Of a DNA stretch of 64,000 nt, positions 1-64,000 are shown in pieces (within the stretch, counting starts at the first letter, position 1; each line of letters starts with the position of its first letter). Made by a program: the position numbers and the translations under genes. The notes beneath the pieces were generated by a model. That model worked only from the letters and a program-made list of their open reading frames with translations, was not told the origin of the DNA and ran no database searches. Source of the DNA: Chelativorans sp. Marseille-P2723 (lineage in GTDB: Bacteria; Pseudomonadota; Alphaproteobacteria; Rhizobiales; Rhizobiaceae); NCBI RefSeq assembly GCF_902809845.1, contig NZ_CADDWI010000013.1, forward strand, positions 868,001 through 932,000. The letters run 5' to 3'.

Positions 1-1078
<1,078 letters not shown>

Positions 1079-2305
1079 TCATGGCTCGATTTCAGGCCTC
1101 CGGCCGGCAACAATGTCGGCAAGCACGCGACTTGTGCCACAAGCCTGTGTCCAGCCGTTCGAGCCGTGGCCAACATTAATGTAGAGATTTTTGCAGGCAG
1201 CAGGGCCGATTCTTGCAGGTCCGTCCGGCGTCATCGGTCGGAATCCGCACCAGTAGCTCGCCTGTCCGTAGTGCCCGCCGCCGGGGAAAAGAGCTTCCAC
1301 CCGATTCCGCAGTGAGACTTTGGCCGGGTTCGGGATGGTCGGATCGAAGCCGGCAAGTTCCGCAACGCCTGCAGCGCGAATTCGAGATCCAAGGCGTGTA
1401 ATCATCACCTTGGAATGCTCGTCCATGACTGAGGAGCGAGGAGCGCTGGCCTCTTCCTTGATCTCACAGGTGAGCGAATAGCCCTTGACCGGATAAATGG
1501 GCAAGTGGATGCCAAGCGGCGAGAGCAGCCTCGGCGCGTAAGGACCGGCTGCCACGATGAAAGCATCTGCCTCGATCGGGCCGGCGGATGACAATGCGCT
1601 TACAATATGGTCGCCGCTACGCTCCAGACACATCACCTCGGTTCCGAAAAGAAAATGGCATCCAAGGTTGCGCAGCAGAACCGCTAGTTGCTCGCAAAAG
1701 AGTCGACAGTCGCCGGTTTCGTCGCCCGGCAGATGGAGCCCACCGGCAAGGTTCTGCGTGGTATGTGCCAGGGCTGGCTCGATGGCAATGAGTTCCTCGG
1801 GCAAGACCAGCCGATGCGGAATATCCATTTCCGCAAGGACGCGAGCGGCCCGCTTCCCGAGTGTCAGTTGCTCTTCGGTTGCGAATATCTGCAGCACCCC
1901 GCGCGAGGCGTGGTCATAGGCGATGCCGGTCTGCTCGCGCAGCGCCACGAGACAAGCCTTGCTGTAATGGGCCATGCGCTGCATGCGGGCCTTGTTGACC
2001 GAAAACCGCCGGGATGTGCAGTTGCGCATGAAGGCGGCTAGCCAACGCTATTGCTGAGGATCGGGGCGCGGCCGCCATTTCAGCGGCGCCGTCTCCTGAA
2101 ACAGCCATTTTATAGCCTTGAACGGTATTCCTGGCGCCGCCCACGGCCCGGCAAAGGCAGGGCAAACGCCGCCCGCATTGCCGAAACTCGTGCCAAGAGC
2201 GGGACCGGAGTGCCGGTCGACGACCGTCACCTCGTGTCCGTCCTGAACAAGATACCAGGCCGAAGTAATGCCTACTACGCCCGCCCCGATAACCAATATG
2301 CGCAT
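1079..2305 (-). pseudogene. dadA: D-amino acid dehydrogenase (DadA-like), interrupted by an in-frame amber codon
   Basis: FAD-dependent D-amino acid dehydrogenase that oxidises D-alanine and related amino acids to keto acids at the inner membrane. The N-terminus has the FAD Rossmann motif GAGVVG (residues 7-12) and the family block NAGGVCP. Similarity then runs through RNCTSRRFSVNK, the LPGDETGDC block and the C-terminal NVGHGSNGWTQACG. The total of 409 codons matches the family's usual 410-435. Codon 86 (bases 2048-2050) reads TAG directly after RPDPQQ, and the frame continues unchanged on the other side with RWLAAFMRNC. No frameshift is needed, so one substitution (for example from TGG or TTG) would explain the break. 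The upstream piece has 85 residues. Either this is a recent pseudogene or there is a base error in the sequence. The ATG at 2305 is chosen because it directly precedes the Rossmann strand. Confidence 0.85.
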
Positions 2306-2574
2306 GATCAGCAGATGCCGCCGCTTATGAGCGATGCTGCCCTGTAAGACGGCAGGTATGGGCACTGCAGGAGGCCATGAGGCAGTTTCCGATCTCCAGC
2401 CGTTGCTGGAAACTCGCCCCGGGATTGGCTTTTGTATCTCTCCAAATTGAGGTTCATGCGCCGATTATTGGGCATATGGTGCAATGTCCGTGCCTGACGA
2501 TCTTTATGCTACATGATGCCGGGTCGACGTTGTGCAACGTTGTTCACGATCCTTTCCACTTTCCTAAATGGCAT

Positions 2575-3006
2575 CTAGTTGCTTGTTATTGTCCTGTAGA
2601 TGCGAGACCTGTTCAACGACTCGGCCAAGAAGGCCGAATTGGCCTGCGGGTCTTCCGAAGGAGAGTCGAACGCGACATATTTGACGTCGACGGAAGCATC
2701 GGAAGCGCTGAGCGTGAGCGAGAAGTAGACCGTCACCCCTTTTGGACGCAGTTCCAGGTCGAGCACGATGCGGGGAGCCTCGGTCCAGCCAACATGCGCC
2801 TCGCAACCATGTCCAAGCCGCAAGGTACCCGGAAGAAAATACAGCTCCGCCGCCGACTCAACGATGTCTGCAATGCTGGCCATGCTTTCGAGCCGGATGA
2901 AAGCCACGAAGTCGGCAAGCTCGATGAGCCGGAGCTCGCTTGCCACGCCCTTGATGGCCGTTGCCACGATGATCTCCCGCTCGTCAGAATGAGGCTGCCG
3001 GATCAT
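2575..3006 (-). CDS. Conserved protein of unknown function, translationally coupled to flhB
   Basis: A 143-residue soluble protein. Its ATG (3004-3006) overlaps the flhB stop in an ATGA, the same junction used elsewhere in this operon, so it is very likely the last gene of the motA-fliM-fliN-fliG-flhB unit. No transmembrane segment or signal peptide is visible. Composition suggests an alpha/beta fold with a helical N-terminal half (ELRLIELADFVAF) and a beta-rich second half (VTVYFSLTLS, DVKYVAFDSPSEDP). I recall similar proteins beside flhB in other rhizobial flagellar clusters but know of no assigned function. A longer open frame on the opposite strand (2377-3048) is judged a shadow because it has no family features or coupling. 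Confidence 0.75.
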   Translation of the reverse strand: MIRQPHSDEREIIVATAIKGVASELRLIELADFVAFIRLESMASIADIVESAAELYFLPGTLRLGHGCEAHVGWTEAPRIVLDLELRPKGVTVYFSLTLSASDASVDVKYVAFDSPSEDPQANSAFLAESLNRSRIYRTITSN

Positions 3007-4094
3007 GCTGTCGCCTTCGTCATTGTTCGTCCGCCTTCAGCCGTGTAAACGCGGCGGATGAGCTCCGCGATCGCCTTGTAGAACTGAGGCTGGATGAGGC
3101 TATCGACTGAAACTTGTTTGTACATGGAGCGGGCAAGTGCCGGCTCCTCGAAGATCGGGACATTGTGAGCTTGTGCTATCTCGCGGATCCGCAGCGCAAT
3201 CAGGTCCTGCCCCTTGGCGACGACGATGGGAGCCGCATCTCTTTCCCGGTTATAGCGCAAGGCAATTGCGTAGTGGGTGGGATTGGTAATCACCAGTGTA
3301 GCCTGGGGCACGGCAGAAATCATACGCTGGCGCGCCCGGTCGCGTGCGACGGAGCGCAGGCGGGCCTTTACGATTGGATCGCCATCCGTCTGCTTCTGCT
3401 CGTCTTTGACTTCCTGCCTCGTCATGCGCAAATCCTGCCGCCAGTTGAAACGCGACCAGACCAGGTCCGCTGCGGCCACAAGCGCCATGAAGAGCGCGAC
3501 CGCCATGAGGATGTCGACGGCAAGCTCGCGGATGGTCATAGTGAAAACCACCGGATGCGTCATCATTCCGGAAAGAAGGCGTGTATCGGCGTGACGAAGG
3601 GTGAAAGCAACGAGACTGCCGACCACCAGTATTTTGCCAATGGACTTCAGGAATTCCATCAGCCCCCGCCCGCCGAAAAGGCGTGACCAACCCTTTGCAA
3701 GCGAAATACGGGAGAGCTTCGGCTGGACTCGGTCGATCACGAATCGCGGCGTATTTTGCAGGATCGAGCCCGAAAGACCGGCCGCGACCAGCAGCACCAT
3801 GAGGATGCCAGCAACTTTTCCGATTTCCAGGAAGACGATACGATAGATCGCAATCGCATCGCTCCTGGTCTCCAGCGACCAGCCGTCAGCACGTTCAATG
3901 AAAATGGAGAGAAAACCGGCAAGCTGGGCCGCCCTGTCTTCTGCGAAGAAGATGATGAAGACGAGAATAGCGAGAAAGGATGCAAGCACGGGAGCTTCCC
4001 GCGAGAAGGGAAGCTGTCCCTTCTCCACCGAATCCCGGATTTTCTTTTCCGTGGCTTCTTCGGTTTTGCTTTCCTTGTCGGCTCCTTCAGCCAT
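3003..4094 (-). CDS. flhB: Flagellar export-gate protein FlhB
   Basis: Membrane component of the flagellar type III export gate that switches substrate specificity from rod/hook to filament proteins. At 363 residues the length is normal. The N-terminus has the family signature DKESKTEEATEKKIRD, followed by four hydrophobic segments within residues 30-215 and a cytoplasmic domain. The autocleavage site NPTH is intact at residues 271-274, inside TNPTHYAIALRY. The gene sits four bases after the fliG stop and overlaps the next small gene by ATGA, so it belongs to the leftward motA operon. The C-terminal tail ends about 93 residues after the cleavage Asn, typical for FlhB that binds FliK. Confidence 0.97.
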   Translation of the reverse strand: MAEGADKESKTEEATEKKIRDSVEKGQLPFSREAPVLASFLAILVFIIFFAEDRAAQLAGFLSIFIERADGWSLETRSDAIAIYRIVFLEIGKVAGILMVLLVAAGLSGSILQNTPRFVIDRVQPKLSRISLAKGWSRLFGGRGLMEFLKSIGKILVVGSLVAFTLRHADTRLLSGMMTHPVVFTMTIRELAVDILMAVALFMALVAAADLVWSRFNWRQDLRMTRQEVKDEQKQTDGDPIVKARLRSVARDRARQRMISAVPQATLVITNPTHYAIALRYNRERDAAPIVVAKGQDLIALRIREIAQAHNVPIFEEPALARSMYKQVSVDSLIQPQFYKAIAELIRRVYTAEGGRTMTKATA

Positions 4095-4098
4095 TGCG

Positions 4099-5130
4099 TC
4101 AGGCGGCCGCCTGCGTGGTTGAAGGCAACTCGATCACACCGTTCTGCGCGAGCTGTATCGCGGTTGCGGCTATACGTTTGCGCGCCGTCGAGATCGCTTC
4201 GGCCGAAGCACGATCCATGGGCGCAGCTAGTTCAGATTCGATCATGCGGCGCGACCGTGCGCCCAATGCCGACAGGACCGCTTCTGCGACTTCGGCAGGC
4301 GCCTCGCGTAGTGCGAGTGTAACGAGGTCCGTTGACAATCCGTCCAGGAGCGCAACGCGCGCATCCTGGGACAAGTGCACGATCTCCTCGAAAGTAAACA
4401 GGCGTGCACGGATCGCGTCGACGTCGGGAGTTCCAGCGGCCTCAAGATCGCGGATTACCTCCTCGGCTTCGGATTTTTCGAGCTCGTTGAGGAGACGGGC
4501 TACCCGTGCGTGCCCTGCCGACGCATTCTTGCCATTGGCTTCGGCGCGCAGGATTTCCGCAACACGCCTTTCGATGATGGCCCTTGCCTCAGCGGTGAGT
4601 TGGCCGATGGATGCCATACGCCGCAGCACGTCGCCGCGCTGTTGCCGGTCCAGCATCAGCGTCACCTTCGACGCTGCCTGGGGCGAAAGGCTGGCAAGAA
4701 CTACCGCTACGGTCTGCGGGTGTTCGATCGCAAGAAGCTGAGCGAGCCGTTCGGGCGAAAGCTTTTCCAGCTTCAGCCAGACATTCTCCGTTTCCACTCC
4801 CCGTGCCTCGCCTGAACCCATGAGGAGGTTGATCTCCTCCGGTGGCAAGGTCTCTGTCAGAATGGTGTTCATGCTGTCCGCGGAATCGAGAAGGCCCGCA
4901 CCTTCAGCAAACTCCCTCTCAAATTCCTGTACAACCTTTTCCAGGTCCGCCTGGGGAATGGTACGCAGGCGGCGGGCCGCCTCAATCAAGGCCTTCAGTT
5001 CTTCCTGCTTGAAGAACTTGAGCAGTTTGCCAGCGGCAGGCTTGCCCATGGCCACGAGGATGGCTGCAGCCTTTTCGGCCTGGGTCAACCGGACGGATGT
5101 GTTCACCATTCCTCTCCCGGTGGTGTTCAT
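4099..5130 (-). CDS. fliG: Flagellar motor switch protein FliG
   Basis: Rotor protein of the C-ring that binds FliF at its N-terminus, FliM in the middle and the MotA stator at its C-terminus. The 343 residues match the family. The N-terminal block [15 protein letters not shown], the middle segment with [18 protein letters not shown] and the charged C-terminal helix region with DLVTLAL and [10 protein letters not shown] are all visible. The ATG at 5130 overlaps the fliN stop (ATGA). A second in-frame ATG at 5109 sits directly behind gggagagga and could be the real start, losing seven residues. It is the fourth gene of the leftward motA operon. Confidence 0.96.
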
Positions 5131-5495
5131 TCGACCTGTGCCGAGCCGCCGATCTCCGTCAGCCGTACACCGAAGCGGCTCGGATCCTCTTCCAGAACCG
5201 TAATCTCCCCACGCGCAATCCGCCGGCCATTGACTACGATCTCGACCGGCTCTCCAATGCGCCGGTCAAGCGTAACGGTGCAGCCCCTTTGCAGGGCCAT
5301 AAGCTCGGAAACCGTCATTTCCGCGCTGCCGAGCATGACCTGCACCTCGACAGGAATCCCCATGACAAGGGGAGCATTGCCGGCATCGTCATTTTTTTGC
5401 GCCGCGTCGTCATGAAGTACGTTGCGCATCTCGTCGATCGCCTGGTTCAACGACTCGCTTGCGTTCTTCTTGGTGGCGGTCCGGCTGCTGCTCAT
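5127..5495 (-). CDS. fliN: Flagellar motor switch protein FliN
   Basis: C-ring protein forming the lower ring with FliM and docking FliH during export. It has 122 residues: a variable charged N-terminal 45 followed by the SpoA domain, with [18 protein letters not shown] and the closing [20 protein letters not shown] and FGVRLTEI blocks typical of FliN. It lies 12 bases after fliM and overlaps fliG by ATGA, showing translational coupling. All switch-protein genes sit in the same operon as motA here. Confidence 0.95.
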
Positions 5496-5507
5496 GGGAT
5501 GTCTCCT

Positions 5508-6449
5508 TCAGTCCGCTAACAAACCTTCGATGATGGCCTTCCGGTCATCAAAGGGCTTGGTGATGCGAACGGTATAGTTCTGGCCGAGACGGCCGAATTC
5601 GCAGATAAAAATGGGACGGTTGCGAACCGAAATTCTGGTTTCCTTCGGCGCACTCTCTTTTAATTCCAGAACCTGGCCGAGCTTCAGATCGGCAAGCTTT
5701 CCAAGTGCCACCTTCATCAGCGGAATGGTCGCGGTGACCTGCACCTTTGAACGGCGCACCTCTTCGCTGAAGCGTTGCTGCCATTGGGCCGGAGGAGGCG
5801 TATCTCCACTCGTGCGGACGCCCTGAACTCTCGTTTCAAGGATGACACGATGCGGTATCCAGGCTGTAAGAGAACCCGTTAAGGCCCCAACTCCAATCGA
5901 AAAGTCTATGCGCACTCCCGGCCCGTCACGAACGATGAGCTGCTTGAAATCGCTCGGCCCTGCAAGAGGTTGGGGAACGGGCAGGCGCAGTCCGAGAGAG
6001 CGGTCGCCTGTTCCATTCAGAGCCTGTGCAAAGGCGCCGAAGACGAGAGCGGCCACGTCCATCTCAATTCTGGACGGCGGCCGGTTCGCAGGCAGTGGCG
6101 GGATATCAGGATCGCCACCAAGGATAACGTTCACCAGCAAGGACAAGGCGCGAGCATCGAGCCGCATGGTGAGCGCATCGCGGGACGTGCCCGAAGGGAC
6201 AACAACCAGCGCATCGAGGGAATCCGGCTCCGGCCTCAATTCCGCGAGCCTCACATTCTCGATATCGGACACTTCCACCAAAAGGGAAGCGGAGTACCTT
6301 TCCTGAAATGTCTCCTGCACCAGCGGCAGTGCGCGCGTTGCTATATTCCGCGCCGCCTCGGTGACAAGGCGGGGATCACCGGTGGCTCCCACGAGGCGTT
6401 CCACCACAAATTCGCGCATCTTCTCGGGGTCGTTCACGAGTGCGTTCAT
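5508..6449 (-). CDS. fliM: Flagellar motor switch protein FliM (divergent N-terminus)
   Basis: Central switch protein of the C-ring, with a middle domain contacting FliG and a C-terminal SpoA domain contacting FliN. The SpoA part is clear in the last 80 residues (GKLADLKLGQVLELKESAPK, RNRPIFICEFGRLGQNYTV). At 313 residues it is slightly short. The N-terminus (MNALVNDPEKMREFVVERL) shows no obvious LSQxEIDALL-type segment, the CheY-P binding element of enterobacterial FliM; rhizobial FliM proteins are known to be divergent. It lies seven bases after motA and twelve before fliN in the same leftward operon. Confidence 0.92.
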   Translation of the reverse strand: MNALVNDPEKMREFVVERLVGATGDPRLVTEAARNIATRALPLVQETFQERYSASLLVEVSDIENVRLAELRPEPDSLDALVVVPSGTSRDALTMRLDARALSLLVNVILGGDPDIPPLPANRPPSRIEMDVAALVFGAFAQALNGTGDRSLGLRLPVPQPLAGPSDFKQLIVRDGPGVRIDFSIGVGALTGSLTAWIPHRVILETRVQGVRTSGDTPPPAQWQQRFSEEVRRSKVQVTATIPLMKVALGKLADLKLGQVLELKESAPKETRISVRNRPIFICEFGRLGQNYTVRITKPFDDRKAIIEGLLAD

Positions 6450-6456
6450 CAGCCGC

Positions 6457-7344
6457 TCAAGCCGCCTGTTTCTCTACCGCCGCATCGGCGGGAACTTGGC
6501 TCAGTGTCTTCTGCTCGACCGCATCGATGGATGGCCTGTCATCCGCCGAAATTGTCTTGCGGCCGAATTCCAGCGCCACCTGCGGAAGGGAGCCGTTCAT
6601 ATAGGCCAGCAGCGTCTGCTTCACGATCACGTAAAGCCTGTTCTTCTTGTCGCGCACCGTCTTGATCTTATTGGCAATGGGCGCGACCACTGCATAGGAC
6701 AGGAAGATGCCAAGGAAGGTTCCGACAAGGGCCGCACCAACAAGCGCACCCAGAATTTCCGGCGACTGGTCAAGCGCGCCCATCGCCTTGATTACACCGA
6801 GAACTGCCGCCACGATTCCCAATGCTGGCAGTCCTTCGGCGACGGTTTGCAACGCACGGTACGGCTTCAACTGGTCGCCTCGGATCGTATGGATCTCCTC
6901 GTCCATCAGCGCTTCGATCTCGAAGGGCCGTGCGTTGCCGATGATGATGAGGCGGCAATAGTCGCAGATGAACTGCGTGAGTTCCTGGTTCTGCAGAACC
7001 GTCGGAAAGGTGCGAAAAATGATCGAATCATCAGGGTTATCGATATGCGCCTCCACCTCGCTGCGTGGCTTGGCGCGCAGTTCACGCATCAGGCTGTGCA
7101 GTACCCCGAGCGCTTCCAGATATTCAGTTTCCTTGGGCACCTGGTTCTTGAAGGCCTCGATGCACGCTGCGCCGGTGTCCTTCACAATGGCGAGAGGATT
7201 GGCCACCAGGAATGTACCCAGCGCTGCACCGCCAATGATGACGAGTTCCCATGGCTGGATCAGTACATCGATATGGCCGCCCATGGCCATGAAGCCACCG
7301 ATCACGCAACCAAAGGTGACGACAAGTCCCAGCAGAATGCCCAC
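6457..7344 (-). CDS. motA: Flagellar stator protein MotA
   Basis: Proton-channel stator subunit of the flagellar motor, partner of MotB (encoded at 21522-22805). It has 295 residues. Four membrane segments are visible (about 2-20, 33-53, 170-192 and 200-225), with a cytoplasmic loop carrying the charged [14 protein letters not shown] region that meets FliG. The conserved prolines fall in [18 protein letters not shown] and [10 protein letters not shown]. First gene of the leftward unit motA-fliM-fliN-fliG-flhB-orf; its promoter region (7345-7483) is shared with the divergent DUF1217 gene and contains a copy of the recurrent flagellar promoter element on each strand. Confidence 0.96.
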
Positions 7345-7375
7345 TTCACACCTTTACTGACCATTATTGCCTTCC

Positions 7376-7402
7376 GAATTAACTGTCGTGGCTTGCGTGA
7401 GG
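7376..7402 (-). promoter_or_regulatory. Recurrent flagellar promoter element, motA copy
   Basis: On the minus strand: CCTCACGCAAG, nine bases, then TTAATTC. The CAAG core (7395-7392) lies 51 bases before the motA start codon. The element matches six others in the window with identical internal spacing. The right half (TTAA for CTAG) is the most divergent part. It is 30 bases from the divergent copy serving the DUF1217 operon. Confidence 0.55.
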
Positions 7403-7432
7403 CTGAATGGCTGCAGGCAATTAGCCGAACAG

Positions 7433-7459
7433 CTTCGCGCAAGGCAGTCGCGCTACTCT
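7433..7459 (+). promoter_or_regulatory. Recurrent flagellar promoter element, DUF1217-operon copy
   Basis: CTTCGCGCAAG, nine bases, then CTACTCT. CAAG is at 7440-7443, 44 bases before the GTG start at 7484. It agrees with the copies before flgB, fliF, flgE and flhA in sequence, in the nine-base internal gap and in distance to the start codon. Confidence 0.65.
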
Positions 7460-7483
7460 CATGCCAACTTGCCGGAGGTTGGC

Positions 7484-8260
7484 GTGATCGACACCTATAC
7501 GAGCTACCACCTTATCGCGCGCGATATGGCGCGCTCCATCAGCCGTGTGGAACAGCAGCCGATGGCGAGCCGGGAAACCGAGTACTACCTGGAGAATATC
7601 GGGCAGGTAAAAAGCATCGAGGAGTTCGTCGCGGACGACCGATTATTCCGCTACGCGATGAAGGCGCATGGCTTGGCGGACATGGCTTATGCGAAAGCCT
7701 TTATGCTGAAAGCGCTGGAAGGTGGTATCGATGACCGGGAGAGTTTTGCCAACAAGCTCACCGACAAGCGCTACCGTGAGTTTGTCGAGACCTTCAATTT
7801 TGCCCGTTATGGCGAGAAGACGACGACATTCCATGGTTCGACTACCGGAACGGTGGAGAAATATCTGCGCCAGACGCTGGAAGAAGATGCCGGCAGGCAG
7901 AATGAAGGCGTGCGCCTGGCGCTCTATTTCCAGCGCAAGGCGGGCAGCCTGACTTCTTACTACGATTTTCTCGCCGATCCTGCCCTTGCCCAGGTCGTAC
8001 GCACCGCGCTCGGCTTTCCGCAGGCGCTCGGGCAGGCCGATATCGACAAGCAGGCCGATATGATCAAGGAGCGGCTGGATCTGGAGGATCTGAAGGATCC
8101 GGAAAAGCTTGAAGAGTTCCTCAAGCGTTTCACCATGCTCTGGGAAATCAACAACCCGTCCTTCAGTCCACAAAACTCAGTTGCGGCACTTTTCAGTCGG
8201 CCTGCTGAGTTCGGCATCTCAACCGATATCCTGCTCACCATCGCACAGATGAGAAGATAG
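7484..8260 (+). CDS. DUF1217 family flagellar-cluster protein
   Basis: A 258-residue soluble protein of the DUF1217 family, found in alphaproteobacterial flagellar clusters upstream of flgF; its molecular role is not established. The GTG at 7484 is chosen over an upstream ATG (7367) because it is preceded by GGAGG with a five-base gap and gives the family N-terminus (VIDTYTSYHLIARDMARSI). Family blocks YYLENIGQVKSIEEFV, RLFRYAMKAHGL and ANKLTDKRYREF are present. No signal peptide or membrane segment is seen, so a cytoplasmic protein is likely. First gene of the unit that continues with flgF, fliI and a membrane protein, three bases before flgF. Confidence 0.88.
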   Translation: MIDTYTSYHLIARDMARSISRVEQQPMASRETEYYLENIGQVKSIEEFVADDRLFRYAMKAHGLADMAYAKAFMLKALEGGIDDRESFANKLTDKRYREFVETFNFARYGEKTTTFHGSTTGTVEKYLRQTLEEDAGRQNEGVRLALYFQRKAGSLTSYYDFLADPALAQVVRTALGFPQALGQADIDKQADMIKERLDLEDLKDPEKLEEFLKRFTMLWEINNPSFSPQNSVAALFSRPAEFGISTDILLTIAQMRR

Positions 8261-8263
8261 ATA

Positions 8264-8983
8264 ATGCAGACCGGACTTTACGTAGCCCTGTCGTCCCAGA
8301 TGGCGCTGGAGCGACGGCTTGCAACGCTGGCGGACAATGTCGCTAATGCTGGGACAGTGGGATTTCGCGCAGGCGGCGTCAGCTTCAGCGATGTGCTGAC
8401 AGGACTTTCCGACGAGGCGGTAAGCTTCGTCTCTACCGGGAACAATTTCTATAGCACTCAGGCAGGCGGTTTGCAGGAGACGGGCAACCCGTTTGACTTC
8501 GCGCTGCAGGGCGAGGCCTGGTTTGCCGTGGAAACACCGGCAGGTCCGATGATGACGCGGGACGGCCGTTTCACCATGCTCGATACCGGTGAGCTTGTAA
8601 CTCATGAAGGGCATCCAGTACTCGATGCCGGCGGGGCTCCTTTGGTGCTGGATCCCTTGGCCGGGCCGCCGGACGCAGGTGCAGATGGCATGCTGCTTCA
8701 GAATGGCCAGCAGGTAGGTGCTATCGGTCTGTTCTCCTACATTCCCGGCCCCAACGCCACGCGCTACGGCAATTCCGGGTTCCTGCCCGGTAATCTGCCG
8801 CAGCCGGTGGTCGATCAGCCGGATGTCGGTGTTGCCCAGGGATTTCTGGAGAACTCCAACGTCAATCCGGTTAACGAGATGATGCGGCTCATCCAGGTTC
8901 AGCGCACCTTCGAGCAGGTGACGGCGCTCATGCGCGATAGCGATGCCTCGATGAAGAACGCCATCAAGGCGATAGGTTCCTGA
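8264..8983 (+). CDS. flgF: Flagellar basal-body rod protein FlgF
   Basis: Proximal rod subunit, exported through the flagellar type III system. The 239 residues match the family. The N-terminal rod motif is QMALERRLATLADNVANAGTVGFRA and the C-terminal coiled segment is NVNPVNEMMRLIQVQRTFEQV, the pair that forms the D0 domain. There is no signal peptide, as expected. Its stop overlaps the fliI start (TGATG), giving translational coupling. Confidence 0.95.
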   Translation: MQTGLYVALSSQMALERRLATLADNVANAGTVGFRAGGVSFSDVLTGLSDEAVSFVSTGNNFYSTQAGGLQETGNPFDFALQGEAWFAVETPAGPMMTRDGRFTMLDTGELVTHEGHPVLDAGGAPLVLDPLAGPPDAGADGMLLQNGQQVGAIGLFSYIPGPNATRYGNSGFLPGNLPQPVVDQPDVGVAQGFLENSNVNPVNEMMRLIQVQRTFEQVTALMRDSDASMKNAIKAIGS

Positions 8984-10377
8984 TGGGACAGAGCACGGCT
9001 GAAGCAGCGGAGCACATCGGAACAGGGAGTTCCAACCCGCTTGCCGCGCTGGGGTGCCTCTATCGGAGGTTCAGCACTCCCATGCAGATGGTCCGGCATG
9101 GCGGGCGGATTACGGAAGTAACGCCCACACATTACCGTGTGCGCGGCATTTCCGAAAAGGCCCGGCTAGGGGAGATCATCTTCTATCGGCAAGACGACCG
9201 GGATTATCGGGGCGAGGTTGTGCGCATCTCCGAGGACGAGGTGATTGTCGCGCCCTTCGAGCACTCAGGCGAGGCGAGTCTTGGTCAGGCAGTTTTCGCC
9301 ATGGGAACGCTGGACATCACCGCCCATGCGAGCTGGCGCGGCCGGGTCATCGACGCATTGGCGCGCCCTCTCGATGGCGGTCCGGCGCTGTTTCGCCCCG
9401 CCTCGGAGCCGGGTGGCACTCGGGGCGCACCGCCGGCCCTGCGCAGGCAACGTATTGCCGAACCGTTTCTTACCGGCGTACGTGTGGTGGATCTGTTCTC
9501 CCCCCTTTGTCTCGGGCAGCGCATCGGCATCTTCGCAGGTTCCGGCGTTGGAAAATCGACACTTCTTGCCATGCTTGCCCGCGCGGAAGCCTTCGATACA
9601 GTGGTGATCGCCATGGTCGGCGAGCGGGGCAGGGAGGTGCGCGAGTTTCTGGAAGACACGCTCGGCGAAACGGGCATGCGCAAGACCATTGCAGTGGTTG
9701 CAACGAGCGATGAAAGCGCAATGATGCGCCGCCGCGCCGCCGACACCGCAATGCGGGTGGCCGAACATTTCCGCGATTGCGGCGAGAAGGTTCTTCTTCT
9801 GCTCGATTCGATTACCCGCTATGCGCATGCGGCGAGGGAGGTGGCTGCGAGTGCGGGAGAGCCGCCGGTTGCGCGCGGCTATCCAGCCTCCGTCTTCACC
9901 GATCTGCCCCGCCTTCTCGAAAGGGCGGGACCTGGCGAAGCTGGATGCGGCTCCATCACGGCAATCTTCTCCGTCCTCGTCGATGGGGACGACCATAATG
10001 ACCCGGTTGCAGATTCCGTGCGGGGCATCCTCGATGGTCATCTCGTGCTCGACCGTGCAATCGCGGAGCAGGGGCGTTTTCCTGCAGTCAACCCGCTCGC
10101 TTCCATATCACGCCTTGCCGACCGTGCATGGACGGACGACCGAAAACCCGTGATCCAGCGTCTTAAGGCGATGATAGCCCGCTTCGAAGAGACAAGGGAT
10201 ATCCGGCTGCTCGGCGGATTCCAGGCAGGAGTCGATCCCGAACTCGACCTTGCCGTGCGACAGGTGCCCTTCATCTACGAGATCTTGCGGCAGTCGCCCA
10301 CGGATCCGCTTTCACGGGACCCGTTCGCAGAACTAGCAGCTCACCTAAAGGCAAAGGAGACATCCAATGGCGGATAA
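8983..10377 (+). CDS. fliI: Flagellar export ATPase FliI
   Basis: Hexameric ATPase that helps unfold and deliver export substrates to the FlhA/FlhB gate. It has 464 residues with the F1-beta-like fold: Walker A GSGVGKST at residues 186-193, the MVGERGREVREF block and Walker B in VLLLLDSITRYAHA. The N-terminal barrel contains the family sequence ALARPLDGGPAL. The stop region overlaps the following gene by 11 bases. Its usual partner, a FliH-like protein, is encoded 10 kb away after fliF. Confidence 0.96.
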   Translation: MGQSTAEAAEHIGTGSSNPLAALGCLYRRFSTPMQMVRHGGRITEVTPTHYRVRGISEKARLGEIIFYRQDDRDYRGEVVRISEDEVIVAPFEHSGEASLGQAVFAMGTLDITAHASWRGRVIDALARPLDGGPALFRPASEPGGTRGAPPALRRQRIAEPFLTGVRVVDLFSPLCLGQRIGIFAGSGVGKSTLLAMLARAEAFDTVVIAMVGERGREVREFLEDTLGETGMRKTIAVVATSDESAMMRRRAADTAMRVAEHFRDCGEKVLLLLDSITRYAHAAREVAASAGEPPVARGYPASVFTDLPRLLERAGPGEAGCGSITAIFSVLVDGDDHNDPVADSVRGILDGHLVLDRAIAEQGRFPAVNPLASISRLADRAWTDDRKPVIQRLKAMIARFEETRDIRLLGGFQAGVDPELDLAVRQVPFIYEILRQSPTDPLSRDPFAELAAHLKAKETSNGG

Positions 10378-10969
10378 GCTTGCAGGGCTTGTGCTGCCTG
10401 ACAAGACGCCCTTGGAGACGGCCGCCGATCCGCTCGAATATTATCCCGGCCAGAGACAGAAGGTCCCCCCATCCGGTGTTGCGCGCCCACGCGAAACCCC
10501 AGCCCGTTTTCGCGGCAACGACTGGCTGCTGGCCGCTGGCGGCGCGCTTCTGGCAGGTATCTGCGCTATCTTCCCGTGGTACATCTTCCTACATCAGGAA
10601 AGTTTTGGAATTCGCCCGTTCACTTTGGCCGAACAGCCCAAGCTCCACAATCTTCGGCCGGGGCTCCGTGACGATGAGGCGACTTTCGTAATGCCGAACC
10701 TCGATTTCGTTCCAACAGGAACTGTGCCCGAAACACCTGAGCAGCTCTCGGAAAGCCTGTATGAGCAGCCCTTTCCGGGCGACCGCCGCAAATTCCGTCT
10801 CATTGCCGCGGAAAATGGACGCGCAATGATCGAAGATGACGACGGATTCTGGATGGTGCAGCCCGGCTCGCTTCTTCCGGATGGCAGCCGCGTCTCCCGC
10901 GTCGAACGGCGCGCCCAGACGTGGGTTCTCGTCACCAGCGCAGACACGGAAATCCAACTCTCACGCTGA
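10367..10969 (+). CDS. Membrane protein of unknown function downstream of fliI
   Basis: A 200-residue protein with a proline-rich cytoplasmic N-terminus (about 50 residues), one membrane segment at about 53-75 (WLLAAGGALLAGICAIFPWY) and a C-terminal domain of about 120 residues predicted outside the cytoplasm. The tail looks like a small beta domain (KFRLIAAENGRAMIEDDDGFWMV, GSLLPDGSRVSRVERRAQTW). The ATG overlaps the end of fliI and has a good aaaggag site. The position between fliI and flgB recurs in rhizobial flagellar clusters as I recall them, which argues for a flagellar role, but I know of no assigned function. Its topology, inner-membrane anchor plus periplasmic domain, resembles rod- or stator-associated proteins. 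Confidence 0.8.
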   Translation: MADKLAGLVLPDKTPLETAADPLEYYPGQRQKVPPSGVARPRETPARFRGNDWLLAAGGALLAGICAIFPWYIFLHQESFGIRPFTLAEQPKLHNLRPGLRDDEATFVMPNLDFVPTGTVPETPEQLSESLYEQPFPGDRRKFRLIAAENGRAMIEDDDGFWMVQPGSLLPDGSRVSRVERRAQTWVLVTSADTEIQLSR

Positions 10970-10981
10970 CCGAGGCGCAAG

Positions 10982-11008
10982 GCCCGCGCAAGACTGACGG
11001 CCTACCCT
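10982..11008 (+). promoter_or_regulatory. Recurrent flagellar promoter element, flgB copy
   Basis: GCCCGCGCAAG, nine bases, then CTACCCT. CAAG is at 10989-10992, 48 bases before the flgB ATG. It lies in the 67-base gap after the fliI unit and marks the start of the long flgB-to-fliP operon. Confidence 0.6.
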
Positions 11009-11036
11009 GCTGCCAGTAGAATCTGGATGAGAGCTT

Positions 11037-11414
11037 ATGGAAGCAGTCAACCTGTTCGATCTGGCCGCGCATCAGGCCCGGTGGCTTTCGGTCCGCCAGG
11101 CAGCAGTGGCTGGCAATATCGCCAACATTAATACGCCAGCTTACAAGGCAGTGGACGTGGAGCCCTTCGAAAAGGTGCTTGACGGATCACGCGTCGCGAT
11201 GAAGGCGACCCATGGCCAACACCAGCACCACGGGGTTACGCCGGCATCCTTCCTGCTAGACAGGAGCGAGGACCCGAAGATGCTGCCTTCCGAGAACAGC
11301 GTTGTGCTCGAAGATGAACTGGTCAAGGCCGGCGAAGTCCGCCGCGCATTCGAGCTCAACACCGCCATCGTGAAGGCCTTCCACCGCATGATCATGATGA
11401 CGGCGAGAGGTTAA
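11037..11414 (+). CDS. flgB: Flagellar basal-body rod protein FlgB
   Basis: Proximal rod subunit with 125 residues, the usual length. The rod motif is in the N-terminal part ([21 protein letters not shown]) and the C-terminal helix ([20 protein letters not shown]) completes D0. A His-rich linker (THGQHQHHG) is seen in the middle. First gene of an operon running without large gaps to fliP at 17012, under the conserved element at 10982-11008. Confidence 0.95.
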
Positions 11415-11416
11415 GC

Positions 11417-11836
11417 ATGGACCCGCTTTCCGCTGCCGTAAAGATCGCTGGCTCGGGTCTTACTGCCCAATCAGAACGCATGCGCATCGTCTCGGAAAAC
11501 CTCGCCAACGCACAGTCCACAAGCGATGTGCCGGGCGGCGATCCATACCGCCGCAAGACAATCAGCTTTGCGGCCGAGCTCGACCGGGCAACCGGCGGCG
11601 CAATGGTGCAGATTTCCGCAATCGCGCGCGATCCGGCCGACTTCTCGGTCGAATACATGCCGGGTCACGAAGCAGCCGACGAGTTCGGCTATGTGAAGAT
11701 GCCAAATGTAAACATGCTGGTCGAGATAGCGGACATGCGCGAGGCCAATCGCGGTTACGAGGCGAACCTTCAGACGATCAAGCAGGCTCGCGAACTCATT
11801 TCCATGACCATCGATCTTCTGCGGAGCAATGGATGA
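11417..11836 (+). CDS. flgC: Flagellar basal-body rod protein FlgC
   Basis: Rod subunit of 139 residues. N-terminal rod motif [20 protein letters not shown] and C-terminal [19 protein letters not shown]-type block, both diagnostic of FlgC. Two bases after flgB and overlapping fliE by four bases (ATGA), so translation is coupled through flgB-flgC-fliE. Confidence 0.96.
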
Positions 11837-12138
11837 TATCCGGTATCGCAAATCTTCCGCGTATTTCTGCGATCGGCACCGATCCGGTACTTTCCGAGCC
11901 GAAGCTTGCGCCCACCGATGGTGATGCATTCTCGGCCATGGTGAGCGAACTGGCAGCCGACACCGTCTCGCGCCTTACGAAGGCGGAAAACCTATCCCTC
12001 CAGGCATTGCAGGGAGAGGCGGAAACACGCGCCGTCGTGGATGCGGTTATGGATGCGGAACAATCGCTTCAAGCGGCCATCGCCATCCGTGACAAGATCG
12101 TGACCGCCTATCTGGAAATCAGCCGAATGGCGATCTGA
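11833..12138 (+). CDS. fliE: Flagellar hook-basal body protein FliE
   Basis: FliE joins the MS ring (FliF) to the rod and is the first protein exported. The 101 residues are normal. The conserved C-terminal half ([40 protein letters not shown]) is clear. Its ATG overlaps the flgC stop and flgG follows 11 bases later. Confidence 0.94.
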
Positions 12139-12149
12139 GGAGTAGCCCG

Positions 12150-12938
12150 TTGAAAGCCCTTTCCATCGCCGCCACCGGCATGTCCGCCCAGCAGACCAAT
12201 CTGGAGGTCATCGCCAACAATATCGCTAACATCAATACGACCGGCTTCAAGCGGGCGCGGGCAGAATTTTCCGATCTGCTGTACCAGGTGGAGCGGCTGC
12301 AGGGCGTGCCCGAACGGGCCAACCAGAACATCGTGCCGGAGGGCGCGAATATCGGGCTTGGCGTCAAGACGGCGGCGGTGCGCAATGTGCATGTGCAGGG
12401 TTCGCTCACCAATACCGGTAACAAGCTGGACGTGGCGCTGGCCGGTAAAGGCTGGTTCCAGATTGAGGGAGCCGATGGCGAGATGCTCTATAGCCGTGCC
12501 GGGGCCTTCAACACCAACGCAAATGGCGAGCTCGTCACAGTGGATGGATTTCCGGTGATGCCAGCTATCGTCGTGCCCCCGGAAACGGTGGATGTGATCA
12601 TCAACAAGTCCGGCCAGGTCTTCGCCCGCGTGGATGGCGAGCCCGACCTGCAGGTGCTGGGGCAGCTCACCCTTGCCACTTTTTCCAATGAAGCAGGACT
12701 CGCTCCCATTGGAAACAACCTCTTCCGCGAGACGGTCGCATCCGGCCCTGCCAATGTCGGCGTGCCTGGCGAGCCGGGCTTTGCGACCGTCGAGCAAGGA
12801 TATCTGGAAGCCTCAAACGTAGATCCCGTGAAGGAAATAACCGATCTGATCTCCGCCCAGCGCGCCTATGAAATGAACTCCAAGGTCATCAAGGCGGCCG
12901 ATGAAATGGCCGCCACAGTGACCCAGTCGTTGCGATAG
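12150..12938 (+). CDS. flgG: Flagellar distal rod protein FlgG
   Basis: Distal rod subunit, 262 residues, as in the family. It begins with a TTG codon at 12150, preceded by GAGGAG about seven bases away; no ATG gives the canonical [19 protein letters not shown] start. The rod motif [15 protein letters not shown] and the C-terminal [20 protein letters not shown] and [11 protein letters not shown] blocks are present. It lies between fliE and flgA in the flgB operon. Confidence 0.96.
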
Positions 12939-12940
12939 CG

Positions 12941-13414
12941 ATGCAGAACCGGCGGTGCAGTAAACGGTTTTTTCTGGCGGGTCTGCTGGCGGCCCTCTCC
13001 TTCGTTGCCACGCCCGCCGGCGCCCAGGATATCGTCGTCGTGCCTGCACGCGTCATCTATCCCGGCGAAACAATCTCTGCCGACGCTATTCAGGAGATGC
13101 TGCTGCGCAAGCCTCCACGGGGCGCCGCGTCCATCGCCCGCGAGGTCGACGAACTGGAAGGCAAGGTAGCCCGACGCACGCTTCTGCCCGGGCGGCTGAT
13201 CCCCCTTTCCTATATTCGCGCACCCTATCTGGTGGAACAGGGGTCTACGGTCACGGCGATCCTCACCCATGGCGCCCTGACCATCTCCGTCCTTGCTGTC
13301 CCGCTCCAGCACGGGGCGGCAGGCGAACAGATCAGGGTGCGCAATATCGACAGCGGCGCCATTTTCACCGGGATCGTCATGCAGGACGGCACGGTGCGGG
13401 TTGGGGCGTCATGA
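12941..13414 (+). CDS. flgA: Flagellar P-ring assembly chaperone FlgA
   Basis: Periplasmic protein that helps FlgI form the P ring. It has 157 residues: a Sec signal peptide (about 1-28, with the motif AGA before QDI), then the SAF domain with RVIYPGETISADAIQE and the C-terminal GEQIRVRNIDSGAIFTGIV block followed by a glycine-valine tail. The end overlaps the flgI start by ATGA. It sits next to its client gene, flgI. Confidence 0.93.
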   Translation: MQNRRCSKRFFLAGLLAALSFVATPAGAQDIVVVPARVIYPGETISADAIQEMLLRKPPRGAASIAREVDELEGKVARRTLLPGRLIPLSYIRAPYLVEQGSTVTAILTHGALTISVLAVPLQHGAAGEQIRVRNIDSGAIFTGIVMQDGTVRVGAS

Positions 13415-14520
13415 TCTTCAGGGGCTTGTTGTCCGCACTGGTGGTCCTTGCCGCCATGCTGCCCGCCTTTGCAGGCGGAAAGACCCAGATCAAGCATATC
13501 GCTGAGCTTCAGGCTGCGCGGGACAACCAGCTTGTCGGTTATGGACTGGTGATCGGCCTGAACGGTACGGGTGACAGGCTGCGCAATGCACCGTTTACCG
13601 AGCAATCAATGCGGGCGATGCTCGAAAATCTGGGCATCGCCACCGAAGGCGGAAGGGCAAGGGCGGAGAATATCGCGGCGGTGATTGTCACCGCAAATCT
13701 GCCACCATTCGTGCAGTCGGGCGCCCGGATCGACGTTACCGTTTCTTCCCTCGGGGATGCTAAATCGCTTGCCGGTGGCATGCTGGTGATGACTCCGCTG
13801 CGCGCAGCTGATGGCGAGATATATGCCGTGGCGCAGGGGCCGGTCATCGTTTCAGGCTTCCGTGCCGAAGGACAGGCGGAAACGCTTACGCAGGGCGTTC
13901 CCACTTCCGGGCGCGTTCCCAACGGTGCCATCATCGAGCGCGGTGTGCCAGTTTCCTTCGACGATCTTCTGGCGCTGACCCTGCAACTCAGGAACCCGGA
14001 CTTCTCGACCGCCGTGCGCATTGCCGACGCGGTCAACGCATATACCAGCCGGCGCTTCGGCGCGCGGCTTGCAAGCGAGCGGGACGCGCGAACCGTCGTC
14101 ATTCAAAAGCCCAAAGGGATCTCTGCCGCGCGATTCTACGCCGAAATCGAGAATCTGCACGTCCATGTAGATGCACCGGCGCGTGTGGTCGTTGACGAGC
14201 GGTCAGGCACGGTCGTGATCGGCAATGATGTACGTATCTCCCGCGTCGCCATCAGTCATGGCGCGCTTACCGTACGCGTCACCGAGATGCCACGGGTTGT
14301 GCAACCGGAGCCGTTCAGCCGCGGCGAGACGGCGGTCGAGCCCTTTACAGCGATCGACGCTAGCCGGCCCGATGCGAACGTCGCCGTACTTGATGGGCCG
14401 GACTTGCAAACGCTCGTCTCCGGCCTCAACAGGCTCGGGGTAAAGCCCGACGGGATCATCGCGATCCTGCAAGGAATCAAGACGGCGGGCGCGCTCCAGG
14501 GCGAGCTGGTCCTGCAGTAA
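13411..14520 (+). CDS. flgI: Flagellar P-ring protein FlgI
   Basis: Forms the P ring around the rod in the peptidoglycan layer. It has 369 residues with a Sec signal peptide (cleavage near AFAGG). Family blocks include NQLVGYGLVIGLNGTGD, NIAAVIVTANLPPF, RIDVTVSSLGDAKSLAGG and the C-terminal DLQTLVSGLNRLGVKPDGI with IAILQGIKTAGALQGEL. Coupled to flgA by overlap; motE follows 16 bases later. Confidence 0.97.
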   Translation: MIFRGLLSALVVLAAMLPAFAGGKTQIKHIAELQAARDNQLVGYGLVIGLNGTGDRLRNAPFTEQSMRAMLENLGIATEGGRARAENIAAVIVTANLPPFVQSGARIDVTVSSLGDAKSLAGGMLVMTPLRAADGEIYAVAQGPVIVSGFRAEGQAETLTQGVPTSGRVPNGAIIERGVPVSFDDLLALTLQLRNPDFSTAVRIADAVNAYTSRRFGARLASERDARTVVIQKPKGISAARFYAEIENLHVHVDAPARVVVDERSGTVVIGNDVRISRVAISHGALTVRVTEMPRVVQPEPFSRGETAVEPFTAIDASRPDANVAVLDGPDLQTLVSGLNRLGVKPDGIIAILQGIKTAGALQGELVLQ

Positions 14521-14536
14521 GGGGGGAAGGAAAGAG

Positions 14537-15049
14537 ATGCGCCTCCTCGATACGGACCTTTGCATGACCCGGCGCGCACTTGCCCCGGTGATTGCGGTTC
14601 TGATGCTCGCAGGCCAGGGCGGCGCAGAGGCGGCGGAACTGAACGCTGTGCCGCAGGACGAGGTTGCGCGCTACTGTTCCAGCATCGCTGATGCGGCGAA
14701 AGACCGGCGCTATGCGCTCCAAGCGCAGGAGCTCGAAAAACTCAAGGATGAGGTCGATGCCCGCATCGCAATCTTGGAAGAAAAACGTGCCGAATATGAA
14801 AGCTGGCTGGCGCGGCGCGAGGATTTCCTTGCCGCCGCCGAGGACAATCTCGTGCGCATCTATTCGAGCATGAGGCCGGACTCTGCTGCCGAGCGCCTGG
14901 CCGAAGTCCGCCTAGAGCTTGCTGCAGCTATTCTGATGAAGCTGGAGCCGCGTGTGGCTGGCATTATCCTCAATGAGATGAACAGCAAGGCCGCAGCCAC
15001 GCTTACGAGCATCATGGCGAGTGCGGCCCGGCCTGAGGACCCGTCATGA
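14537..15049 (+). CDS. motE: MotE family periplasmic chaperone of MotC
   Basis: In Sinorhizobium meliloti MotE is a periplasmic chaperone that folds and stabilises MotC. This protein has 170 residues with a signal-like hydrophobic segment after residue 10 (RALAPVIAVLMLAGQGGAEA), a coiled-coil (about 60-105, rich in ELEKLKDEVDARIAILEEKR) and the family's C-terminal block ILMKLEPRVAGIILNEMNSK. The ATG at 14537 has a gggaaggaaagag site; a second ATG at 14564 would give a more usual signal-peptide length. Its stop overlaps the flgH start (ATGA). The partner motC is encoded at 22802-23977. Confidence 0.88.
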   Translation: MRLLDTDLCMTRRALAPVIAVLMLAGQGGAEAAELNAVPQDEVARYCSSIADAAKDRRYALQAQELEKLKDEVDARIAILEEKRAEYESWLARREDFLAAAEDNLVRIYSSMRPDSAAERLAEVRLELAAAILMKLEPRVAGIILNEMNSKAAATLTSIMASAARPEDPS

Positions 15050-15753
15050 ACAAGACGGCAGCAGCTTTCATTATCCTTGCCCTTCCCGCATTCGCAGGTT
15101 GCGCCAGTACTGACGAAATTGGCAAGCCTCCTGCACTCTCTCCTGTTGGGGCTGGGGCTGAACCCACCGTCCTTCAGGCCTATCACTATCCGGAAAGAAA
15201 GCCTCAGCGCGTCAGCCGCCATTCGCTCTGGAGCGACCGGCAAAGCCGCTTCTTCACCGATCCGCGCGCGCTGGAGGTCGGCGATATATTGACCGTTGTC
15301 ATATCCATTAATGACAAGGCCAGGTTCGAGAATGAATCGGCACGCTCGCGGCAGTCAAGGCGCAATCTTGGTTTGGGCGGTTCTTATGCCTTCGGGAATG
15401 CCAGCGGCTCAGCACAAGCCGAGGGGGATATCGGCTCCGGCACATCGACTGTGGGAGTTGGCGAGACGAAGCGGTCGGAGGACATGCGCCTTGTCGTGGC
15501 GGCCATCGTTACCGAAAAGCTGCCCAATGGAAATCTGCGGATTTCCGGCACGCAGGAAGTACGCGTCAATGCCGAACTTCGGGTGCTCACTATCGCCGGT
15601 ATCGTGCGGCCAAGCGATATCGGCCCCGCTAATACGATTTCCTACGAGCGCATCGCAGAAGCGCGCATTTCTTATGGCGGGCGCGGTAGGCTGACGGAAG
15701 TGCAGCAACCTGCCTGGGGGCATCAGGTGCTCGATAACGTGCTGCCTTTCTGA
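15046..15753 (+). CDS. flgH: Flagellar L-ring lipoprotein FlgH
   Basis: Outer-membrane lipoprotein forming the L ring. It has 235 residues with a lipobox (FAGC at the end of a short hydrophobic leader). The FlgH blocks SLWSDRQSRFFTDPRALEVGD, DILTVVISINDKARF and the C-terminal RVLTIAGIVRPSDIGPANTI and YGGRGRLTEVQQPAWG are intact. It overlaps motE by ATGA and precedes fliL by 15 bases. Confidence 0.97.
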   Translation: MNKTAAAFIILALPAFAGCASTDEIGKPPALSPVGAGAEPTVLQAYHYPERKPQRVSRHSLWSDRQSRFFTDPRALEVGDILTVVISINDKARFENESARSRQSRRNLGLGGSYAFGNASGSAQAEGDIGSGTSTVGVGETKRSEDMRLVVAAIVTEKLPNGNLRISGTQEVRVNAELRVLTIAGIVRPSDIGPANTISYERIAEARISYGGRGRLTEVQQPAWGHQVLDNVLPF

Positions 15754-15768
15754 CCGGAAAGCATCGTC

Positions 15769-16275
15769 ATGGCTGTCATCACACAGGAAGAAGAGAAGAA
15801 GGAAGGCAGACCGCTTATCATGCAGTTAGCGGCGCTGCTCGTCATTACGGTTCTGGCGGCTGGCATGGGTTGGCTGACGGGCACCTATCTGGAAAAACTC
15901 CACAATCCCGCGGCAAAGTCTGGACTGGAAGTGTCTGCGCAGGCGGAAACCCCCAACGAAGGAGAAGCCGAAGAAGCTCTTACCGGAACGCCTTCCATCG
16001 TTTTCAATCTCGATCCCATCACCATCAATCTGGCCGAGCCGGCGGATGTGTGGTTGCGCATGGAGCTCGCGCTGGCGTTCGATGGTCCGGCCGATCCTGA
16101 GCTTGCGCGGACCATTCATCAGGACCTGCTTGCCTATATGCGCACGGTGAAGCTCAAGCAGATCGAGAGCAGCAGCGGATTCCACCACCTCAAAGCTGAC
16201 CTCCTTGAGCGTGCGCGTATTCGCAGCAATGACCGCGTGAAGCAGGTTCTTGTCCTGACCTTCCTCTACGAATGA
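15769..16275 (+). CDS. fliL: Flagellar basal-body-associated protein FliL
   Basis: Single-pass inner-membrane protein that surrounds the stator and supports torque. It has 168 residues with a membrane segment at about 22-44 (LAALLVITVLAAGMGWLTG), an acidic linker, and the periplasmic FliL domain (IVFNLDPITINLAEPADVWL, LLERARIRSNDRVKQVLVLT). It overlaps fliP by four bases (ATGA). A second FliL-like protein is encoded at the far end of the cluster (36245-36730). Confidence 0.93.
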   Translation: MAVITQEEEKKEGRPLIMQLAALLVITVLAAGMGWLTGTYLEKLHNPAAKSGLEVSAQAETPNEGEAEEALTGTPSIVFNLDPITINLAEPADVWLRMELALAFDGPADPELARTIHQDLLAYMRTVKLKQIESSSGFHHLKADLLERARIRSNDRVKQVLVLTFLYE

Positions 16276-17012
16276 TGCGTCCCCTAGCTATCCTTTCCGC
16301 CGTGCTTTTCGCCGGCGCTTCCCCGGCTGCCAGCCAGACGCTCGACCTTGGCGCGCTGGCGGGTCAGGCCAACGGCACGAGCGTTGGCTATATCATCCAG
16401 CTTTTCGGCCTGCTGACGGTACTGTCGATCGCGCCGGGCATCCTCATCATGGTGACGAGCTTCACCCGCTTCGTCATCGTTTTTTCAATATTGCGCACCG
16501 GGATCGGCTTGCCGTCCACACCGGCTAATCTGATCCTCATCAGTCTTTCGCTCTTCATGACGTTCTATGTGATGGCGCCGACCTTCGATCAGGCCTGGAA
16601 TAATGGCGTGCAGCCGCTTATGAACAACGAGATCGACGAAGCGGTAGCGGTGGAGCGGATAGCGGAACCGTTCCGCGGGTTCATGAGCGCGAATGTACGC
16701 GACGAGGATTATAACCTGTTCGCCGATCTGGCGGTGGAACGCGGCGGAGTTCAGACCGAGGCGCAGCAGGCGGATATGCGGGTCCTTATCCCCGCTTTCA
16801 TGATCTCGGAAATTCGCCGCGGCTTCGAGATCGGCTTTCTGATCGTCCTGCCCTTTCTGGTGATAGATTTGATCGTAGCCACGATCACCATGTCCATGGG
16901 CATGATGATGCTGCCGCCGACCGTCGTTTCGCTCCCCTTCAAGATATTGTTCTTCGTGCTCATTGACGGCTGGAATCTGCTGGTGGGCAGTCTTGTCCGG
17001 TCTTTTGCCTGA
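16272..17012 (+). CDS. fliP: Flagellar export-gate protein FliP
   Basis: Core of the FliPQR export channel. It has 246 residues with a cleavable signal peptide (MMRPLAILSAVLFAGASPAA), a feature of FliP. Family blocks LTVLSIAPGILIMVTSFTR, FVIVFSILRTGIGLPSTPAN and LIPAFMISEIRRGFEIGFLI and the closing segment FKILFFVLIDGWNLLVGSL are present. Last gene of the flgB operon; fliQ and fliR are in the flgE and flhA units. No fliO was recognised in the window. Confidence 0.97.
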   Translation: MMRPLAILSAVLFAGASPAASQTLDLGALAGQANGTSVGYIIQLFGLLTVLSIAPGILIMVTSFTRFVIVFSILRTGIGLPSTPANLILISLSLFMTFYVMAPTFDQAWNNGVQPLMNNEIDEAVAVERIAEPFRGFMSANVRDEDYNLFADLAVERGGVQTEAQQADMRVLIPAFMISEIRRGFEIGFLIVLPFLVIDLIVATITMSMGMMMLPPTVVSLPFKILFFVLIDGWNLLVGSLVRSFA

Positions 17013-17050
17013 TTCCAGCTTCAAAAGACCATCGAACCCAGCCGCTATTA

Positions 17051-17157
17051 TCCATTTGGTAGCAAATGGAGGGCATAACAGTGCCGATGCATGACGGAGT
17101 GGGTTCCAGTAGTACCCACGGCATGATGCCTCTCCGTCATCACCGGTAAAGCCCGGT
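17051..17157 (+). promoter_or_regulatory. Structured region in the flaA 5' leader
   Basis: Four perfect inverted repeats lie in the 182-base gap before the first flagellin gene. TCCATTTG/CAAATGGA (17051-17070) has a four-base loop. ATGACGGAG/CTCCGTCAT (17091-17099 with 17132-17140) encloses GTGGGT/ACCCAC (17099-17119) and GGCATGATGCC (17120-17130), which together can form a three-way junction. ACCGG/CCGGT is at 17142-17157. No U-run follows any of them, so terminator function is unlikely. A possible -10 (TATTAT, 17046-17051) would start transcription just before this region. In Caulobacter the flagellin mRNA leader is bound by FlbT, and flbT is present here at 30805; a similar role is inferred. 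Confidence 0.6.
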
Positions 17158-17194
17158 ATGTCCCTCGTAGTTCTGTTTCAGGGGCGTTATTCCC

Positions 17195-18121
17195 ATGGCT
17201 AGCATCAACACCAACGCGTCGGCGATGACGGCGCTGCAGACCCTCAACACCATCTCCAAGAACATGGCCACCACGCAGTCGCGTATCTCGACCGGCCTGC
17301 GCGTGGCGGAAGCGTCCGATAACGCCGCCTACTGGTCCATCGCGACCTCGATGCGTTCGGATAACAAGGCTCTTTCCAGCGTGCAGGATGCGCTTGGCCT
17401 TGGCGCCGGCAAGCTCGACACCGCCTATACGGGCATCAACGAGGTGATCGACACCGTCGACAAGATCAAGGAAAAGCTGGTCAGCGCACGTGGCGCCAGC
17501 CTTGAAGATCAGAAGAAGATCGGTACGGAAATCACCGCGCTCAAAGATCACATCAAGTCGGTCGTAGAGAATTCCAACTATGCCGGCGCCAACATGCTTA
17601 AGGATGGCGATGACGTCTCGATCACTTCATCCTATAACCGCACCGGCACCAGCGTCTCGGTAGAGACAATCGACATTACCGGTGCCGATGTTCAGGTGCT
17701 CGAGACTACGGTAACCGCTGGCACTCCTCCGACTACCACCGTGACCGGCATCGCCGCTGCGCTGTTCGCCGATGACTTCTTTGCTCTAACAGATACGAGC
17801 ACCGATCCTATCGCGGCGTCATCCTCTGACGATAGCGACGTGACCATCGACTCCATGCTTGCTGATGTCGAGTCGGTTCTGTCGAAGCTCGCTGATGGAG
17901 CTGCCAAGCTGGGCGCTGCTAAATCCCGCGTGGATCTGCAAAAGGATTTCGTATCCAAGCTGTCGAATGCGATTGACCGTGGTGTTGGGCAGTTGGTGGA
18001 CGCGGATATGAACGAGGAATCGGCCCGTCTTTCGGCTCTGCAGGTTCAGCAGCAGCTTGGTGTTCAGGCGCTCTCGATCGCCAACTCCAACGCTCAGAAC
18101 ATTCTCTCGCTGTTCCGCTAA
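17195..18121 (+). CDS. flaA: Flagellin, first copy
   Basis: Filament subunit of 308 residues. The conserved ends that form the D0/D1 coiled core are intact: N-terminal ASINTNASAMTALQTLNTIS and RISTGLRVAEASDNAAYWSI, C-terminal ARLSALQVQQQLGVQALSIA and NAQNILSLFR. The middle (about 150-225) is variable and Thr/Asp-rich, the surface-exposed part. There is no signal peptide and no Cys, as usual. AGGGG lies ten bases before the ATG. It is monocistronic: a structured leader precedes it and a strong terminator follows. The symbol is by analogy with rhizobial flagellin naming. Confidence 0.95.
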   Translation: MASINTNASAMTALQTLNTISKNMATTQSRISTGLRVAEASDNAAYWSIATSMRSDNKALSSVQDALGLGAGKLDTAYTGINEVIDTVDKIKEKLVSARGASLEDQKKIGTEITALKDHIKSVVENSNYAGANMLKDGDDVSITSSYNRTGTSVSVETIDITGADVQVLETTVTAGTPPTTTVTGIAAALFADDFFALTDTSTDPIAASSSDDSDVTIDSMLADVESVLSKLADGAAKLGAAKSRVDLQKDFVSKLSNAIDRGVGQLVDADMNEESARLSALQVQQQLGVQALSIANSNAQNILSLFR

Positions 18122-18149
18122 TTGGCAGCTACACTCTGCAAGATGGATA

Positions 18150-18177
18150 GGGTCGCCTCACAGGCGGCCCTTTTTTT
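18150..18177 (+). terminator. Intrinsic terminator after flaA
   Basis: GGGTCGCC, loop TCACA, GGCGGCCC (one G-U pair) followed directly by seven T. A textbook Rho-independent terminator 28 bases after the flaA stop; it separates flaA from flaB, consistent with separate promoters. Confidence 0.92.
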
Positions 18178-18194
18178 ATAGGTGCCCTCACCCG

Positions 18195-18237
18195 TTAAGA
18201 ATCCATTAACCATACACCTGTACCCATCGTTAACCAT
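18195..18237 (+). promoter_or_regulatory. CtrA-type binding boxes upstream of flaB
   Basis: A perfect TTAA-N7-TTAA box occupies 18195-18209. Its right half extends to TTAACCAT (18206-18213), and an identical TTAACCAT lies at 18230-18237, 24 bases further on. TTAA-N7-TTAA and TTAACCAT are the known CtrA recognition patterns in Caulobacter and Brucella. The sites lie 42-84 bases before the flaB start codon, where a promoter would be. That CtrA binds here is an inference. Confidence 0.7.
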
Positions 18238-18278
18238 TCCTGCCCGCGGGGCATGGGGCTGATGATGAGGGCAAGCAC

Positions 18279-19160
18279 GTGGCGAGCATCATGACGAACA
18301 CCTCTGCGATGGTGGCATTGCAGAGCTTGAAAGCGACGAACAAGGCGCTTGAAACCGTCCAGGGCCGTATTTCCACCGGCTATCGGGTCGCAGAAGCCAG
18401 CGACAACGCGGCATACTGGTCTATCGCCACCACAATGCGCTCTGACAACAAGGCGCTCTCTGCCATCCAGGATTCCCTTGGGCTTGGAGCGGGAAAGATC
18501 GACACCGCTTATACGGCGATGAACAATGTCATCAAGGCGGTTGATGACATCAAGACCAAACTGATCAACGCCCGCGGCGCCAGCGGCGAGAACCAGAAGA
18601 AGATCCAGGCAGAGATCGACATCCTGCAGGACCACATAAAGTCTGCCGCAACGGGCGCCAGCTATGCCGGCACCAATATTCTTGCGACCGACGACGCAGG
18701 CCCTTTGGAAATCGCCGCCTCCTACGATCGCGCTTCGAACGGAACTGTTAGCGTCGGCACCATCTCGATTGCAATTTCAGGGATAAAGCTATTTGCCGCC
18801 GATGGCACAACCGCCGACGCTACACAGCATCTCGCCCATGATGTGATGCAGATAGACGTAGTGGCCAATGGCGATGACGGTTCCATCGATGACTATTTGG
18901 AAGACATCGAGGCGGCACTTGCCACAATGTCCACGGCAGCGGCCAATTTGGGCTCTGCCAAGAACCGTCTAGACCTGCAGAAGGATTTTGTCTCCAATCT
19001 GATGGATTCCATCGAGCGGGGCGTGGGCCAGCTTGTGGATGCTGACATGAACGAAGAATCCACACGTCTCCAAGCCTTACAGGTCCAGCAGCAACTCGGC
19101 ATCCAGGCGCTTTCCATCGCCAATCAGAACGCTCAGAACATCCTGGCCCTCTTCCAGTAA
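18279..19160 (+). CDS. flaB: Flagellin, second copy
   Basis: Flagellin paralogue of 293 residues that shares the conserved ends with flaA (ASIMTNTSAMVALQSL, RISTGYRVAEASDNAAYWSI, LQALQVQQQLGIQALSIANQ) but has a different central region. It starts with GTG at 18279; a weak AGGG lies about seven bases upstream. Upstream are paired CtrA-type boxes rather than the element seen at the structural operons. A short inverted repeat (GAGCA/TGCTC) follows the stop without a U-run, so the 3' end is not certain. Tandem flagellin genes with separate promoters are usual in rhizobia and produce complex filaments. Confidence 0.94.
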   Translation: MASIMTNTSAMVALQSLKATNKALETVQGRISTGYRVAEASDNAAYWSIATTMRSDNKALSAIQDSLGLGAGKIDTAYTAMNNVIKAVDDIKTKLINARGASGENQKKIQAEIDILQDHIKSAATGASYAGTNILATDDAGPLEIAASYDRASNGTVSVGTISIAISGIKLFAADGTTADATQHLAHDVMQIDVVANGDDGSIDDYLEDIEAALATMSTAAANLGSAKNRLDLQKDFVSNLMDSIERGVGQLVDADMNEESTRLQALQVQQQLGIQALSIANQNAQNILALFQ

Positions 19161-19209
19161 TGAGCACGGCAAGTCCCTGCTCGCAACTCTTCCCGTAAAC
19201 GTTCGAAGG

Positions 19210-19236
19210 CTTCGCACAAGCTTCGCCGCCTAGGCT
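19210..19236 (+). promoter_or_regulatory. Recurrent flagellar promoter element, fliF copy
   Basis: CTTCGCACAAG, nine bases (CTTCGCCGC), then CTAGGCT. CAAG is at 19217-19220, 51 bases before the fliF TTG. It is one of the two best copies, nearly identical to the one before flhA. In Brucella, the Rem homologue FtcR is reported to act at the fliF promoter. Confidence 0.7.
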
Positions 19237-19267
19237 GACTGGAGAATTCCGCCTGGGAGCGAACGCT

Positions 19268-20905
19268 TTGCCTGAGCAGCTTCAAACCGTCATTGAGAAC
19301 CTGAAAAGCCTCGGGCCGCGTCGGCTCGCGATGATGGCGGGCGTCCTTGCGCTGACCATGGCTCTGGTGGCGGGAGGCGCGATTTATCTCAACCGCCCGG
19401 CCTACGAAACGCTATATGTCGGCCTCGAACGCTCCGACGTGAACCAGATCGGCCTCGTTCTGGGCGAGGCGGGCATTGCCTTCGACGTGGTTTCCGATGG
19501 CACCGCCGTGCTTGTGCCAACCGGCAAGACCGCCGAGGCTCGCATGCTTCTTGCCGAAAAGGGCCTGCCTTCGAGCGCCAATGCCGGTTATGAACTGTTC
19601 GACAATGTCGGCTCCCTGGGACTCACCTCCTTCATGCAGGAGGTGACCCGCGTGCGCGCGCTGGAAGGCGAAATTGCCCGCACCATTCGCTCCATAGCCG
19701 GAATCAAGGCAGCACGGGTGCACATCGTCATGCCGGAGCGCGGCAATTTCCGCCGCGAGCAGCAGGAGCCGTCCGCTTCGGTGGTCATCCGTACTACCGG
19801 CATCGATGCAACCGCGAAAGCTGCCAGCATCCGCTATCTGGTCGCCGCCGCGGTGCCCGGCCTTAATGCGGAGGAGGTCACGGTACTCGATTCGTCCGGC
19901 ACGCTGCTTGCGGCCGGCGATGACCCCGCCAGCAGCACGCTCCAGCGCTCGATCGGCATCGAGCGCACCGTCGAAGCCCAGATTGAAGACAACATACGCC
20001 GGGCGTTGGCCCCCTATCTCGGGCCGGATAATTTCCGCGCCAGCGTTAAGGCGGAAGTGAACACCGATACGCGGCAAGTGGAGGAGGTGATCTACGATCC
20101 CGAATCCCGGGTGGAGCGTTCGGTGCAGATCGTGCGCATGGCCGACAGCGCGACCCGGGAATCGGCAGCCACGCCGACGACGGTGCTGCAGAACCTGCCG
20201 CAAGAAGAAACGCCCGCCGCTGAAACGCCGCGTTCATCCGAAGAAAGCGAGCGGCGCGAGGAAACGACGAATTACGAGCTCAACACCAAGCGCATTGCGA
20301 CTGCCAGCAATGGTTATCAGGTGACGCGGCTTTCCATCGCTATCGTCGTGAATGAGGCGCGCCTGGCAGCAGTTCTTGGTGATAACATCACACCCGACGT
20401 GCTGCAGGCTCGCATCGCGGAAATCCAGACTGTTGTCGCCTCAGCAGCCGGTTTCAACGAGGAGCGCGGAGACGTGCTCAATGTCGCGGCAGTCGAATTC
20501 ATCGATGGGCTGGATGGGGTCGAAATTGCCGAACCCGGTGTGCTCGATGCGATCAGCCGGCATCTCGGGACGACAATCAACGCACTTGCCTTCGTGCTCG
20601 TGGCGTTTCTTGTCACCTGGTTCGGCTTGAAGCCGCTGACGGCAGCGCTGACTGGCGGGGCGAGCGGCGAAGCGCGTACAGAAGAAACACTTCCGGCTAT
20701 TGCCCAGGGTACGGCAGGGGAAACCCAGCTTTCGCTTGCTGGTAGGGACGCCGATGGCGGTCTTTCCGGAGCTGAGGAAAGCGAGCCATTGCGCATACGG
20801 CCTGAACCGCGGGCACGTCTGCAACGGATGGTTGACCTCAACGAGGAGCGCACCGCCCACATACTGCGTAAATGGGCGCGGACCGAAGTAGAGGCCATGG
20901 GGTGA
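19268..20905 (+). CDS. fliF: Flagellar MS-ring protein FliF
   Basis: Inner-membrane MS-ring protein on which rod, export gate and C-ring assemble. It has 545 residues with two membrane segments (about 18-40 and 440-460) flanking the periplasmic ring-building domain. Family blocks YETLYVGLERSDVNQIGLVL, ELFDNVGSLGLTSFMQEV and AARVHIVMPERGNFRREQQE are seen. The C-terminal RMVDLNEERTAHILRKWART is the FliG-binding helix. The start codon is TTG at 19268 with GGGAG upstream. Its TGA overlaps the next start (TGATG). Head of the unit fliF-fliH-motB-motC-fliK-slt. Confidence 0.97.
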   Translation: MPEQLQTVIENLKSLGPRRLAMMAGVLALTMALVAGGAIYLNRPAYETLYVGLERSDVNQIGLVLGEAGIAFDVVSDGTAVLVPTGKTAEARMLLAEKGLPSSANAGYELFDNVGSLGLTSFMQEVTRVRALEGEIARTIRSIAGIKAARVHIVMPERGNFRREQQEPSASVVIRTTGIDATAKAASIRYLVAAAVPGLNAEEVTVLDSSGTLLAAGDDPASSTLQRSIGIERTVEAQIEDNIRRALAPYLGPDNFRASVKAEVNTDTRQVEEVIYDPESRVERSVQIVRMADSATRESAATPTTVLQNLPQEETPAAETPRSSEESERREETTNYELNTKRIATASNGYQVTRLSIAIVVNEARLAAVLGDNITPDVLQARIAEIQTVVASAAGFNEERGDVLNVAAVEFIDGLDGVEIAEPGVLDAISRHLGTTINALAFVLVAFLVTWFGLKPLTAALTGGASGEARTEETLPAIAQGTAGETQLSLAGRDADGGLSGAEESEPLRIRPEPRARLQRMVDLNEERTAHILRKWARTEVEAMG

Positions 20906-21525
20906 TGCGGTCAACACTTGCGGACATGTTGCCTGATTTTGGAACGGGAAATGGCGCGCATCAGGCGCGTGCGGGCAGCGATGTCACCCTCGCGCAGCGG
21001 GAGCCCTTACCGGAAGAGGTCACCCAGCAGCGCATCGCGCAAGAGATTGCAGCGGCAGAAGCGGCCCTTTCGCAGAAACTTGCCTGCAAACATGCGGAGG
21101 CTCTTTCTGCCGAGCGCGAAAGACATGCGGCGGAAATGCAAGCAACAATTGAGCGTCTCTCCGATCTGGCCGCTGAAGCCATCGCCGCGCGCTTTGATGC
21201 GATGAAGCGTGAGGTTGCCTCAATTACCAGCGCTCTTGCCGCCCAGGTGCTTGCGGTAACCCTTACCCAGGATGTCCGCAGACGCTCCATCGAGGAGCTT
21301 GCGCGGCTTGTCGGCGAAGCGATGAATGATCGCGATACTCTGCGCGTTCGCGTGCGTGGCCCGGAAAATCTTCGCCAGGCACTCAAGGAACGGCTCGGCG
21401 AGCAATGGCGGCAAATCGATTTTATTGATGCGGTTGATTTCGACCTTACTGCCGAGATCGGTGAAAGCCTCTTGAAAACCCGCCTGGCCGACTGGTCCGA
21501 GGAGTTGGCCGAGGTGCTGCCGTGA
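20905..21525 (+). CDS. FliH-like flagellar export protein
   Basis: A 206-residue protein by position and composition equivalent to FliH, the regulator that ties FliI to the C-ring. A long helical, Ala/Glu-rich N-terminal half (about 40-110) leads into a globular C-terminal domain with VRVRGPENLRQAL and ADWSEELAEVLP. The ATG overlapping the fliF stop is chosen over an upstream in-frame ATG at 20872 that would lie inside fliF. It overlaps motB by GTGA. Sequence resemblance to enterobacterial FliH is weak, so the name is functional inference from length, coiled-coil content and place. Confidence 0.7.
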   Translation: MRSTLADMLPDFGTGNGAHQARAGSDVTLAQREPLPEEVTQQRIAQEIAAAEAALSQKLACKHAEALSAERERHAAEMQATIERLSDLAAEAIAARFDAMKREVASITSALAAQVLAVTLTQDVRRRSIEELARLVGEAMNDRDTLRVRVRGPENLRQALKERLGEQWRQIDFIDAVDFDLTAEIGESLLKTRLADWSEELAEVLP

Positions 21526-22805
21526 CCGATGCCGGCAGGGATGATCGTCGGCACGAGATCATCATCGTGCGTCGGGGAAGCATGGATGACGATGAAGGGC
21601 ATCAAGGTGGAGTCTGGAAGATAGCCTTCGCTGATTTCATGACGGCGATGATGTGCTTCTTTCTTGTCTTGTGGCTTATCAATGCGGCCAACGAAGAGGC
21701 GCGGGTCGCCCTTTCCAGCTACTTCAATCCGGTCAAGCTGATCGACAGGAGCACCAGCCCCAAGGGTGTCGAAGAGCTGGACCAGACGCCGCAGGAAATC
21801 ACCGAGCGGGATGAGTATCACGACCCGGCATCACAGGCGCCGGCGAACGGCAAGACGTTAGTCGACGACGACATTCAGCCGGCCGGTCCTGCCGGTACCC
21901 GCAAATATTCCGACCAGAACTTCTTCTCGAACCCGTATGCGGTCCTGTCGGAGATCGCTGCGGATGTCGGGCGGGACCAGAACATCTCCCATAAGGGTGA
22001 CGGAGGCGTGCAGATTGCAGGTCCCTCTTCTGGGGCTTCCGGCGGGGAGTCGTATCGCGATCCGTTCGCCCCCGACTTCTGGACGCAGCAGGTGACTACT
22101 CCGGATATCGCCATGGATGGTGATCCCGGACAAGCGCGCGAACAGCCCGTTGGCGCAACCGCCGCCGAAAGCGACTCTGACGAACTGGCGGCAATCGAGC
22201 TGGCAGAAATCAGTCAGGTAGCAGCAACGGGGCGATCAGCGACAGGAGATGCAGCCCGCCTTGTTCCGGTGCCGCAGGTGGCGCCGCTGCTGTCACAAAG
22301 CCAGGAGGCGGCTGACGAACCCGCGGAGCACGGTAGCATGGCGGCCGTTGAAGAGGCGGCCAACGATCTTCGCGAGCGCCTCAGCCAAGCTTTGATGGGG
22401 CAGGGGCTTGCCGGCGCCGTAACGGTAGCGGCGGGCGATGACGGAATTCTGATCTCTGTGACCGACGATGTCCGCAATGGAATGTTCCCGGTCGGCTCGG
22501 CAGTGCCCGAGCGCGCCCTGGTGCTTGCCATGGAGAAGATCGGAGAGGTACTCGCCGACCAGCCGGGCACCATCCGCATCCACGGCCATACCGACGCGCG
22601 GCCATTCCGAAGCGGAGATTACGACAACTGGCGTCTTTCTACCGCTCGGGCTCATGCGGCCCAATACATGCTCATACGCGGCGGTCTCGATGAGAGCCGG
22701 ATTGACGAGGTGGCGGGCTTTGCCGACCGCCGTCTGAAAATGCCTGACTCGCCCCTGTCGGATGCCAACCGCCGCATCGAGATCCTGCTGGAGGCTCGGC
22801 AATGA
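21522..22805 (+). CDS. motB: Flagellar stator protein MotB
   Basis: Stator subunit that anchors MotA to peptidoglycan and carries the proton. It has 427 residues, long because of a charged, low-complexity linker (about 90-290) typical of rhizobia. The only membrane segment is at 37-55, with the channel aspartate Asp38 in AFADFMTAMMCFFLVLWLIN. The C-terminal OmpA-like domain has IRIHGHTDARPFRSGDYDNW and LSTARAHAAQYMLI. It starts with GTG overlapping the preceding stop and overlaps motC by ATGA. Confidence 0.96.
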   Translation: MTDAGRDDRRHEIIIVRRGSMDDDEGHQGGVWKIAFADFMTAMMCFFLVLWLINAANEEARVALSSYFNPVKLIDRSTSPKGVEELDQTPQEITERDEYHDPASQAPANGKTLVDDDIQPAGPAGTRKYSDQNFFSNPYAVLSEIAADVGRDQNISHKGDGGVQIAGPSSGASGGESYRDPFAPDFWTQQVTTPDIAMDGDPGQAREQPVGATAAESDSDELAAIELAEISQVAATGRSATGDAARLVPVPQVAPLLSQSQEAADEPAEHGSMAAVEEAANDLRERLSQALMGQGLAGAVTVAAGDDGILISVTDDVRNGMFPVGSAVPERALVLAMEKIGEVLADQPGTIRIHGHTDARPFRSGDYDNWRLSTARAHAAQYMLIRGGLDESRIDEVAGFADRRLKMPDSPLSDANRRIEILLEARQ

Positions 22806-23977
22806 GGCGCGCAGCCAGGAGGGTTCTTTCCTTGGCAGCAATCGCTGGATTGCTCACACCTGCTGCGGCCGCCGGGCTTGAGCCATACCAAATGATACGC
22901 TCCCTGCAGCTCATGCAGGATCGCATAGCAGATGGCGATCACGCGGCGCTGCCGATGCAAAGCAGGCTGCTTGCCATTGTCGATCGACGGCTGCGCGACA
23001 TGGCTCCGGAAAAATTCGAGGACCGCCGGAACCTTGACGCCCTGCTGATCTATGGGGCCAGCGGCGGGAATCCAGAAACGCTGGAGGCAGTGTTCTCTCG
23101 CCTCCAGCCTGGCGAAGCCGACCGGAGGCTGAACGAGGGCCTCACCCACTATGCCCGTGGGGATCTTGCCGCCGCGCGCGAACTACTGGCAAGCGTGGAC
23201 CTTGATACGATGGAACCCCGGCTGGCGGCTCCGCTTGCGCTTGTCCTCGGTTCGCTTTTCACGCAGCAGGACCCAGCCGAAGCTCTCAGGCTTTTCGATC
23301 AGGCACGGCTGCTCAGCCCCGGCACGCTGATCGAGGAGGCCGCTCTGCGACGCTCGGTCGCCGTCAGCGCCGAGATGAAGGATGAAGAGCGCTTCGCGCG
23401 AGCATCGATCCAGTATGTGAACCGCTTTCTGCGCTCCCCCTATGCCAACCAGTTCGCAGAGGCCTTCGTGTCGGGCATCATTGCCTTCGAAGGTCAGGTG
23501 GATTTGAGCATGGTCGAAGAGGTGGCGTCGAACATGCGTCCGGATCAGGCGCAGGTCATCTATCTTCGCATCGCACGTCAAAGCGCTATCGAGGGATATC
23601 ACCGGCTGCTGGCCTTCGCCTCCGAGAATGCGGAGAAATATGCGGCTGAAGAGCAGGAAGACCCGCGCGCCACGCTCTACGCAAACCTCGCACTGGTCGC
23701 TTCCGCGAATGTGGACGCGGTCTTAGGGACACTCGAAAAGATCGATGATGAGAGGCTTTCGGAAAGTGACCGAAAGCTTCTCCGGGCAGCAAGGAAGATC
23801 GCCGGGGACATTCTGGCTTCGCCGGTTGAGGGGTTGCAGGACGGCAGCATGCCTGCGGCCTCAGAACTCTTTCGGGGCGCAGCAGCCGAAGGCCAAACAG
23901 CGATCGAGCGTTTCATGGCCAAATCGCATCAGAAATTAAAGGAGATAGACATGCTCCTTGCGGAGAAGCGTCGGTGA
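22802..23977 (+). CDS. motC: Periplasmic motility protein MotC
   Basis: Rhizobial periplasmic protein that binds the periplasmic part of MotB and is required for torque. It has 391 residues with a Sec signal peptide (RVLSLAAIAGLLTPAAAAG). The rest is almost wholly helical, resembling TPR-like repeats (LTHYARGDLAAARELLASVD, DPAEALRLFDQARLLSPGT). It lies between motB and fliK, overlapping both by four bases; its chaperone MotE is encoded in the flgB operon. Confidence 0.93.
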   Translation: MRRAARRVLSLAAIAGLLTPAAAAGLEPYQMIRSLQLMQDRIADGDHAALPMQSRLLAIVDRRLRDMAPEKFEDRRNLDALLIYGASGGNPETLEAVFSRLQPGEADRRLNEGLTHYARGDLAAARELLASVDLDTMEPRLAAPLALVLGSLFTQQDPAEALRLFDQARLLSPGTLIEEAALRRSVAVSAEMKDEERFARASIQYVNRFLRSPYANQFAEAFVSGIIAFEGQVDLSMVEEVASNMRPDQAQVIYLRIARQSAIEGYHRLLAFASENAEKYAAEEQEDPRATLYANLALVASANVDAVLGTLEKIDDERLSESDRKLLRAARKIAGDILASPVEGLQDGSMPAASELFRGAAAEGQTAIERFMAKSHQKLKEIDMLLAEKRR

Positions 23978-25215
23978 CGGAAGCCATTAAAGCAAGCATC
24001 GGCCCCTTGGCCGTTAGCCACGACAAGCCTGAACGAAGATCTATCGGGCAAGGAAGTGCTTTTGCGGACGCTCTGCAGGAGGAGCCGCAGCAGAGCGGAC
24101 CGAATGGTGGTGGCAAACACATGGTGAAGGCGCCGCTAACGGACGGCTGGCCTGTCACGGACCGCATCCTGGAGAGCGCCGTTGCCTGGAATCGTACCAT
24201 CGCCAAGAATGACGGTGGTTCGGGAAAAAAGGTCGAAAATGAGCGCCTGGAGGCATTCCAGATGGCGGTTTCCGCCGTTCTTGCGAAAGATATGGAGTTT
24301 CCGGGCGAGGCATGGACGGGCCCTTTCTCCGGACCATCACAAATGGAGAATGACGTTCCGGGATCGGCTTTGCTGATGGCAAACGCGGAGCGCTTGGACG
24401 AGCGGGTCGATCTGTCACCGCGCGAAGCGCACGTGGAAGGAGCGCGCAGGAATGAACGGCTGCCGGCTGCCGGGCGCATCGAGATCCAGAGGGACAGTCT
24501 GCCCTTGTTGGAGCGCGCGAATGCGGTGGACAAGAAGCAGGGCATCGCTGCGCGCGGCATCGAACCGGACCTTGCCTCCGCATTTCGGGAGCCAGGCAAA
24601 CAAGCTACGCCAATCTCCCCGAAAGAGCCTGATCTTCTCCCGCCAGCAACGCGCGTCCTCAGCGTCCAGAGCATTCCTGCACCGGCATTTCTCCCCACAC
24701 TCAGCAGCTCCGTTTCGGGCACAGTGCTGGCTGCACTGGAGTCGGATACAACCTATAGAGTCGCGTTTGCGGAAGCTGCAACCGCAGTCGCCCAGAATAC
24801 GCGTAACCCCCAACCGCTTCTTACTCTCAAAATTCAGTTGCATCCGTCCGAACTTGGCACGGTTATGGCGAATCTGAAGATGTCTGGGGAGCAACTTACA
24901 GTAGAATTACAAGTTGAGAGCACAGAAGCCAGACTAAAGCTCCAGGCGGACCGCGACAGCATGGTTCAGGCTCTCCGTTCACTTGGTTATGATGTCGATC
25001 GCATATCTATTCAGCAGATGACAAATAGCCCATCTGCCACGCCAGGCTCTACGGGGAGTGGTCGCGAGTCGTCCTTCCAGGCGGGCACTGGCCCGGGGCA
25101 GGATCAGAATTCCGGCCGTCCCGATAGCGGCGCAGGCGACAATCCTTTCGCGCCGAGCCGCGAAGCGATCGAGGGGCGGCAGGATGATGCTTCGGGCGAC
25201 GGTATTTATATCTAA
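23974..25215 (+). CDS. fliK: Flagellar hook-length control protein FliK (MotD)
   Basis: Hook-length ruler and specificity switch that acts on FlhB; called MotD in early rhizobial work. It has 413 residues, beginning with GTG overlapping motC. The long N-terminal half is variable and polar. The C-terminal Flg_hook domain is clear at about 270-345: LLTLKIQLHPSELGTVMANL and LQADRDSMVQALRSLGYDVD. The tail is Gly/Ser/Gln-rich. Its 3' end overlaps the transglycosylase gene by about 29 bases. Confidence 0.92.
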   Translation: MTEAIKASIGPLAVSHDKPERRSIGQGSAFADALQEEPQQSGPNGGGKHMVKAPLTDGWPVTDRILESAVAWNRTIAKNDGGSGKKVENERLEAFQMAVSAVLAKDMEFPGEAWTGPFSGPSQMENDVPGSALLMANAERLDERVDLSPREAHVEGARRNERLPAAGRIEIQRDSLPLLERANAVDKKQGIAARGIEPDLASAFREPGKQATPISPKEPDLLPPATRVLSVQSIPAPAFLPTLSSSVSGTVLAALESDTTYRVAFAEAATAVAQNTRNPQPLLTLKIQLHPSELGTVMANLKMSGEQLTVELQVESTEARLKLQADRDSMVQALRSLGYDVDRISIQQMTNSPSATPGSTGSGRESSFQAGTGPGQDQNSGRPDSGAGDNPFAPSREAIEGRQDDASGDGIYI

Positions 25216-25738
25216 CCTGCTTCTGTCGAGCGCCGTCGTCGCGGCCAATCCTTGCGAGGGAGAGATCCTCCGGGCATCGCAAAAACACGGTGTTCCTGCC
25301 GGCATACTCTACGCCGTCGGACTTACGGAAACCGGCGTAAAGGGCAGCCTTCAGCCTTATGCACTCAATATTGAGGGCAAAGCCGTTTTCGCCGGTAATC
25401 GGAGGGAAGCTGTGGAGGAATTCATGCGGGCACGGAAGAGAGGGGCGAAGCTGATCGACCTCGGCTGCATGCAGATAAACCATTATTATCATGCCGACCG
25501 TTTCCGCACTCTGTGGGACATGCTCGACCCTCAGCAAAACGTCGACTATGCCGCGCGCTTTCTTGTGGAGTTGAAGCGGCGGCATGGAACATGGTCAATG
25601 GCTGTCGCGCGCTATCATGCAGGGCCGAACAATAACCCGGCGCAGAAGCGTTACCTGTGCCGCGTCATTGTGAATATGGTGGCGACAGGTTTCGGTTCAT
25701 GGACGCCGGATGCGTATCGATACTGCAATCCAAAGTAG
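25187..25738 (+). CDS. SLT-type lytic transglycosylase of the flagellar cluster
   Basis: Exported peptidoglycan-cleaving enzyme, probably opening the cell wall for the rod, since the FlgJ-like protein of this cluster (35284) has no muramidase domain. It has 183 residues with a signal peptide (about 1-20, ending VVAA). The catalytic Glu is in YAVGLTETG (Glu48), followed by DLGCMQINHYYH and ARYHAGPNNN, the SLT motifs. Two adjacent ATGs (25184, 25187) follow ggcagg; the second is used. Last gene of the fliF operon, with a 120-base gap before rem. Confidence 0.88.
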   Translation: MLRATVFISNLLLSSAVVAANPCEGEILRASQKHGVPAGILYAVGLTETGVKGSLQPYALNIEGKAVFAGNRREAVEEFMRARKRGAKLIDLGCMQINHYYHADRFRTLWDMLDPQQNVDYAARFLVELKRRHGTWSMAVARYHAGPNNNPAQKRYLCRVIVNMVATGFGSWTPDAYRYCNPK

Positions 25739-25773
25739 AAATCATGAGTCGTTTCTGCATCAACGAAACTTTC

Positions 25774-25788
25774 TTAAGAAATTATTAA
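25774..25788 (+). promoter_or_regulatory. CtrA-type box upstream of rem
   Basis: A perfect TTAA-N7-TTAA (TTAAGAAATTATTAA) 71 bases before the rem start codon, in the only intergenic gap around that gene. The half-sites are on the same face as in known CtrA-activated promoters. A box of this form is rare by chance in GC-rich DNA. It suggests that CtrA controls rem. Confidence 0.7.
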
Positions 25789-25858
25789 AAAAGATGGTTG
25801 TCTGTGATTCCGTCCACCATGTACCACTTGGGTAGGTAACTGATTCGGGGGCGGGTCA

Positions 25859-26539
25859 ATGATAGTGGTGGTGGACGAGCGCGAGCTCGTCACAGAAGGT
25901 TATACCTCACTTTTCAATCGGGAAGGTGTCGCAACCGCCGGCTTCCGGCCGAATGAATTCAATGACTGGGTTGAATCCGTAGCCGACGAGGATTTGAGCT
26001 CGGTTCGAGCTTTCCTCCTCGGCCAGTGCAGGTCATCTGAAGCGCCGGCCAAGCGGATTCGGGATCGCACGCATGCGCCGGTGATAGCGCTGGCAGAACA
26101 GCATTCCCTGGAAGACACATTGCGGCTCTTCGAGGCCGGCGTCGATGATGTGGTAAGGAAGCCGGTGCATGTGCTGGAAATCCTGGCGCGTATCAGCGCC
26201 ATCAACCGGCGGGCGCAGCAACAGCAGGACGATTATCTGCAGATTGGCCGTCTGCGCATCTTCAACAACGGCCGCGATCCGGAAATCGATGGCGAGGCTG
26301 TGCCATTGCCGCGCCGCGAGCGCCGAATCCTGGAATATCTCGCCAACAACGCTTCGCGGCGGGTGACCAAGACGCAGATATTCAACGCCATCTACGGGAT
26401 CTTCGATGAGGATGTCGAGGAGAACGTTGTGGAAAGCCACATAAGCAAGCTGCGCAAGAAGCTGCGGCAGAAGCTCGGTTTCGATCCGATCGACTCCAAG
26501 CGGTATCTTGGTTACCGGCTCGTGACATCAGGGCGATGA
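25859..26539 (+). CDS. rem: OmpR-type flagellar regulator Rem/FtcR
   Basis: Orphan response-regulator-like transcription factor controlling flagellar genes in exponential growth (Rem in Sinorhizobium, FtcR in Brucella). It has 226 residues. The receiver-like domain (1-118) keeps the acidic pair (VVVDERE) and the Lys in [15 protein letters not shown]. Where the phospho-acceptor Asp normally lies it reads [10 protein letters not shown], with no Asp. The winged-helix domain (about 128-224) is intact: [48 protein letters not shown]. It stands alone between the transglycosylase and flgE, with a CtrA-type box upstream. Confidence 0.92.
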
Positions 26540-26548
26540 AAGGAACAG

Positions 26549-26575
26549 CTTCACGCAAGCTGCGTCTTTTAGGCT
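26549..26575 (+). promoter_or_regulatory. Recurrent flagellar promoter element, flgE copy
   Basis: CTTCACGCAAG, nine bases, then TTAGGCT. CAAG is at 26556-26559, 48 bases before the flgE ATG. It begins 10 bases after the rem stop, so flgE can be transcribed independently of rem. Confidence 0.65.
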
Positions 26576-26603
26576 GCCGCTACGCGAGCAATAGGAGAGC
26601 CCG

Positions 26604-27884
26604 ATGAGCCTGTATGGGATGATGAGAACCGGTGTGTCCGGGATGAACGCCCAAGCAAACCGCCTATCGACGGTCGCGGAGAACATCGCCAATTCCAGCA
26701 CCAACGGCTACAAGCGGGCCAGCACCGAATTCTCAACCCTGCTGGTTCCTAGCACGCAGGGTTCATACAATTCGGGTGGCGTGACGACGACGGTGCGCCA
26801 CTCCATCTCTACGCAGGGCGTGCTGCAATATACGACCTCCATCACTGACCTGGCGGTCGATGGAGACGGCTTTTTCGTAGTGGAGGGCACAGGCGGTCAA
26901 CCTTACCTGACGCGGGCGGGCTCTTTCGTTCTCGATGGCGAGGGGCGGCTCATCAATGCCGCTGGTTTTCAGCTTATGGGCTATAGCTATGAAAATGGCG
27001 TGCCTTCAGCGACGGCTAATGGTTACGCCGACCTTACGGCGGTCACCATCACCCAGCCGGAGCTTGTTGCAACGCCATCACGCAATGGGATGATCTCAGC
27101 AAACCTGCCGCTTGTTGCGTCGATTGTCGATAACACGGCTCCGCCTGCAGGAGCCGGAATTCCCAGCGCCGGCGACAATGTTGCGAACTCGCAATATTCC
27201 GCCAAGACATCGCTCGTTGCCTATGGCAGCAAGGGAGAGCAGGTTCTTCTCGACGTCTATTTCACGAAGACGGGCGACGATACGTGGGAGGTGGCCGTGT
27301 TCGACCGCGCCCACGGAGCGCCTGATACGTCTTTTCCTTATACGTCTGGCCCTCTTGTAAGCGATACGCTTGCCTTCAACTCCACCACGGGAAAGATTGA
27401 GGGAGCCACCACCGGGATTTCAGTTCCAGTGCCCGGCGGCGATATGCTGGAACTCGACCTTTCCAGGCTCACGCAGCTTGATGCCGGGTTCAAGGTGGCC
27501 GATGCGAAGGTGGATGGAGCGCCGCCGAACTCGATCGAGGGTATCGACGTCAGCTCCGACGGCATCGTCTATGCCCAGTATGGGGATGGCTCACGCAAGC
27601 CGCTCTACCGCATTCCGCTCGCCACTGTTCAGAGCCCCGACCAACTACAGGTTCTTTCCGGGAATGTTTTCGCCGAAAGCACTGGTTCCGGCACTGTTCG
27701 CGTCGGCTTCGCGGGAGCTGACGGCCTTGGCAAGATAGCATCCGGTGCACTCGAGAACTCCAATGTGGATATCGCAGAGGAGCTTACAAGCATGATCGAA
27801 TCCCAGCGCACCTACACTGCCAACTCCAAGGTGTTCCAGACAGGCTCGGACCTGATGGAGCTGCTGGTCAACCTGAAGAGATAG
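26604..27884 (+). CDS. flgE: Flagellar hook protein FlgE
   Basis: Hook subunit of 426 residues, usual for alphaproteobacteria. The N-terminal rod-type motif is MRTGVSGMNAQANRLSTVAE and NIANSSTNGYKRAS; the C-terminal motif is ALENSNVDIAEELTSMIESQ and RTYTANSKVFQT. There is no signal peptide. First gene of the unit flgE-flgK-flgL-flaF-flbT-flgD-fliQ; aggag precedes the ATG. Confidence 0.96.
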   Translation: MSLYGMMRTGVSGMNAQANRLSTVAENIANSSTNGYKRASTEFSTLLVPSTQGSYNSGGVTTTVRHSISTQGVLQYTTSITDLAVDGDGFFVVEGTGGQPYLTRAGSFVLDGEGRLINAAGFQLMGYSYENGVPSATANGYADLTAVTITQPELVATPSRNGMISANLPLVASIVDNTAPPAGAGIPSAGDNVANSQYSAKTSLVAYGSKGEQVLLDVYFTKTGDDTWEVAVFDRAHGAPDTSFPYTSGPLVSDTLAFNSTTGKIEGATTGISVPVPGGDMLELDLSRLTQLDAGFKVADAKVDGAPPNSIEGIDVSSDGIVYAQYGDGSRKPLYRIPLATVQSPDQLQVLSGNVFAESTGSGTVRVGFAGADGLGKIASGALENSNVDIAEELTSMIESQRTYTANSKVFQTGSDLMELLVNLKR

Positions 27885-27932
27885 CAGAAGCTTACGAGGA
27901 AGCTGGCGTATGTCGGCCCAGAAAGAGAAGAG

Positions 27933-29390
27933 ATGTCGCTAACACAAGCCCTTAACATTGCGCAGTCAGCGCTGTTTAACCGGTCGCACCAGACAAGCAT
28001 CCTGTCTCGCAACATCTCCGAAGTTTCAAATCCGGATTACGCCCGTCGCACCGCTGTTCTCTCCAGCATGGTGCCGGGTGTGAATATTACCAGTATCCGT
28101 CGCGCTACGAGCGATGCCTTGTTCCGGCAGAATCTTGCTGCGATCTCCGCTTGGCAGGGACAGTCGGCGCTTTCCCAAGGTTTGAACACGCTTCAGGTGC
28201 AGGTCAATGGGGTTGATAACGCGTTCTCGCCTGCTTCCGCGATCGGCAACCTGCATATAGCGCTGCAAACCTATGCTGCGGCGCCCTCCAACCGGAACCT
28301 TGCCGAAAACGCCGTCGAAGCAGCGCGCCAGGTCGTCCGCTCCCTCAATAACGGAACGGCGGCAATCCAGGCCTTGCGGGCCGACACCGATAAGGAGATC
28401 GCCCGCGCGGTAAGTGAATTGAACCGTTTCCTCGCCGAGTTTGAGGTCGCCAACAAGGAGATCGTGGCGGGAACGGTAAGCGGCCGCGACGTGTCCGACG
28501 CACTAGACCGGCGCGATGCACTGATAAAGCAGATATCCTTGTATCTGCCCGTCTCCACCATAGCGCGCGCCAACAATGATATGGTGCTTACGACGGCCGG
28601 CGGGGTCACGCTTTTTGAAACAGTTGTCCGGCCAGTATCGTTCAGCGCAAATGATTTATATACCGCCGAAGCCACTGGCAATGCGATCTATGTCGATGGA
28701 GTGCCACTGGCGGCAGGTAGCGGCGGCAATACAACAGCTTCTGGCAGCCTTGCGGCGCATCTTCAGCTTCGGGACCATGTTGCGGTGCGTATGCAGCAGC
28801 AGCTCGACGAAATAGCAAGCCGCCTGATCATTACGTTCAGGGAGAAGGACCCGTTGGGCACGCTGGCAGATGCAACCGGCCTGTTTACCTGGCAGGAGGG
28901 GCCGGATTTACCGCCTCCAGACAAGCTTGTGGATGGTCTTGCCGGTTCAATCCGCATAAACGCTGCAATGGATTCAAGCGTCGGCGGCAATCCCGAGCTG
29001 CTGCGCGACGGGGGGGCCAATGGTGCCAGCTACGTCCACAACAGCGAGGGCGCGTCCTATGCCACCCTTCTTAATTCGCTCCTCGCTGAGTTCGACGAGC
29101 CGGAAGCTTTCGATCCGGATGTGTCGCCCGGCGGCGCGCGCAGTCTGCTGTCTTTTTCCGGCGACGCGATAAGTTGGCTGGAAGCCTTGCGGAAGGATGC
29201 CGCGTCTGGGGCAGAGGCCAAGGAGGCTCTGGCGAATCACACGGCGACGGCACTTTCCAACGAAACGGGCGTGAATCTAGACGAGGAAATGGCTCTACTT
29301 CTGGAACTGGAGCAGTCCTACGAAGCTTCCGCCCGTCTCCTTGCGGTCATCGATGAAATGCTCGCCACGCTCCTGGAGGCCACTCGCTAA
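27933..29390 (+). CDS. flgK: Flagellar hook-associated protein FlgK (HAP1)
   Basis: Junction protein between hook and filament, 485 residues. N-terminal block ALNIAQSALFNRSHQTSILS and RNISEVSNPDYARR, with the C-terminal NLDEEMALLLELEQSYEASA block typical of FlgK. It lies 48 bases after flgE and one base before flgL. Start ATG 27933 has gagaagag upstream. Confidence 0.95.
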   Translation: MSLTQALNIAQSALFNRSHQTSILSRNISEVSNPDYARRTAVLSSMVPGVNITSIRRATSDALFRQNLAAISAWQGQSALSQGLNTLQVQVNGVDNAFSPASAIGNLHIALQTYAAAPSNRNLAENAVEAARQVVRSLNNGTAAIQALRADTDKEIARAVSELNRFLAEFEVANKEIVAGTVSGRDVSDALDRRDALIKQISLYLPVSTIARANNDMVLTTAGGVTLFETVVRPVSFSANDLYTAEATGNAIYVDGVPLAAGSGGNTTASGSLAAHLQLRDHVAVRMQQQLDEIASRLIITFREKDPLGTLADATGLFTWQEGPDLPPPDKLVDGLAGSIRINAAMDSSVGGNPELLRDGGANGASYVHNSEGASYATLLNSLLAEFDEPEAFDPDVSPGGARSLLSFSGDAISWLEALRKDAASGAEAKEALANHTATALSNETGVNLDEEMALLLELEQSYEASARLLAVIDEMLATLLEATR

Positions 29391-29391
29391 A

Positions 29392-30441
29392 ATGAAGGTT
29401 TCCTTCATATCCACTAACGCAATCTCCCAGACGTTGCGCTACCAGATGATGCGAATGCAGGCGCAGCTTGTGCAGCATCAGAAAGAGCTGGCGACCGGCA
29501 GACTAGCCGATCCGGGAGTTTCGCTGGGTGCGCGAGCGGGCACCGGCTTCTCCATGGCTCGCGAGATCGACAGGCTGACGGTGCAGATCGATGCCAACAG
29601 CGTCGCCCAGAACCGGCTCGCGGCCACGCAGAACAGTCTCACCCAACTCGGCGATGTCAGCCAGGAGTTGCTATCCACGCTCACGGCTGCTTTGTCCGGG
29701 GTAAACGACACGTCCATCGTGCGGAGCGCTGCCAATCGGGCACTGGAATCCATGACCAGCGTGCTCAACAGCAACCTGAACGGTGAATATCTGTTTGCCG
29801 GCATCAATACGGATGTGAGGCCGCTTAATAGTTACACCGATGCCGGCTCGCCGGCCAAAGATCACTTCGATACGCTTTTCGAGGGATATTTCCACTTCGA
29901 TCAGGACGATCCGGCAGCCAGCGCAATCACCAATACACAAGTGGAGGAGTTTCTTGACGCGGTGATTGCCCCCAGTTTCATGGGTGCTGATTGGTACGTT
30001 ACCTGGTCCAACGCATCCGACCAGAAGATCAGCAGCCGCATTTCTGCAAATGAGGTAGCTGAAACATCGATTACCGCGAACGGCCCGGGCATCCGCAAGT
30101 TCGCAATGGCGGCGACGGTACTTACGGAATTTCTCGATCTTCCCCTCAATGAGGAAGCACGCAAGGCGCTTTACCAGCGGACCGTCGGTCTAGCCGGTGA
30201 AGCCGTTTCAGCCATTGCCTCGATGCAGGCAGAAGTTGGCCTTGTCGAAACCCGCGTCAAGGATGCGAGCGATCGCATCTCCTCGCAAATCGATCTATTC
30301 CAGACGTTCATCTATGACCTTGAGGGCGTCGATCCCTACGAAGCTTCAACACGCGTGAATGAACTTCTGACGCAAATAGAGACCTCATACGCACTTACAG
30401 CGCGCATTCAGCAGCTCAGCCTGCTGCGCTACCTGCCCTGA
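29392..30441 (+). CDS. flgL: Flagellar hook-filament junction protein FlgL (HAP3)
   Basis: Second junction protein, 349 residues, flagellin-like at both ends: FISTNAISQTLRYQMMRMQA and, at the C-terminus, YEASTRVNELLTQIETSYAL followed by TARIQQLSLLRYL. The ATG at 29392, one base after the flgK stop and with tggagg upstream, is preferred to an in-frame upstream ATG inside flgK. Confidence 0.94.
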   Translation: MKVSFISTNAISQTLRYQMMRMQAQLVQHQKELATGRLADPGVSLGARAGTGFSMAREIDRLTVQIDANSVAQNRLAATQNSLTQLGDVSQELLSTLTAALSGVNDTSIVRSAANRALESMTSVLNSNLNGEYLFAGINTDVRPLNSYTDAGSPAKDHFDTLFEGYFHFDQDDPAASAITNTQVEEFLDAVIAPSFMGADWYVTWSNASDQKISSRISANEVAETSITANGPGIRKFAMAATVLTEFLDLPLNEEARKALYQRTVGLAGEAVSAIASMQAEVGLVETRVKDASDRISSQIDLFQTFIYDLEGVDPYEASTRVNELLTQIETSYALTARIQQLSLLRYLP

Positions 30442-30454
30442 CCACACGGAGCGA

Positions 30455-30808
30455 ATGCTCATGTACCATTTTTCCTATGATGAGGTTCAGTCCGACTCGG
30501 TGGCCGATGCAAAGGACCGTGAACGCCAGTTGCTCGCGAAATCGATCGACCTGCTGAAGACCGCTCGCAAAGCAGGAGCGCAGTCGCGGGAGTCCATCGA
30601 GGCGATCCTCTTCATGAACCGGATCTGGACCTCCCTTATCGAGGATCTCGGACATCCCGACAACGCGCTGCCAAAAGAACTGCGGGCAAACCTAATCTCG
30701 ATCGGGCTTTGGCTCCTGCGCGAGGGCGAGGACGTGCGGCAGGGCCGATCTGACAATTTCGACGGGCTGATTGAAATCTCAGAGATCATACGCGACGGCC
30801 TGCGATGA
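30455..30808 (+). CDS. flaF: Flagellar biosynthesis regulator FlaF
   Basis: Flagellin expression and assembly factor. In Caulobacter FlaF is needed for flagellin translation and secretion and opposes FlbT. It has 117 residues (115 if the ATG at 30461 is used) with the family blocks [36 protein letters not shown] and [18 protein letters not shown]. It overlaps flbT by ATGA, so the two antagonists are translationally coupled. Confidence 0.94.
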
Positions 30809-31248
30809 AAAACACGCTGAAAATATCGCTCAAAGCCGGTGAGAAGATCTATGTAAACGGCGCGGTCATTAGGGTCGACCGCAAGATTTCGCTTGAGTTC
30901 CTGAACGATGTGCAGTTCCTCCTGCAGCAGCACGTACTTCAGCCTGAGGATGCGCGCACGCCGTTGCGCCAGCTCTATTTCATCGTCCAGGTGATGCTCA
31001 TGGGGCAGGCGGGTGAGGGGATGGAAAAGACGCGCCAACTCTTCCGAGATACGCTTGCAAATCTTCTCTCCACGTTCCGGAACGAGCGCATACGGGCAGA
31101 GCTCAAGCACATCGACACGCTGGTCGGCCAAGGCAAAGTTTACGAGGCGTTGAAGGCGATCCGCGCGCTCTACCCGATCGAGGAACAGATATTCAACAAA
31201 GACAGCCTGCAAGAAGAGCAAGTCTTTGCCAAGGCTGTGGGAGAATAG
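30805..31248 (+). CDS. flbT: Flagellin post-transcriptional regulator FlbT
   Basis: RNA-binding regulator that in Caulobacter binds the flagellin mRNA leader and lowers its stability when the hook is unfinished. It has 147 residues with the conserved opening [20 protein letters not shown], then [20 protein letters not shown] and [11 protein letters not shown]. It lies between flaF and flgD. A structured leader that could be its target is found before flaA at 17051-17157. Confidence 0.95.
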
Positions 31249-31249
31249 A

Positions 31250-31639
31250 ATGAATGTTTCATCAGTGACCGCTGCCACGCAAAGCCAGCAGATGGCAGGC
31301 TCGCCACAGACAGTCGATTATCAATCCTTTCTTAGACTGCTTGTCGCCCAGATGAAAAACCAGGACCCGACAAGCCCCATGGACTCGACGGACTACGTGG
31401 CTCAGCTTGCCACCTTCTCTCAGGTCGAGCAGTCGGTGCAGATGAACGGGAAACTAGGGCAGCTTCTTGCGGCTTCCTCGCTTTCGCAGGCAGCCGGCGT
31501 GGTAGGAAGGGAAATCACTTCCGCCGACGGGACGATCACAGGCATCGTCAAGGAAGTGAAGCTCTACAGCGATGGTGTCGTCGCCACACTTGAAAGCGGG
31601 CAGGAGGTGATTGTCGGCCCGGGCATGACAATCCGCTGA
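31250..31639 (+). CDS. flgD: Flagellar hook-capping protein FlgD (short form)
   Basis: Scaffold for hook assembly. Only 129 residues, the short form common in rhizobia: the N-terminal capping region is present (QSFLRLLVAQMKNQDPTSPM, DYVAQLATFSQVEQSVQMN), followed by a truncated beta domain instead of the full FlgD core. The ATG at 31250, just after the flbT stop and behind gggaga, gives the usual N-terminus. fliQ follows directly. Confidence 0.92.
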   Translation: MNVSSVTAATQSQQMAGSPQTVDYQSFLRLLVAQMKNQDPTSPMDSTDYVAQLATFSQVEQSVQMNGKLGQLLAASSLSQAAGVVGREITSADGTITGIVKEVKLYSDGVVATLESGQEVIVGPGMTIR

Positions 31640-31640
31640 T

Positions 31641-31907
31641 ATGAACGAGGCGGATGCGCTCGATATCGTCCAGTTTGCGATCTGGACGGTGCTTTTGGCA
31701 TCCGGTCCCGCAGTGATCGCCGCCATGGTTGTGGGAGTCGGCATCGCCCTCGTTCAGGCTCTGACGCAAGTGCAGGAAATCACCCTGACCTTCGTACCGA
31801 AGATCGTCGCTATCCTACTGGTCGTCGCGATATCCGGGCCCTTCATCGGCGCGCAGATATCCTCCCTGACGACAGTGCTCTTCCAGCGGATCGAGAACGG
31901 GTTCTAA
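31641..31907 (+). CDS. fliQ: Flagellar export-gate protein FliQ
   Basis: Two-helix membrane subunit of the FliPQR channel, 88 residues. Two hydrophobic segments at about 13-37 and 50-72 surround the family block VGVGIALVQALTQVQEITL and FVPKIVAILLVV. It is one base after flgD and ends the flgE unit; a 63-base gap with a promoter element follows. Confidence 0.96.
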   Translation: MNEADALDIVQFAIWTVLLASGPAVIAAMVVGVGIALVQALTQVQEITLTFVPKIVAILLVVAISGPFIGAQISSLTTVLFQRIENGF

Positions 31908-31922
31908 ATAGCCGGAGTCCGC

Positions 31923-31949
31923 TTTCACACAAGCTTCGCCAACTAGTCT
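31923..31949 (+). promoter_or_regulatory. Recurrent flagellar promoter element, flhA copy
   Basis: CTTTCACACAAG, nine bases (CTTCGCCAA), then CTAGTCT. CAAG is at 31930-31933, 41 bases before the flhA ATG. ACAAGCTTCGCC is identical to the fliF copy. Confidence 0.7.
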
Positions 31950-31970
31950 CCCTTTCCAATGGAGGCGTGA

Positions 31971-34058
31971 ATGGCACTAAGCGAAAGCATTACCGGGAAG
32001 CCTGCCGGGAAGCATGGGCGCGATATCGGCTTTGCCGTTGGCATCGTCATCATCCTGTCGGTGCTTTTTCTGCCCGTTCCGCCCTTCCTGATCGATATTG
32101 GGTTGGCCTTCTCGATCGCCTTTTCCGTTCTGATCCTGATGGTGGCGCTCTGGATCCAGAGGCCGCTCGACTTTTCGTCCTTTCCGACGATCCTGATCAT
32201 CTCCACCATGTTACGTCTTTCGCTGAACATTGCGACGACGCGGCTGATCCTTTCGGAGGGGCATCAGGGGACGAACTCGGCCGGCTATGTGATCGGCGGT
32301 TTTTCCAAGCTGGTAATGAGCGGCGATTTCGTCATCGGGCTGATCGTGTTCCTCATCCTGATCGTGGTGAATTTTATCGTCATCACAAAAGGCTCGACCC
32401 GGATTGCCGAGGTGGGCGCACGTTTCACGCTCGATGCCATTCCCGGCAAGCAGATGTCGATCGACGCCGACCTTTCAGCCGGTATCATCGACGAAAAGGA
32501 GGCGCAAAGCCGTCGCCGGGAACTGGAAGAGGAAAGCTCCTTTTTCGGCGCCATGGACGGCGCGTCCAAGTTCGTGCGCGGCGATGCAATAGCCGGCCTC
32601 ATCATCACCGCCATCAATATCGTTGGCGGAATTGCCATCGGCTATGCGCGTCACGGCATGGACCTGGCAGCAGCGTCAGACGTTTTCACCAAACTGTCGG
32701 TGGGCGATGGCCTTGTCACCCAGATCCCGGCCCTGATCGTCTCGCTTGCGGCGGCTTTGCTTGTCTCCAAGGGCGGCACGCGTGGTTCCGCGGATCAGGC
32801 GGTCTTCGGCCAACTTGGAGCCTATCCGCGGGCACTGTTCATGGCAGCCACGTTGCTCGGCCTACTTGCAGTCATGCCGGGCCTGCCAGCCCTGCCTTTC
32901 TTCGTTCTTGGCGGGGCGATGGCGGGACTTGCCTATGTGCTGCCAAAGCAAGAGAAGCAGCGCGCCGCCGAGGCGGAAGAAGTCAAGCGGCAGCAGGAGC
33001 TTGCTGCAACGGAAGAAGAGCAGAACTCGGTCAAAGCTTCGCTTAGAACTGCCGAGGTCGAGCTTCTCGTCGGCAAGCAGCTTTCCACCCGCCTCATCGC
33101 CTCGCATCAGGAACTTGCCTTCCGCATGAACAAGATGCGTAAGAAGTTCGCAACGCAATACGGCTTCGTCGTGCCGGAAGTGCGCCTGGCGGACGATTTT
33201 TCCATTCCGCCCAAGAGCTATCAGATCAAGATTCACGGCACGGTGATTGCGGAGTATCAGTTGCGCGTAGGCGAACTGATGGTTCTGCTCGGCAGCAAGT
33301 CCGCCCCGGATCTTCCCGGCGAGGAGGTGAAGGAGCCGGCCTTCGGCATGCGGGCCTATTCGGTGCCCGAAATGTTTGCCGACGATCTGAAGAACGAGCA
33401 GCTTCCCTATGCCGACAATATGTCGGTTCTGCTCACACATCTTTCCGAGGTCATCCGCAACAACCTTCCGCAGCTTCTGTCCTACAAGGATATGAAGGCC
33501 CTGATTGAACGACTCGATCCGGAGTACCGTAAGCTTTGCGACGAAATCTGCTCATCGCACATCACCTATCCGGGGCTGCAGGCGGTGCTGAAGCTGCTTC
33601 TTGCCGAGCGCGTCTCGATCCGCAACCTGCATCTTATCATCGAGGCCATTGCCGAGATCGCCCCGCATATCCGACGTACAGAGCAGATCGTTGAGCATGT
33701 ACGCATCCGCATGGCGCAACAGCTTTGCGGCGATCTGAGCGACAGTGGCGTGCTCAAGGTGCTCAGGCTCGGCAATCGCTGGGATCTTGCCTTCCACCAG
33801 GCCGTAAAACGCGATGCGAAAGGAGAGGTCCGCGAGTTCGACATCGATCCGCGCCAGCTTGAAGAGTTTGGCCAGGAAGCAGCCAAGACAATTCGCGCCT
33901 ACATTGATGCTGGCGAGCGTTTCGTGCTGGTGACCGCGCCCGAAGCACGGACCTATGTGCGCATGATCATAGAGCGGATGTTCCCGACCTTGCCGGTGCT
34001 CAGCCATGTGGAGATCGCCAGAGGCGTCGAGATTTCGGTCCTGGGAAGCATTTCCTGA
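31971..34058 (+). CDS. flhA: Flagellar export-gate protein FlhA
   Basis: Main membrane gate of the flagellar export machine. It has 695 residues: eight or so membrane segments in the first 320, with the FHIPEP-type block [40 protein letters not shown] and [17 protein letters not shown] cytoplasmic substrate-docking domain (about 360-690) includes [13 protein letters not shown] and the closing [18 protein letters not shown]. It heads the short unit flhA-fliR-(fliJ-like). A large overlapping open frame in +1 is a shadow. Confidence 0.97.
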
Positions 34059-34064
34059 TCACAT

Positions 34065-34811
34065 ATGCTGGAGACCGCTGTTCTTGCCGCGTTCCTTACC
34101 TTCTGCCGGGTTGGGGCATGCTTCATGCTCATGCCCGGCTTCGGCAGTGCGCGCGTGCCCATGCAGGTGAGGCTCTTTGTGGCCGTGGGCGCCTCCCTCG
34201 CATTGTTCTCCCATCTTTGGGACGTGATCGCGCCCTATGCCTCAAGGGAGGCGGCGACTCTCCTGCTTCTTATCGGCTCGGAACTTCTGATCGGCTCGCT
34301 CATCGGCCTTGTGGCGCGTCTTTACGTGCTCGCCGTACAGTTCATCGGCTCCGCCATTGCCACCATGATCGGCTTTGGCATGGCTGGAGGTGGCATCACG
34401 ATCGAGGAAAACGAGCCGCAACCTGCCGTCTCGGCGATCATCTCGTTCTCGGCGCTGATGTTGCTTTTCGTTCTCAATTTTCACCACGCCATCATCGAAG
34501 CTCTGGTGAGTTCATATCGGCTTGCTCCCATTGAAACCCTGTTCAATCCGCAATCTGCCCTCGTCGACATTGCCGACACGCTTTCCGAGGCGTTCTTTGT
34601 CATGATCCGGCTCGGTAGCCCCTTCGTTGCCTATGCGATCCTGATCAATCTGGCCTTCGGCTTCATCAACAAGCTTACGCCGCAGATTCCGATCTATTTC
34701 ATCTCCTTGCCTTTCGTCATCGCCGGGGGACTCCTGCTGCTGTATTTCGGCATTAGCACCTTTCTTGCCCTCTTCGCCGATGGCTTCTTTCCCACCACCA
34801 TCGAAAGATGA
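34065..34811 (+). CDS. fliR: Flagellar export-gate protein FliR
   Basis: Third component of the FliPQR channel, 248 residues with about six membrane segments. Family features include the N-terminal TFCRVGACFMLMPGFGSARV, MIGFGMAGGGITIEENEPQP and the C-terminal INKLTPQIPIYFISLPFVIA. It lies six bases after flhA and is followed within a few bases by a small coiled-coil gene. Confidence 0.96.
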   Translation: MLETAVLAAFLTFCRVGACFMLMPGFGSARVPMQVRLFVAVGASLALFSHLWDVIAPYASREAATLLLLIGSELLIGSLIGLVARLYVLAVQFIGSAIATMIGFGMAGGGITIEENEPQPAVSAIISFSALMLLFVLNFHHAIIEALVSSYRLAPIETLFNPQSALVDIADTLSEAFFVMIRLGSPFVAYAILINLAFGFINKLTPQIPIYFISLPFVIAGGLLLLYFGISTFLALFADGFFPTTIER

Positions 34812-34815
34812 ACGA

Positions 34816-35205
34816 ATGGAACGGCGGCAGAGACTGGCAAAGCTCCTCACCCTCCAGCGGCATGTGGAGGAATTGCACAAGGCGCGCCACGCGGCCTTCC
34901 TCAAGGAAGCGGCGTCCGCGCAGAATGAGGCGGTCGAGATGGCTGCGCGGCTACAGGCCACTGATAGCCTGGCGTCACTTTTCCCCGATCTTTATCACCG
35001 CAGGATCGCGCAGGCGCTGATCCGGCAAACGGACTACGAGGAAAAGGCGGCCCAAGAGGCACGCAAGGTCGCGGCGGCGAACGCGCGCGCCAATGTCGTG
35101 GAACGGAACTATCGTGACGTTATGAGAAAGCACGAGCGCAGCGCCGAGGAGAAGGCGCTTCTCGAACTTGTCGAGCAGAGGCTGAAATATGAAAGCTCAG
35201 AATAG
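34816..35205 (+). CDS. Coiled-coil protein, FliJ-like
   Basis: A 129-residue, highly charged helical protein (RQRLAKLLTLQRHVEELHKA, ERNYRDVMRKHERSAEEKAL). Length, coiled-coil over the whole chain and location behind fliR fit a FliJ-type export chaperone, the central stalk of FliI, which otherwise has no candidate in the cluster. The ATG at 34816 follows the fliR stop by four bases; earlier in-frame ATGs lie within fliR. There is no strong Shine-Dalgarno, consistent with coupled translation. Sequence similarity to enteric FliJ is not diagnostic, so the assignment is tentative. Confidence 0.6.
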   Translation: MERRQRLAKLLTLQRHVEELHKARHAAFLKEAASAQNEAVEMAARLQATDSLASLFPDLYHRRIAQALIRQTDYEEKAAQEARKVAAANARANVVERNYRDVMRKHERSAEEKALLELVEQRLKYESSE

Positions 35206-35229
35206 CTGCTTCACCTTGCCGAGGGCAAG

Positions 35230-35256
35230 TCTGCCACAAGCTTCCCCTGCCATATT
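35230..35256 (+). promoter_or_regulatory. Recurrent flagellar promoter element, flgJ-like copy (weak)
   Basis: TCTGCCACAAG, nine bases, then CCATATT. CAAG is at 35237-35240, 47 bases before the GTG at 35284. The left half (CACAAGCTTC) is good; the right half is degenerate. Confidence 0.45.
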
Positions 35257-35283
35257 CGGCGCGTGAAAAGAGGCTGACAGACC

Positions 35284-35817
35284 GTGGCAATATCACTTCC
35301 TGGCGATATCCTTCTTGATGTGGCCCGTGCTGCAGACCCTGAAAAGGTTGCGCAAGCGCGCGCCCGCCTGCAGTCATTCGCAAGAGCGACCGGTTTCGCG
35401 GCGCCGCAGCCAGCCGCAGGACTCCGCCAGGCTGATCCCGTCCGTGCCGACAGGCCTGAGCCCTCCGTGCAGTTCGAGGCAATGGTGCTGCAGAATTTCC
35501 TGCAGTCCATGCTGCCTGAGGAGGGAGATGCGGTTTTTGGAGAAGGTCTATCGGGGCAGATGTGGAGGAGCCTGCTTGCCCAGGAGCTTGGCACTGCACT
35601 CGCCAAGCGAGGCGGCATCGGCATTGCCGAACGGATCCTCGGTGACCACTATCTCATCGATGGCAAGAAGATTCCTGTCGCCGGCCATTCTTCAGGGCCG
35701 GAGGCACAAGAGGCGGCGACCCAGGCTGCACTTTCCAGAGCGCTCGTGGAGGAAATCGAGCGACTGGCCACCGGACCCCTGAAAGACGGTGGGCAGCCTT
35801 CTGAAAAAACGAAGTAG
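35284..35817 (+). CDS. flgJ: Rod-binding protein, FlgJ N-terminal domain type
   Basis: Rod cap or scaffold protein equivalent to the N-terminal half of FlgJ; the muramidase half is absent and a separate transglycosylase is encoded at 25187. It has 177 residues, starting with GTG. The rod-binding block is at about 60-120: VQFEAMVLQNFLQSMLPEEG, GLSGQMWRSLLAQELGTALA and KRGGIGIAERIL. A disordered charged tail follows. It heads the last flagellar unit with the FlgN-like and MotF-like genes. Confidence 0.85.
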   Translation: MAISLPGDILLDVARAADPEKVAQARARLQSFARATGFAAPQPAAGLRQADPVRADRPEPSVQFEAMVLQNFLQSMLPEEGDAVFGEGLSGQMWRSLLAQELGTALAKRGGIGIAERILGDHYLIDGKKIPVAGHSSGPEAQEAATQAALSRALVEEIERLATGPLKDGGQPSEKTK

Positions 35818-35839
35818 CAAACCATACGCGGAACACCTC

Positions 35840-36238
35840 ATGAATAATCTGATTGCCAACGCCCAAGCGCCGCAACCTGATGCAACAGACGTGCGCAGCG
35901 CGGGCCTTCTCAATCTTCTGATGCGGATTGAAGAAAGCATCGAAGCGGAAACTGCCGGGCTTCGTTCGGACCCGCGCTTCGACATTAAGGCGTCCAACGT
36001 GCGCAAGAGCCGCCATCTCCACGAGCTTAGCAGGGCGTTCAAGAATATCGCGGATGGCGATCTGGCCGATGACCACCGCGATGCGATGCTACGCCTGCGG
36101 GAAAAGCTGGACGCCAATGAAGCGGTCATCCGGGCACATCTGAGCGCAGTAAGCGAAGTTGCCGCAATGTTGCAGAACGAGCTTCAGGGAGCACAGACGG
36201 ACGGAACCTATTCGGTGCGCGAATTCGGAGTGAAATAG
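35840..36238 (+). CDS. FlgN-like flagellar export chaperone
   Basis: A 132-residue helical protein that by length, helical content and the closing GTYSVREFG resembles FlgN, the chaperone of the hook-associated proteins FlgK and FlgL. The ATG at 35840 (after cacctc) is used; the longer frame begins inside the preceding gene. The pattern of long helices with an exposed C-terminal segment matches the FlgN family, but the family is poorly conserved in sequence. It is followed six bases later by the MotF-like gene. Confidence 0.6.
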   Translation: MNNLIANAQAPQPDATDVRSAGLLNLLMRIEESIEAETAGLRSDPRFDIKASNVRKSRHLHELSRAFKNIADGDLADDHRDAMLRLREKLDANEAVIRAHLSAVSEVAAMLQNELQGAQTDGTYSVREFGVK

Positions 36239-36244
36239 GCATCC

Positions 36245-36730
36245 ATGTTGCGATTCGTGCTTGCCGCTTTCTGGGTTTCAGCCGTCACGCTGGCGGCTGT
36301 CTTCTATTCTTTTCAGCTATCGCAGGCACGGAGCAATGTGGAGGCTCCGCCTCCCTTTTTCGGCGGGCTTGATTATGTGCGCGCCAATGTGATGTCCGTT
36401 CCTGTGATGAGACAGGGAAATGTGGACGGCTATTTTCTCACCCGTCTCGTATACACTGCGGAGCCTGCGAAGCTGAACGCGCTTTCAGTTCCGGCGGACA
36501 TCCTGCTTCTCGACCATTTGCATTCCTACCTATACGGCAATCCGCAGATCGATTTCTCGGAGCTGGAAAGAATAGATCTGGATGCGCTCCGCAATGGCAT
36601 ACGGGACAGCATCAACGAACGTCTCGGGGAGAAGCTGGTCCACGAGGTGCTCGTAGAGCAGATCGACTATCTTTCCAAAGCAGATATCCGCGACAACGCC
36701 ATCCGCCGGCGGCTGAACAGGCAGGAGTAA
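36245..36730 (+). CDS. FliL-paralogue membrane protein, MotF-like
   Basis: A 161-residue protein with one N-terminal membrane segment (about 4-26, FVLAAFWVSAVTLAAVFYSF) and a periplasmic domain. The domain layout recalls FliL: an early strand VDGYFLTRLVYTAEPAKLNA and a terminal DALRNGIRDSINERLGEKLV with EVLVEQIDYLSK. In Sinorhizobium meliloti a FliL paralogue in the flagellar cluster, MotF, is required for stator activity; this gene is a reasonable candidate for that role. Last gene of the flagellar region. Confidence 0.6.
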   Translation: MLRFVLAAFWVSAVTLAAVFYSFQLSQARSNVEAPPPFFGGLDYVRANVMSVPVMRQGNVDGYFLTRLVYTAEPAKLNALSVPADILLLDHLHSYLYGNPQIDFSELERIDLDALRNGIRDSINERLGEKLVHEVLVEQIDYLSKADIRDNAIRRRLNRQE

Positions 36731-36733
36731 GAC

Positions 36734-36751
36734 GGCGTATCACGATACGCC
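36734..36751 (+). terminator. Perfect inverted repeat closing the flagellar region (possible terminator)
   Basis: GGCGTATC-AC-GATACGCC begins three bases after the last flagellar stop. A second overlapping pair, GCCTGC (36749-36754) and GCAGGC (36769-36774), offers an alternative fold. No T-run follows, so it may act with Rho, protect the 3' end, or be a protein site. Confidence 0.4.
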
Positions 36752-37149
36752 TGCCAGCGGCGAAGAGAGCAGGCGTGAATTCTTCGCTTCGCATGTCTGG
36801 CCGGCTTTGAACGGAGAGTAGGAACTGTCCGGCCTTCTATCGCCAAGTGCAGTGCATTCTCGTGAACTTCATATCGCAGGTCCATGGCGCCGCATGCAAG
36901 GTTCGTTGCTAAGGGGATTACCTGCCGATCGGTGCGACAATGTTCCATGTCTTCGGCTTCTGGCACTGGACGTTCTGCATTCCATCTTGGCGCTGATGAA
37001 AGGCCATTAGCCCCGCAATCTCAAATCTGTGCTATTGGTGCTTGCAAAAGACAGGCGCGAATGATTGCTGATCCAGACGCAAGACAGTTTGTCTGCTACC
37101 AGGGTGCGGCACTTCCGCCAGGCTCTCCGCCAATTACAAATGGGTCGTT
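36752..37149. other. Intergenic region before the MFS transporter gene
   Basis: About 400 bases without a supportable gene. Small open frames on both strands lack ribosome sites and family motifs. It must hold the promoter of the transporter. Base composition is somewhat less GC-rich than the flagellar region. Nothing else was recognised. Confidence 0.5.
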
Positions 37150-38358
37150 ATGACGTCTGCTATTTTGTCCGCCGGCCGCGCCAAAACCCACTTGGCACTG
37201 CTCGTCATCCTTGGACTGACACATCTTCTCAATGACCTGATGCAGTCGCTTATCCCGGCTGCATATCCGATCCTCAAGGAGACCTACGCATTGGGTTTTG
37301 TGCAGATCGGGATGATCACCATGACGTTTCAGATCGCCGGATCGCTGCTCCAGCCAGTGATCGGCATGGTGACGGACCGGCACCCAGCGCCCTATTCCCC
37401 GGTCGTAGGAATGATGTTCACCCTGTCCGGATTGGTCAGCCTTTCTGTTGCCCAAAACTACACAATGATCCTCATTTCCGTTGCGCTCATCGGCATCGGC
37501 TCGTCGATTTTTCACCCCGAGGCAACTCGCATGGCGCGCTATGCGGCTGGCCGCAAGCAGGGGCTGGCTCAAGGAATCTTCCAGGTAGGAGGGCAGGCGG
37601 GTGGCGCGCTTGGCCCGGTCCTTGCCGCATTGATTGTCGTGCCGTGGGGCCAGCCGAGTCTTGCTTGGTTCGCCATTGCCGCGCTGGCGGCCATGATGTT
37701 GCTGACGTGGATCGGCAGCAAGCAACGTCAGATTAGTGCCGAGTTCATGGCAGCGCGGTCCACCGGCAAGAAGGACAGCCCCACCCATGTCCAGCATTCG
37801 GCCAGAACGGTCGGTATCGGCCTTGTTGTTCTGATGCTGCTGCTGTTTTCCAAGAACGCCTACGGGGAGAGTTTCCGGTCGTTCTACACGTTCTTTCTGA
37901 TGGAGCGGTTTGGCCTGTCGATCCCCGCTTCACAGATGATGCTCTTTATCTTTCTGCTGGCCGCCGCCATTGGCGTGCTGGTAGGTGGGATCGTGGGTGA
38001 CCGAATCGGGCGCTACCGCGTAATCTGGATTTCCGTGCTGGGGCCATTGCCGCTGACCTTGATCCTTCCTTATGCGGATTTGTTCTGGACGGGCGTGCTG
38101 ACAGTGCTGATCAACCTGATCATGGCCAGCGCTTTCGCCTCCATCCTGATTTACGCGATCGAGCTTCTGCCTAATCGTATCGGCCTAATCGGCGGGCTGT
38201 TCTATGGGCTAAACTTCGGTCTCGGCGGGATCGCCGCAGCCATTCTGGGCGGCATGGCTGACAGCTTTGGCGTGGAAACAGTGTATCAGATCTGTTCCTT
38301 CCTACCCCTAGCGGGCGTGCTTGCGTGGTTCCTGCCGAGAATCGAGGAAGGCCGCTGA
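37150..38358 (+). CDS. MFS transporter, fosmidomycin-resistance (Fsr) type
   Basis: Twelve-segment major facilitator exporter of 402 residues. The Fsr subfamily pattern is clear: HLLNDLMQSLIPAAYPILKE, FQIAGSLLQPVIGMVTDRHP, IGSSIFHPEATRMARYAAG, QGLAQGIFQVGGQAGGALGP. Escherichia coli Fsr exports fosmidomycin; the natural substrate of homologues is unknown. It is monocistronic, preceded by about 400 non-coding bases. Its Shine-Dalgarno is weak. Confidence 0.85.
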   Translation: MTSAILSAGRAKTHLALLVILGLTHLLNDLMQSLIPAAYPILKETYALGFVQIGMITMTFQIAGSLLQPVIGMVTDRHPAPYSPVVGMMFTLSGLVSLSVAQNYTMILISVALIGIGSSIFHPEATRMARYAAGRKQGLAQGIFQVGGQAGGALGPVLAALIVVPWGQPSLAWFAIAALAAMMLLTWIGSKQRQISAEFMAARSTGKKDSPTHVQHSARTVGIGLVVLMLLLFSKNAYGESFRSFYTFFLMERFGLSIPASQMMLFIFLLAAAIGVLVGGIVGDRIGRYRVIWISVLGPLPLTLILPYADLFWTGVLTVLINLIMASAFASILIYAIELLPNRIGLIGGLFYGLNFGLGGIAAAILGGMADSFGVETVYQICSFLPLAGVLAWFLPRIEEGR

Positions 38359-38515
38359 GACGGGCGGCCGACGGCGCAGACATGCCGCCGCTCGGAGGCC
38401 GCCGAGCGACGGATGCGATGGTCTATCCTGAACAGTAGACGAACCGATCTAATGTAATTTCTAGAAATGTGGATGCTCGTTTTCCGAGAGGAACTCCAAG
38501 AGAACGAAAATCTAC

Positions 38516-38848
38516 CTAGCTTGCCCTCAGGAAGCAGCTTGACGTCCTGCCGAATCCGCTGGGCGTGCAGATGTAGGGGGCCTTTCCGAGATAGGCTGTG
38601 GCGGAAACGTTCGATGCCTTCGCCACCTTCGCTACCTTCACCGCCTTCGCCGCAACCGCTGCAGCCTTGCCCGCAGGCTGAGTGTTTGCATAGCCCGCCT
38701 CGACATTCAGCGCGGCCGTCGTGATCGTCGTATCGGGCATTGCTGCACAACCCTGGATCAGTGCGGCGCCGGCACACAAGGTCAAGGCGTAGAACGCGCA
38801 TCTTCCGGCTTTTTGCGTAATACTCCAGTCCGATTTGTCTTTTCTCAT
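38516..38848 (-). CDS. Small lipoprotein with a Lys/Ala repeat
   Basis: A 110-residue protein not assigned to a family. It has a lipoprotein signal: a hydrophobic segment (17-33) ending IQGC, with the lipid Cys at 34. The centre (about 60-80) is a Lys/Ala/Val repeat encoded by four imperfect 9-base units at 38617-38652. The C-terminus (KAPYICTPSGFGRTSSCF) has two Cys that could form a disulphide. The ATG at 38848 has a good aggggg site. It is divergent from the large toxin-like gene, with about 290 bases between. Confidence 0.65.
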   Translation of the reverse strand: MRKDKSDWSITQKAGRCAFYALTLCAGAALIQGCAAMPDTTITTAALNVEAGYANTQPAGKAAAVAAKAVKVAKVAKASNVSATAYLGKAPYICTPSGFGRTSSCFLRAS

Positions 38849-39141
38849 TTTCGCCCCCTGTAAAATTTGAACCGCATTTCTACGGGAGGGCGCTTAAACA
38901 AGAGTCAAGCCGGATGATTAAACATCTTGTAAACGAATATCGAAAAGGCGGAATTGTCTGGAAAGTATTTGTAAACATTATTGCCATTTTGGCGTGGCCG
39001 CCCGCTTTCTGCCCTCTTGCTGGCGGCGTCAGTGCAGGGAGAGCTAAATAGTTTTCGCAAAAGGGGCCATAGGAAAAACCGAGCATCGAATATCTCTTGC
39101 TATGGTAAACGATCTTATGATTTTGGCAGGCAGGGCGGATT
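38849..39141. other. AT-rich divergent promoter region
   Basis: 293 bases between the small lipoprotein gene (leftward) and the ADP-ribosyltransferase-like gene (rightward), clearly richer in A and T than the flanking core genes. Two copies of TTGTAAAC lie at 38928-38935 and 38969-38976, 41 bases apart, possibly an operator. Two TTAAAC hexamers also occur (near 38894 and 38919). No gene is recognised. Confidence 0.45.
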
Positions 39142-41619
39142 ATGGGAAATAAGGTTGGTCAGTATGGAAGCGGCCGAACGGGCAGCAACTCCCTCGTAAA
39201 GCTTGACGAGCGGCTGGAGGTTTCGCGATCCCGTGCGGGCTGCCATGCAAGATGGGTGGAGCAGAACCCCCGGCCTGTCCGTGAAAGATTATCGGCGCCG
39301 CAATCGCCCGCAATGCCACTGACCGGGCTCATCCTGGCAAGCTTGATTGCCGGGGCACACGTTGCCGAGGCGCGTCAGTCCATCGCCGCGTCCCCTCAGC
39401 GACGTTTGGGCCGGCGGAGTGGGGATGCCGCTGAGCAAAACGCTCATCCGCAGCAAAGCTTTCAGGCAGGCGAAAGGTCTTCGGCCATGATGCAGTCGCA
39501 GGGTACCGCGGTGGCGCCCTTCAGCCTCAGCCAGATGTTCTCAACAGCCTCCCTCGCTGCGGTGCCCGCTGGCGGAACCGAAAACACGGGCCTGTCCCTG
39601 TCGAAGCCCGACACCGTAATGACTGCCGAACCGTTGCGCCGGACCGGGCGAGACACACATTTTCATTCCGAGGCGGAACTCTTCACCGGCGAGCCAATGC
39701 TGAAGGGCGATCTGCAACTGGACCGGCGTTCATTGATCGCCGCCCGCGTAATGGCGGCTCGCGGAATTCTCGGACCAGAGGCGGCGGAGAAGGAAGACGA
39801 GCAGTTTCTGGAAATTGCAAACGAGATGCATCTCAGGGCTGCAACCAATCCTGATGACTATGTTGCCGGTAACACTTCGAAGGTTCTGCTGCACGAGGAA
39901 GCTCGATTGTGGGCGAGGGAGAATGGCGCAGAGGAGCTCAGGGTGCCGGTGGATAGCATCCTGAAAGCCTTCAGGGAGGGATGGAGCCTTGCGCTGGATC
40001 TACCGCCGCCTCCTCACTTCAAGAGGAGGTCAGAGATCATGAAAGAGGTCGCGCCGAGTATCGAGGAACGCGGCAGAGCCAGTGTGGAACGGAAGGTCAT
40101 TGATCTATATTATGGCCAATTCTTCGACTATGTGAAGACTCACCTTGATCGCTACTGCACCGCAAAGGCGCTGGATTTCGCAATAAGAACGGGCCTTGGG
40201 CGATTCACTATGGAATATCGCCCAACAGGCGCCTGGGTCATCGATGATATTTCCGTTTACAAAAGCTGGTCGCCTCGCGGTGCGCCGATCGCTGGTATGA
40301 CCAAGTTTCACCTGACGGAGGGGCTGCAAATGCCCGCCTTCATTTTCCAGCTTCCCGATGACAGGCTGGGTTTTATTGCTCCTTCTGGCGATTTCCAGTT
40401 TCTTCCCAAGCACAGCCTGGACAAGGAAGGGAGAATAAAAAAATCGAGTATTCTCAATGCATTTCGCGTTGAAGCTCGCAGAAACTACGGATCGGGAAGA
40501 GGTGGAGGATCGTTATTAAAGGGCAGTATTGGTCTAAGCAAATCATACTTCAAGATGAAGTATGTTCATGCTGGTGATAATCGCGCTTCCATAAAGCAGA
40601 TCATGGAAAGCAAGGTGCGGAAGAATGTCCTCGCCGCTATCGAGTTCTGGAAGCGCGATTATTATGATCCATCCGCCGTGGAAGCATTTTTTGATAAGCT
40701 GCCCTTTTTTGAGATGGTCCGGAGAGCACAGTCGGATCCTGGCTTCGAGTTCAAGCTTGAAGAAGTACCATGGCAAATTGTGAATCTGGGCATGGCAATC
40801 GGACTTTCCGTTGGAGCCGGCGTCCTGCTCCGTTCCGGTCGGGGAATAGTTCTGGCTGCAGGGGGCGCGGCGGCGGGTACACGAGCAACGGCCGCGATTC
40901 GGGCCTCTTTAGATGGCTCCAAGACGAGCGCCTATCTCATCAATGCCGGTCGTCAGCTTACCCGCTTTACGGTTCCTACCGCAACTTCAGGAAACCTCGC
41001 AGCGGCCGCAGCAACAGGAGCTACACCGGTTGCGAGACAGGCTTTGTCTTTTGCTTTGCAAAAATCCGACCGACTGCTGGCTGCCAAGTATAAACCCTCG
41101 CAAATTATGGATAAGATATATCGCGCCTTGGCGAAAAACTGGTGGGGAGGAAAGACCAGCCCACAAGAACTCAGGGGGATTATTGAATCAAGAGCGGACA
41201 CTAAAATACCTTCTGTTCTTTTCAGGGGGCAAAGAGGCACAAACCTTTTCAGCTCATGGGGTGCCGTTGGGCCGGACAAGCAAGATGATTATCTGGCCGC
41301 TATCATCAAGCATTCGTCCCGGGCGGGAGGAAGTGCCGGTGAGGCCTTCTCACTCACAATGGACAAGAACGTCGCTTTCCGCTTCATCGAACATAAACAG
41401 GGAGGGGTGCTCCTTGCGATCGATACCGGCAAGGATCTCAAAAATTTCCGCACCATAGAAAATATCCTCAAGTATGATGGCCCGCGATTGGTGGAGGAAA
41501 AGAAGATCACATCGGGCACACTCGCTTCGGCGATCCGCTATGCGATAGACGAGGGTGAGCGCGAGGTCTTCTATGTCGGCGGAAGCATTCCGGCGGATTG
41601 GGTTACGCAACTCACTTAA
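39142..41619 (+). CDS. Putative secreted ADP-ribosyltransferase toxin/effector
   Basis: An 825-residue protein of unknown family. Residues 1-57 are basic; 58-77 form a Sec-like hydrophobic segment ending AEA. Residues 80-530 are polar with a helical part and a Tyr/Phe-rich part (FIFQLPDDRLGFIAPSGDFQ). Residues 546-585 are a Gly-rich hydrophobic stretch. The C-terminal 140 residues carry the arginine-specific ADP-ribosyltransferase motif set in order: LFRGQRG (Arg695), FSLTMDKNVAFRF (Ser737, in place of STS) and EREVFYVGG (Glu806-x-Glu808). This R-S-ExE order, with GVLLAID between, matches toxins of the cholera/ExoS/Tre1 class. Composition is AT-richer than its neighbours, suggesting transfer. 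No adjacent immunity gene is evident, so the target may be a host. The N-terminal half has no assignment. Confidence 0.7.
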   Translation: MGNKVGQYGSGRTGSNSLVKLDERLEVSRSRAGCHARWVEQNPRPVRERLSAPQSPAMPLTGLILASLIAGAHVAEARQSIAASPQRRLGRRSGDAAEQNAHPQQSFQAGERSSAMMQSQGTAVAPFSLSQMFSTASLAAVPAGGTENTGLSLSKPDTVMTAEPLRRTGRDTHFHSEAELFTGEPMLKGDLQLDRRSLIAARVMAARGILGPEAAEKEDEQFLEIANEMHLRAATNPDDYVAGNTSKVLLHEEARLWARENGAEELRVPVDSILKAFREGWSLALDLPPPPHFKRRSEIMKEVAPSIEERGRASVERKVIDLYYGQFFDYVKTHLDRYCTAKALDFAIRTGLGRFTMEYRPTGAWVIDDISVYKSWSPRGAPIAGMTKFHLTEGLQMPAFIFQLPDDRLGFIAPSGDFQFLPKHSLDKEGRIKKSSILNAFRVEARRNYGSGRGGGSLLKGSIGLSKSYFKMKYVHAGDNRASIKQIMESKVRKNVLAAIEFWKRDYYDPSAVEAFFDKLPFFEMVRRAQSDPGFEFKLEEVPWQIVNLGMAIGLSVGAGVLLRSGRGIVLAAGGAAAGTRATAAIRASLDGSKTSAYLINAGRQLTRFTVPTATSGNLAAAAATGATPVARQALSFALQKSDRLLAAKYKPSQIMDKIYRALAKNWWGGKTSPQELRGIIESRADTKIPSVLFRGQRGTNLFSSWGAVGPDKQDDYLAAIIKHSSRAGGSAGEAFSLTMDKNVAFRFIEHKQGGVLLAIDTGKDLKNFRTIENILKYDGPRLVEEKKITSGTLASAIRYAIDEGEREVFYVGGSIPADWVTQLT

Positions 41620-41638
41620 GCAGATAGCGCATCACTCG

Positions 41639-41672
41639 CGAATGCAGCGCCGGCCGGCGGGTTCTGCATTCG
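41639..41672 (+). terminator. Hairpin after the toxin-like gene
   Basis: CGAATGCAG and CTGCATTCG form a perfect nine-base stem around a GC-rich loop, 20 bases after the stop. Only a short run (ACTTTG) follows, so it is a possible but not strong intrinsic terminator. Confidence 0.5.
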
Positions 41673-41883
41673 ACTTTGTGCCGCTCGCAGATCAGGGTTG
41701 TGCAAGTGCAGCAGATGCGAAAAAGGGGAGGAATCGGTTTTCTCCTCCGGTCGGGAGCGAGACGGATGTGCAGGCACAATATGCTTTTCAGAACGACATA
41801 TCCCAGCTAGATCTGGACAAGCCGGCTAATCACCGAAATTATGGCACTATCCCCTCAGGATGATAGAGCCATAGGAGAGGGAC

Positions 41884-43320
41884 ATGGAATTCGATCCGGT
41901 ACTTCTTGCACGCATCCAGTTCGCCTTCACCGTATCCTTTCACATCATATTTCCCGCCTTCACGATCGGCCTGTCGGCCTACATCGCTGTCCTTCTCCTG
42001 ATGTGGATGCGCACAAGGGAAGAAAAGTATCACCGGCTGGCGCGTTTCTGGACCAAGATTTTTGCCGTCTCCTTCGCCATGGGCGTCGTGTCCGGGATCG
42101 TGCTCAGCTACCAGTTCGGGACGAACTGGAGCCGCTTTTCCGAGTTCAGCGGAAATGTCATCGGGCCGCTCATCGGCTATGAAGTGCTGACGGCTTTCTA
42201 TCTGGAAGCCACCTTCCTCGGAATTCTCCTGTTCGGCTGGAACCGCTTCCCGCCCTGGCTCATCACAACATCGGCGGTGCTCGTGGCGATTGGCACGGCA
42301 ATCAGCGCTTTCTGGATTCTGGCCGCCAATAGCTGGATGCAGACGCCGGCCGGTCACGAGATCCGCGAGGGCATTGCTTATCCGGTGGACTGGTTGCAAA
42401 TCGTCTTCAATCCCAGCTTCATCTACCGCCTGGCACACATGTTGAACGCGGCGTATCTGACAACGGCTGTCGTTGTGCTGGCTGTAGGCGCCCGCTACCT
42501 GCTCGCCAGCAGACACGAGGAGGAAAGCCGCACCATGCTCAGGATGGCGGTGGGCATGATCGCCGTTACCGCGCCCCTTCAACTCTTAATCGGCGATCTG
42601 CACGGCCTCAACACGCTGGAACATCAGCCAGTCAAGGTCGCTGCGATGGAGGGACACTGGAGCGAAGCTGATCCCGGCCATTTGGTCATATTCGGCATTC
42701 CTGACGAGGAGCAGCGGACCAATCACTTCGAGATCGCCATCCCATATCTCGGCGCCCTGATCCTTACCCATGACCTTCACGGCACCTATCTTGGCCTCAC
42801 TGATTTCGCAGAGGATGAGTGGCCCCCGGTTGCTAATGTGTTCTTCACCTTCCGCATCATGGTAGGCATCGGACTCCTCCTCATCGTCGTCGGATTGTGG
42901 GGGCTCTATCTGTGGTGGCGGGGCCGCCTATTCAGCGACCGGGCCTTTCTGCGTTCAACTTCGCATATGTGGCCGCTCGGCTTCATCGCCATATTGGCGG
43001 GCTGGTTCGTCACTGAACAAGGCAGGCAGCCTTGGCTGGTCCATGGCCTCATGCGCACGGTTGACGGTATTTCACCTGTGCCGGGCGCCAGCGTGGCCAG
43101 CACTCTTGCGCTGTTCGTTTTCATTTATGGCGTCGTCTTTACCATGGGCATCTACTACATCAACCGGCTGATCAACCGCGGCCTGATGGGAGAAGCCACC
43201 AAAGCGCCTGCCGGCCTTCCGAACCGACCACTTTCAGCGGCGGAGGAGGCGACGCGCGAAGCCACGGGTCGGGAACCTGGTGATGGCCCTGGCCGCCCTC
43301 TCACCGAATTGAAAAGGTGA
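41884..43320 (+). CDS. cioA: Cytochrome bd-type quinol oxidase subunit I (cyanide-insensitive type)
   Basis: Haem-bearing subunit of a terminal quinol oxidase that reduces oxygen to water without pumping protons. It has 478 residues with about nine membrane segments. Haem ligands are His20 (FTVSFHIIFPAFTIG) and His185 (YRLAHMLNAAYL); the quinol-site residues lie in EHQPVKVAAMEGHW. The short Q-loop and GRQPWLVHGLMRT fit the CIO subgroup (CioA) rather than the long-loop Escherichia coli form. agagggac precedes the ATG; cioB follows within six bases. Confidence 0.93.
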   Translation: MEFDPVLLARIQFAFTVSFHIIFPAFTIGLSAYIAVLLLMWMRTREEKYHRLARFWTKIFAVSFAMGVVSGIVLSYQFGTNWSRFSEFSGNVIGPLIGYEVLTAFYLEATFLGILLFGWNRFPPWLITTSAVLVAIGTAISAFWILAANSWMQTPAGHEIREGIAYPVDWLQIVFNPSFIYRLAHMLNAAYLTTAVVVLAVGARYLLASRHEEESRTMLRMAVGMIAVTAPLQLLIGDLHGLNTLEHQPVKVAAMEGHWSEADPGHLVIFGIPDEEQRTNHFEIAIPYLGALILTHDLHGTYLGLTDFAEDEWPPVANVFFTFRIMVGIGLLLIVVGLWGLYLWWRGRLFSDRAFLRSTSHMWPLGFIAILAGWFVTEQGRQPWLVHGLMRTVDGISPVPGASVASTLALFVFIYGVVFTMGIYYINRLINRGLMGEATKAPAGLPNRPLSAAEEATREATGREPGDGPGRPLTELKR

Positions 43321-43325
43321 TCGCT

Positions 43326-44330
43326 ATGGAGTGGTATCTTCCCGTCATATGGGCAGGATTGATCGGAACAGCCGTAGCAATGTATGTCATCCTCGACGGC
43401 TTCGATCTGGGAATCGCAATCCTTTATCCCTTCACTCACGTGGAGGAGGAGCGCGACCTGATGATGAGTTCCGTCGCACCCTTCTGGGATGGCAACGAGA
43501 CTTGGCTGGTGCTTGGCGGTGCCGGGCTTTGGGTCGCCTTTCCGCTTGCCTATGCGGTGATAATGCCTGCCCTTTACCTGCCTGTCATAGGCATGCTGCT
43601 TGCGCTCGTGCTGCGAGGGGTCTCATTCGAGTTCCGCTGGGTTGCAAAGCCGCAACATCGTAAGTGGGACATCGCCTTTGCGGGAGGGTCGATTGTTGCT
43701 TCCTTCCTCCAGGGCGCAATACTCGGCGGGTTGCTTCAGGGGATCGAGGTAGCTGACCGGCAATATGCCGGCGGAGCATTCGACTGGCTGACACCCTTCT
43801 CGGTTTTCGTCGGGCTTGCGGTGGTTGCCGGATATGCGCTTCTTGGCGCCACGTGGCTGATCATGCGGACCACCGGTCCTGTTCAGGAGCTCGGACGAAG
43901 CTTGGCCCCGAAACTGCTTCTGGCAGTCATGGTCGCTATGGGGATCATCAGCATCTGGACCCCGCTTGCCATCGAGCGGGTTGCCGAGCGCTGGTTCTCA
44001 ACTCCCAATATCTTCTTCCTGTGGCCGATCCCGCTTCTGGCTGTACTCGTTGCCTATGGCGTCTGGCGCGGGATCGAGCGTGGCAGGGAGGCCCTTCCAT
44101 TCGTCGGGACCATCGTTCTATTCCTGCTCGGCTATGCCGGCCTTGTGGTCTCCAACGTGCCTTATCTGGTGCCGCCGCATCTCACCTTCTGGGACACTGC
44201 CGCTGCCCCTGCTTCGCAGGTATTCCTTCTTATCGGAGCGGTTTTCCTGCTGCCGCTGGTACTGGGCTATACCGCCTTCGTCTATTGGATGTTCCGCGGC
44301 AAGATCGCCCCGGGAGAAGGGTATCATTGA
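43326..44330 (+). CDS. cioB: Cytochrome bd-type quinol oxidase subunit II
   Basis: Partner of CioA, 334 residues with eight or nine membrane segments. The CydB/CioB signature is present: AMYVILDGFDLGIAILYPF, APFWDGNETWLVLGGAGLWV and FPLAYAVIMPALYLP. The ATG at 43326 is preferred because it gives the usual MEWYLPVIW start with AAAAGG eight bases upstream; a GTG at 43317 overlapping the cioA stop is an alternative. It converges with the ABC transporter operon 19 bases later. No cydDC or cydX was seen. Confidence 0.93.
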   Translation: MEWYLPVIWAGLIGTAVAMYVILDGFDLGIAILYPFTHVEEERDLMMSSVAPFWDGNETWLVLGGAGLWVAFPLAYAVIMPALYLPVIGMLLALVLRGVSFEFRWVAKPQHRKWDIAFAGGSIVASFLQGAILGGLLQGIEVADRQYAGGAFDWLTPFSVFVGLAVVAGYALLGATWLIMRTTGPVQELGRSLAPKLLLAVMVAMGIISIWTPLAIERVAERWFSTPNIFFLWPIPLLAVLVAYGVWRGIERGREALPFVGTIVLFLLGYAGLVVSNVPYLVPPHLTFWDTAAAPASQVFLLIGAVFLLPLVLGYTAFVYWMFRGKIAPGEGYH

Positions 44331-44349
44331 TGATAGCTGTGGTCCGCTT

Positions 44350-45153
44350 TCAACGCACCGCTACCCCGCGAGAGCGTCGGCGTACCACCTCGTAAAGCAC
44401 CGCGCCGAAGATGGTGACGGCGATCATGATGAGCGCCAGCGCATTGACGGCGGGTGTAAGCCCCGTCCGGACCTTCGTAGCGATGTATACGGTGAGCGGC
44501 GTGTCGAAACCGCGCACGAAAAGCGTGGTGTTGTAGTTCTCGATGGACTGCAGGATTGCCAGGAAACCGGCGGCAAGGAGCGCAGGTTTCAGAAATGGCA
44601 GGATGACTCGACGGAAGACCATGAACTTCGAGGCGCCCAGTCCAAGTGCCGCTTCCTCCTGAATCCGGTCGAACCGCTGAAGACGGGCGGTCACCATCAG
44701 CATGACGTAGCAGATAATGAAGCTGGCCTGCGCCAGCACAATCAGGAAAACACCGCCGCCGACACCGAGTTGCCGCCATAACACCAGTGTGGAAATGCCA
44801 ATCACCACGCCCGGCGTCAGAAGCGGTGAAACCATGACGGCGTACATGAAGCTGCGTGCGCGTGCATGAAGACTTGTGAGCAGCAGGGCGGCCGCTGTGC
44901 CGATGGGCAGCACGAGGAGCACCACGAAGAAGGCCACCACGATGGACGTCCAAAGCGACTGCCACATGCCGGTGTCGGCCCACAACTCATCGAACCACTG
45001 GAGAGTGGTGCCTTGCCACGGTATGACAGTGGGAAAGCGGCTTTTGTTAAAGGTGGCTACCGCCATGATCGTAAGCGGCGCGAAGAGATAGACGAAGAAG
45101 GCCGCGAAGTAGAAGCCGAACAATGCTCTGGCGATTCGGTCAGCCACGCTCAT
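44350..45153 (-). CDS. ABC transporter permease, spermidine/putrescine type (PotC-like)
   Basis: Inner-membrane permease of 267 residues and six membrane segments. The EAA loop that meets the ATPase is EEAALGLGASKFMVFRRVIL. The ATG at 45151-45153 overlaps the preceding permease stop (ATGA) and gives the normal PotC-type N-terminus; a longer frame extends into the upstream gene and is rejected. Last gene of the leftward binding protein-ATPase-permease-permease operon. Substrate specificity within the polyamine/opine group cannot be fixed from the permease. Confidence 0.9.
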   Translation of the reverse strand: MSVADRIARALFGFYFAAFFVYLFAPLTIMAVATFNKSRFPTVIPWQGTTLQWFDELWADTGMWQSLWTSIVVAFFVVLLVLPIGTAAALLLTSLHARARSFMYAVMVSPLLTPGVVIGISTLVLWRQLGVGGGVFLIVLAQASFIICYVMLMVTARLQRFDRIQEEAALGLGASKFMVFRRVILPFLKPALLAAGFLAILQSIENYNTTLFVRGFDTPLTVYIATKVRTGLTPAVNALALIMIAVTIFGAVLYEVVRRRSRGVAVR

Positions 45154-46031
45154 TTTGCCACATCCGTCAGGTTGACGCGAGCGATCTTCAGCGTGATGAG
45201 CACCACGGTGAGGCACAGCACGAGCAGCACCATCGCGTAGGCGGCCCCACGGTTCCAGTCGCCGCCCTCGAAGAACCAGTTGTAGATAATCTCGGTGAAC
45301 CAGCGGCTGCCCGGCGCGCCGAGGAGGGCAGGGGCCACATAGCTGCCGGCGGCTAGCATGAAGGTGAAGACGCAACCTGTTGCTATGCCCGCCTTGGCGT
45401 GAGGTATGATCACCCGCAGATGCGTCCGCCAGACGGAGGCGCCGAGATCGCGCGCCGCTTCAATCTGGGATTTTTCAAGCGATTCAATTGCGTTGTAGAT
45501 CGGGAAAAGCATGAAGAGAATGTAGGCGTAAGTCATACCTGCCAGCACGCCTACATCGCCATACCAACGTACCGGCTGATCTATGACGCCGAGCCAAAGC
45601 AGCAGAGCGTTCAGAGGGCCGCGGAAGGCAAGCAGGATATACCATGCGAGCGTGCGTAACACCTCGTTTATCCAAAAGGGAATGGTGAGGGCGAGAAGAA
45701 CGATGCCGGTCTGCCGTGCTGAAGCAGTTTGCGCCAGCCAGTAGGCGAGGGGATAGCACACGACGAGCGTGACGAAAGCCACGAGCGCACTGGCCCAGAC
45801 CGTCTTGAAAAAGATGGCACGGTGAACGCTCTCATTGGCCAGATAAAGTATGTTGTCGAGCGAATAAACGTCGCGCGGGCCGCCGATCTCTGCGGGAGGC
45901 AAATTCGGTCGCAGTGCATAATCGACCATCATGATATTCGGCGCCAGCACCAAGCCGGCAAGCCAGACTGCCACGAGGCCCAGAAAAATGGTGCTCAGTC
46001 CGGCGCCGAAACGGCGGAAGAGCTCAGCCAT
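45150..46031 (-). CDS. ABC transporter permease, spermidine/putrescine type (PotB-like)
   Basis: Inner-membrane permease of 293 residues with six membrane segments. The EAA loop is IEAARDLGASVWRTHLRVII. An extended periplasmic loop (about 40-65, NLPPAEIGGPRDVYSLDNI) is typical of PotB. It overlaps the ATPase gene upstream by eight bases and the second permease by four, so the operon is tightly coupled. Confidence 0.91.
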   Translation of the reverse strand: MAELFRRFGAGLSTIFLGLVAVWLAGLVLAPNIMMVDYALRPNLPPAEIGGPRDVYSLDNILYLANESVHRAIFFKTVWASALVAFVTLVVCYPLAYWLAQTASARQTGIVLLALTIPFWINEVLRTLAWYILLAFRGPLNALLLWLGVIDQPVRWYGDVGVLAGMTYAYILFMLFPIYNAIESLEKSQIEAARDLGASVWRTHLRVIIPHAKAGIATGCVFTFMLAAGSYVAPALLGAPGSRWFTEIIYNWFFEGGDWNRGAAYAMVLLVLCLTVVLITLKIARVNLTDVAK

Positions 46032-47091
46032 CGGGCAGCACCACCGCGTTTACGTCCTTGAACGAGAAGACTGCGCGGGCTCCCACGCCGGGCGCGTTCG
46101 AAAGCTCGGTGCTTGTAATAGATGCAATGAGAGGCATGCCGTCATCCAGGCTGCCATGCACAAGCGCAAATGCCCCTTCGAAGTCGATGCGCTCTATGGT
46201 AGCTTCAAGCCGGTTACCGGATGAACCATCATGTTTCAGCGCTTCGGGGCGAACATAAAGCTTGCCCGAATTGCCTTCGATGAGTCCGCCGCCTAACCGC
46301 CCGCGAAGGGTGCCATGAGCGCTCTGGATTGTAACGATGCCATCGTCGATTGAGGTGACGTTGCCGGCAATTACGTTCGTCTCGCCGACGAAATCAGCTA
46401 CGAAGGCTGTGGCGGGATTATCATAAAGCTCTCGCGGGCTACCCACCTGCTGCAGCACGCCGTTGCTCATTACCGCCACACGGTCGGACATCGCAAGCGC
46501 TTCCGACTGGTCATGAGTGATGTAGATGAAGGTGACGCCCGTGCGACGCTGCAGGCTTCTCAACTCCGCGCGCATGTGCTGGCGCAGTTTCAGGTCAAGT
46601 GCGGAAAGCGGCTCGTCGAGGAGTAGCACCTGGGGCTCAACGGCAAGCGCGCGGGCGATGGCAACGCGCTGGCGTTGCCCCCCTGAGAGCTCGCCCGGCA
46701 TGCGCTCTCCATAACCTTCAAGCGCCACCAGCTTCAGTAGTTCGTCTGCCTTCCTGCGGCGTTCGGCTTTGGCGACACCGCGGGCCTCAAGGCCGAAAGC
46801 GATGTTCTCCCAGACGGGCATGAGCGGAAAAAGCGCAAGCGACTGGAAGATCATCGCTGTGGGGCGCTGGTCCGGCCCGAGACCCTGCATATCGCGGCCC
46901 CCGATAAGAACCTTGCCTTCAGTCGGCTGCAAGAACCCAGCAATTATGCGCAGGATCGTCGTCTTTCCACAGCCGGAGGGTCCAAGAATCGAGAAGAACT
47001 CCCCGCCCCTCACAACAAGAGAGACATTGGAGACGGCCCGTGTCTGCCCGAAGGCCATGCCGATATTCTGTAACTCAACCGAATGCGACAT
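46024..47091 (-). CDS. ABC transporter ATPase, spermidine/putrescine type (PotA-like)
   Basis: ATP-hydrolysing subunit of 355 residues. Walker A is GPSGCGKT, the Q-loop MIFQSLALFP, the ABC signature LSGGQRQRVAIARALA and Walker B VLLLDEPLSALD. The C-terminal TOBE domain (about 285-350) is present (KLYVRPEAL). It is separated from the binding-protein gene by 57 bases containing a stable hairpin and overlaps the first permease. Confidence 0.94.
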   Translation of the reverse strand: MSHSVELQNIGMAFGQTRAVSNVSLVVRGGEFFSILGPSGCGKTTILRIIAGFLQPTEGKVLIGGRDMQGLGPDQRPTAMIFQSLALFPLMPVWENIAFGLEARGVAKAERRRKADELLKLVALEGYGERMPGELSGGQRQRVAIARALAVEPQVLLLDEPLSALDLKLRQHMRAELRSLQRRTGVTFIYITHDQSEALAMSDRVAVMSNGVLQQVGSPRELYDNPATAFVADFVGETNVIAGNVTSIDDGIVTIQSAHGTLRGRLGGGLIEGNSGKLYVRPEALKHDGSSGNRLEATIERIDFEGAFALVHGSLDDGMPLIASITSTELSNAPGVGARAVFSFKDVNAVVLPDG

Positions 47092-47110
47092 TCGCTGCCC
47101 GGGGAAAATG

Positions 47111-47136
47111 GCGGGGGCTTTGAAATACGCCCCCGC
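47111..47136 (-). terminator. Hairpin between the binding-protein and ATPase genes
   Basis: GCGGGGGC and GCCCCCGC form a perfect eight-base stem with a ten-base loop, 13 bases past the binding-protein stop on the minus strand. CATTTTCC follows, a weak U-run. Such a partial terminator or mRNA stabiliser would give more binding protein than membrane subunits. Confidence 0.55.
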
Positions 47137-47148
47137 GGTAGGTAAGCG

Positions 47149-48273
47149 TCAGGCCGACAGGAACCTGTCCTGATACTCGTTACGCCTGGCAACGAACCAG
47201 TTCTCCTGGATCGGCCACCACCACAGCTTCTCCAGCGCGTCGCCCGGATAGGCCGCCGCGAAAAATGCCTTGGCCTCCTCGGAAATCAGTTCTTCCGCAC
47301 CCACAGCAGTGGAGTTGATGGAAGTGGCATTGGTGTACATGGCGCCCGCTTCCGGCGTGAGGAACCAGTTTATGAAGGCATAAGCCTGCTCGATGTTTTC
47401 TGCGCCGGAGGGGATGGCAACGCCCTCCATCCAGGTGAGCGCGCCTTCCTTGGGTGCCACGAAGCCGATAGGCAGCCCTTCCCTGATCAGCGCCGCGGCG
47501 GTGGAATCCCAGGTCTGTCCTATTGCGCAGCCGTTGACGCGGAAGGCGCCCTGAGCCTCGTTCTCATTGTTCCAGAACTGGGCGATGTTTGCCTTGCGGG
47601 CAATCGCCTCCTCTACGATGACATCGTAGATCTGGATCATATTATCTTCCGATTTGAACGCCTCCAGCATGGGCATGGGAAGCCTGCCTTCCGATTCCAG
47701 CCAGAGGCCGAGACCTACCAGGCCAGAATGGCCGCGCACGGTGGCCTTGCCTTCCATCTCCGGCTTCCAGATATCGCCGTAAGAAGCTGCTCCGTATTCC
47801 AGGGGCACCTGGTCCTTGTCGAAGGCGAGCGCCTCGGTACCCCAGTCGGTCGGCACCTGATAGCGTTTTCCCTCAACGACAGCGCCCAGATTTTCTGAGT
47901 TGCTCCAAGCGCTGGGCAGGCATTTGTCGACATCGACCTTCGTTTCGTCAATCGGCTGCACCAGACCATACTCGACATAGTTGGGCACGCGGTCAACGGT
48001 CGGCCAGATGATGTCAAAACCGGCGCCATTATTGGCGCGTAGCTGATTGAGGAGCTCGTCATTGGTGCCATAGGGCGTAAAGTTTGCCCTGATTCCGGTT
48101 GCCTCCTGAAAAGCGGACAGCATGTCGTCACTGAGATAGCCGGCCCATGCGAAAATGTTGACGGTTCCGGAGGACCCTTGAGCATAGGTACGCGAGATGA
48201 ACGGGGCAGCAAGCGAAAGCCCCGCCAGCGACCCGGCTCCCTTGATGAATGTACGCCGTTTGACCAGACTCAT
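47149..48273 (-). CDS. Periplasmic polyamine-type solute-binding protein (PotD-like)
   Basis: Substrate-binding protein of the ABC importer, 374 residues. The N-terminus has a Tat signal (KRRTFIKGAG, twin Arg at 6-7) and a hydrophobic core ending near TYAQG. The mature part begins with the family strand NIFAWAGYLSDDMLSAF, followed by TPYGTNDELLNQLRANNGAG and later NWFLTPEAGAMYTN. First gene of its operon. Polyamine is the best guess; related proteins bind other cations or amino compounds. Confidence 0.9.
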   Translation of the reverse strand: MSLVKRRTFIKGAGSLAGLSLAAPFISRTYAQGSSGTVNIFAWAGYLSDDMLSAFQEATGIRANFTPYGTNDELLNQLRANNGAGFDIIWPTVDRVPNYVEYGLVQPIDETKVDVDKCLPSAWSNSENLGAVVEGKRYQVPTDWGTEALAFDKDQVPLEYGAASYGDIWKPEMEGKATVRGHSGLVGLGLWLESEGRLPMPMLEAFKSEDNMIQIYDVIVEEAIARKANIAQFWNNENEAQGAFRVNGCAIGQTWDSTAAALIREGLPIGFVAPKEGALTWMEGVAIPSGAENIEQAYAFINWFLTPEAGAMYTNATSINSTAVGAEELISEEAKAFFAAAYPGDALEKLWWWPIQENWFVARRNEYQDRFLSA

Positions 48274-48376
48274 GTTCCTTCTCCCTGTCTCCGCTCTTGC
48301 GATGGGAAGCGGTTAAGTTTGCCATGTTACATGCAGATGAAAGGGCAGCAACGAAAATGAGCATCAGAAGATTCAG

Positions 48377-49198
48377 TCAGTTCGACCTTCGGGCATCCTC
48401 TCGCGCAATTTGGGACCAGCTATCCGTTTCCGAGAGGATGGAGCGCAGATAGGCCATGTTTGCTTCGGCCTGTTCGGGTGACAGTTCTTGCCGGGCGATC
48501 TTTTCGGCTTCCGCCAGGCGGCCCTGCAGGCCAAGAACGAGTGCCAGGTTCTGGCGGACGCGGCTGTCTGCGCCGGGGGCGGCGGCGGCCTTGCTCATAT
48601 AAAGTTCCGCTGTCCTGAGATCGCCCTGTAGCACGTAGGACATTCCCAGATTGGAAAGTACCGAAGGCTCGTCCGGATTGATGTCAAGGGCCTGCCGGTA
48701 GAGCCCGCGCGCAGCATCCGTGCGGCCCAGTTGATCGAGGATGGCTCCTTCAGCCGATAGCAGCCGCCAGTCCGGGTATTCCGGCGTCTGCGCCCGGCGC
48801 ACCGCATCGAGCGCGGGTTCAAGCTCACCAGCCGCTGCCAGTGCCTTGCCGTAGGCTGCAAGCACTTCCCGGTCCTTCGGATAATCAATGGCCAGCTTGC
48901 GCATCACTGCAAGCGCCTGGTCGCTCCGTCCGCTCATTTGCAACAGGCTTGCATATTGAAGTGCGGTGGCCTTGTCGCCGGGATTGCGGATGTAGTTCTT
49001 GCCCAGCTTCTCAGCCTCGGCCTCGATTTGCGGCGCGGAAAGGTTGGCCAGGCTCTGCGCCGCTGCGCCGACGGAACCGGTGGTGACATTGCTGACGCCG
49101 CGCTTGCTATGCGAGCAGCCGGCCGCCAGTGCCGCTATGCTGAGCACGGCCACCGTCATCAAAAGCCGACTGCCTCGCGCTGCATCCCGCCTGAGCAT
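48377..49198 (-). CDS. TPR lipoprotein, TadD-like
   Basis: A 273-residue outer-membrane or periplasmic lipoprotein. The signal ends ALAAGC with the lipid Cys at 28. About five tetratricopeptide repeats follow (KATALQYASLLQMSGRSDQA, DWRLLSAEGAILDQLGRTDA, SVLSNLGMSYVLQGDLRTAE). In rhizobia such proteins are annotated TadD, an assembly factor of Flp pili, but no other tad gene is near. It is 103 bases before the binding-protein gene, in the same direction, and divergent from pepA. Confidence 0.8.
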   Translation of the reverse strand: MLRRDAARGSRLLMTVAVLSIAALAAGCSHSKRGVSNVTTGSVGAAAQSLANLSAPQIEAEAEKLGKNYIRNPGDKATALQYASLLQMSGRSDQALAVMRKLAIDYPKDREVLAAYGKALAAAGELEPALDAVRRAQTPEYPDWRLLSAEGAILDQLGRTDAARGLYRQALDINPDEPSVLSNLGMSYVLQGDLRTAELYMSKAAAAPGADSRVRQNLALVLGLQGRLAEAEKIARQELSPEQAEANMAYLRSILSETDSWSQIAREDARRSN

Positions 49199-49324
49199 CC
49201 CGCCCGATCCCCCATGTTCACGTGGTGCCTCTCGCAGCTTCCCTCCCGCAGTCGTATTCTGTTAACCCTAACGGAGTGTTAATCCGCACATGCTCTTGAA
49301 AGCTACAAGAAGGAAAGCCCCGCC

Positions 49325-50692
49325 ATGCCCGTGACCCTAACCGCCGCAAACACAGAAATGTCGCTGCCGATCTATGTGGTGGCACGGGGAGAGCTGGAGG
49401 CTTCCGGAGCGGGCGAGGCAGCATGTGCGTGGGCGCGTGCGAACGGCTTTGGCGGGGCGGCTGGGAGCGTGCTCACGATTCCTGGAGCCAAGGGCGGACT
49501 GGCGGGCGCTTTCTTTGGTGTTGGCGACACGCCTTCGCCACTTGTATTTGGCAAGCTTGCACGTGCACTGCCCGCGGGGAACTGGCGTTTCGCGACACCC
49601 TTGCCTGATCCCCGGCTCGCCGCGCTTGCCATGCTGCTCGGTGGGTACGCATTTACCCGCTATGGCGCCAAGGATACTTCGCAAATAAGCCTTGATGTGC
49701 CCGAAGGAGCCGATGCACAAACAGCAAACCGGATAGCCGAAGGCATGTTCCTTTCGCGCGATCTCATCAACACCCCCGCCAATGATATGGGGCCCGACGC
49801 GCTTGAAGAGGCAGCGCGCCGCCTCGCGCAGGTTCATGGCGCGGTAATCTCTGCCGTAACGGGCGATGATCTGCTGGAGCAGAACCTGCCCATGATCCAT
49901 GCGGTTGGCCGGGCAGGATCGATAGCGCCCCGGCTGATCGACATGCATTGGGGGCCGGAGGATGCGCCAAGGGTCACGCTGGTCGGCAAAGGCGTGTGTT
50001 TCGATACGGGCGGGCTCGATATCAAGCCATCCACGGCCATGCTTCTCATGAAGAAGGACATGGGCGGCGCCGCCAATGTGCTGGGCCTTGCCTCAATGAT
50101 CATGGCGGCGAAGCTGAATCTGCGGTTGCGCGTACTCATTCCGGCCCTGGAGAATGCGGTTGCCGGCAATGCCTTTCGCCCAGGAGATATTCTGAAGAGC
50201 CGCAAGGGGCTCACGGTCGAGATCGGCAACACGGACGCTGAAGGCCGTCTCGTTCTTGCAGATGCACTTTCGCTCGCCGATGAGGAGGCACCGGAACTGT
50301 TGGTGGACATGGCCACGCTCACTGGCGCGGCGCGTGTGGCGCTTGGCCCCGATCTTCCGCCCTTCTATACGAATGATGATCTGCTCGCCGCCGATCTGGC
50401 TGCCGTGGCCGATGAGGAGGCGGACCCTCTCTGGCGAATGCCGCTGTGGCCGCCCTATGCGCAGAAGCTGAACTCCAAGGTCGCCGATATCCGCAATGTG
50501 ACGTCTGATTCTTTCGCGGGCTCCATCACGGCGGGACTGTTCCTGTCCCGTTTCGTGGAGCGGGCGAAAAGCTGGGCCCATTTCGACATTTTCGGATGGT
50601 GCCCCAGTGAAAAGCCTGCCTGTCCGGTGGGAGGCGAGGCACAGGGCATTCGCGCCCTCGATGCGCTTCTTCACCGCCGGTACGGAGCATGA
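49325..50692 (+). CDS. M17 family leucyl aminopeptidase
   Basis: Two-metal cytosolic aminopeptidase of 455 residues. Metal ligands and catalytic residues are intact in GKGVCFDTGGLDIKP, MKKDMGGAANVLGLA and the signature NTDAEGRLVLADAL. The N-terminal domain is shorter than in Escherichia coli PepA, typical of the second M17 paralogue in alphaproteobacteria. aaggaaag precedes the ATG. An NlpC/P60 gene follows 12 bases later, so the two probably form a peptide/wall-recycling pair. Confidence 0.93.
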   Translation: MPVTLTAANTEMSLPIYVVARGELEASGAGEAACAWARANGFGGAAGSVLTIPGAKGGLAGAFFGVGDTPSPLVFGKLARALPAGNWRFATPLPDPRLAALAMLLGGYAFTRYGAKDTSQISLDVPEGADAQTANRIAEGMFLSRDLINTPANDMGPDALEEAARRLAQVHGAVISAVTGDDLLEQNLPMIHAVGRAGSIAPRLIDMHWGPEDAPRVTLVGKGVCFDTGGLDIKPSTAMLLMKKDMGGAANVLGLASMIMAAKLNLRLRVLIPALENAVAGNAFRPGDILKSRKGLTVEIGNTDAEGRLVLADALSLADEEAPELLVDMATLTGAARVALGPDLPPFYTNDDLLAADLAAVADEEADPLWRMPLWPPYAQKLNSKVADIRNVTSDSFAGSITAGLFLSRFVERAKSWAHFDIFGWCPSEKPACPVGGEAQGIRALDALLHRRYGA

Positions 50693-50704
50693 AAGGGGGC
50701 ACCC

Positions 50705-51550
50705 ATGACAACGCTTGATCGCCGTCTTAATGCCTTTCGCCCCGATCTTGCAGATGAGCGTCTTGCGGGACAGGTCGAAGCGGAAAGGTTCGTCGCTGGT
50801 GAAGAGGCATTCGTGTCCATGCCGGTGGTGAATGTCCATACGGCTCCGGACCGGTATTCCGGCATGGATACGCAGCTTCTGCATGGCGACGGCGTGTGCG
50901 TGTTCGAGCGCGGGGCCGGCTGGGCATGGGTGCAGGCGGCGCGCGACCGCTACGTCGGTTATGTCGAGGAAAGCGCGCTGACACAGACGCAGGCGGCGTC
51001 AACCCATGTCGTTTCCGTTCCGCGCAGCTTTGTCTATCCCGAGCCTGAACTTAAGACGCCGCCGGTCACTGCTCATTCCATGGGCGCGCGCGTTGCGGTC
51101 GTCGAGGAAGTCGAAAACCGGGGCACGCTCTATGCGGTGCTTGCTTCCGGCGAAGCGATGATCGCGCGGCATCTTCTGCCTGTCGGCGCAGTTTTTACCG
51201 ATTTCGTTTCAGTAGCCGAACAGTTCATTCACGCGCCCTATCTGTGGGGAGGGGCAAGCGGCTTCGGGCTGGACTGCTCCGGCTTGGTTCAACTCTCCAT
51301 GTTCATGGCGGGCCAGCGCGTTCCCCGCGATACGTACATGCAGGCGAATATCGGAAGCGAGGTGGAAACGGAAGTCAAGCGAGGCGATCTCGTCTTCTGG
51401 CGGGGACACGTGGCGATTCTCACCGATGACGAGAATGTCATTCACGCGAATGGCTACACCATGACCGTATCGAGGGAGCCGCTTGCGGAAGCCACCCGCC
51501 GGATTGAGCCGTTCTATGGCCGACCGGTCGGGTTTCGTCGCCTTTTATGA
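50705..51550 (+). CDS. NlpC/P60 family cell-wall peptidase
   Basis: Cys peptidase of 281 residues likely to cut the gamma-D-Glu-diamino acid bond of wall peptides. Two SH3-like regions occupy about 35-170. The NlpC/P60 domain has the catalytic Cys in GLDCSGLVQ, the His in RGHVAIL and the third residue in VIHANGY. No signal peptide is seen, so it probably acts on recycled cytoplasmic muropeptides, together with the aminopeptidase upstream. Its last six bases overlap the convergent moeB-like gene. Confidence 0.9.
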   Translation: MTTLDRRLNAFRPDLADERLAGQVEAERFVAGEEAFVSMPVVNVHTAPDRYSGMDTQLLHGDGVCVFERGAGWAWVQAARDRYVGYVEESALTQTQAASTHVVSVPRSFVYPEPELKTPPVTAHSMGARVAVVEEVENRGTLYAVLASGEAMIARHLLPVGAVFTDFVSVAEQFIHAPYLWGGASGFGLDCSGLVQLSMFMAGQRVPRDTYMQANIGSEVETEVKRGDLVFWRGHVAILTDDENVIHANGYTMTVSREPLAEATRRIEPFYGRPVGFRRLL

Positions 51551-52312
51551 CGCCACCTTCCGCGCCCTGTAATGCATCGTCTCGAAGCGCGCGGAAAGGG
51601 CGTCGTAAAGCAAAAGCCTGCCCACCAGTGGCTCGCCTATTCCGGTGATGAGCTTAATTGCCTCCATCGCTTCAAGCGTGCCCATTACGCCGGTCAGTGC
51701 GCCGACAATTCCCGCCTCTGCGCAGGAGGGCACGAGCCCGGGTGGGGGAGCTTCCGGGAAAAGGTCCCGGTAGGAAGGATAGGGGGACCCGTCCGGCTGC
51801 CTTTCATAAGGTTTCAGCACCGTGAGCGAGCCATCGAAGCGGCCGACAGCAGCCGTGACCAGCGGCACCTTCTCCCCCGCGCAGCTATCTGCAAGCACAT
51901 AGCGGGTTTCGAAATTGTCCGAGCCATCCACCACGACATCGTAGCGCGCAATTAGGGGACGGGCGTTCCCGGCGTTCAGCCGCAGCGAATGCGTCTCCAC
52001 GGCTACATGGGGGTTGAGCGCGCGGATCGCCGCCGCAGCGCTTTCAATCTTCGCCTTGCCGACGTCCGCGGTTCTGTGAATGACCTGCCGCTGCAGATTG
52101 GACAAGGACACATGATCGTCGTCGATGATGCCGAGCGTGCCGACGCCGGCTGCGGCAAGGTACTGAAGCACCGGGGCGCCCAGCCCTCCCGCTCCCATTA
52201 CGAGAACGCGCGCGCGCTTCAGCTTCTGCTGGCCCGCGCCGCCAATCTCCGGCAGCACGATATGGCGCGCATAGCGCTCCAGTTCCTCATCTGAAAGTGC
52301 AATCCCGTTCAT
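51545..52312 (-). CDS. moeB: MoeB/ThiF-type sulfur-carrier adenylyltransferase
   Basis: E1-like enzyme that adenylates the C-terminus of a sulfur carrier such as MoaD or ThiS. It has 255 residues. The nucleotide motif is GAGGLGAPVLQYLAAAG and the substrate loop SNLQRQVIHRTADVGK. The C-terminus ends MHYRARKVAS: the final CxxC zinc pair of Escherichia coli MoeB is missing, leaving only the central Cys in VPSCAEAGIVGALTG. That could be a true variant or a truncation. It is convergent with the NlpC gene. Confidence 0.85.
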   Translation of the reverse strand: MNGIALSDEELERYARHIVLPEIGGAGQQKLKRARVLVMGAGGLGAPVLQYLAAAGVGTLGIIDDDHVSLSNLQRQVIHRTADVGKAKIESAAAAIRALNPHVAVETHSLRLNAGNARPLIARYDVVVDGSDNFETRYVLADSCAGEKVPLVTAAVGRFDGSLTVLKPYERQPDGSPYPSYRDLFPEAPPPGLVPSCAEAGIVGALTGVMGTLEAMEAIKLITGIGEPLVGRLLLYDALSARFETMHYRARKVAS

Positions 52313-52387
52313 GCTTACAACAATAGATCATTTCAGGTTTTCAGGGAAAAGCTGCAATGATCCAATCCTTTGTTTTCGCCGTTCGGC

Positions 52388-52397
52388 GGGGGGGGGG
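52388..52397 (+). repeat. G10 homopolymer between polA and moeB
   Basis: Ten consecutive G on the plus strand (C on the strand of polA and moeB), 76 bases upstream of the moeB start and 28 bases past the polA stop. Long G tracts are prone to slippage in replication and in sequencing. Confidence 0.9.
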
Positions 52398-52425
52398 TAG
52401 CCGGTATCCGCCCTTCCTGGAGTTT

Positions 52426-55362
52426 CTAATGCGCCTCGTCCCAATTATCGGCGGCGCGCGCGTCCACCTTCAGGGGAACGGAGAGGGACCTTGCCGGCCA
52501 GGCGGCACCTTCCATCACAGTGCGGATGACTGGAATGGCACGCTCCACATTGTCCTCCGGCGCCTCAAAGACAAGTTCGTCATGCACCTGCAGCAGCATG
52601 TCGACCTCACCAAGGCCAGCATTGGCCAGCGCCGTCTCCATGCGCATCATGGCGCGGCGGATGATGTCGGCTGCCGAGCCCTGGATCGGCGCATTGATGG
52701 CGGCTCGTTCGTTAAAGGCTCGGACGGAAGGATTGGACGATCGGATTTCCGGATAATGCGCGCGGCGGCCGAAGATCGTTTCCACGTAACCGTGCTCGCG
52801 GCAGAAGGCTTTCGTCCTTTCCATATAGTCGCGGATGCCCGGAAAACGTTCGAAATAGCGCTTGATGTAGGCGCTGGCTTCCTCGCGCGGGATACCAAGC
52901 TGATTGGCAAGGCCGAAAGCCGAAATCCCGTAGATGATGCCAAAATTGATCGCCTTGGCCCGCCGCCGCACCTCGCCGGGCATTCCTTCTATGGGAACCC
53001 CAAACATTTCCGATGCCGTCAGCGCATGAATGTCCAGCCCGTCTGCAAATGCCTGCGTTAGTTGGGGTATGTCGGCCACGTGGGCAAGGACGCGAAGCTC
53101 GATCTGGCTGTAGTCGGCCGAGATCAGCTTGCGGCCCGGCGCGGCAATGAACGCGGTGCGGATCTTCCGCCCCTCCGCAGTCCGAATGGGGATGTTCTGA
53201 AGGTTCGGCTCCGATGAGGAAAGGCGTCCGGTTGTCGTGGAGGCGAGCGAGTAGGAAGTGTGGACGCGGCCCGTTTCGGGATTGATGTAGCTGGGCAGCG
53301 CATCGGTATAGGTGGATTTCAGCTTCGTGACCTGTCGCCAGTCTACGATCTTCCTGGGGAGTTCGTGGCCGGCTGCCGCCAGTTCCTCCAGCACTTGCGC
53401 GGACGTGGACCACTGGCCGGTCTTCGTCTTGCTGCCGCCGGGAAGACCCATGCGCCCGAAGAGGATCTCGCCGAGCTGCTTTGGAGAACCTATGGTGAAA
53501 CGTTCGCCCGCAAGCTGGTAGATCTCCTCCTCCATCGCGGCAGCAACCTGAGCAAAGTCGCCGGACATGCGCGAGAGGATCTGCCTATCAACGGATATGC
53601 CCCGGTGCTCCATCCGGGATATGACGGAGATCATCGGCCGTTCCAAGCGCTCGTAAACCGATACCAGCCGCTTCGCTACGAGCTGTGGTTTCAGTACCTT
53701 CCAGAGCCGGAGGGTGAGGTCGACCTCCTCTGCCGCAAAAGTGGTCGCACGCTCCAGATCGACCATGTCGAAAGTCACCTTGGAGCGGCCCGATCCTGTC
53801 AGATCGGTGTAGGAAAGCGGCTTGTGGCCCAGCCATCGCTCGGCGAGTGAGGCGATGTCATGCGCCTGTGACCCTGCTTCCAATACGTAGGAGATGAGCA
53901 TCGTATCGTCGTACGGCGCGATCTCGATGCCATAGCGATAAAGAAGCAGCCAGTCATATTTGAGATTCTGGCCGATCTTTAAAACCGAAGCGTCCTGCAG
54001 CAGCGGCCTCAGAACGGCAAGGCCCGCTTCCTTCTCGATCTGCGCATCGACCATCCCCCCACCCAGAAGGTCGCTTTCTCCTTTCTTGTGTAAAAAGGGA
54101 ACATAGGCAGCCCGGCCGGATGCTGTGGCAAGCGCTATCCCGCAAAGTTCCGCCTGCGTCGCGTCTTGAAATGTCGCCTCCGTATTGAGCGCAACGATTC
54201 CCGCTTCGCGTGCCTCGTCCACCCAGTGGTTCAGCGTTTCCAGGTCACGGATGCAGACATAGCGCGAGTGGTCGAACGCCTCCGACGACGCAGCCTCGGC
54301 AAGCTTCCGTGCCAGCTTCTCGGGCGTCTCGGCTTCCTCGTCGCGCTCAGGTGCGACTTCGCCTTCCGCTCCTGGCTCGCCGACGCCAGTGGCTGGTACG
54401 GTAAGATCCGGCCCATGTGCCTCTGCTCCCCTCTGAACCTCGACATAGGCAGGTTCGATATCGGATGGGTGAGTTCCGGTCGCCTCGGCAACACGCCGGG
54501 TCAGTGAAGAGAACTCCATTGCTTTCAGAAAGGCGATCAGCTTTGGTCCATTGGGCGGGTTGAGCGCCAGTGCATCGACGCCCACCTCTACCGAGACATC
54601 GTCCTTGAGCCGTACGAGCTCGCGTGAAACGCGTGCATTTTCGGCATGGGCTATAAGGTTCTCGCGCCGCTTGTTCTGCTTGATCTCATGCGCGCGGGCG
54701 AGCAACGTTTCAAGGTCGCCGTACTCATTCAGAAGCTGCGCCGCCGTTTTTGGGCCAATGCCGGGTACCCCTGGCACATTGTCGATCGTATCGCCGGTGA
54801 GTGCCTGAAGGTCGATCATCTTCTCAGGAGGAACGCCCCACCTCTCGATCACTTCGGGGACATTGATCTTTCTGTCCTTCATCGGGTCGTATAGCGAGAC
54901 GGTTGGGCCAACGATCTGCATCAAATCCTTGTCGGAAGACACTATGGTGGTGTCGCCGCCTGCCTCGCTGGCCATCCTCGCATAGGTGGCGATCAGATCA
55001 TCCGCCTCATATCCTTCCATCTCGATGCAGGGCAGGTCAAAGGCCCGGGTCGCCTGCCGGATCAGCCCGAATTGTGGAATCAGGTCTTCCGGCGGTTCCG
55101 TCCGGTTCGCCTTGTATTCCGGATACAGGTCGTTCCGGAAAGTCTTGGCGGAATAATCGAAGATGACTGCGAAATGCGTGGGCGCGACGCCCAACGCCGT
55201 TTCGCGCGCGTCGCGAAGCAGCTTCCAGACCATATTGCAGAAGCCAAGCACCGCGCTTACCGGCAAGCCATCAGACTTGCGGTTGAGGGGAGGAAGAGCG
55301 TGATAGGCGCGGAAAATATAGCCCGAGCCGTCAACGAGGAAGAGATGGTCGCCTTTTTTCAT
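52426..55362 (-). CDS. polA: DNA polymerase I (altered proofreading site)
   Basis: Repair and Okazaki-processing polymerase of 978 residues. The 5' nuclease domain (about 1-300; EGYEADDLIATYAR, SSDKDLMQ) and polymerase domain (about 600-978; SADYSQIELRVLAHVA, RRAKAINFGIIYG, QVHDELVFE) are intact. In the 3'-5' exonuclease domain the expected DTE reads NTE (Asn393 for Asp355 of Escherichia coli), and YAAED reads FAAEE (Phe542 and Glu546 for Tyr497 and Asp501); Asp470 (NLKYD) is kept. Proofreading is therefore probably lost or weak. The ATG at 55362 (KKGDHLFLVDGSGY) is the normal start; the longer frame upstream is rejected. Confidence 0.95.
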   Translation of the reverse strand: MKKGDHLFLVDGSGYIFRAYHALPPLNRKSDGLPVSAVLGFCNMVWKLLRDARETALGVAPTHFAVIFDYSAKTFRNDLYPEYKANRTEPPEDLIPQFGLIRQATRAFDLPCIEMEGYEADDLIATYARMASEAGGDTTIVSSDKDLMQIVGPTVSLYDPMKDRKINVPEVIERWGVPPEKMIDLQALTGDTIDNVPGVPGIGPKTAAQLLNEYGDLETLLARAHEIKQNKRRENLIAHAENARVSRELVRLKDDVSVEVGVDALALNPPNGPKLIAFLKAMEFSSLTRRVAEATGTHPSDIEPAYVEVQRGAEAHGPDLTVPATGVGEPGAEGEVAPERDEEAETPEKLARKLAEAASSEAFDHSRYVCIRDLETLNHWVDEAREAGIVALNTEATFQDATQAELCGIALATASGRAAYVPFLHKKGESDLLGGGMVDAQIEKEAGLAVLRPLLQDASVLKIGQNLKYDWLLLYRYGIEIAPYDDTMLISYVLEAGSQAHDIASLAERWLGHKPLSYTDLTGSGRSKVTFDMVDLERATTFAAEEVDLTLRLWKVLKPQLVAKRLVSVYERLERPMISVISRMEHRGISVDRQILSRMSGDFAQVAAAMEEEIYQLAGERFTIGSPKQLGEILFGRMGLPGGSKTKTGQWSTSAQVLEELAAAGHELPRKIVDWRQVTKLKSTYTDALPSYINPETGRVHTSYSLASTTTGRLSSSEPNLQNIPIRTAEGRKIRTAFIAAPGRKLISADYSQIELRVLAHVADIPQLTQAFADGLDIHALTASEMFGVPIEGMPGEVRRRAKAINFGIIYGISAFGLANQLGIPREEASAYIKRYFERFPGIRDYMERTKAFCREHGYVETIFGRRAHYPEIRSSNPSVRAFNERAAINAPIQGSAADIIRRAMMRMETALANAGLGEVDMLLQVHDELVFEAPEDNVERAIPVIRTVMEGAAWPARSLSVPLKVDARAADNWDEAH

Positions 55363-55476
55363 GGCTGAACGGGTAGCGCGGCAGGGACCGCCTGTCCATC
55401 CCGCATCAACCCAACGCTGCCATGAGGAGCCAACCACCGTTTGGTAACAAAAATATTACGAACGTATAATCTTGAG

Positions 55477-55658
55477 GGCCTTGAATAGCCATTTTAGCGA
55501 CCAACATAACGAGCATCGGCAATATTTTCGCCGAGTCCGGAAAGGCTCGTCCCCCGCCTGAACCGGACAAAACAGCGGCAGCCTTACCCCCCTCTCCGGG
55601 CTGCCGCACTTTCATGCAAAGCCGCCGTGGCTCCCCTCCGCCACGGCGGCATTTTTTT
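55477..55658 (+). ncRNA. Candidate small RNA between polA and murJ
   Basis: A promoter-like pair TTGGTA (55441-55446), 18 bases, TATAAT (55465-55470) would start a transcript near 55477 on the plus strand. It ends about 180 bases later at a strong intrinsic terminator. Two hairpins lie near the 3' end: GCGGCAGCC/GGCTGCCGC (55575-55607) with loop TTACCCCCCTCTCCG, and the terminator stem with loop CTCCCCTCCG. Both loops are C/U-rich and could pair with Shine-Dalgarno sequences, as in alphaproteobacterial sRNAs with CCUCCUCCC loops (alpha-r14 and cuckoo families). No open frame on this strand explains the terminator. Membership of a known family is not established. Confidence 0.5.
55621..55658 (+). 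terminator. Strong intrinsic terminator (plus strand)
   Basis: GCCGCCGTGG, a ten-base loop, CCACGGCGGC, then A and seven T. A perfect ten-base stem. On the minus strand the same stem is followed by only three T, so it is oriented for plus-strand transcription although it could also slow murJ readthrough. Confidence 0.93.
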
Positions 55659-55667
55659 GCTCCTGGT

Positions 55668-57266
55668 TCACGCGCTGCGGTCGTCAGCGACAGGCCCCGC
55701 CGCGCGCCAGCGGCGCCGGGACCAGGCGGAGGCGAGTTCCCGCCTGTCCAAAGCGCCGGTGATGAGGGCGAGCACGAAATATGTAAGTGCGGCGGCGGCA
55801 ATGATGAAGCCAGTGCTGGCAGCACGCTCCAAAGACCCACCATTCGTCAAGATTTTGGCAAAGAAGCCGTTGAGGAGATATACAACGAGCCCCATCACGA
55901 CGCTGGAAAGCACAATCATCGCCACGCGGCGGATGGCAAGGATCGTAGGGCGGAAATCGTTGCGCCTCCACAAGGTGATTGCGAGCAGCAATACATTGAC
56001 CCAGGAGGAGGCAGATGTCGAAAGCGCGATCGCTAAGTGCCCGTAAAGCGGAAACAGCGCCAGGCTCATCCCAATATTGACTATGACGGAGACGAGGGAG
56101 AACCACATCGGCGTTCTCATATCTTCCCGTGCGAAGAAACCCGGCTGGAATACCTTCGCGAGAACATAGGCCGGCAGGCCTGATGCGAATGCTGCGAGCG
56201 CGGTGGCCGTCATTTGCGTATCGAGCGGGCTGAACTCTCCGCGCTCATAAAGAACTGCAACGATTGGCCCCGGCATGACCATGAGGCCGACTGCAGCCGG
56301 CATGGTCAGTCCGAGCGCAAATTCGAGTGATCGATTCTGCAGGTGCTGGGCGTCCCGGTCATCGCCGGCCTTCAAGGCACGTGACAGCTCCGGCAAAAGC
56401 ACCACCCCCACCGCCACACCGATGATGCCTAGCGGGAGCTGGTTTATCCGGTCGGCGAAATTCAATAGCGAAATAGCCTTTTCTTGTGCCGAGGCGATGA
56501 CCTGTCCGACCAGAAGGTTGATCTGCATGATGCCGCCCGTCAGAAGAGCCGGGGCCATTAGCACCAGCACGCGGCGGACGGCGGGCGTGAGGTGCGGCAA
56601 GCGCAGGCGCATTGTAAAGCCAGCGCGGCGGACGGCTCTGGCTAAAATGAGAAGTTGCGCGATGCCCGAAGCGAGCACTCCCCAGGCAAGCCACAGACCG
56701 GTTGTGCGAGCCTGAAGGTCCAGCGCAAGCGCAGCAGCCAGAACCGCAACGAGAATGACGTTAAGCAGGACCGGCACCAGGGCCGGGAGGAAAAATCTGC
56801 GCATTGAGTTCATGACGCCGGAAAGCATCGCCACCAGCGACATGCAAAGAAGGTAGGGAAACATGATGCGCGTTAAAGTAACGGTGAGGTCGAATTTTTC
56901 CGGCGAGGCCAGGAAGCCGGGCGCTACCACACTCGCCGCGAGCACGGGCATGAAGATCATCGCCAGGGCTGAAAGCGCCAACAACGCTGTAAGCAAGACA
57001 GCAAGTACGTCTTCACCAAAGCGGCGTGCGGCCTCAATGCCGCCGCCCTCCATCTCCTTGGCGAAAAGCGGAATGAAGGCCGTGTTGAAGGCGCCTTCGG
57101 CGAACAATCGGCGGAAGAGGTTCGGAAATCGGAAGGCCGCGTAGAAGGCGTCGGTTACAGGCCCGGCGCCGAGCGCCGCCGCAAGCAGCGCCTCGCGAAT
57201 GAAACCGAACAGCCGGCTGGCCATTGTTGCGCTGCCGACACTGGCGAATTTCGAAACAAGGCTCAT
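55668..57266 (-). CDS. murJ: Lipid II flippase MurJ
   Basis: Moves the peptidoglycan precursor lipid II across the inner membrane. It has 532 residues with about 14 membrane segments. The N-terminal signature is SLVSKFASVGSATMASRLFG and REALLAAALGAG, followed by TDAFYAAFRFPNLFRRLFAE and GAFNTAFIPLF. The ATG at 57266 is the canonical start; an upstream frame extends into glnD and is rejected. It lies 61 bases after glnD in the same direction. Confidence 0.95.
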   Translation of the reverse strand: MSLVSKFASVGSATMASRLFGFIREALLAAALGAGPVTDAFYAAFRFPNLFRRLFAEGAFNTAFIPLFAKEMEGGGIEAARRFGEDVLAVLLTALLALSALAMIFMPVLAASVVAPGFLASPEKFDLTVTLTRIMFPYLLCMSLVAMLSGVMNSMRRFFLPALVPVLLNVILVAVLAAALALDLQARTTGLWLAWGVLASGIAQLLILARAVRRAGFTMRLRLPHLTPAVRRVLVLMAPALLTGGIMQINLLVGQVIASAQEKAISLLNFADRINQLPLGIIGVAVGVVLLPELSRALKAGDDRDAQHLQNRSLEFALGLTMPAAVGLMVMPGPIVAVLYERGEFSPLDTQMTATALAAFASGLPAYVLAKVFQPGFFAREDMRTPMWFSLVSVIVNIGMSLALFPLYGHLAIALSTSASSWVNVLLLAITLWRRNDFRPTILAIRRVAMIVLSSVVMGLVVYLLNGFFAKILTNGGSLERAASTGFIIAAAALTYFVLALITGALDRRELASAWSRRRWRAAGPVADDRSA

Positions 57267-57327
57267 CTGCGGAAGGCTCCGGCAGGATTGAGAATAGCTT
57301 GCGCCGCCACGTGCGAACCGTTTCCCG

Positions 57328-60243
57328 TCACGCCAGTGCCTCGTTCGCCTGGGCGCGGCTGCCACGACGGGACGCTCCCTTGTCCAATACGTCCAGAAGC
57401 GCCTGGCGGATTGTCTCCAGCCTGTCCGGGTTCTCAATCTTTGCGCCTGTCAAGTCGCTCACGTAGAAGGTGTCGATCACCTTCTCGCCAAAGGTGGTAA
57501 TGTGCGCAGAGGCAATATCGAGGGAGAGGTCCGAAATTACGCCGGTCACCTCAAATAGAAGCCCGGGCCGGTCGAGACATTCCAGTTCTATGACGGAAAA
57601 GCGGTTGGACAACGTGTTTCGCACCTCCGCTCGCGGCTCGATGCGGAACGCCTTCGCACCGCGTCTCGGTCGGGCGCGTTGTTCGACCATGCCGGGCAGA
57701 TAGGACTTGCCTGAAAGCACGTCTTCAATGAGGCGGCCTATGCGCTCGGCCCGACGCCTTTCATCGGCGTCGAAATCGAACTCGCGGCTGACGAGGATGG
57801 TGTCGAACGCGCGCCCGTCCGCGGTGGTGAAAATCTGCGCATCGACGATATTGGCGCCTGCTGCCGCGCAAGCCCCGGCAATGACGGTTAAGAGGCGCGG
57901 ATGGTCGGGTGCCAACACGGTGATCTCCGTCACTGCCTCGAAAGCGTGTATCTCCACCATGGTCGCGAGCGCCTTTCCGCTTCTGTCGGCGGCCCGGATG
58001 AAGCCGGCATGGCGCAACTGGTCTTCTGCCCCCGTAGCAAGCAGATAGTTCTCGTAGTGCAAGCCGCTATAGCGATGCGCGTCTTCTTTGTTCCATCCGG
58101 CTTCCTGAAGCGCCTGCACAAGCTGAGCGCGTGCTTCAGCCGCGCGCGTGGCGCGGGAAGCTTCCGAAAAGCCGCCGGTCAGGAGTAGCTCGGTTTCATA
58201 ATAGAGGGTTCGAAGGAGCTGGCCCTTCCACCCGTTCCACACGCCCGGCCCAACGCCGCGTATGTCGCAGACAGTGATGATGAGAAGCAGCTTCAGCCGC
58301 TCCACCGATTGCACGATATCGGCGAAATCCTGGATCGTCTTGCGGTCGTTCAGGTCGCGCATCTGTGCAATGTGCGACATGAGCAGGTGGTGCTCAACAA
58401 GCCATGCAACCATCTCGGTTTCGGCCGCTTCAAACCCCATATGCGGGCAAAGCCGCCGCGCGATACGCGCCCCGGCAATGGAATGGTCCTCCGGGCGGCC
58501 CTTGGCGATGTCGTGGAAGAGGAGCGCGGTGTAAAGCACCGCCCTCCACGTTTTCACGCCGGGCAGAAGGGAATGGGTGAGGGGATGGAATCTTTCTCCG
58601 TCCCCGCGTTCGATCTCGGCCAGAACGCCTATGCAGCGGATCAGGTGCTCGTCCACTGTGTAATGGTGATACATGGAGAATTGCATCATCGCCACGATCT
58701 TGTTGAAATCGGGGATGAGCCTGCCAAGAACGCCCGCTTCGTTCATGCGGCGCATGTTGAGCTCGGGATCGCGGTCGGAGGTCAGCAAATCCATGAAGAG
58801 GCGGTTTGCCTCCTCGTCGCGCCGCAATTTCCGGTCAATCAGCTTCAGGGAGCGTGTTACCAGCTTTAGCGCATCGGGATGATATTCAAATCCGTGCCTG
58901 TCTGCGAGCCAGAAGAGCCGCAGGATGTTGACCGGATCGCGCTCGAACACCTTCTCATCGGCAATGTTGATGCGATGGTTGTCAACAAGAAAGTCGCTCG
59001 TGCCGGCCAGCTTCCGCCTTCGAGGGGAGAAGGTGAGGGAAAGATTGTTGAAGCCTGGCACATGCTTTGCCTGCTCTTCCTCAAGCGCGGCGCAGAAAAT
59101 GCGCGTCAGATCACCCACGGTCTTGGCGTTCAGGTAATAGTGCTTCATGAAGCGCTCGACCGATGAAAGTCCAGGATGGCTCGTATAGCCAAGGCGCTCG
59201 GCAATGTCGCGCTGGATGTCGAAATGCAGCCGCTCCTCCGCCTTGCCAGTCAGGAAATGCATGTGGCAGCGGACAGCCCACAGAAAGTCCTCCGCCTTGG
59301 CGAAGTGCCGATACTCGCGCCTGGTGAAGACGCCTTTCTCCACCAGTTCCTCGGCCTCGCGCACGCGATAATGATATTTGCCGATCCAGAACAGCGTATG
59401 AAGGTCGCGCAAGCCGCCCTTGCCATCCTTGACGTTAGGCTCCACGACATAGCGGCTCTCCCCGTTCTTGGCGTGGCGCGCATCGCGTTCGGCAAGTTTG
59501 GCCTGGACGTATTCGGCACCCGTATCCTTGGCGACCTCTTCATCGAAACGCTCGATAAGTTCATCGTAGAGCGCTTTATCGCCACAGATGTAGCGCGCTT
59601 CCAGAACTGCCGTGCGGATGGTCATGTCGGTTAGGGAGTGGCGGATGCACTCATCTACATTGCGCGTGGCGTGGCCGACCTTCAGTCCCATGTCCCAGAA
59701 CATGTAGAGCATGTATTCGGCCACCTGCTCACCCCATGGGGTTTGCTTGTAGGGCAGCAGGAAAAGAAGGTCGATGTCGGACCCAGGTGCAAGCGTACCG
59801 CGCCCGTAGCCGCCGACGGCGATGACCGCCATGCGGTCGGCCGAGACGTTATAGAGCTGCGCGGCGAAATTGAACAATGCACGGATGAGCCTGTCCATCA
59901 GTTGGGAAAGCCGTCCGGCGCAAGCCGTCCCGCTGCCGTCTTCGGTAAGCAAGTGCTCAGCCTTCTGCCGTCCTTCGCCCAGCCGAGCCTTCAGAAGTTT
60001 CAGGACCTTCGCGCGGGCGCTGGCGGAACCGGCGTCTTCCGATGCGGCAATAGCCTCCAAATCTGCGCGCAGCAGGTCCGTGTCGATGATCCAGTCCAGC
60101 TTCAGGGGAATCTTGGCCAATTCAATATTCCGCGTTCGCGGCCGCTGTATAGCCTGTTTCCGTGGCGCAAGGAACAATCTGCTGCGGGCAGGGTGTCCCA
60201 TGGCCGCAAGGTTGGAGGCGGCTTGGCAGATGCGGTTCGACAT
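57328..60243 (-). CDS. glnD: Bifunctional uridylyltransferase/uridylyl-removing enzyme GlnD
   Basis: Nitrogen sensor that uridylylates or deuridylylates PII proteins according to glutamine level. It has 971 residues. The nucleotidyltransferase motif is [20 protein letters not shown], the HD hydrolase motif [15 protein letters not shown], and two ACT domains occupy the C-terminal 200 residues ([39 protein letters not shown]). The N-terminal 40 residues are weakly conserved, so a later start is possible. It lies between mutS and murJ, all leftward. Confidence 0.95.
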
Positions 60244-60259
60244 GAAGAGGCTTGCGTAT

Positions 60260-62983
60260 CTATTCCTCCAGCGCCTGTGATTTCAGGCTGTAAAGTGCTT
60301 CCAGCGCCTCCCGCGGCGTCATCTCGTCCGGATTGAGCGCTGCCAGCGCAGCGGCAAGCCGGTCTGTGCCGGAGGACTTCGGCCTTGGCTCTTCCTGCTG
60401 CGCGGCGGCGGAAAAGAGCGGCAGGTCATCTACAAGGCGCGCGGTTTTCGACCCCGTTTCGCCTTCTTCCAGAAGATGCAGCACTTCCCGTGCGCGCTCG
60501 ACCACGGCGGTCGGAAGGCCGGCCAGCCGCGCCACCTGGATACCGTAAGAGCGGTCTGCGGCTCCGCGCGCGACCTCGTGTAGAAAGATCACCTCGCCTT
60601 CGAACTCCTTTACCCGCATCGTGACGTTCACCAGGCGGGAAAGCTTCCCGCTGAGAGCCGTCATCTCATGGAAATGAGTGGCGAAGAGGGCGCGGCAGCG
60701 GTTCGTTTCATGCAGGTGTTCCACAGCCGCCCAGGCTATGGAAAGCCCGTCGAATGTCGCCGTCCCACGGCCGATCTCATCGAGGATGACAAGCGAGCGC
60801 TCGCCCGCCTGATTGAGGATTGCCGCCGTCTCGACCATTTCTACCATGAAGGTCGAGCGGCCGCGCGCCAGATCGTCGGAGGCGCCGACGCGGGAGAACA
60901 GCCGGTCGACCACGCCGATATGCGCGGCTCTGGCGGGCACGAAGGAGCCCATCTGTGCCAATACGGCAATCAGCGCATTCTGCCGCAGGAAGGTGGATTT
61001 GCCGCCCATATTCGGGCCGGTGAGGAGCCAGATGGCCCCTGCCTTTTCGCCGTTTGCCGGGGACAGGTCGCAATCGTTGGCCACGAATGGATCGCCAAGC
61101 TGGCGGCGCAGCGCCTGCTCCACCACGGGATGGCGCCCGCCTTCGATCTGAAAATCGAGACTGTCGTCGACGACCGGTCGGCAATAATCCTCACTCTCGG
61201 CAAGGCAAGCAAGGGCGGCCGAAACGTCCAGGACAGCAAGCCCGAAGGCCAGTGAACGCAGTGCCTCGGAGGCGGCGACCACCTCCTTCACCAGTTGATC
61301 ATAAACGGAGAGCTCGATTGCCAAGGCCTGGTCCGCCGCATTGGCGATCCTGGTTTCCAGATCGGCCAGTTCAGTGGTTGTGAAGCGCATGGCATTTGCC
61401 ATTGTCTGCCGGTGGATGAAGCGGGATTTGGCAGCTTCGCTTCCCGTCATCACCTGACTGTTGTTGGCCGTAACCTCGATATAATAGCCGAGAATGTTGT
61501 TGTGCCTGATCTTGAGCGAGCGGATGCCCGTCTCCTCGATCAGCTCGCGTTCCATCGCCGCAATCACCTTGCGTGACTGGTCGCGCAGTGCCCGGACCTC
61601 ATCCAGCTCCGGGCGGTAACCTTCCCTCACGAAGCCGCCATCTCGCTTCAGGAGCGGCAACTCTTCTGCAAGCGCGTTCTGAAGATGGTCGGCAAGTGCT
61701 GCCGGAACAGCACCAAGAAGTGCGGCAACGTGCAAAATTTCCTGTGGCAGTTGCTGGTCTTCCAGAAGTCGGCTGACGATCCTCCCTACCTGAATGCCCT
61801 TGAACAGCGCGCCAAGATCGCGTGGGCCGCCCCGATTAAGCGCCAGTCGGGACAGCGCCCGGGCGATGTCGGGAACGCCTTTTAGAAGCTCGCGCAGCTT
61901 TTCGCGCAGCGTTGGTTCGGCCAGGAAGAAGGAGACGGAATCTAGGCGCTCTGCAATGGCCTTCGGATCAGTCAGCGGCGACATCAGGCGCTCGGCCAGA
62001 AGCCTCCCGCCCGCGCCGGTAAGAGTACGGTCGATGGTTTTGAGCAGGCTGCCTTCGCGGCCGCCTGACAATGTGCGCGTTAATTCCAGACTGACACGAG
62101 TGGCCGGGTCGATGAAAAGGCTGGCGCTGTCCTCGTCGCGCTCGGGCCGGCCAAGCGGCGGGCGTTCAGAGACTTGTGTCTTCTCGACATAAGTGACCGC
62201 ACCCGCAATGGCGGAAAGCTCCGCGCGCGAGAAACGCCCAAAGCCGTCGAGCGTGGCCACTTCGTAGAAGCGGGCGAGGCGCATCTCCGCGCTCGCCGAA
62301 TCAAAGAATGACGGCGGTTGCGGGCTGGCTATCCGTCCCATCGTGTCAAGAACAGGACGGAGAGCGGGGTCGTGATAGACAGGCTCGGCCAGGATGAGCT
62401 CGCGCGGGTCGATGCGCAGAATGTCCGCGAGCAGACGGTCAGGCGCGGTGGCGGCGACGCGGAACACGCCTGTGGAAATGTCGATCCAGGCGAGCGCCAT
62501 CTCCCCTCCGCCCTTCGCTCGACCGAGCGCCATCAGGTAATTGGCTTCGGAAGGATCTAGAAGCTTCTCCTCAGTAATGGTTCCAGGTGTGACGAGGCGC
62601 ACCACGTCGCGCCGCACCACGGCCTTGTAGCCCCGTTTCTTCGCCTCTGCAGGGTCCTCCATTTGCTCGCAGACGGCCACGCGGTGGCCAAGCGCAATGA
62701 GCTTTTGCAGGTAATCGTCAGCCGCGTGCACCGGCACGCCGCACATGGGGATGTCCTTGTCCTGATATTTACCGCGGCGGGTGAGCGTGATGCCGAGCGC
62801 GCGGCTCGCCACCTCCGCATCCTCGAAGAACAGCTCGTAGAAATCTCCCATGCGATAGAACAGCAGGCAATCGTTGTTGGCCGCCTTGATTTCGAGATAT
62901 TGCCGCATCATCGGCGTCGCGCCGGTGGTGGGCAGCGAGGCACCTGCGCCACGGCGTTTACGGATTGGCGTCTGTTCGTTCAA
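60260..62983 (-). CDS. mutS: DNA mismatch repair protein MutS
   Basis: Mismatch-recognition ATPase of 907 residues. The N-terminal mismatch-binding domain has [20 protein letters not shown] and the FYELF wedge with the Phe-x-Glu pair. The ATPase domain has Walker [14 protein letters not shown] and the [17 protein letters not shown] and [16 protein letters not shown] blocks. A TTG at 62981-62983 with GAGGGG upstream is chosen over a GTG at 63079, whose extra 32 residues look unrelated to MutS. It is divergent from maeB. Confidence 0.94.
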
Positions 62984-63118
62984 GAATCGCGCCCCTCGTA
63001 AAAATTGTTGTTGGTCCTGACTGGCCCATTTACCTGAGCGAAGTGTAGCCTTATGCACCTGAGAACGGCAAAACTCCACAGAAGTCCATCATTGCCGGTA
63101 AGGGGAGGTGCAAGAGGA

Positions 63119-64000
63119 ATGGCAGACGCGGATAAGCTTGAACAGGATAGCCCTTCGGTGAGTTCACAGGAAGCATTGGACTTCCACTCCAGCGGGCGCC
63201 CGGGCAAGCTTGAGATCAGTCCAACCAAGCCCATGGCAACGCAACGCGACCTGTCGCTGGCTTATTCGCCAGGCGTTGCGGTACCGGTGGAAGCCATCGC
63301 CAAGGACCCAAGCCGCGCTTTCGATTACACGACTCGCGGCAACCTCGTTGCCGTCATCTCCAATGGCACAGCGATTCTCGGGCTTGGCAATCTGGGCGCT
63401 CTTGCCTCGAAGCCGGTGATGGAAGGAAAGGCAGTCCTGTTCAAGCGCTTTGCCGATGTCGACTCCATCGATCTGGAGGTCGACACGGAGGATGTTGAGG
63501 AGTTCATCAACTCCGTGCGTTTTCTTGGCCCCTCCTTCGGTGGCATCAACCTTGAAGATATCAGGGCCCCTGACTGCTTCGTCATCGAGCAGCGCCTGCG
63601 CGAACTGATGGACATCCCGGTCTTCCACGACGATCAGCACGGAACCGCAATCATTGCCGCGGCTGGCCTCATCAATGCGTTGGAACTGACCGGCCGCGAC
63701 ATCAAGACTGCAAAGCTTGTCTGCAACGGAGCAGGCTCGGCCGGCATCGCCTGCATCGAACTGGTAAAGTCGATGGGTTTTGCTCCCGAGAACGTAATTC
63801 TCTGCGATACAAAAGGCGTGGTCTACAAGGGCCGCACCGAAGGCATGAACCAGTGGAAATCGGCGCACGCTGTGGAGACGGACAAGCGTACCCTGGCCGA
63901 GGCGCTGGACGGAGCCGACATCTTCTTCGGGCTTTCGGCAAAGGGCGCGCTGACCGCCGACATGGTACGATCCATGGCCAAGAACCCGATCATCTTCGCC
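63119..64000 (+). CDS. maeB: NADP-type malic enzyme, N-terminal part (cut by window edge)
   Basis: Converts malate to pyruvate and carbon dioxide. The 294 codons seen include the malic domain (LEISPTKPMATQRDLSLAYS, GNLVAVISNGTAILGLGNLG, PVFHDDQHGTAIIAAAGLIN) and the start of the NAD(P) domain (KLVCNGAGSAGIACIELVKS). Rhizobial MaeB proteins end in a phosphotransacetylase-like domain, which would lie beyond the window. ggggagg and agagga precede the ATG. NADP use is inferred from the MaeB-type sequence. Confidence 0.93.
   Translation, partial: MADADKLEQDSPSVSSQEALDFHSSGRPGKLEISPTKPMATQRDLSLAYSPGVAVPVEAIAKDPSRAFDYTTRGNLVAVISNGTAILGLGNLGALASKPVMEGKAVLFKRFADVDSIDLEVDTEDVEEFINSVRFLGPSFGGINLEDIRAPDCFVIEQRLRELMDIPVFHDDQHGTAIIAAAGLINALELTGRDIKTAKLVCNGAGSAGIACIELVKSMGFAPENVILCDTKGVVYKGRTEGMNQWKSAHAVETDKRTLAEALDGADIFFGLSAKGALTADMVRSMAKNPIIFA

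Follow-up and report, generated by a model that had tools for sequence, protein, structure and literature searches.

Seven flagellar transcription units of Chelativorans sp. Marseille-P2723 are headed by the same promoter element, and these seven sites constitute a real, conserved and flagellum-specific promoter class; no other site in the genome comes near them in score. The sites were analysed in a window of 64,000 nucleotides (the whole stretch of contig NZ_CADDWI010000013.1 under study). Their layout is best read as a binding site for an OmpR/PhoB-family activator joined to a sigma-70 -10 hexamer. The product of rem is most likely the reader of these boxes, a candidacy that is based on gene context, co-occurrence and geometry. 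The boxes and the proposed reader are as follows.

7376..7413, minus strand: motA box; upstream half 7403-7413, core half 7392-7402 (CCTCACGCAAG), -10 hexamer 7376-7381 (TAATTC)
7422..7459, plus strand: box of the DUF1217-flgF-fliI unit; upstream half 7422-7432 (ending in ACAG), core 7433-7443, -10 hexamer 7454-7459 (TACTCT)
10971..11008, plus strand: box of the flgB unit; upstream half 10971-10981 (ending in CAAG), core 10982-10992, -10 hexamer 11003-11008 (TACCCT)
19199..19236, plus strand: box of the fliF unit; weak upstream half 19199-19209, core 19210-19220, -10 hexamer 19231-19236 (TAGGCT)
25859..26539, plus strand: rem, proposed reader of the boxes; Pfam PF00486, orthologue alignment and structure model
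26538..26575, plus strand: box of the flgE unit; upstream half 26538-26548 (ending in ACAG), core 26549-26559, -10 hexamer 26570-26575 (TAGGCT)
31912..31949, plus strand: box of the flhA unit; weak upstream half 31912-31922, core 31923-31933, -10 hexamer 31944-31949 (TAGTCT)
35219..35256, plus strand: box of the flgJ-like (rod-binding) unit; upstream half 35219-35229 (ending in CAAG), core 35230-35240, -10 hexamer 35251-35256 (CATATT)

Standing of the seven sites in the window and the genome

All seven 27-mers that an earlier note had reported in front of these units were found in place, on the right strands and with the spacing described. The accompanying claim that the CAAG core lies 41-51 nt before the start codon held at every site; counted from the C of CAAG up to the start codon's first base, the distance was 41 nt for flhA, 44 for DUF1217 (assuming a start at GTG 7484), 47 for flgJ, 48 for flgB and flgE, and 51 for fliF and motA. 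MotA and FlgF were identified by NCBIfam, and the DUF1217 protein, the rod-binding protein (flgJ-like, PF10135), FliF, FlgE and FlhA by Pfam. The names of flgB and the remaining genes were taken from the earlier note and from their position in clusters that could be matched in 20 relatives, that of FlgB also from the annotation of S. meliloti. The upstream half of the flgE box overlaps the 3' end of rem, and the flhA box lies directly 3' of a fliQ-like frame.

Although the sites are real, the string by which they had been summarised, CTTCRCRCAAG-N9-CTAG, was matched without mismatch only at fliF, in the window and in the genome. With up to three mismatches it gave nine matches in the window, the flgB and flgJ sites not among them, compared to a mean of 16.1 in shuffled sequence; the string count is therefore no evidence for the element. 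A strict pattern of the two-half element matched the genome only at flgB and, since it fitted that site alone, profiles were needed.

Two profiles were built. An iterated matrix scored above 6 bits in 118 of 124 upstream regions (the failures being four regions of genome G025 and two of flgJ), a count that is not independent, since the matrix was refined on the regions that it scores. From these regions 116 sites were retained, four of G025 and four of flgJ being left out, and 112 of them were unique. The sequence-only profile R1 was made from 49 of the 112, seven of the 49 coming from the studied genome. Profile R2 was made from 45 of 93 diverse sites, with no record named Chelativorans, and was trained on the fliF, flgE, flhA and flgJ promoters only, the motA, DUF1217 and flgB types being excluded.

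The genome (3.77 Mb) was scanned with both profiles, and 150 first-look candidates were scored, of 2036 for R1 and 1686 for R2. With R1, exactly the seven sites ranked 1 to 7 (E 6e-5 to 0.036; next match 0.51), and with R2 exactly the same seven did so (E 3.8e-4 to 0.17; next match 0.62), so that the motA, DUF1217 and flgB sites were recovered by a profile that had not seen their promoter types. The fliF box was the top match of both profiles, and the motA box ranked fifth with R1 and third with R2. Because the margin of the flgB and flgE sites was modest, the strength of these scans lies in all seven ranking first. A test of whether the motif is as common inside genes, which the earlier note had named as a refuting condition, was also run, with filters off; the best score in the window outside the seven was 8.1 bits, compared to 14.2-22.5 bits at the seven. 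The lower R1 matches in the genome (at the start of rpoZ and in other coding regions) look like chance; R2 gave two further hits below the seven. When upstream regions of four promoters were aligned from up to 15 genomes, the element was seen to keep its position although much of the flanking sequence had drifted.

Distribution among relatives

A matrix made from Chelativorans sites was applied at a threshold of 16 bits to the loci of named relatives. In 80 named loci sites were found before fliF (71/71), flgE (73/77), flhA (31/33) and flgJ (15/18), and before none of 705 control genes. When the four Chelativorans loci were removed, the counts for the remaining 76 were 67/67, 69/73, 28/30 and 14/17, respectively, and none of 665 upstream regions of eleven control genes carried a site. 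Within 160 nt upstream, the same 76 loci had no 16-bit site before flaA (0/62), flaB (0/64) or rem (0/76). In the studied genome the scans with R1 and R2 bore out the reported absence of the element before these three genes; Mesorhizobium loci, in contrast, have a site 171-184 nt upstream of a flagellin gene. This extra site in the flagellin region was present in 16 Mesorhizobium loci, which are close relatives and not sixteen independent cases, and TTAA-N7-TTAAC followed behind it in 16/16; measured from where the 40-base site starts, the distance was 54-55 bases in 14 loci and 78-79 bases in two. In the studied window, the CtrA site TTAA-N7-TTAAC (up to one mismatch) was found only at 18194-18210 and 25773-25789, and at none of the seven promoters.

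In the named loci, 28 hits at 16 bits were unassigned. By our reading, fourteen of them lay upstream of a flagellin gene (171-184 nt away in 11, by position before fliF in three), two in the flagellin region, four before flgE and three before flhA with more distant starts, and one before the flgJ-like gene; one was unexplained, and three, from Tianweitania and Oryzicola, were on the minus strand at 200-650 nt upstream of rem. The idea that these last three represent flhB codons was ruled out, there being no flhB at that place.

The S. meliloti Ak57 record (3.7 Mb, labelled pSymB) contains the flagellar cluster. R1 found sites there before fliF, motA, DUF1217, flgB, the motB unit, flgE and flhA (which lacks annotation in this record), with E values of 1.3e-5 to 0.0014, and a weak matrix match was seen before the gene for the rod-binding protein. 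On the coding strand there was no site before the four flagellins, two LuxR-type genes or rem. Two R1 hits were judged false, one inside flhB and a partial one (model positions 6-26) that lies between two flagellin genes on the opposite strand. In Phyllobacterium, sites were found at flgB, fliF, flhA, flgE and flgJ. As expected of a Rem regulon, the sites stand before class II units and none stands before rem.

Architecture of the element

The earlier note had captured most of the element; what it missed is a further 11 bp on the 5' side, which hold a second half-site. The two halves together read CNAG-N7-CAAG, or more fully CAAGCYTCRCRCAAG. Over 116 sites, similarity to CAAG peaked at two places, the core and the position 11 bp 5' of it (2.82 of 4; mean at other offsets 0.98, sd 0.42). 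In the upstream half, flgB and flgJ have CAAG, the flgB box being the clearest direct repeat among the seven; motA, DUF1217 and flgE have a CNAG-like form, and in fliF and flhA this half is weak. Apart from this weakness at fliF and flhA, the direct repeats about 11 bp apart are those expected of a box for an OmpR/PhoB-family activator.

The 3' part of the element reads as a -10 hexamer, TAnnnT. Its position was determined on 137 unique sites from the 76 named loci not titled Chelativorans, which were found with the box columns alone, no -10 columns being used. In 115 of the 137 (fliF 42, flgE 47, flhA 26), TAnnnT followed CAAG at exactly 10 nt, and each other offset accounted for at most one. 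On this reading the box occupies the -35 region at a fixed distance from the -10 hexamer, as do OmpR/PhoB boxes. The flgJ group had no TAnnnT at 10 nt and carried CATANT-like hexamers instead; among the seven sites, the flgJ hexamer is a variant without the first T and that of motA is without the last. The distance from box to start codon varied, from 45 to 81 for fliF, 48 to 157 for flgE and 51 to 75 for flhA among the commonest values, and this variation, together with the fixed gap to the -10 hexamer, points to transcription rather than translation.

Rem as the candidate reader

Rem has an OmpR/PhoB winged helix (Pfam PF00486, 8.4e-17), and its match to the receiver domain PF00072 is below the Pfam cut-off. 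Residue G55, invariant in 13 aligned orthologues, stands where RegX3 has its phospho-acceptor aspartate. The structure model (pLDDT 87, pTM 0.54) matched OmpR/PhoB regulators, several of them solved with DNA, and 2hqr, which is titled a phosphorylation-independent atypical orphan regulator, was among the fold matches; since the full-length TM was only 0.4-0.5, it is the individual domains that agree. The loop at residues 181-188 is acidic in the orthologue alignment, as is the PhoB loop that is said, in the part of PMC3973317 that was available, to face sigma region 4. The accessible text of PMC9812332 describes Rem as lacking the aspartate, active without phosphorylation and a direct activator of class II genes. 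No other OmpR/PhoB-type gene was identified inside the conserved cluster.

Co-occurrence was determined in 151 genomes of the family, with Rem called at E<=1e-30 and an R1 hit at E<=0.01. Rem was present in 127, an R1 hit in 107 and both in 105; thus 105/127 genomes with Rem had a hit compared to 2/24 without it (Fisher p 2.6e-12, phylogeny ignored). The two exceptions without Rem, G020 and G118, had one hit each, and 22 of the 127 Rem-bearing genomes had no R1 hit at this threshold. Single stray R1 hits occurred in genomes with neither Rem nor FlgI (G020, E 0.0025; G040, E 0.009), and three genomes of the same genus without Rem and FlgI had best R1 hits of E 0.018-0.063. Where strong hits in genomes without Rem were inspected, no flagellar neighbour was recognised. 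Among ten genomes that encode FlgI but lack an orthologue of Rem, which are weak controls since they mostly belong to other families, the single R2 hit at E<=0.1 was a partial one, in G036. Of ten Rem-bearing genomes in the same scan, nine had two to eight hits, not all in the cluster; the tenth, G025, whose Rem is 45% identical, had no R2 hit and no site at its promoters. In G024 and G018, hits lay outside the flagellar cluster, many of them without the -10 part.

FlgI was present in 123 of the family genomes, 122 of which have Rem, and five genomes have Rem without FlgI. Because Rem is retained or lost jointly with flagella, co-occurrence cannot single out Rem among flagellum-linked regulators. 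The boxes might accordingly be read by another such regulator, VisNR or an undescribed one, with Rem acting elsewhere or indirectly; Rem, flagella and sites go together, a correlation that is not unique to Rem, and the published FtcR motif, TGTGGGCA, differs from the box. We consider this improbable. The 11-bp direct repeat and its position fit an OmpR/PhoB protein, of which rem is the only gene identified in the cluster, and rem is a reported target of VisNR (PMC8429497, in the portion available), yet the regions upstream of rem are without a box in 76/76 loci.

The fixed distance between the two parts would also suit a dedicated -35/-10 pair of an alternative sigma factor, which the earlier note had offered beside a Rem/FtcR site. 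Of that either-or, the Rem-type activator box is favoured, joined to a sigma-70 -10 hexamer, and the -35/-10 branch found no support: CTTCRC lies 15 bp from TAnnnT, and column frequencies at a spacing of 16-18 bp upstream of the -10 revealed nothing like a TTGACA -35 hexamer. The 5' part is repeated in tandem, its outer half being variable, and the 3' part is of the general sigma-70 type. The stated lack of FliA/sigma-28 was borne out, a FliA profile giving three matches in the genome, none above the curated cut-off. An alternative sigma factor is thus very unlikely. Least likely of all is an RNA-level leader element or a chance resemblance, as the lack of enrichment of the string in the window might suggest, since the box keeps its distance to TAnnnT and not to the start codon and the held-out scans exclude chance.

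Discussion

The boxes are very probably activator-dependent promoters, in which a two-half box bound by Rem is joined to a sigma-70 -10 hexamer, as judged from the DNA and protein sequences. The mechanism that we infer, including Rem binding, the orientation of the dimer, the transcription starts and the contact with sigma region 4, would run as follows. A Rem dimer, its degenerate receiver having apparently lost the phospho-acceptor position, would bind the two 11-bp tandem half-sites (CNAG-N7-CAAG). If TAnnnT is the -10 hexamer, the downstream half spans about -33 to -23, the usual place of a -35 element, and Rem could therefore hold sigma region 4 while sigma-70 polymerase starts from the -10 hexamer placed 10 nt downstream. 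One regulator would in this way switch on, all at once, the operons for the rod, ring, hook, export apparatus and motor, and rem itself and, in the studied genome, the flagellins would be under other control.

The kind of site is known. The Pho box of PhoB at phoA consists of tandem 11-bp halves in place of the -35 element, about 10 nt before the -10 hexamer; its layout is the same as that of the present box, but its sequence differs and PhoB is controlled by phosphorylation. The HP1043 site of Helicobacter pylori, TTTAAG-N5-TTTAAG, is likewise an 11-bp repeat overlapping promoter sequences and its reader is an OmpR/PhoB orphan that has a degenerate receiver and acts independently of phosphorylation; the sequence of the site is different, however, the regulator is an essential global one and not flagellar, and head-to-head binding has been proposed (PMC8345958, available sections). 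The candidate FeuP motif of S. meliloti, TTCA-N7-TTCA, and the CtrA consensus, TAA-N7-TTAAC, have the same 4-N7-4 tandem layout of response-regulator sites, but their sequences and genes differ; the available text of that start-site study lists three de novo motifs, and the present box is not among them (PMC3616915).

For the flagellar system, the hierarchy VisNR, Rem, class II genes is given in the available parts of two papers without a stated site (PMC8429497, PMC9812332). FtcR of Brucella melitensis is a flagellar master regulator of the same family as Rem, and its ChIP-seq motif is unrelated to the box in the part of PMC9456535 that was available; that motif had no copy in the window compared to 2.2 expected. 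Apart from this non-matching motif, no recognition sequence for Rem was found in the portions of the literature searched, and the box itself may already be in print.

With the box defined and its gap to the -10 hexamer fixed, the flagellar regulon of many plant symbionts can be recognised in their sequences, and the conflict with the FtcR motif can be settled. If the reading given here is true, Rem is a clear example of a response regulator that is blind to phosphorylation and runs a whole organelle programme. We suggest, tentatively, that throughout the rhizobial family a regulator whose receiver is dead, together with a rigid promoter layout (tandem CAAG box, 10 nt, TAnnnT), may take the role that FliA or sigma-54 has elsewhere for the whole organelle. 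Lineages might then rewire the programme by moving boxes, as in S. meliloti, where the motB unit has its own box, and in Mesorhizobium, where a flagellin box with a CtrA-type site at a set distance behind it would tie flagellin to the cell cycle.

Regulatory motifs in the window

In PMC9456535, the motif of the Brucella melitensis flagellar master regulator FtcR, as determined by ChIP-seq, is given as TGTGGGCA. No copies of TGTGGGCA were found in the window, compared to 2.2 expected, a result that conflicts with a simple identity of the Rem and FtcR sites. The number of CtrA-type sites (TTAA-N7-TTAAC) in the window showed no excess when compared to shuffled sequences. Two of these sites and one frame are listed here.

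18194-18210, both strands: perfect CtrA-type site, 70-85 nt upstream of flaB
25773-25789: TTAA-N7-TTAAC copy with one mismatch, upstream of rem
39142-41619: 825-residue frame, directly downstream of the flagellar cluster

Near flaB, a second TTAACCAT was observed beyond the perfect site. A Pfam search of the 825-residue frame gave no match at E<=0.001.

Rem-type boxes and Rem in other genomes

In Mesorhizobium, the Rem-type box upstream of a flagellin gene has a TTAA-N7-TTAAC site behind it, at an almost constant distance, in 16/16 loci, as counted in the first 2 kb of L123, L126, L130, L136, L137, L139, L141, L142, L144, L145, L146, L148, L149, L155, L158 and L173.

Minus-strand box-like sites (18-20 bits) were observed approximately 200-650 nt upstream of rem in the Tianweitania and Oryzicola loci L131, L135 and L156; these sites do not lie within flhB.

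A Microvirga plasmid (L221) encodes a Rem-like regulator (approximately 48% identical), with no annotated flagellar genes in the 40 kb covered. One feature was recorded there.

L221:19781-19820: partial box (E = 0.0087 with R1, the sequence-only box profile), approximately 140 nt upstream of the regulator's own gene

Five genomes (G059, G067, G086, G120 and G157) encoded Rem, with FlgI not found at E<=1e-20; this pattern may be due to assembly gaps, or to loss of the flagellum with retention of Rem.
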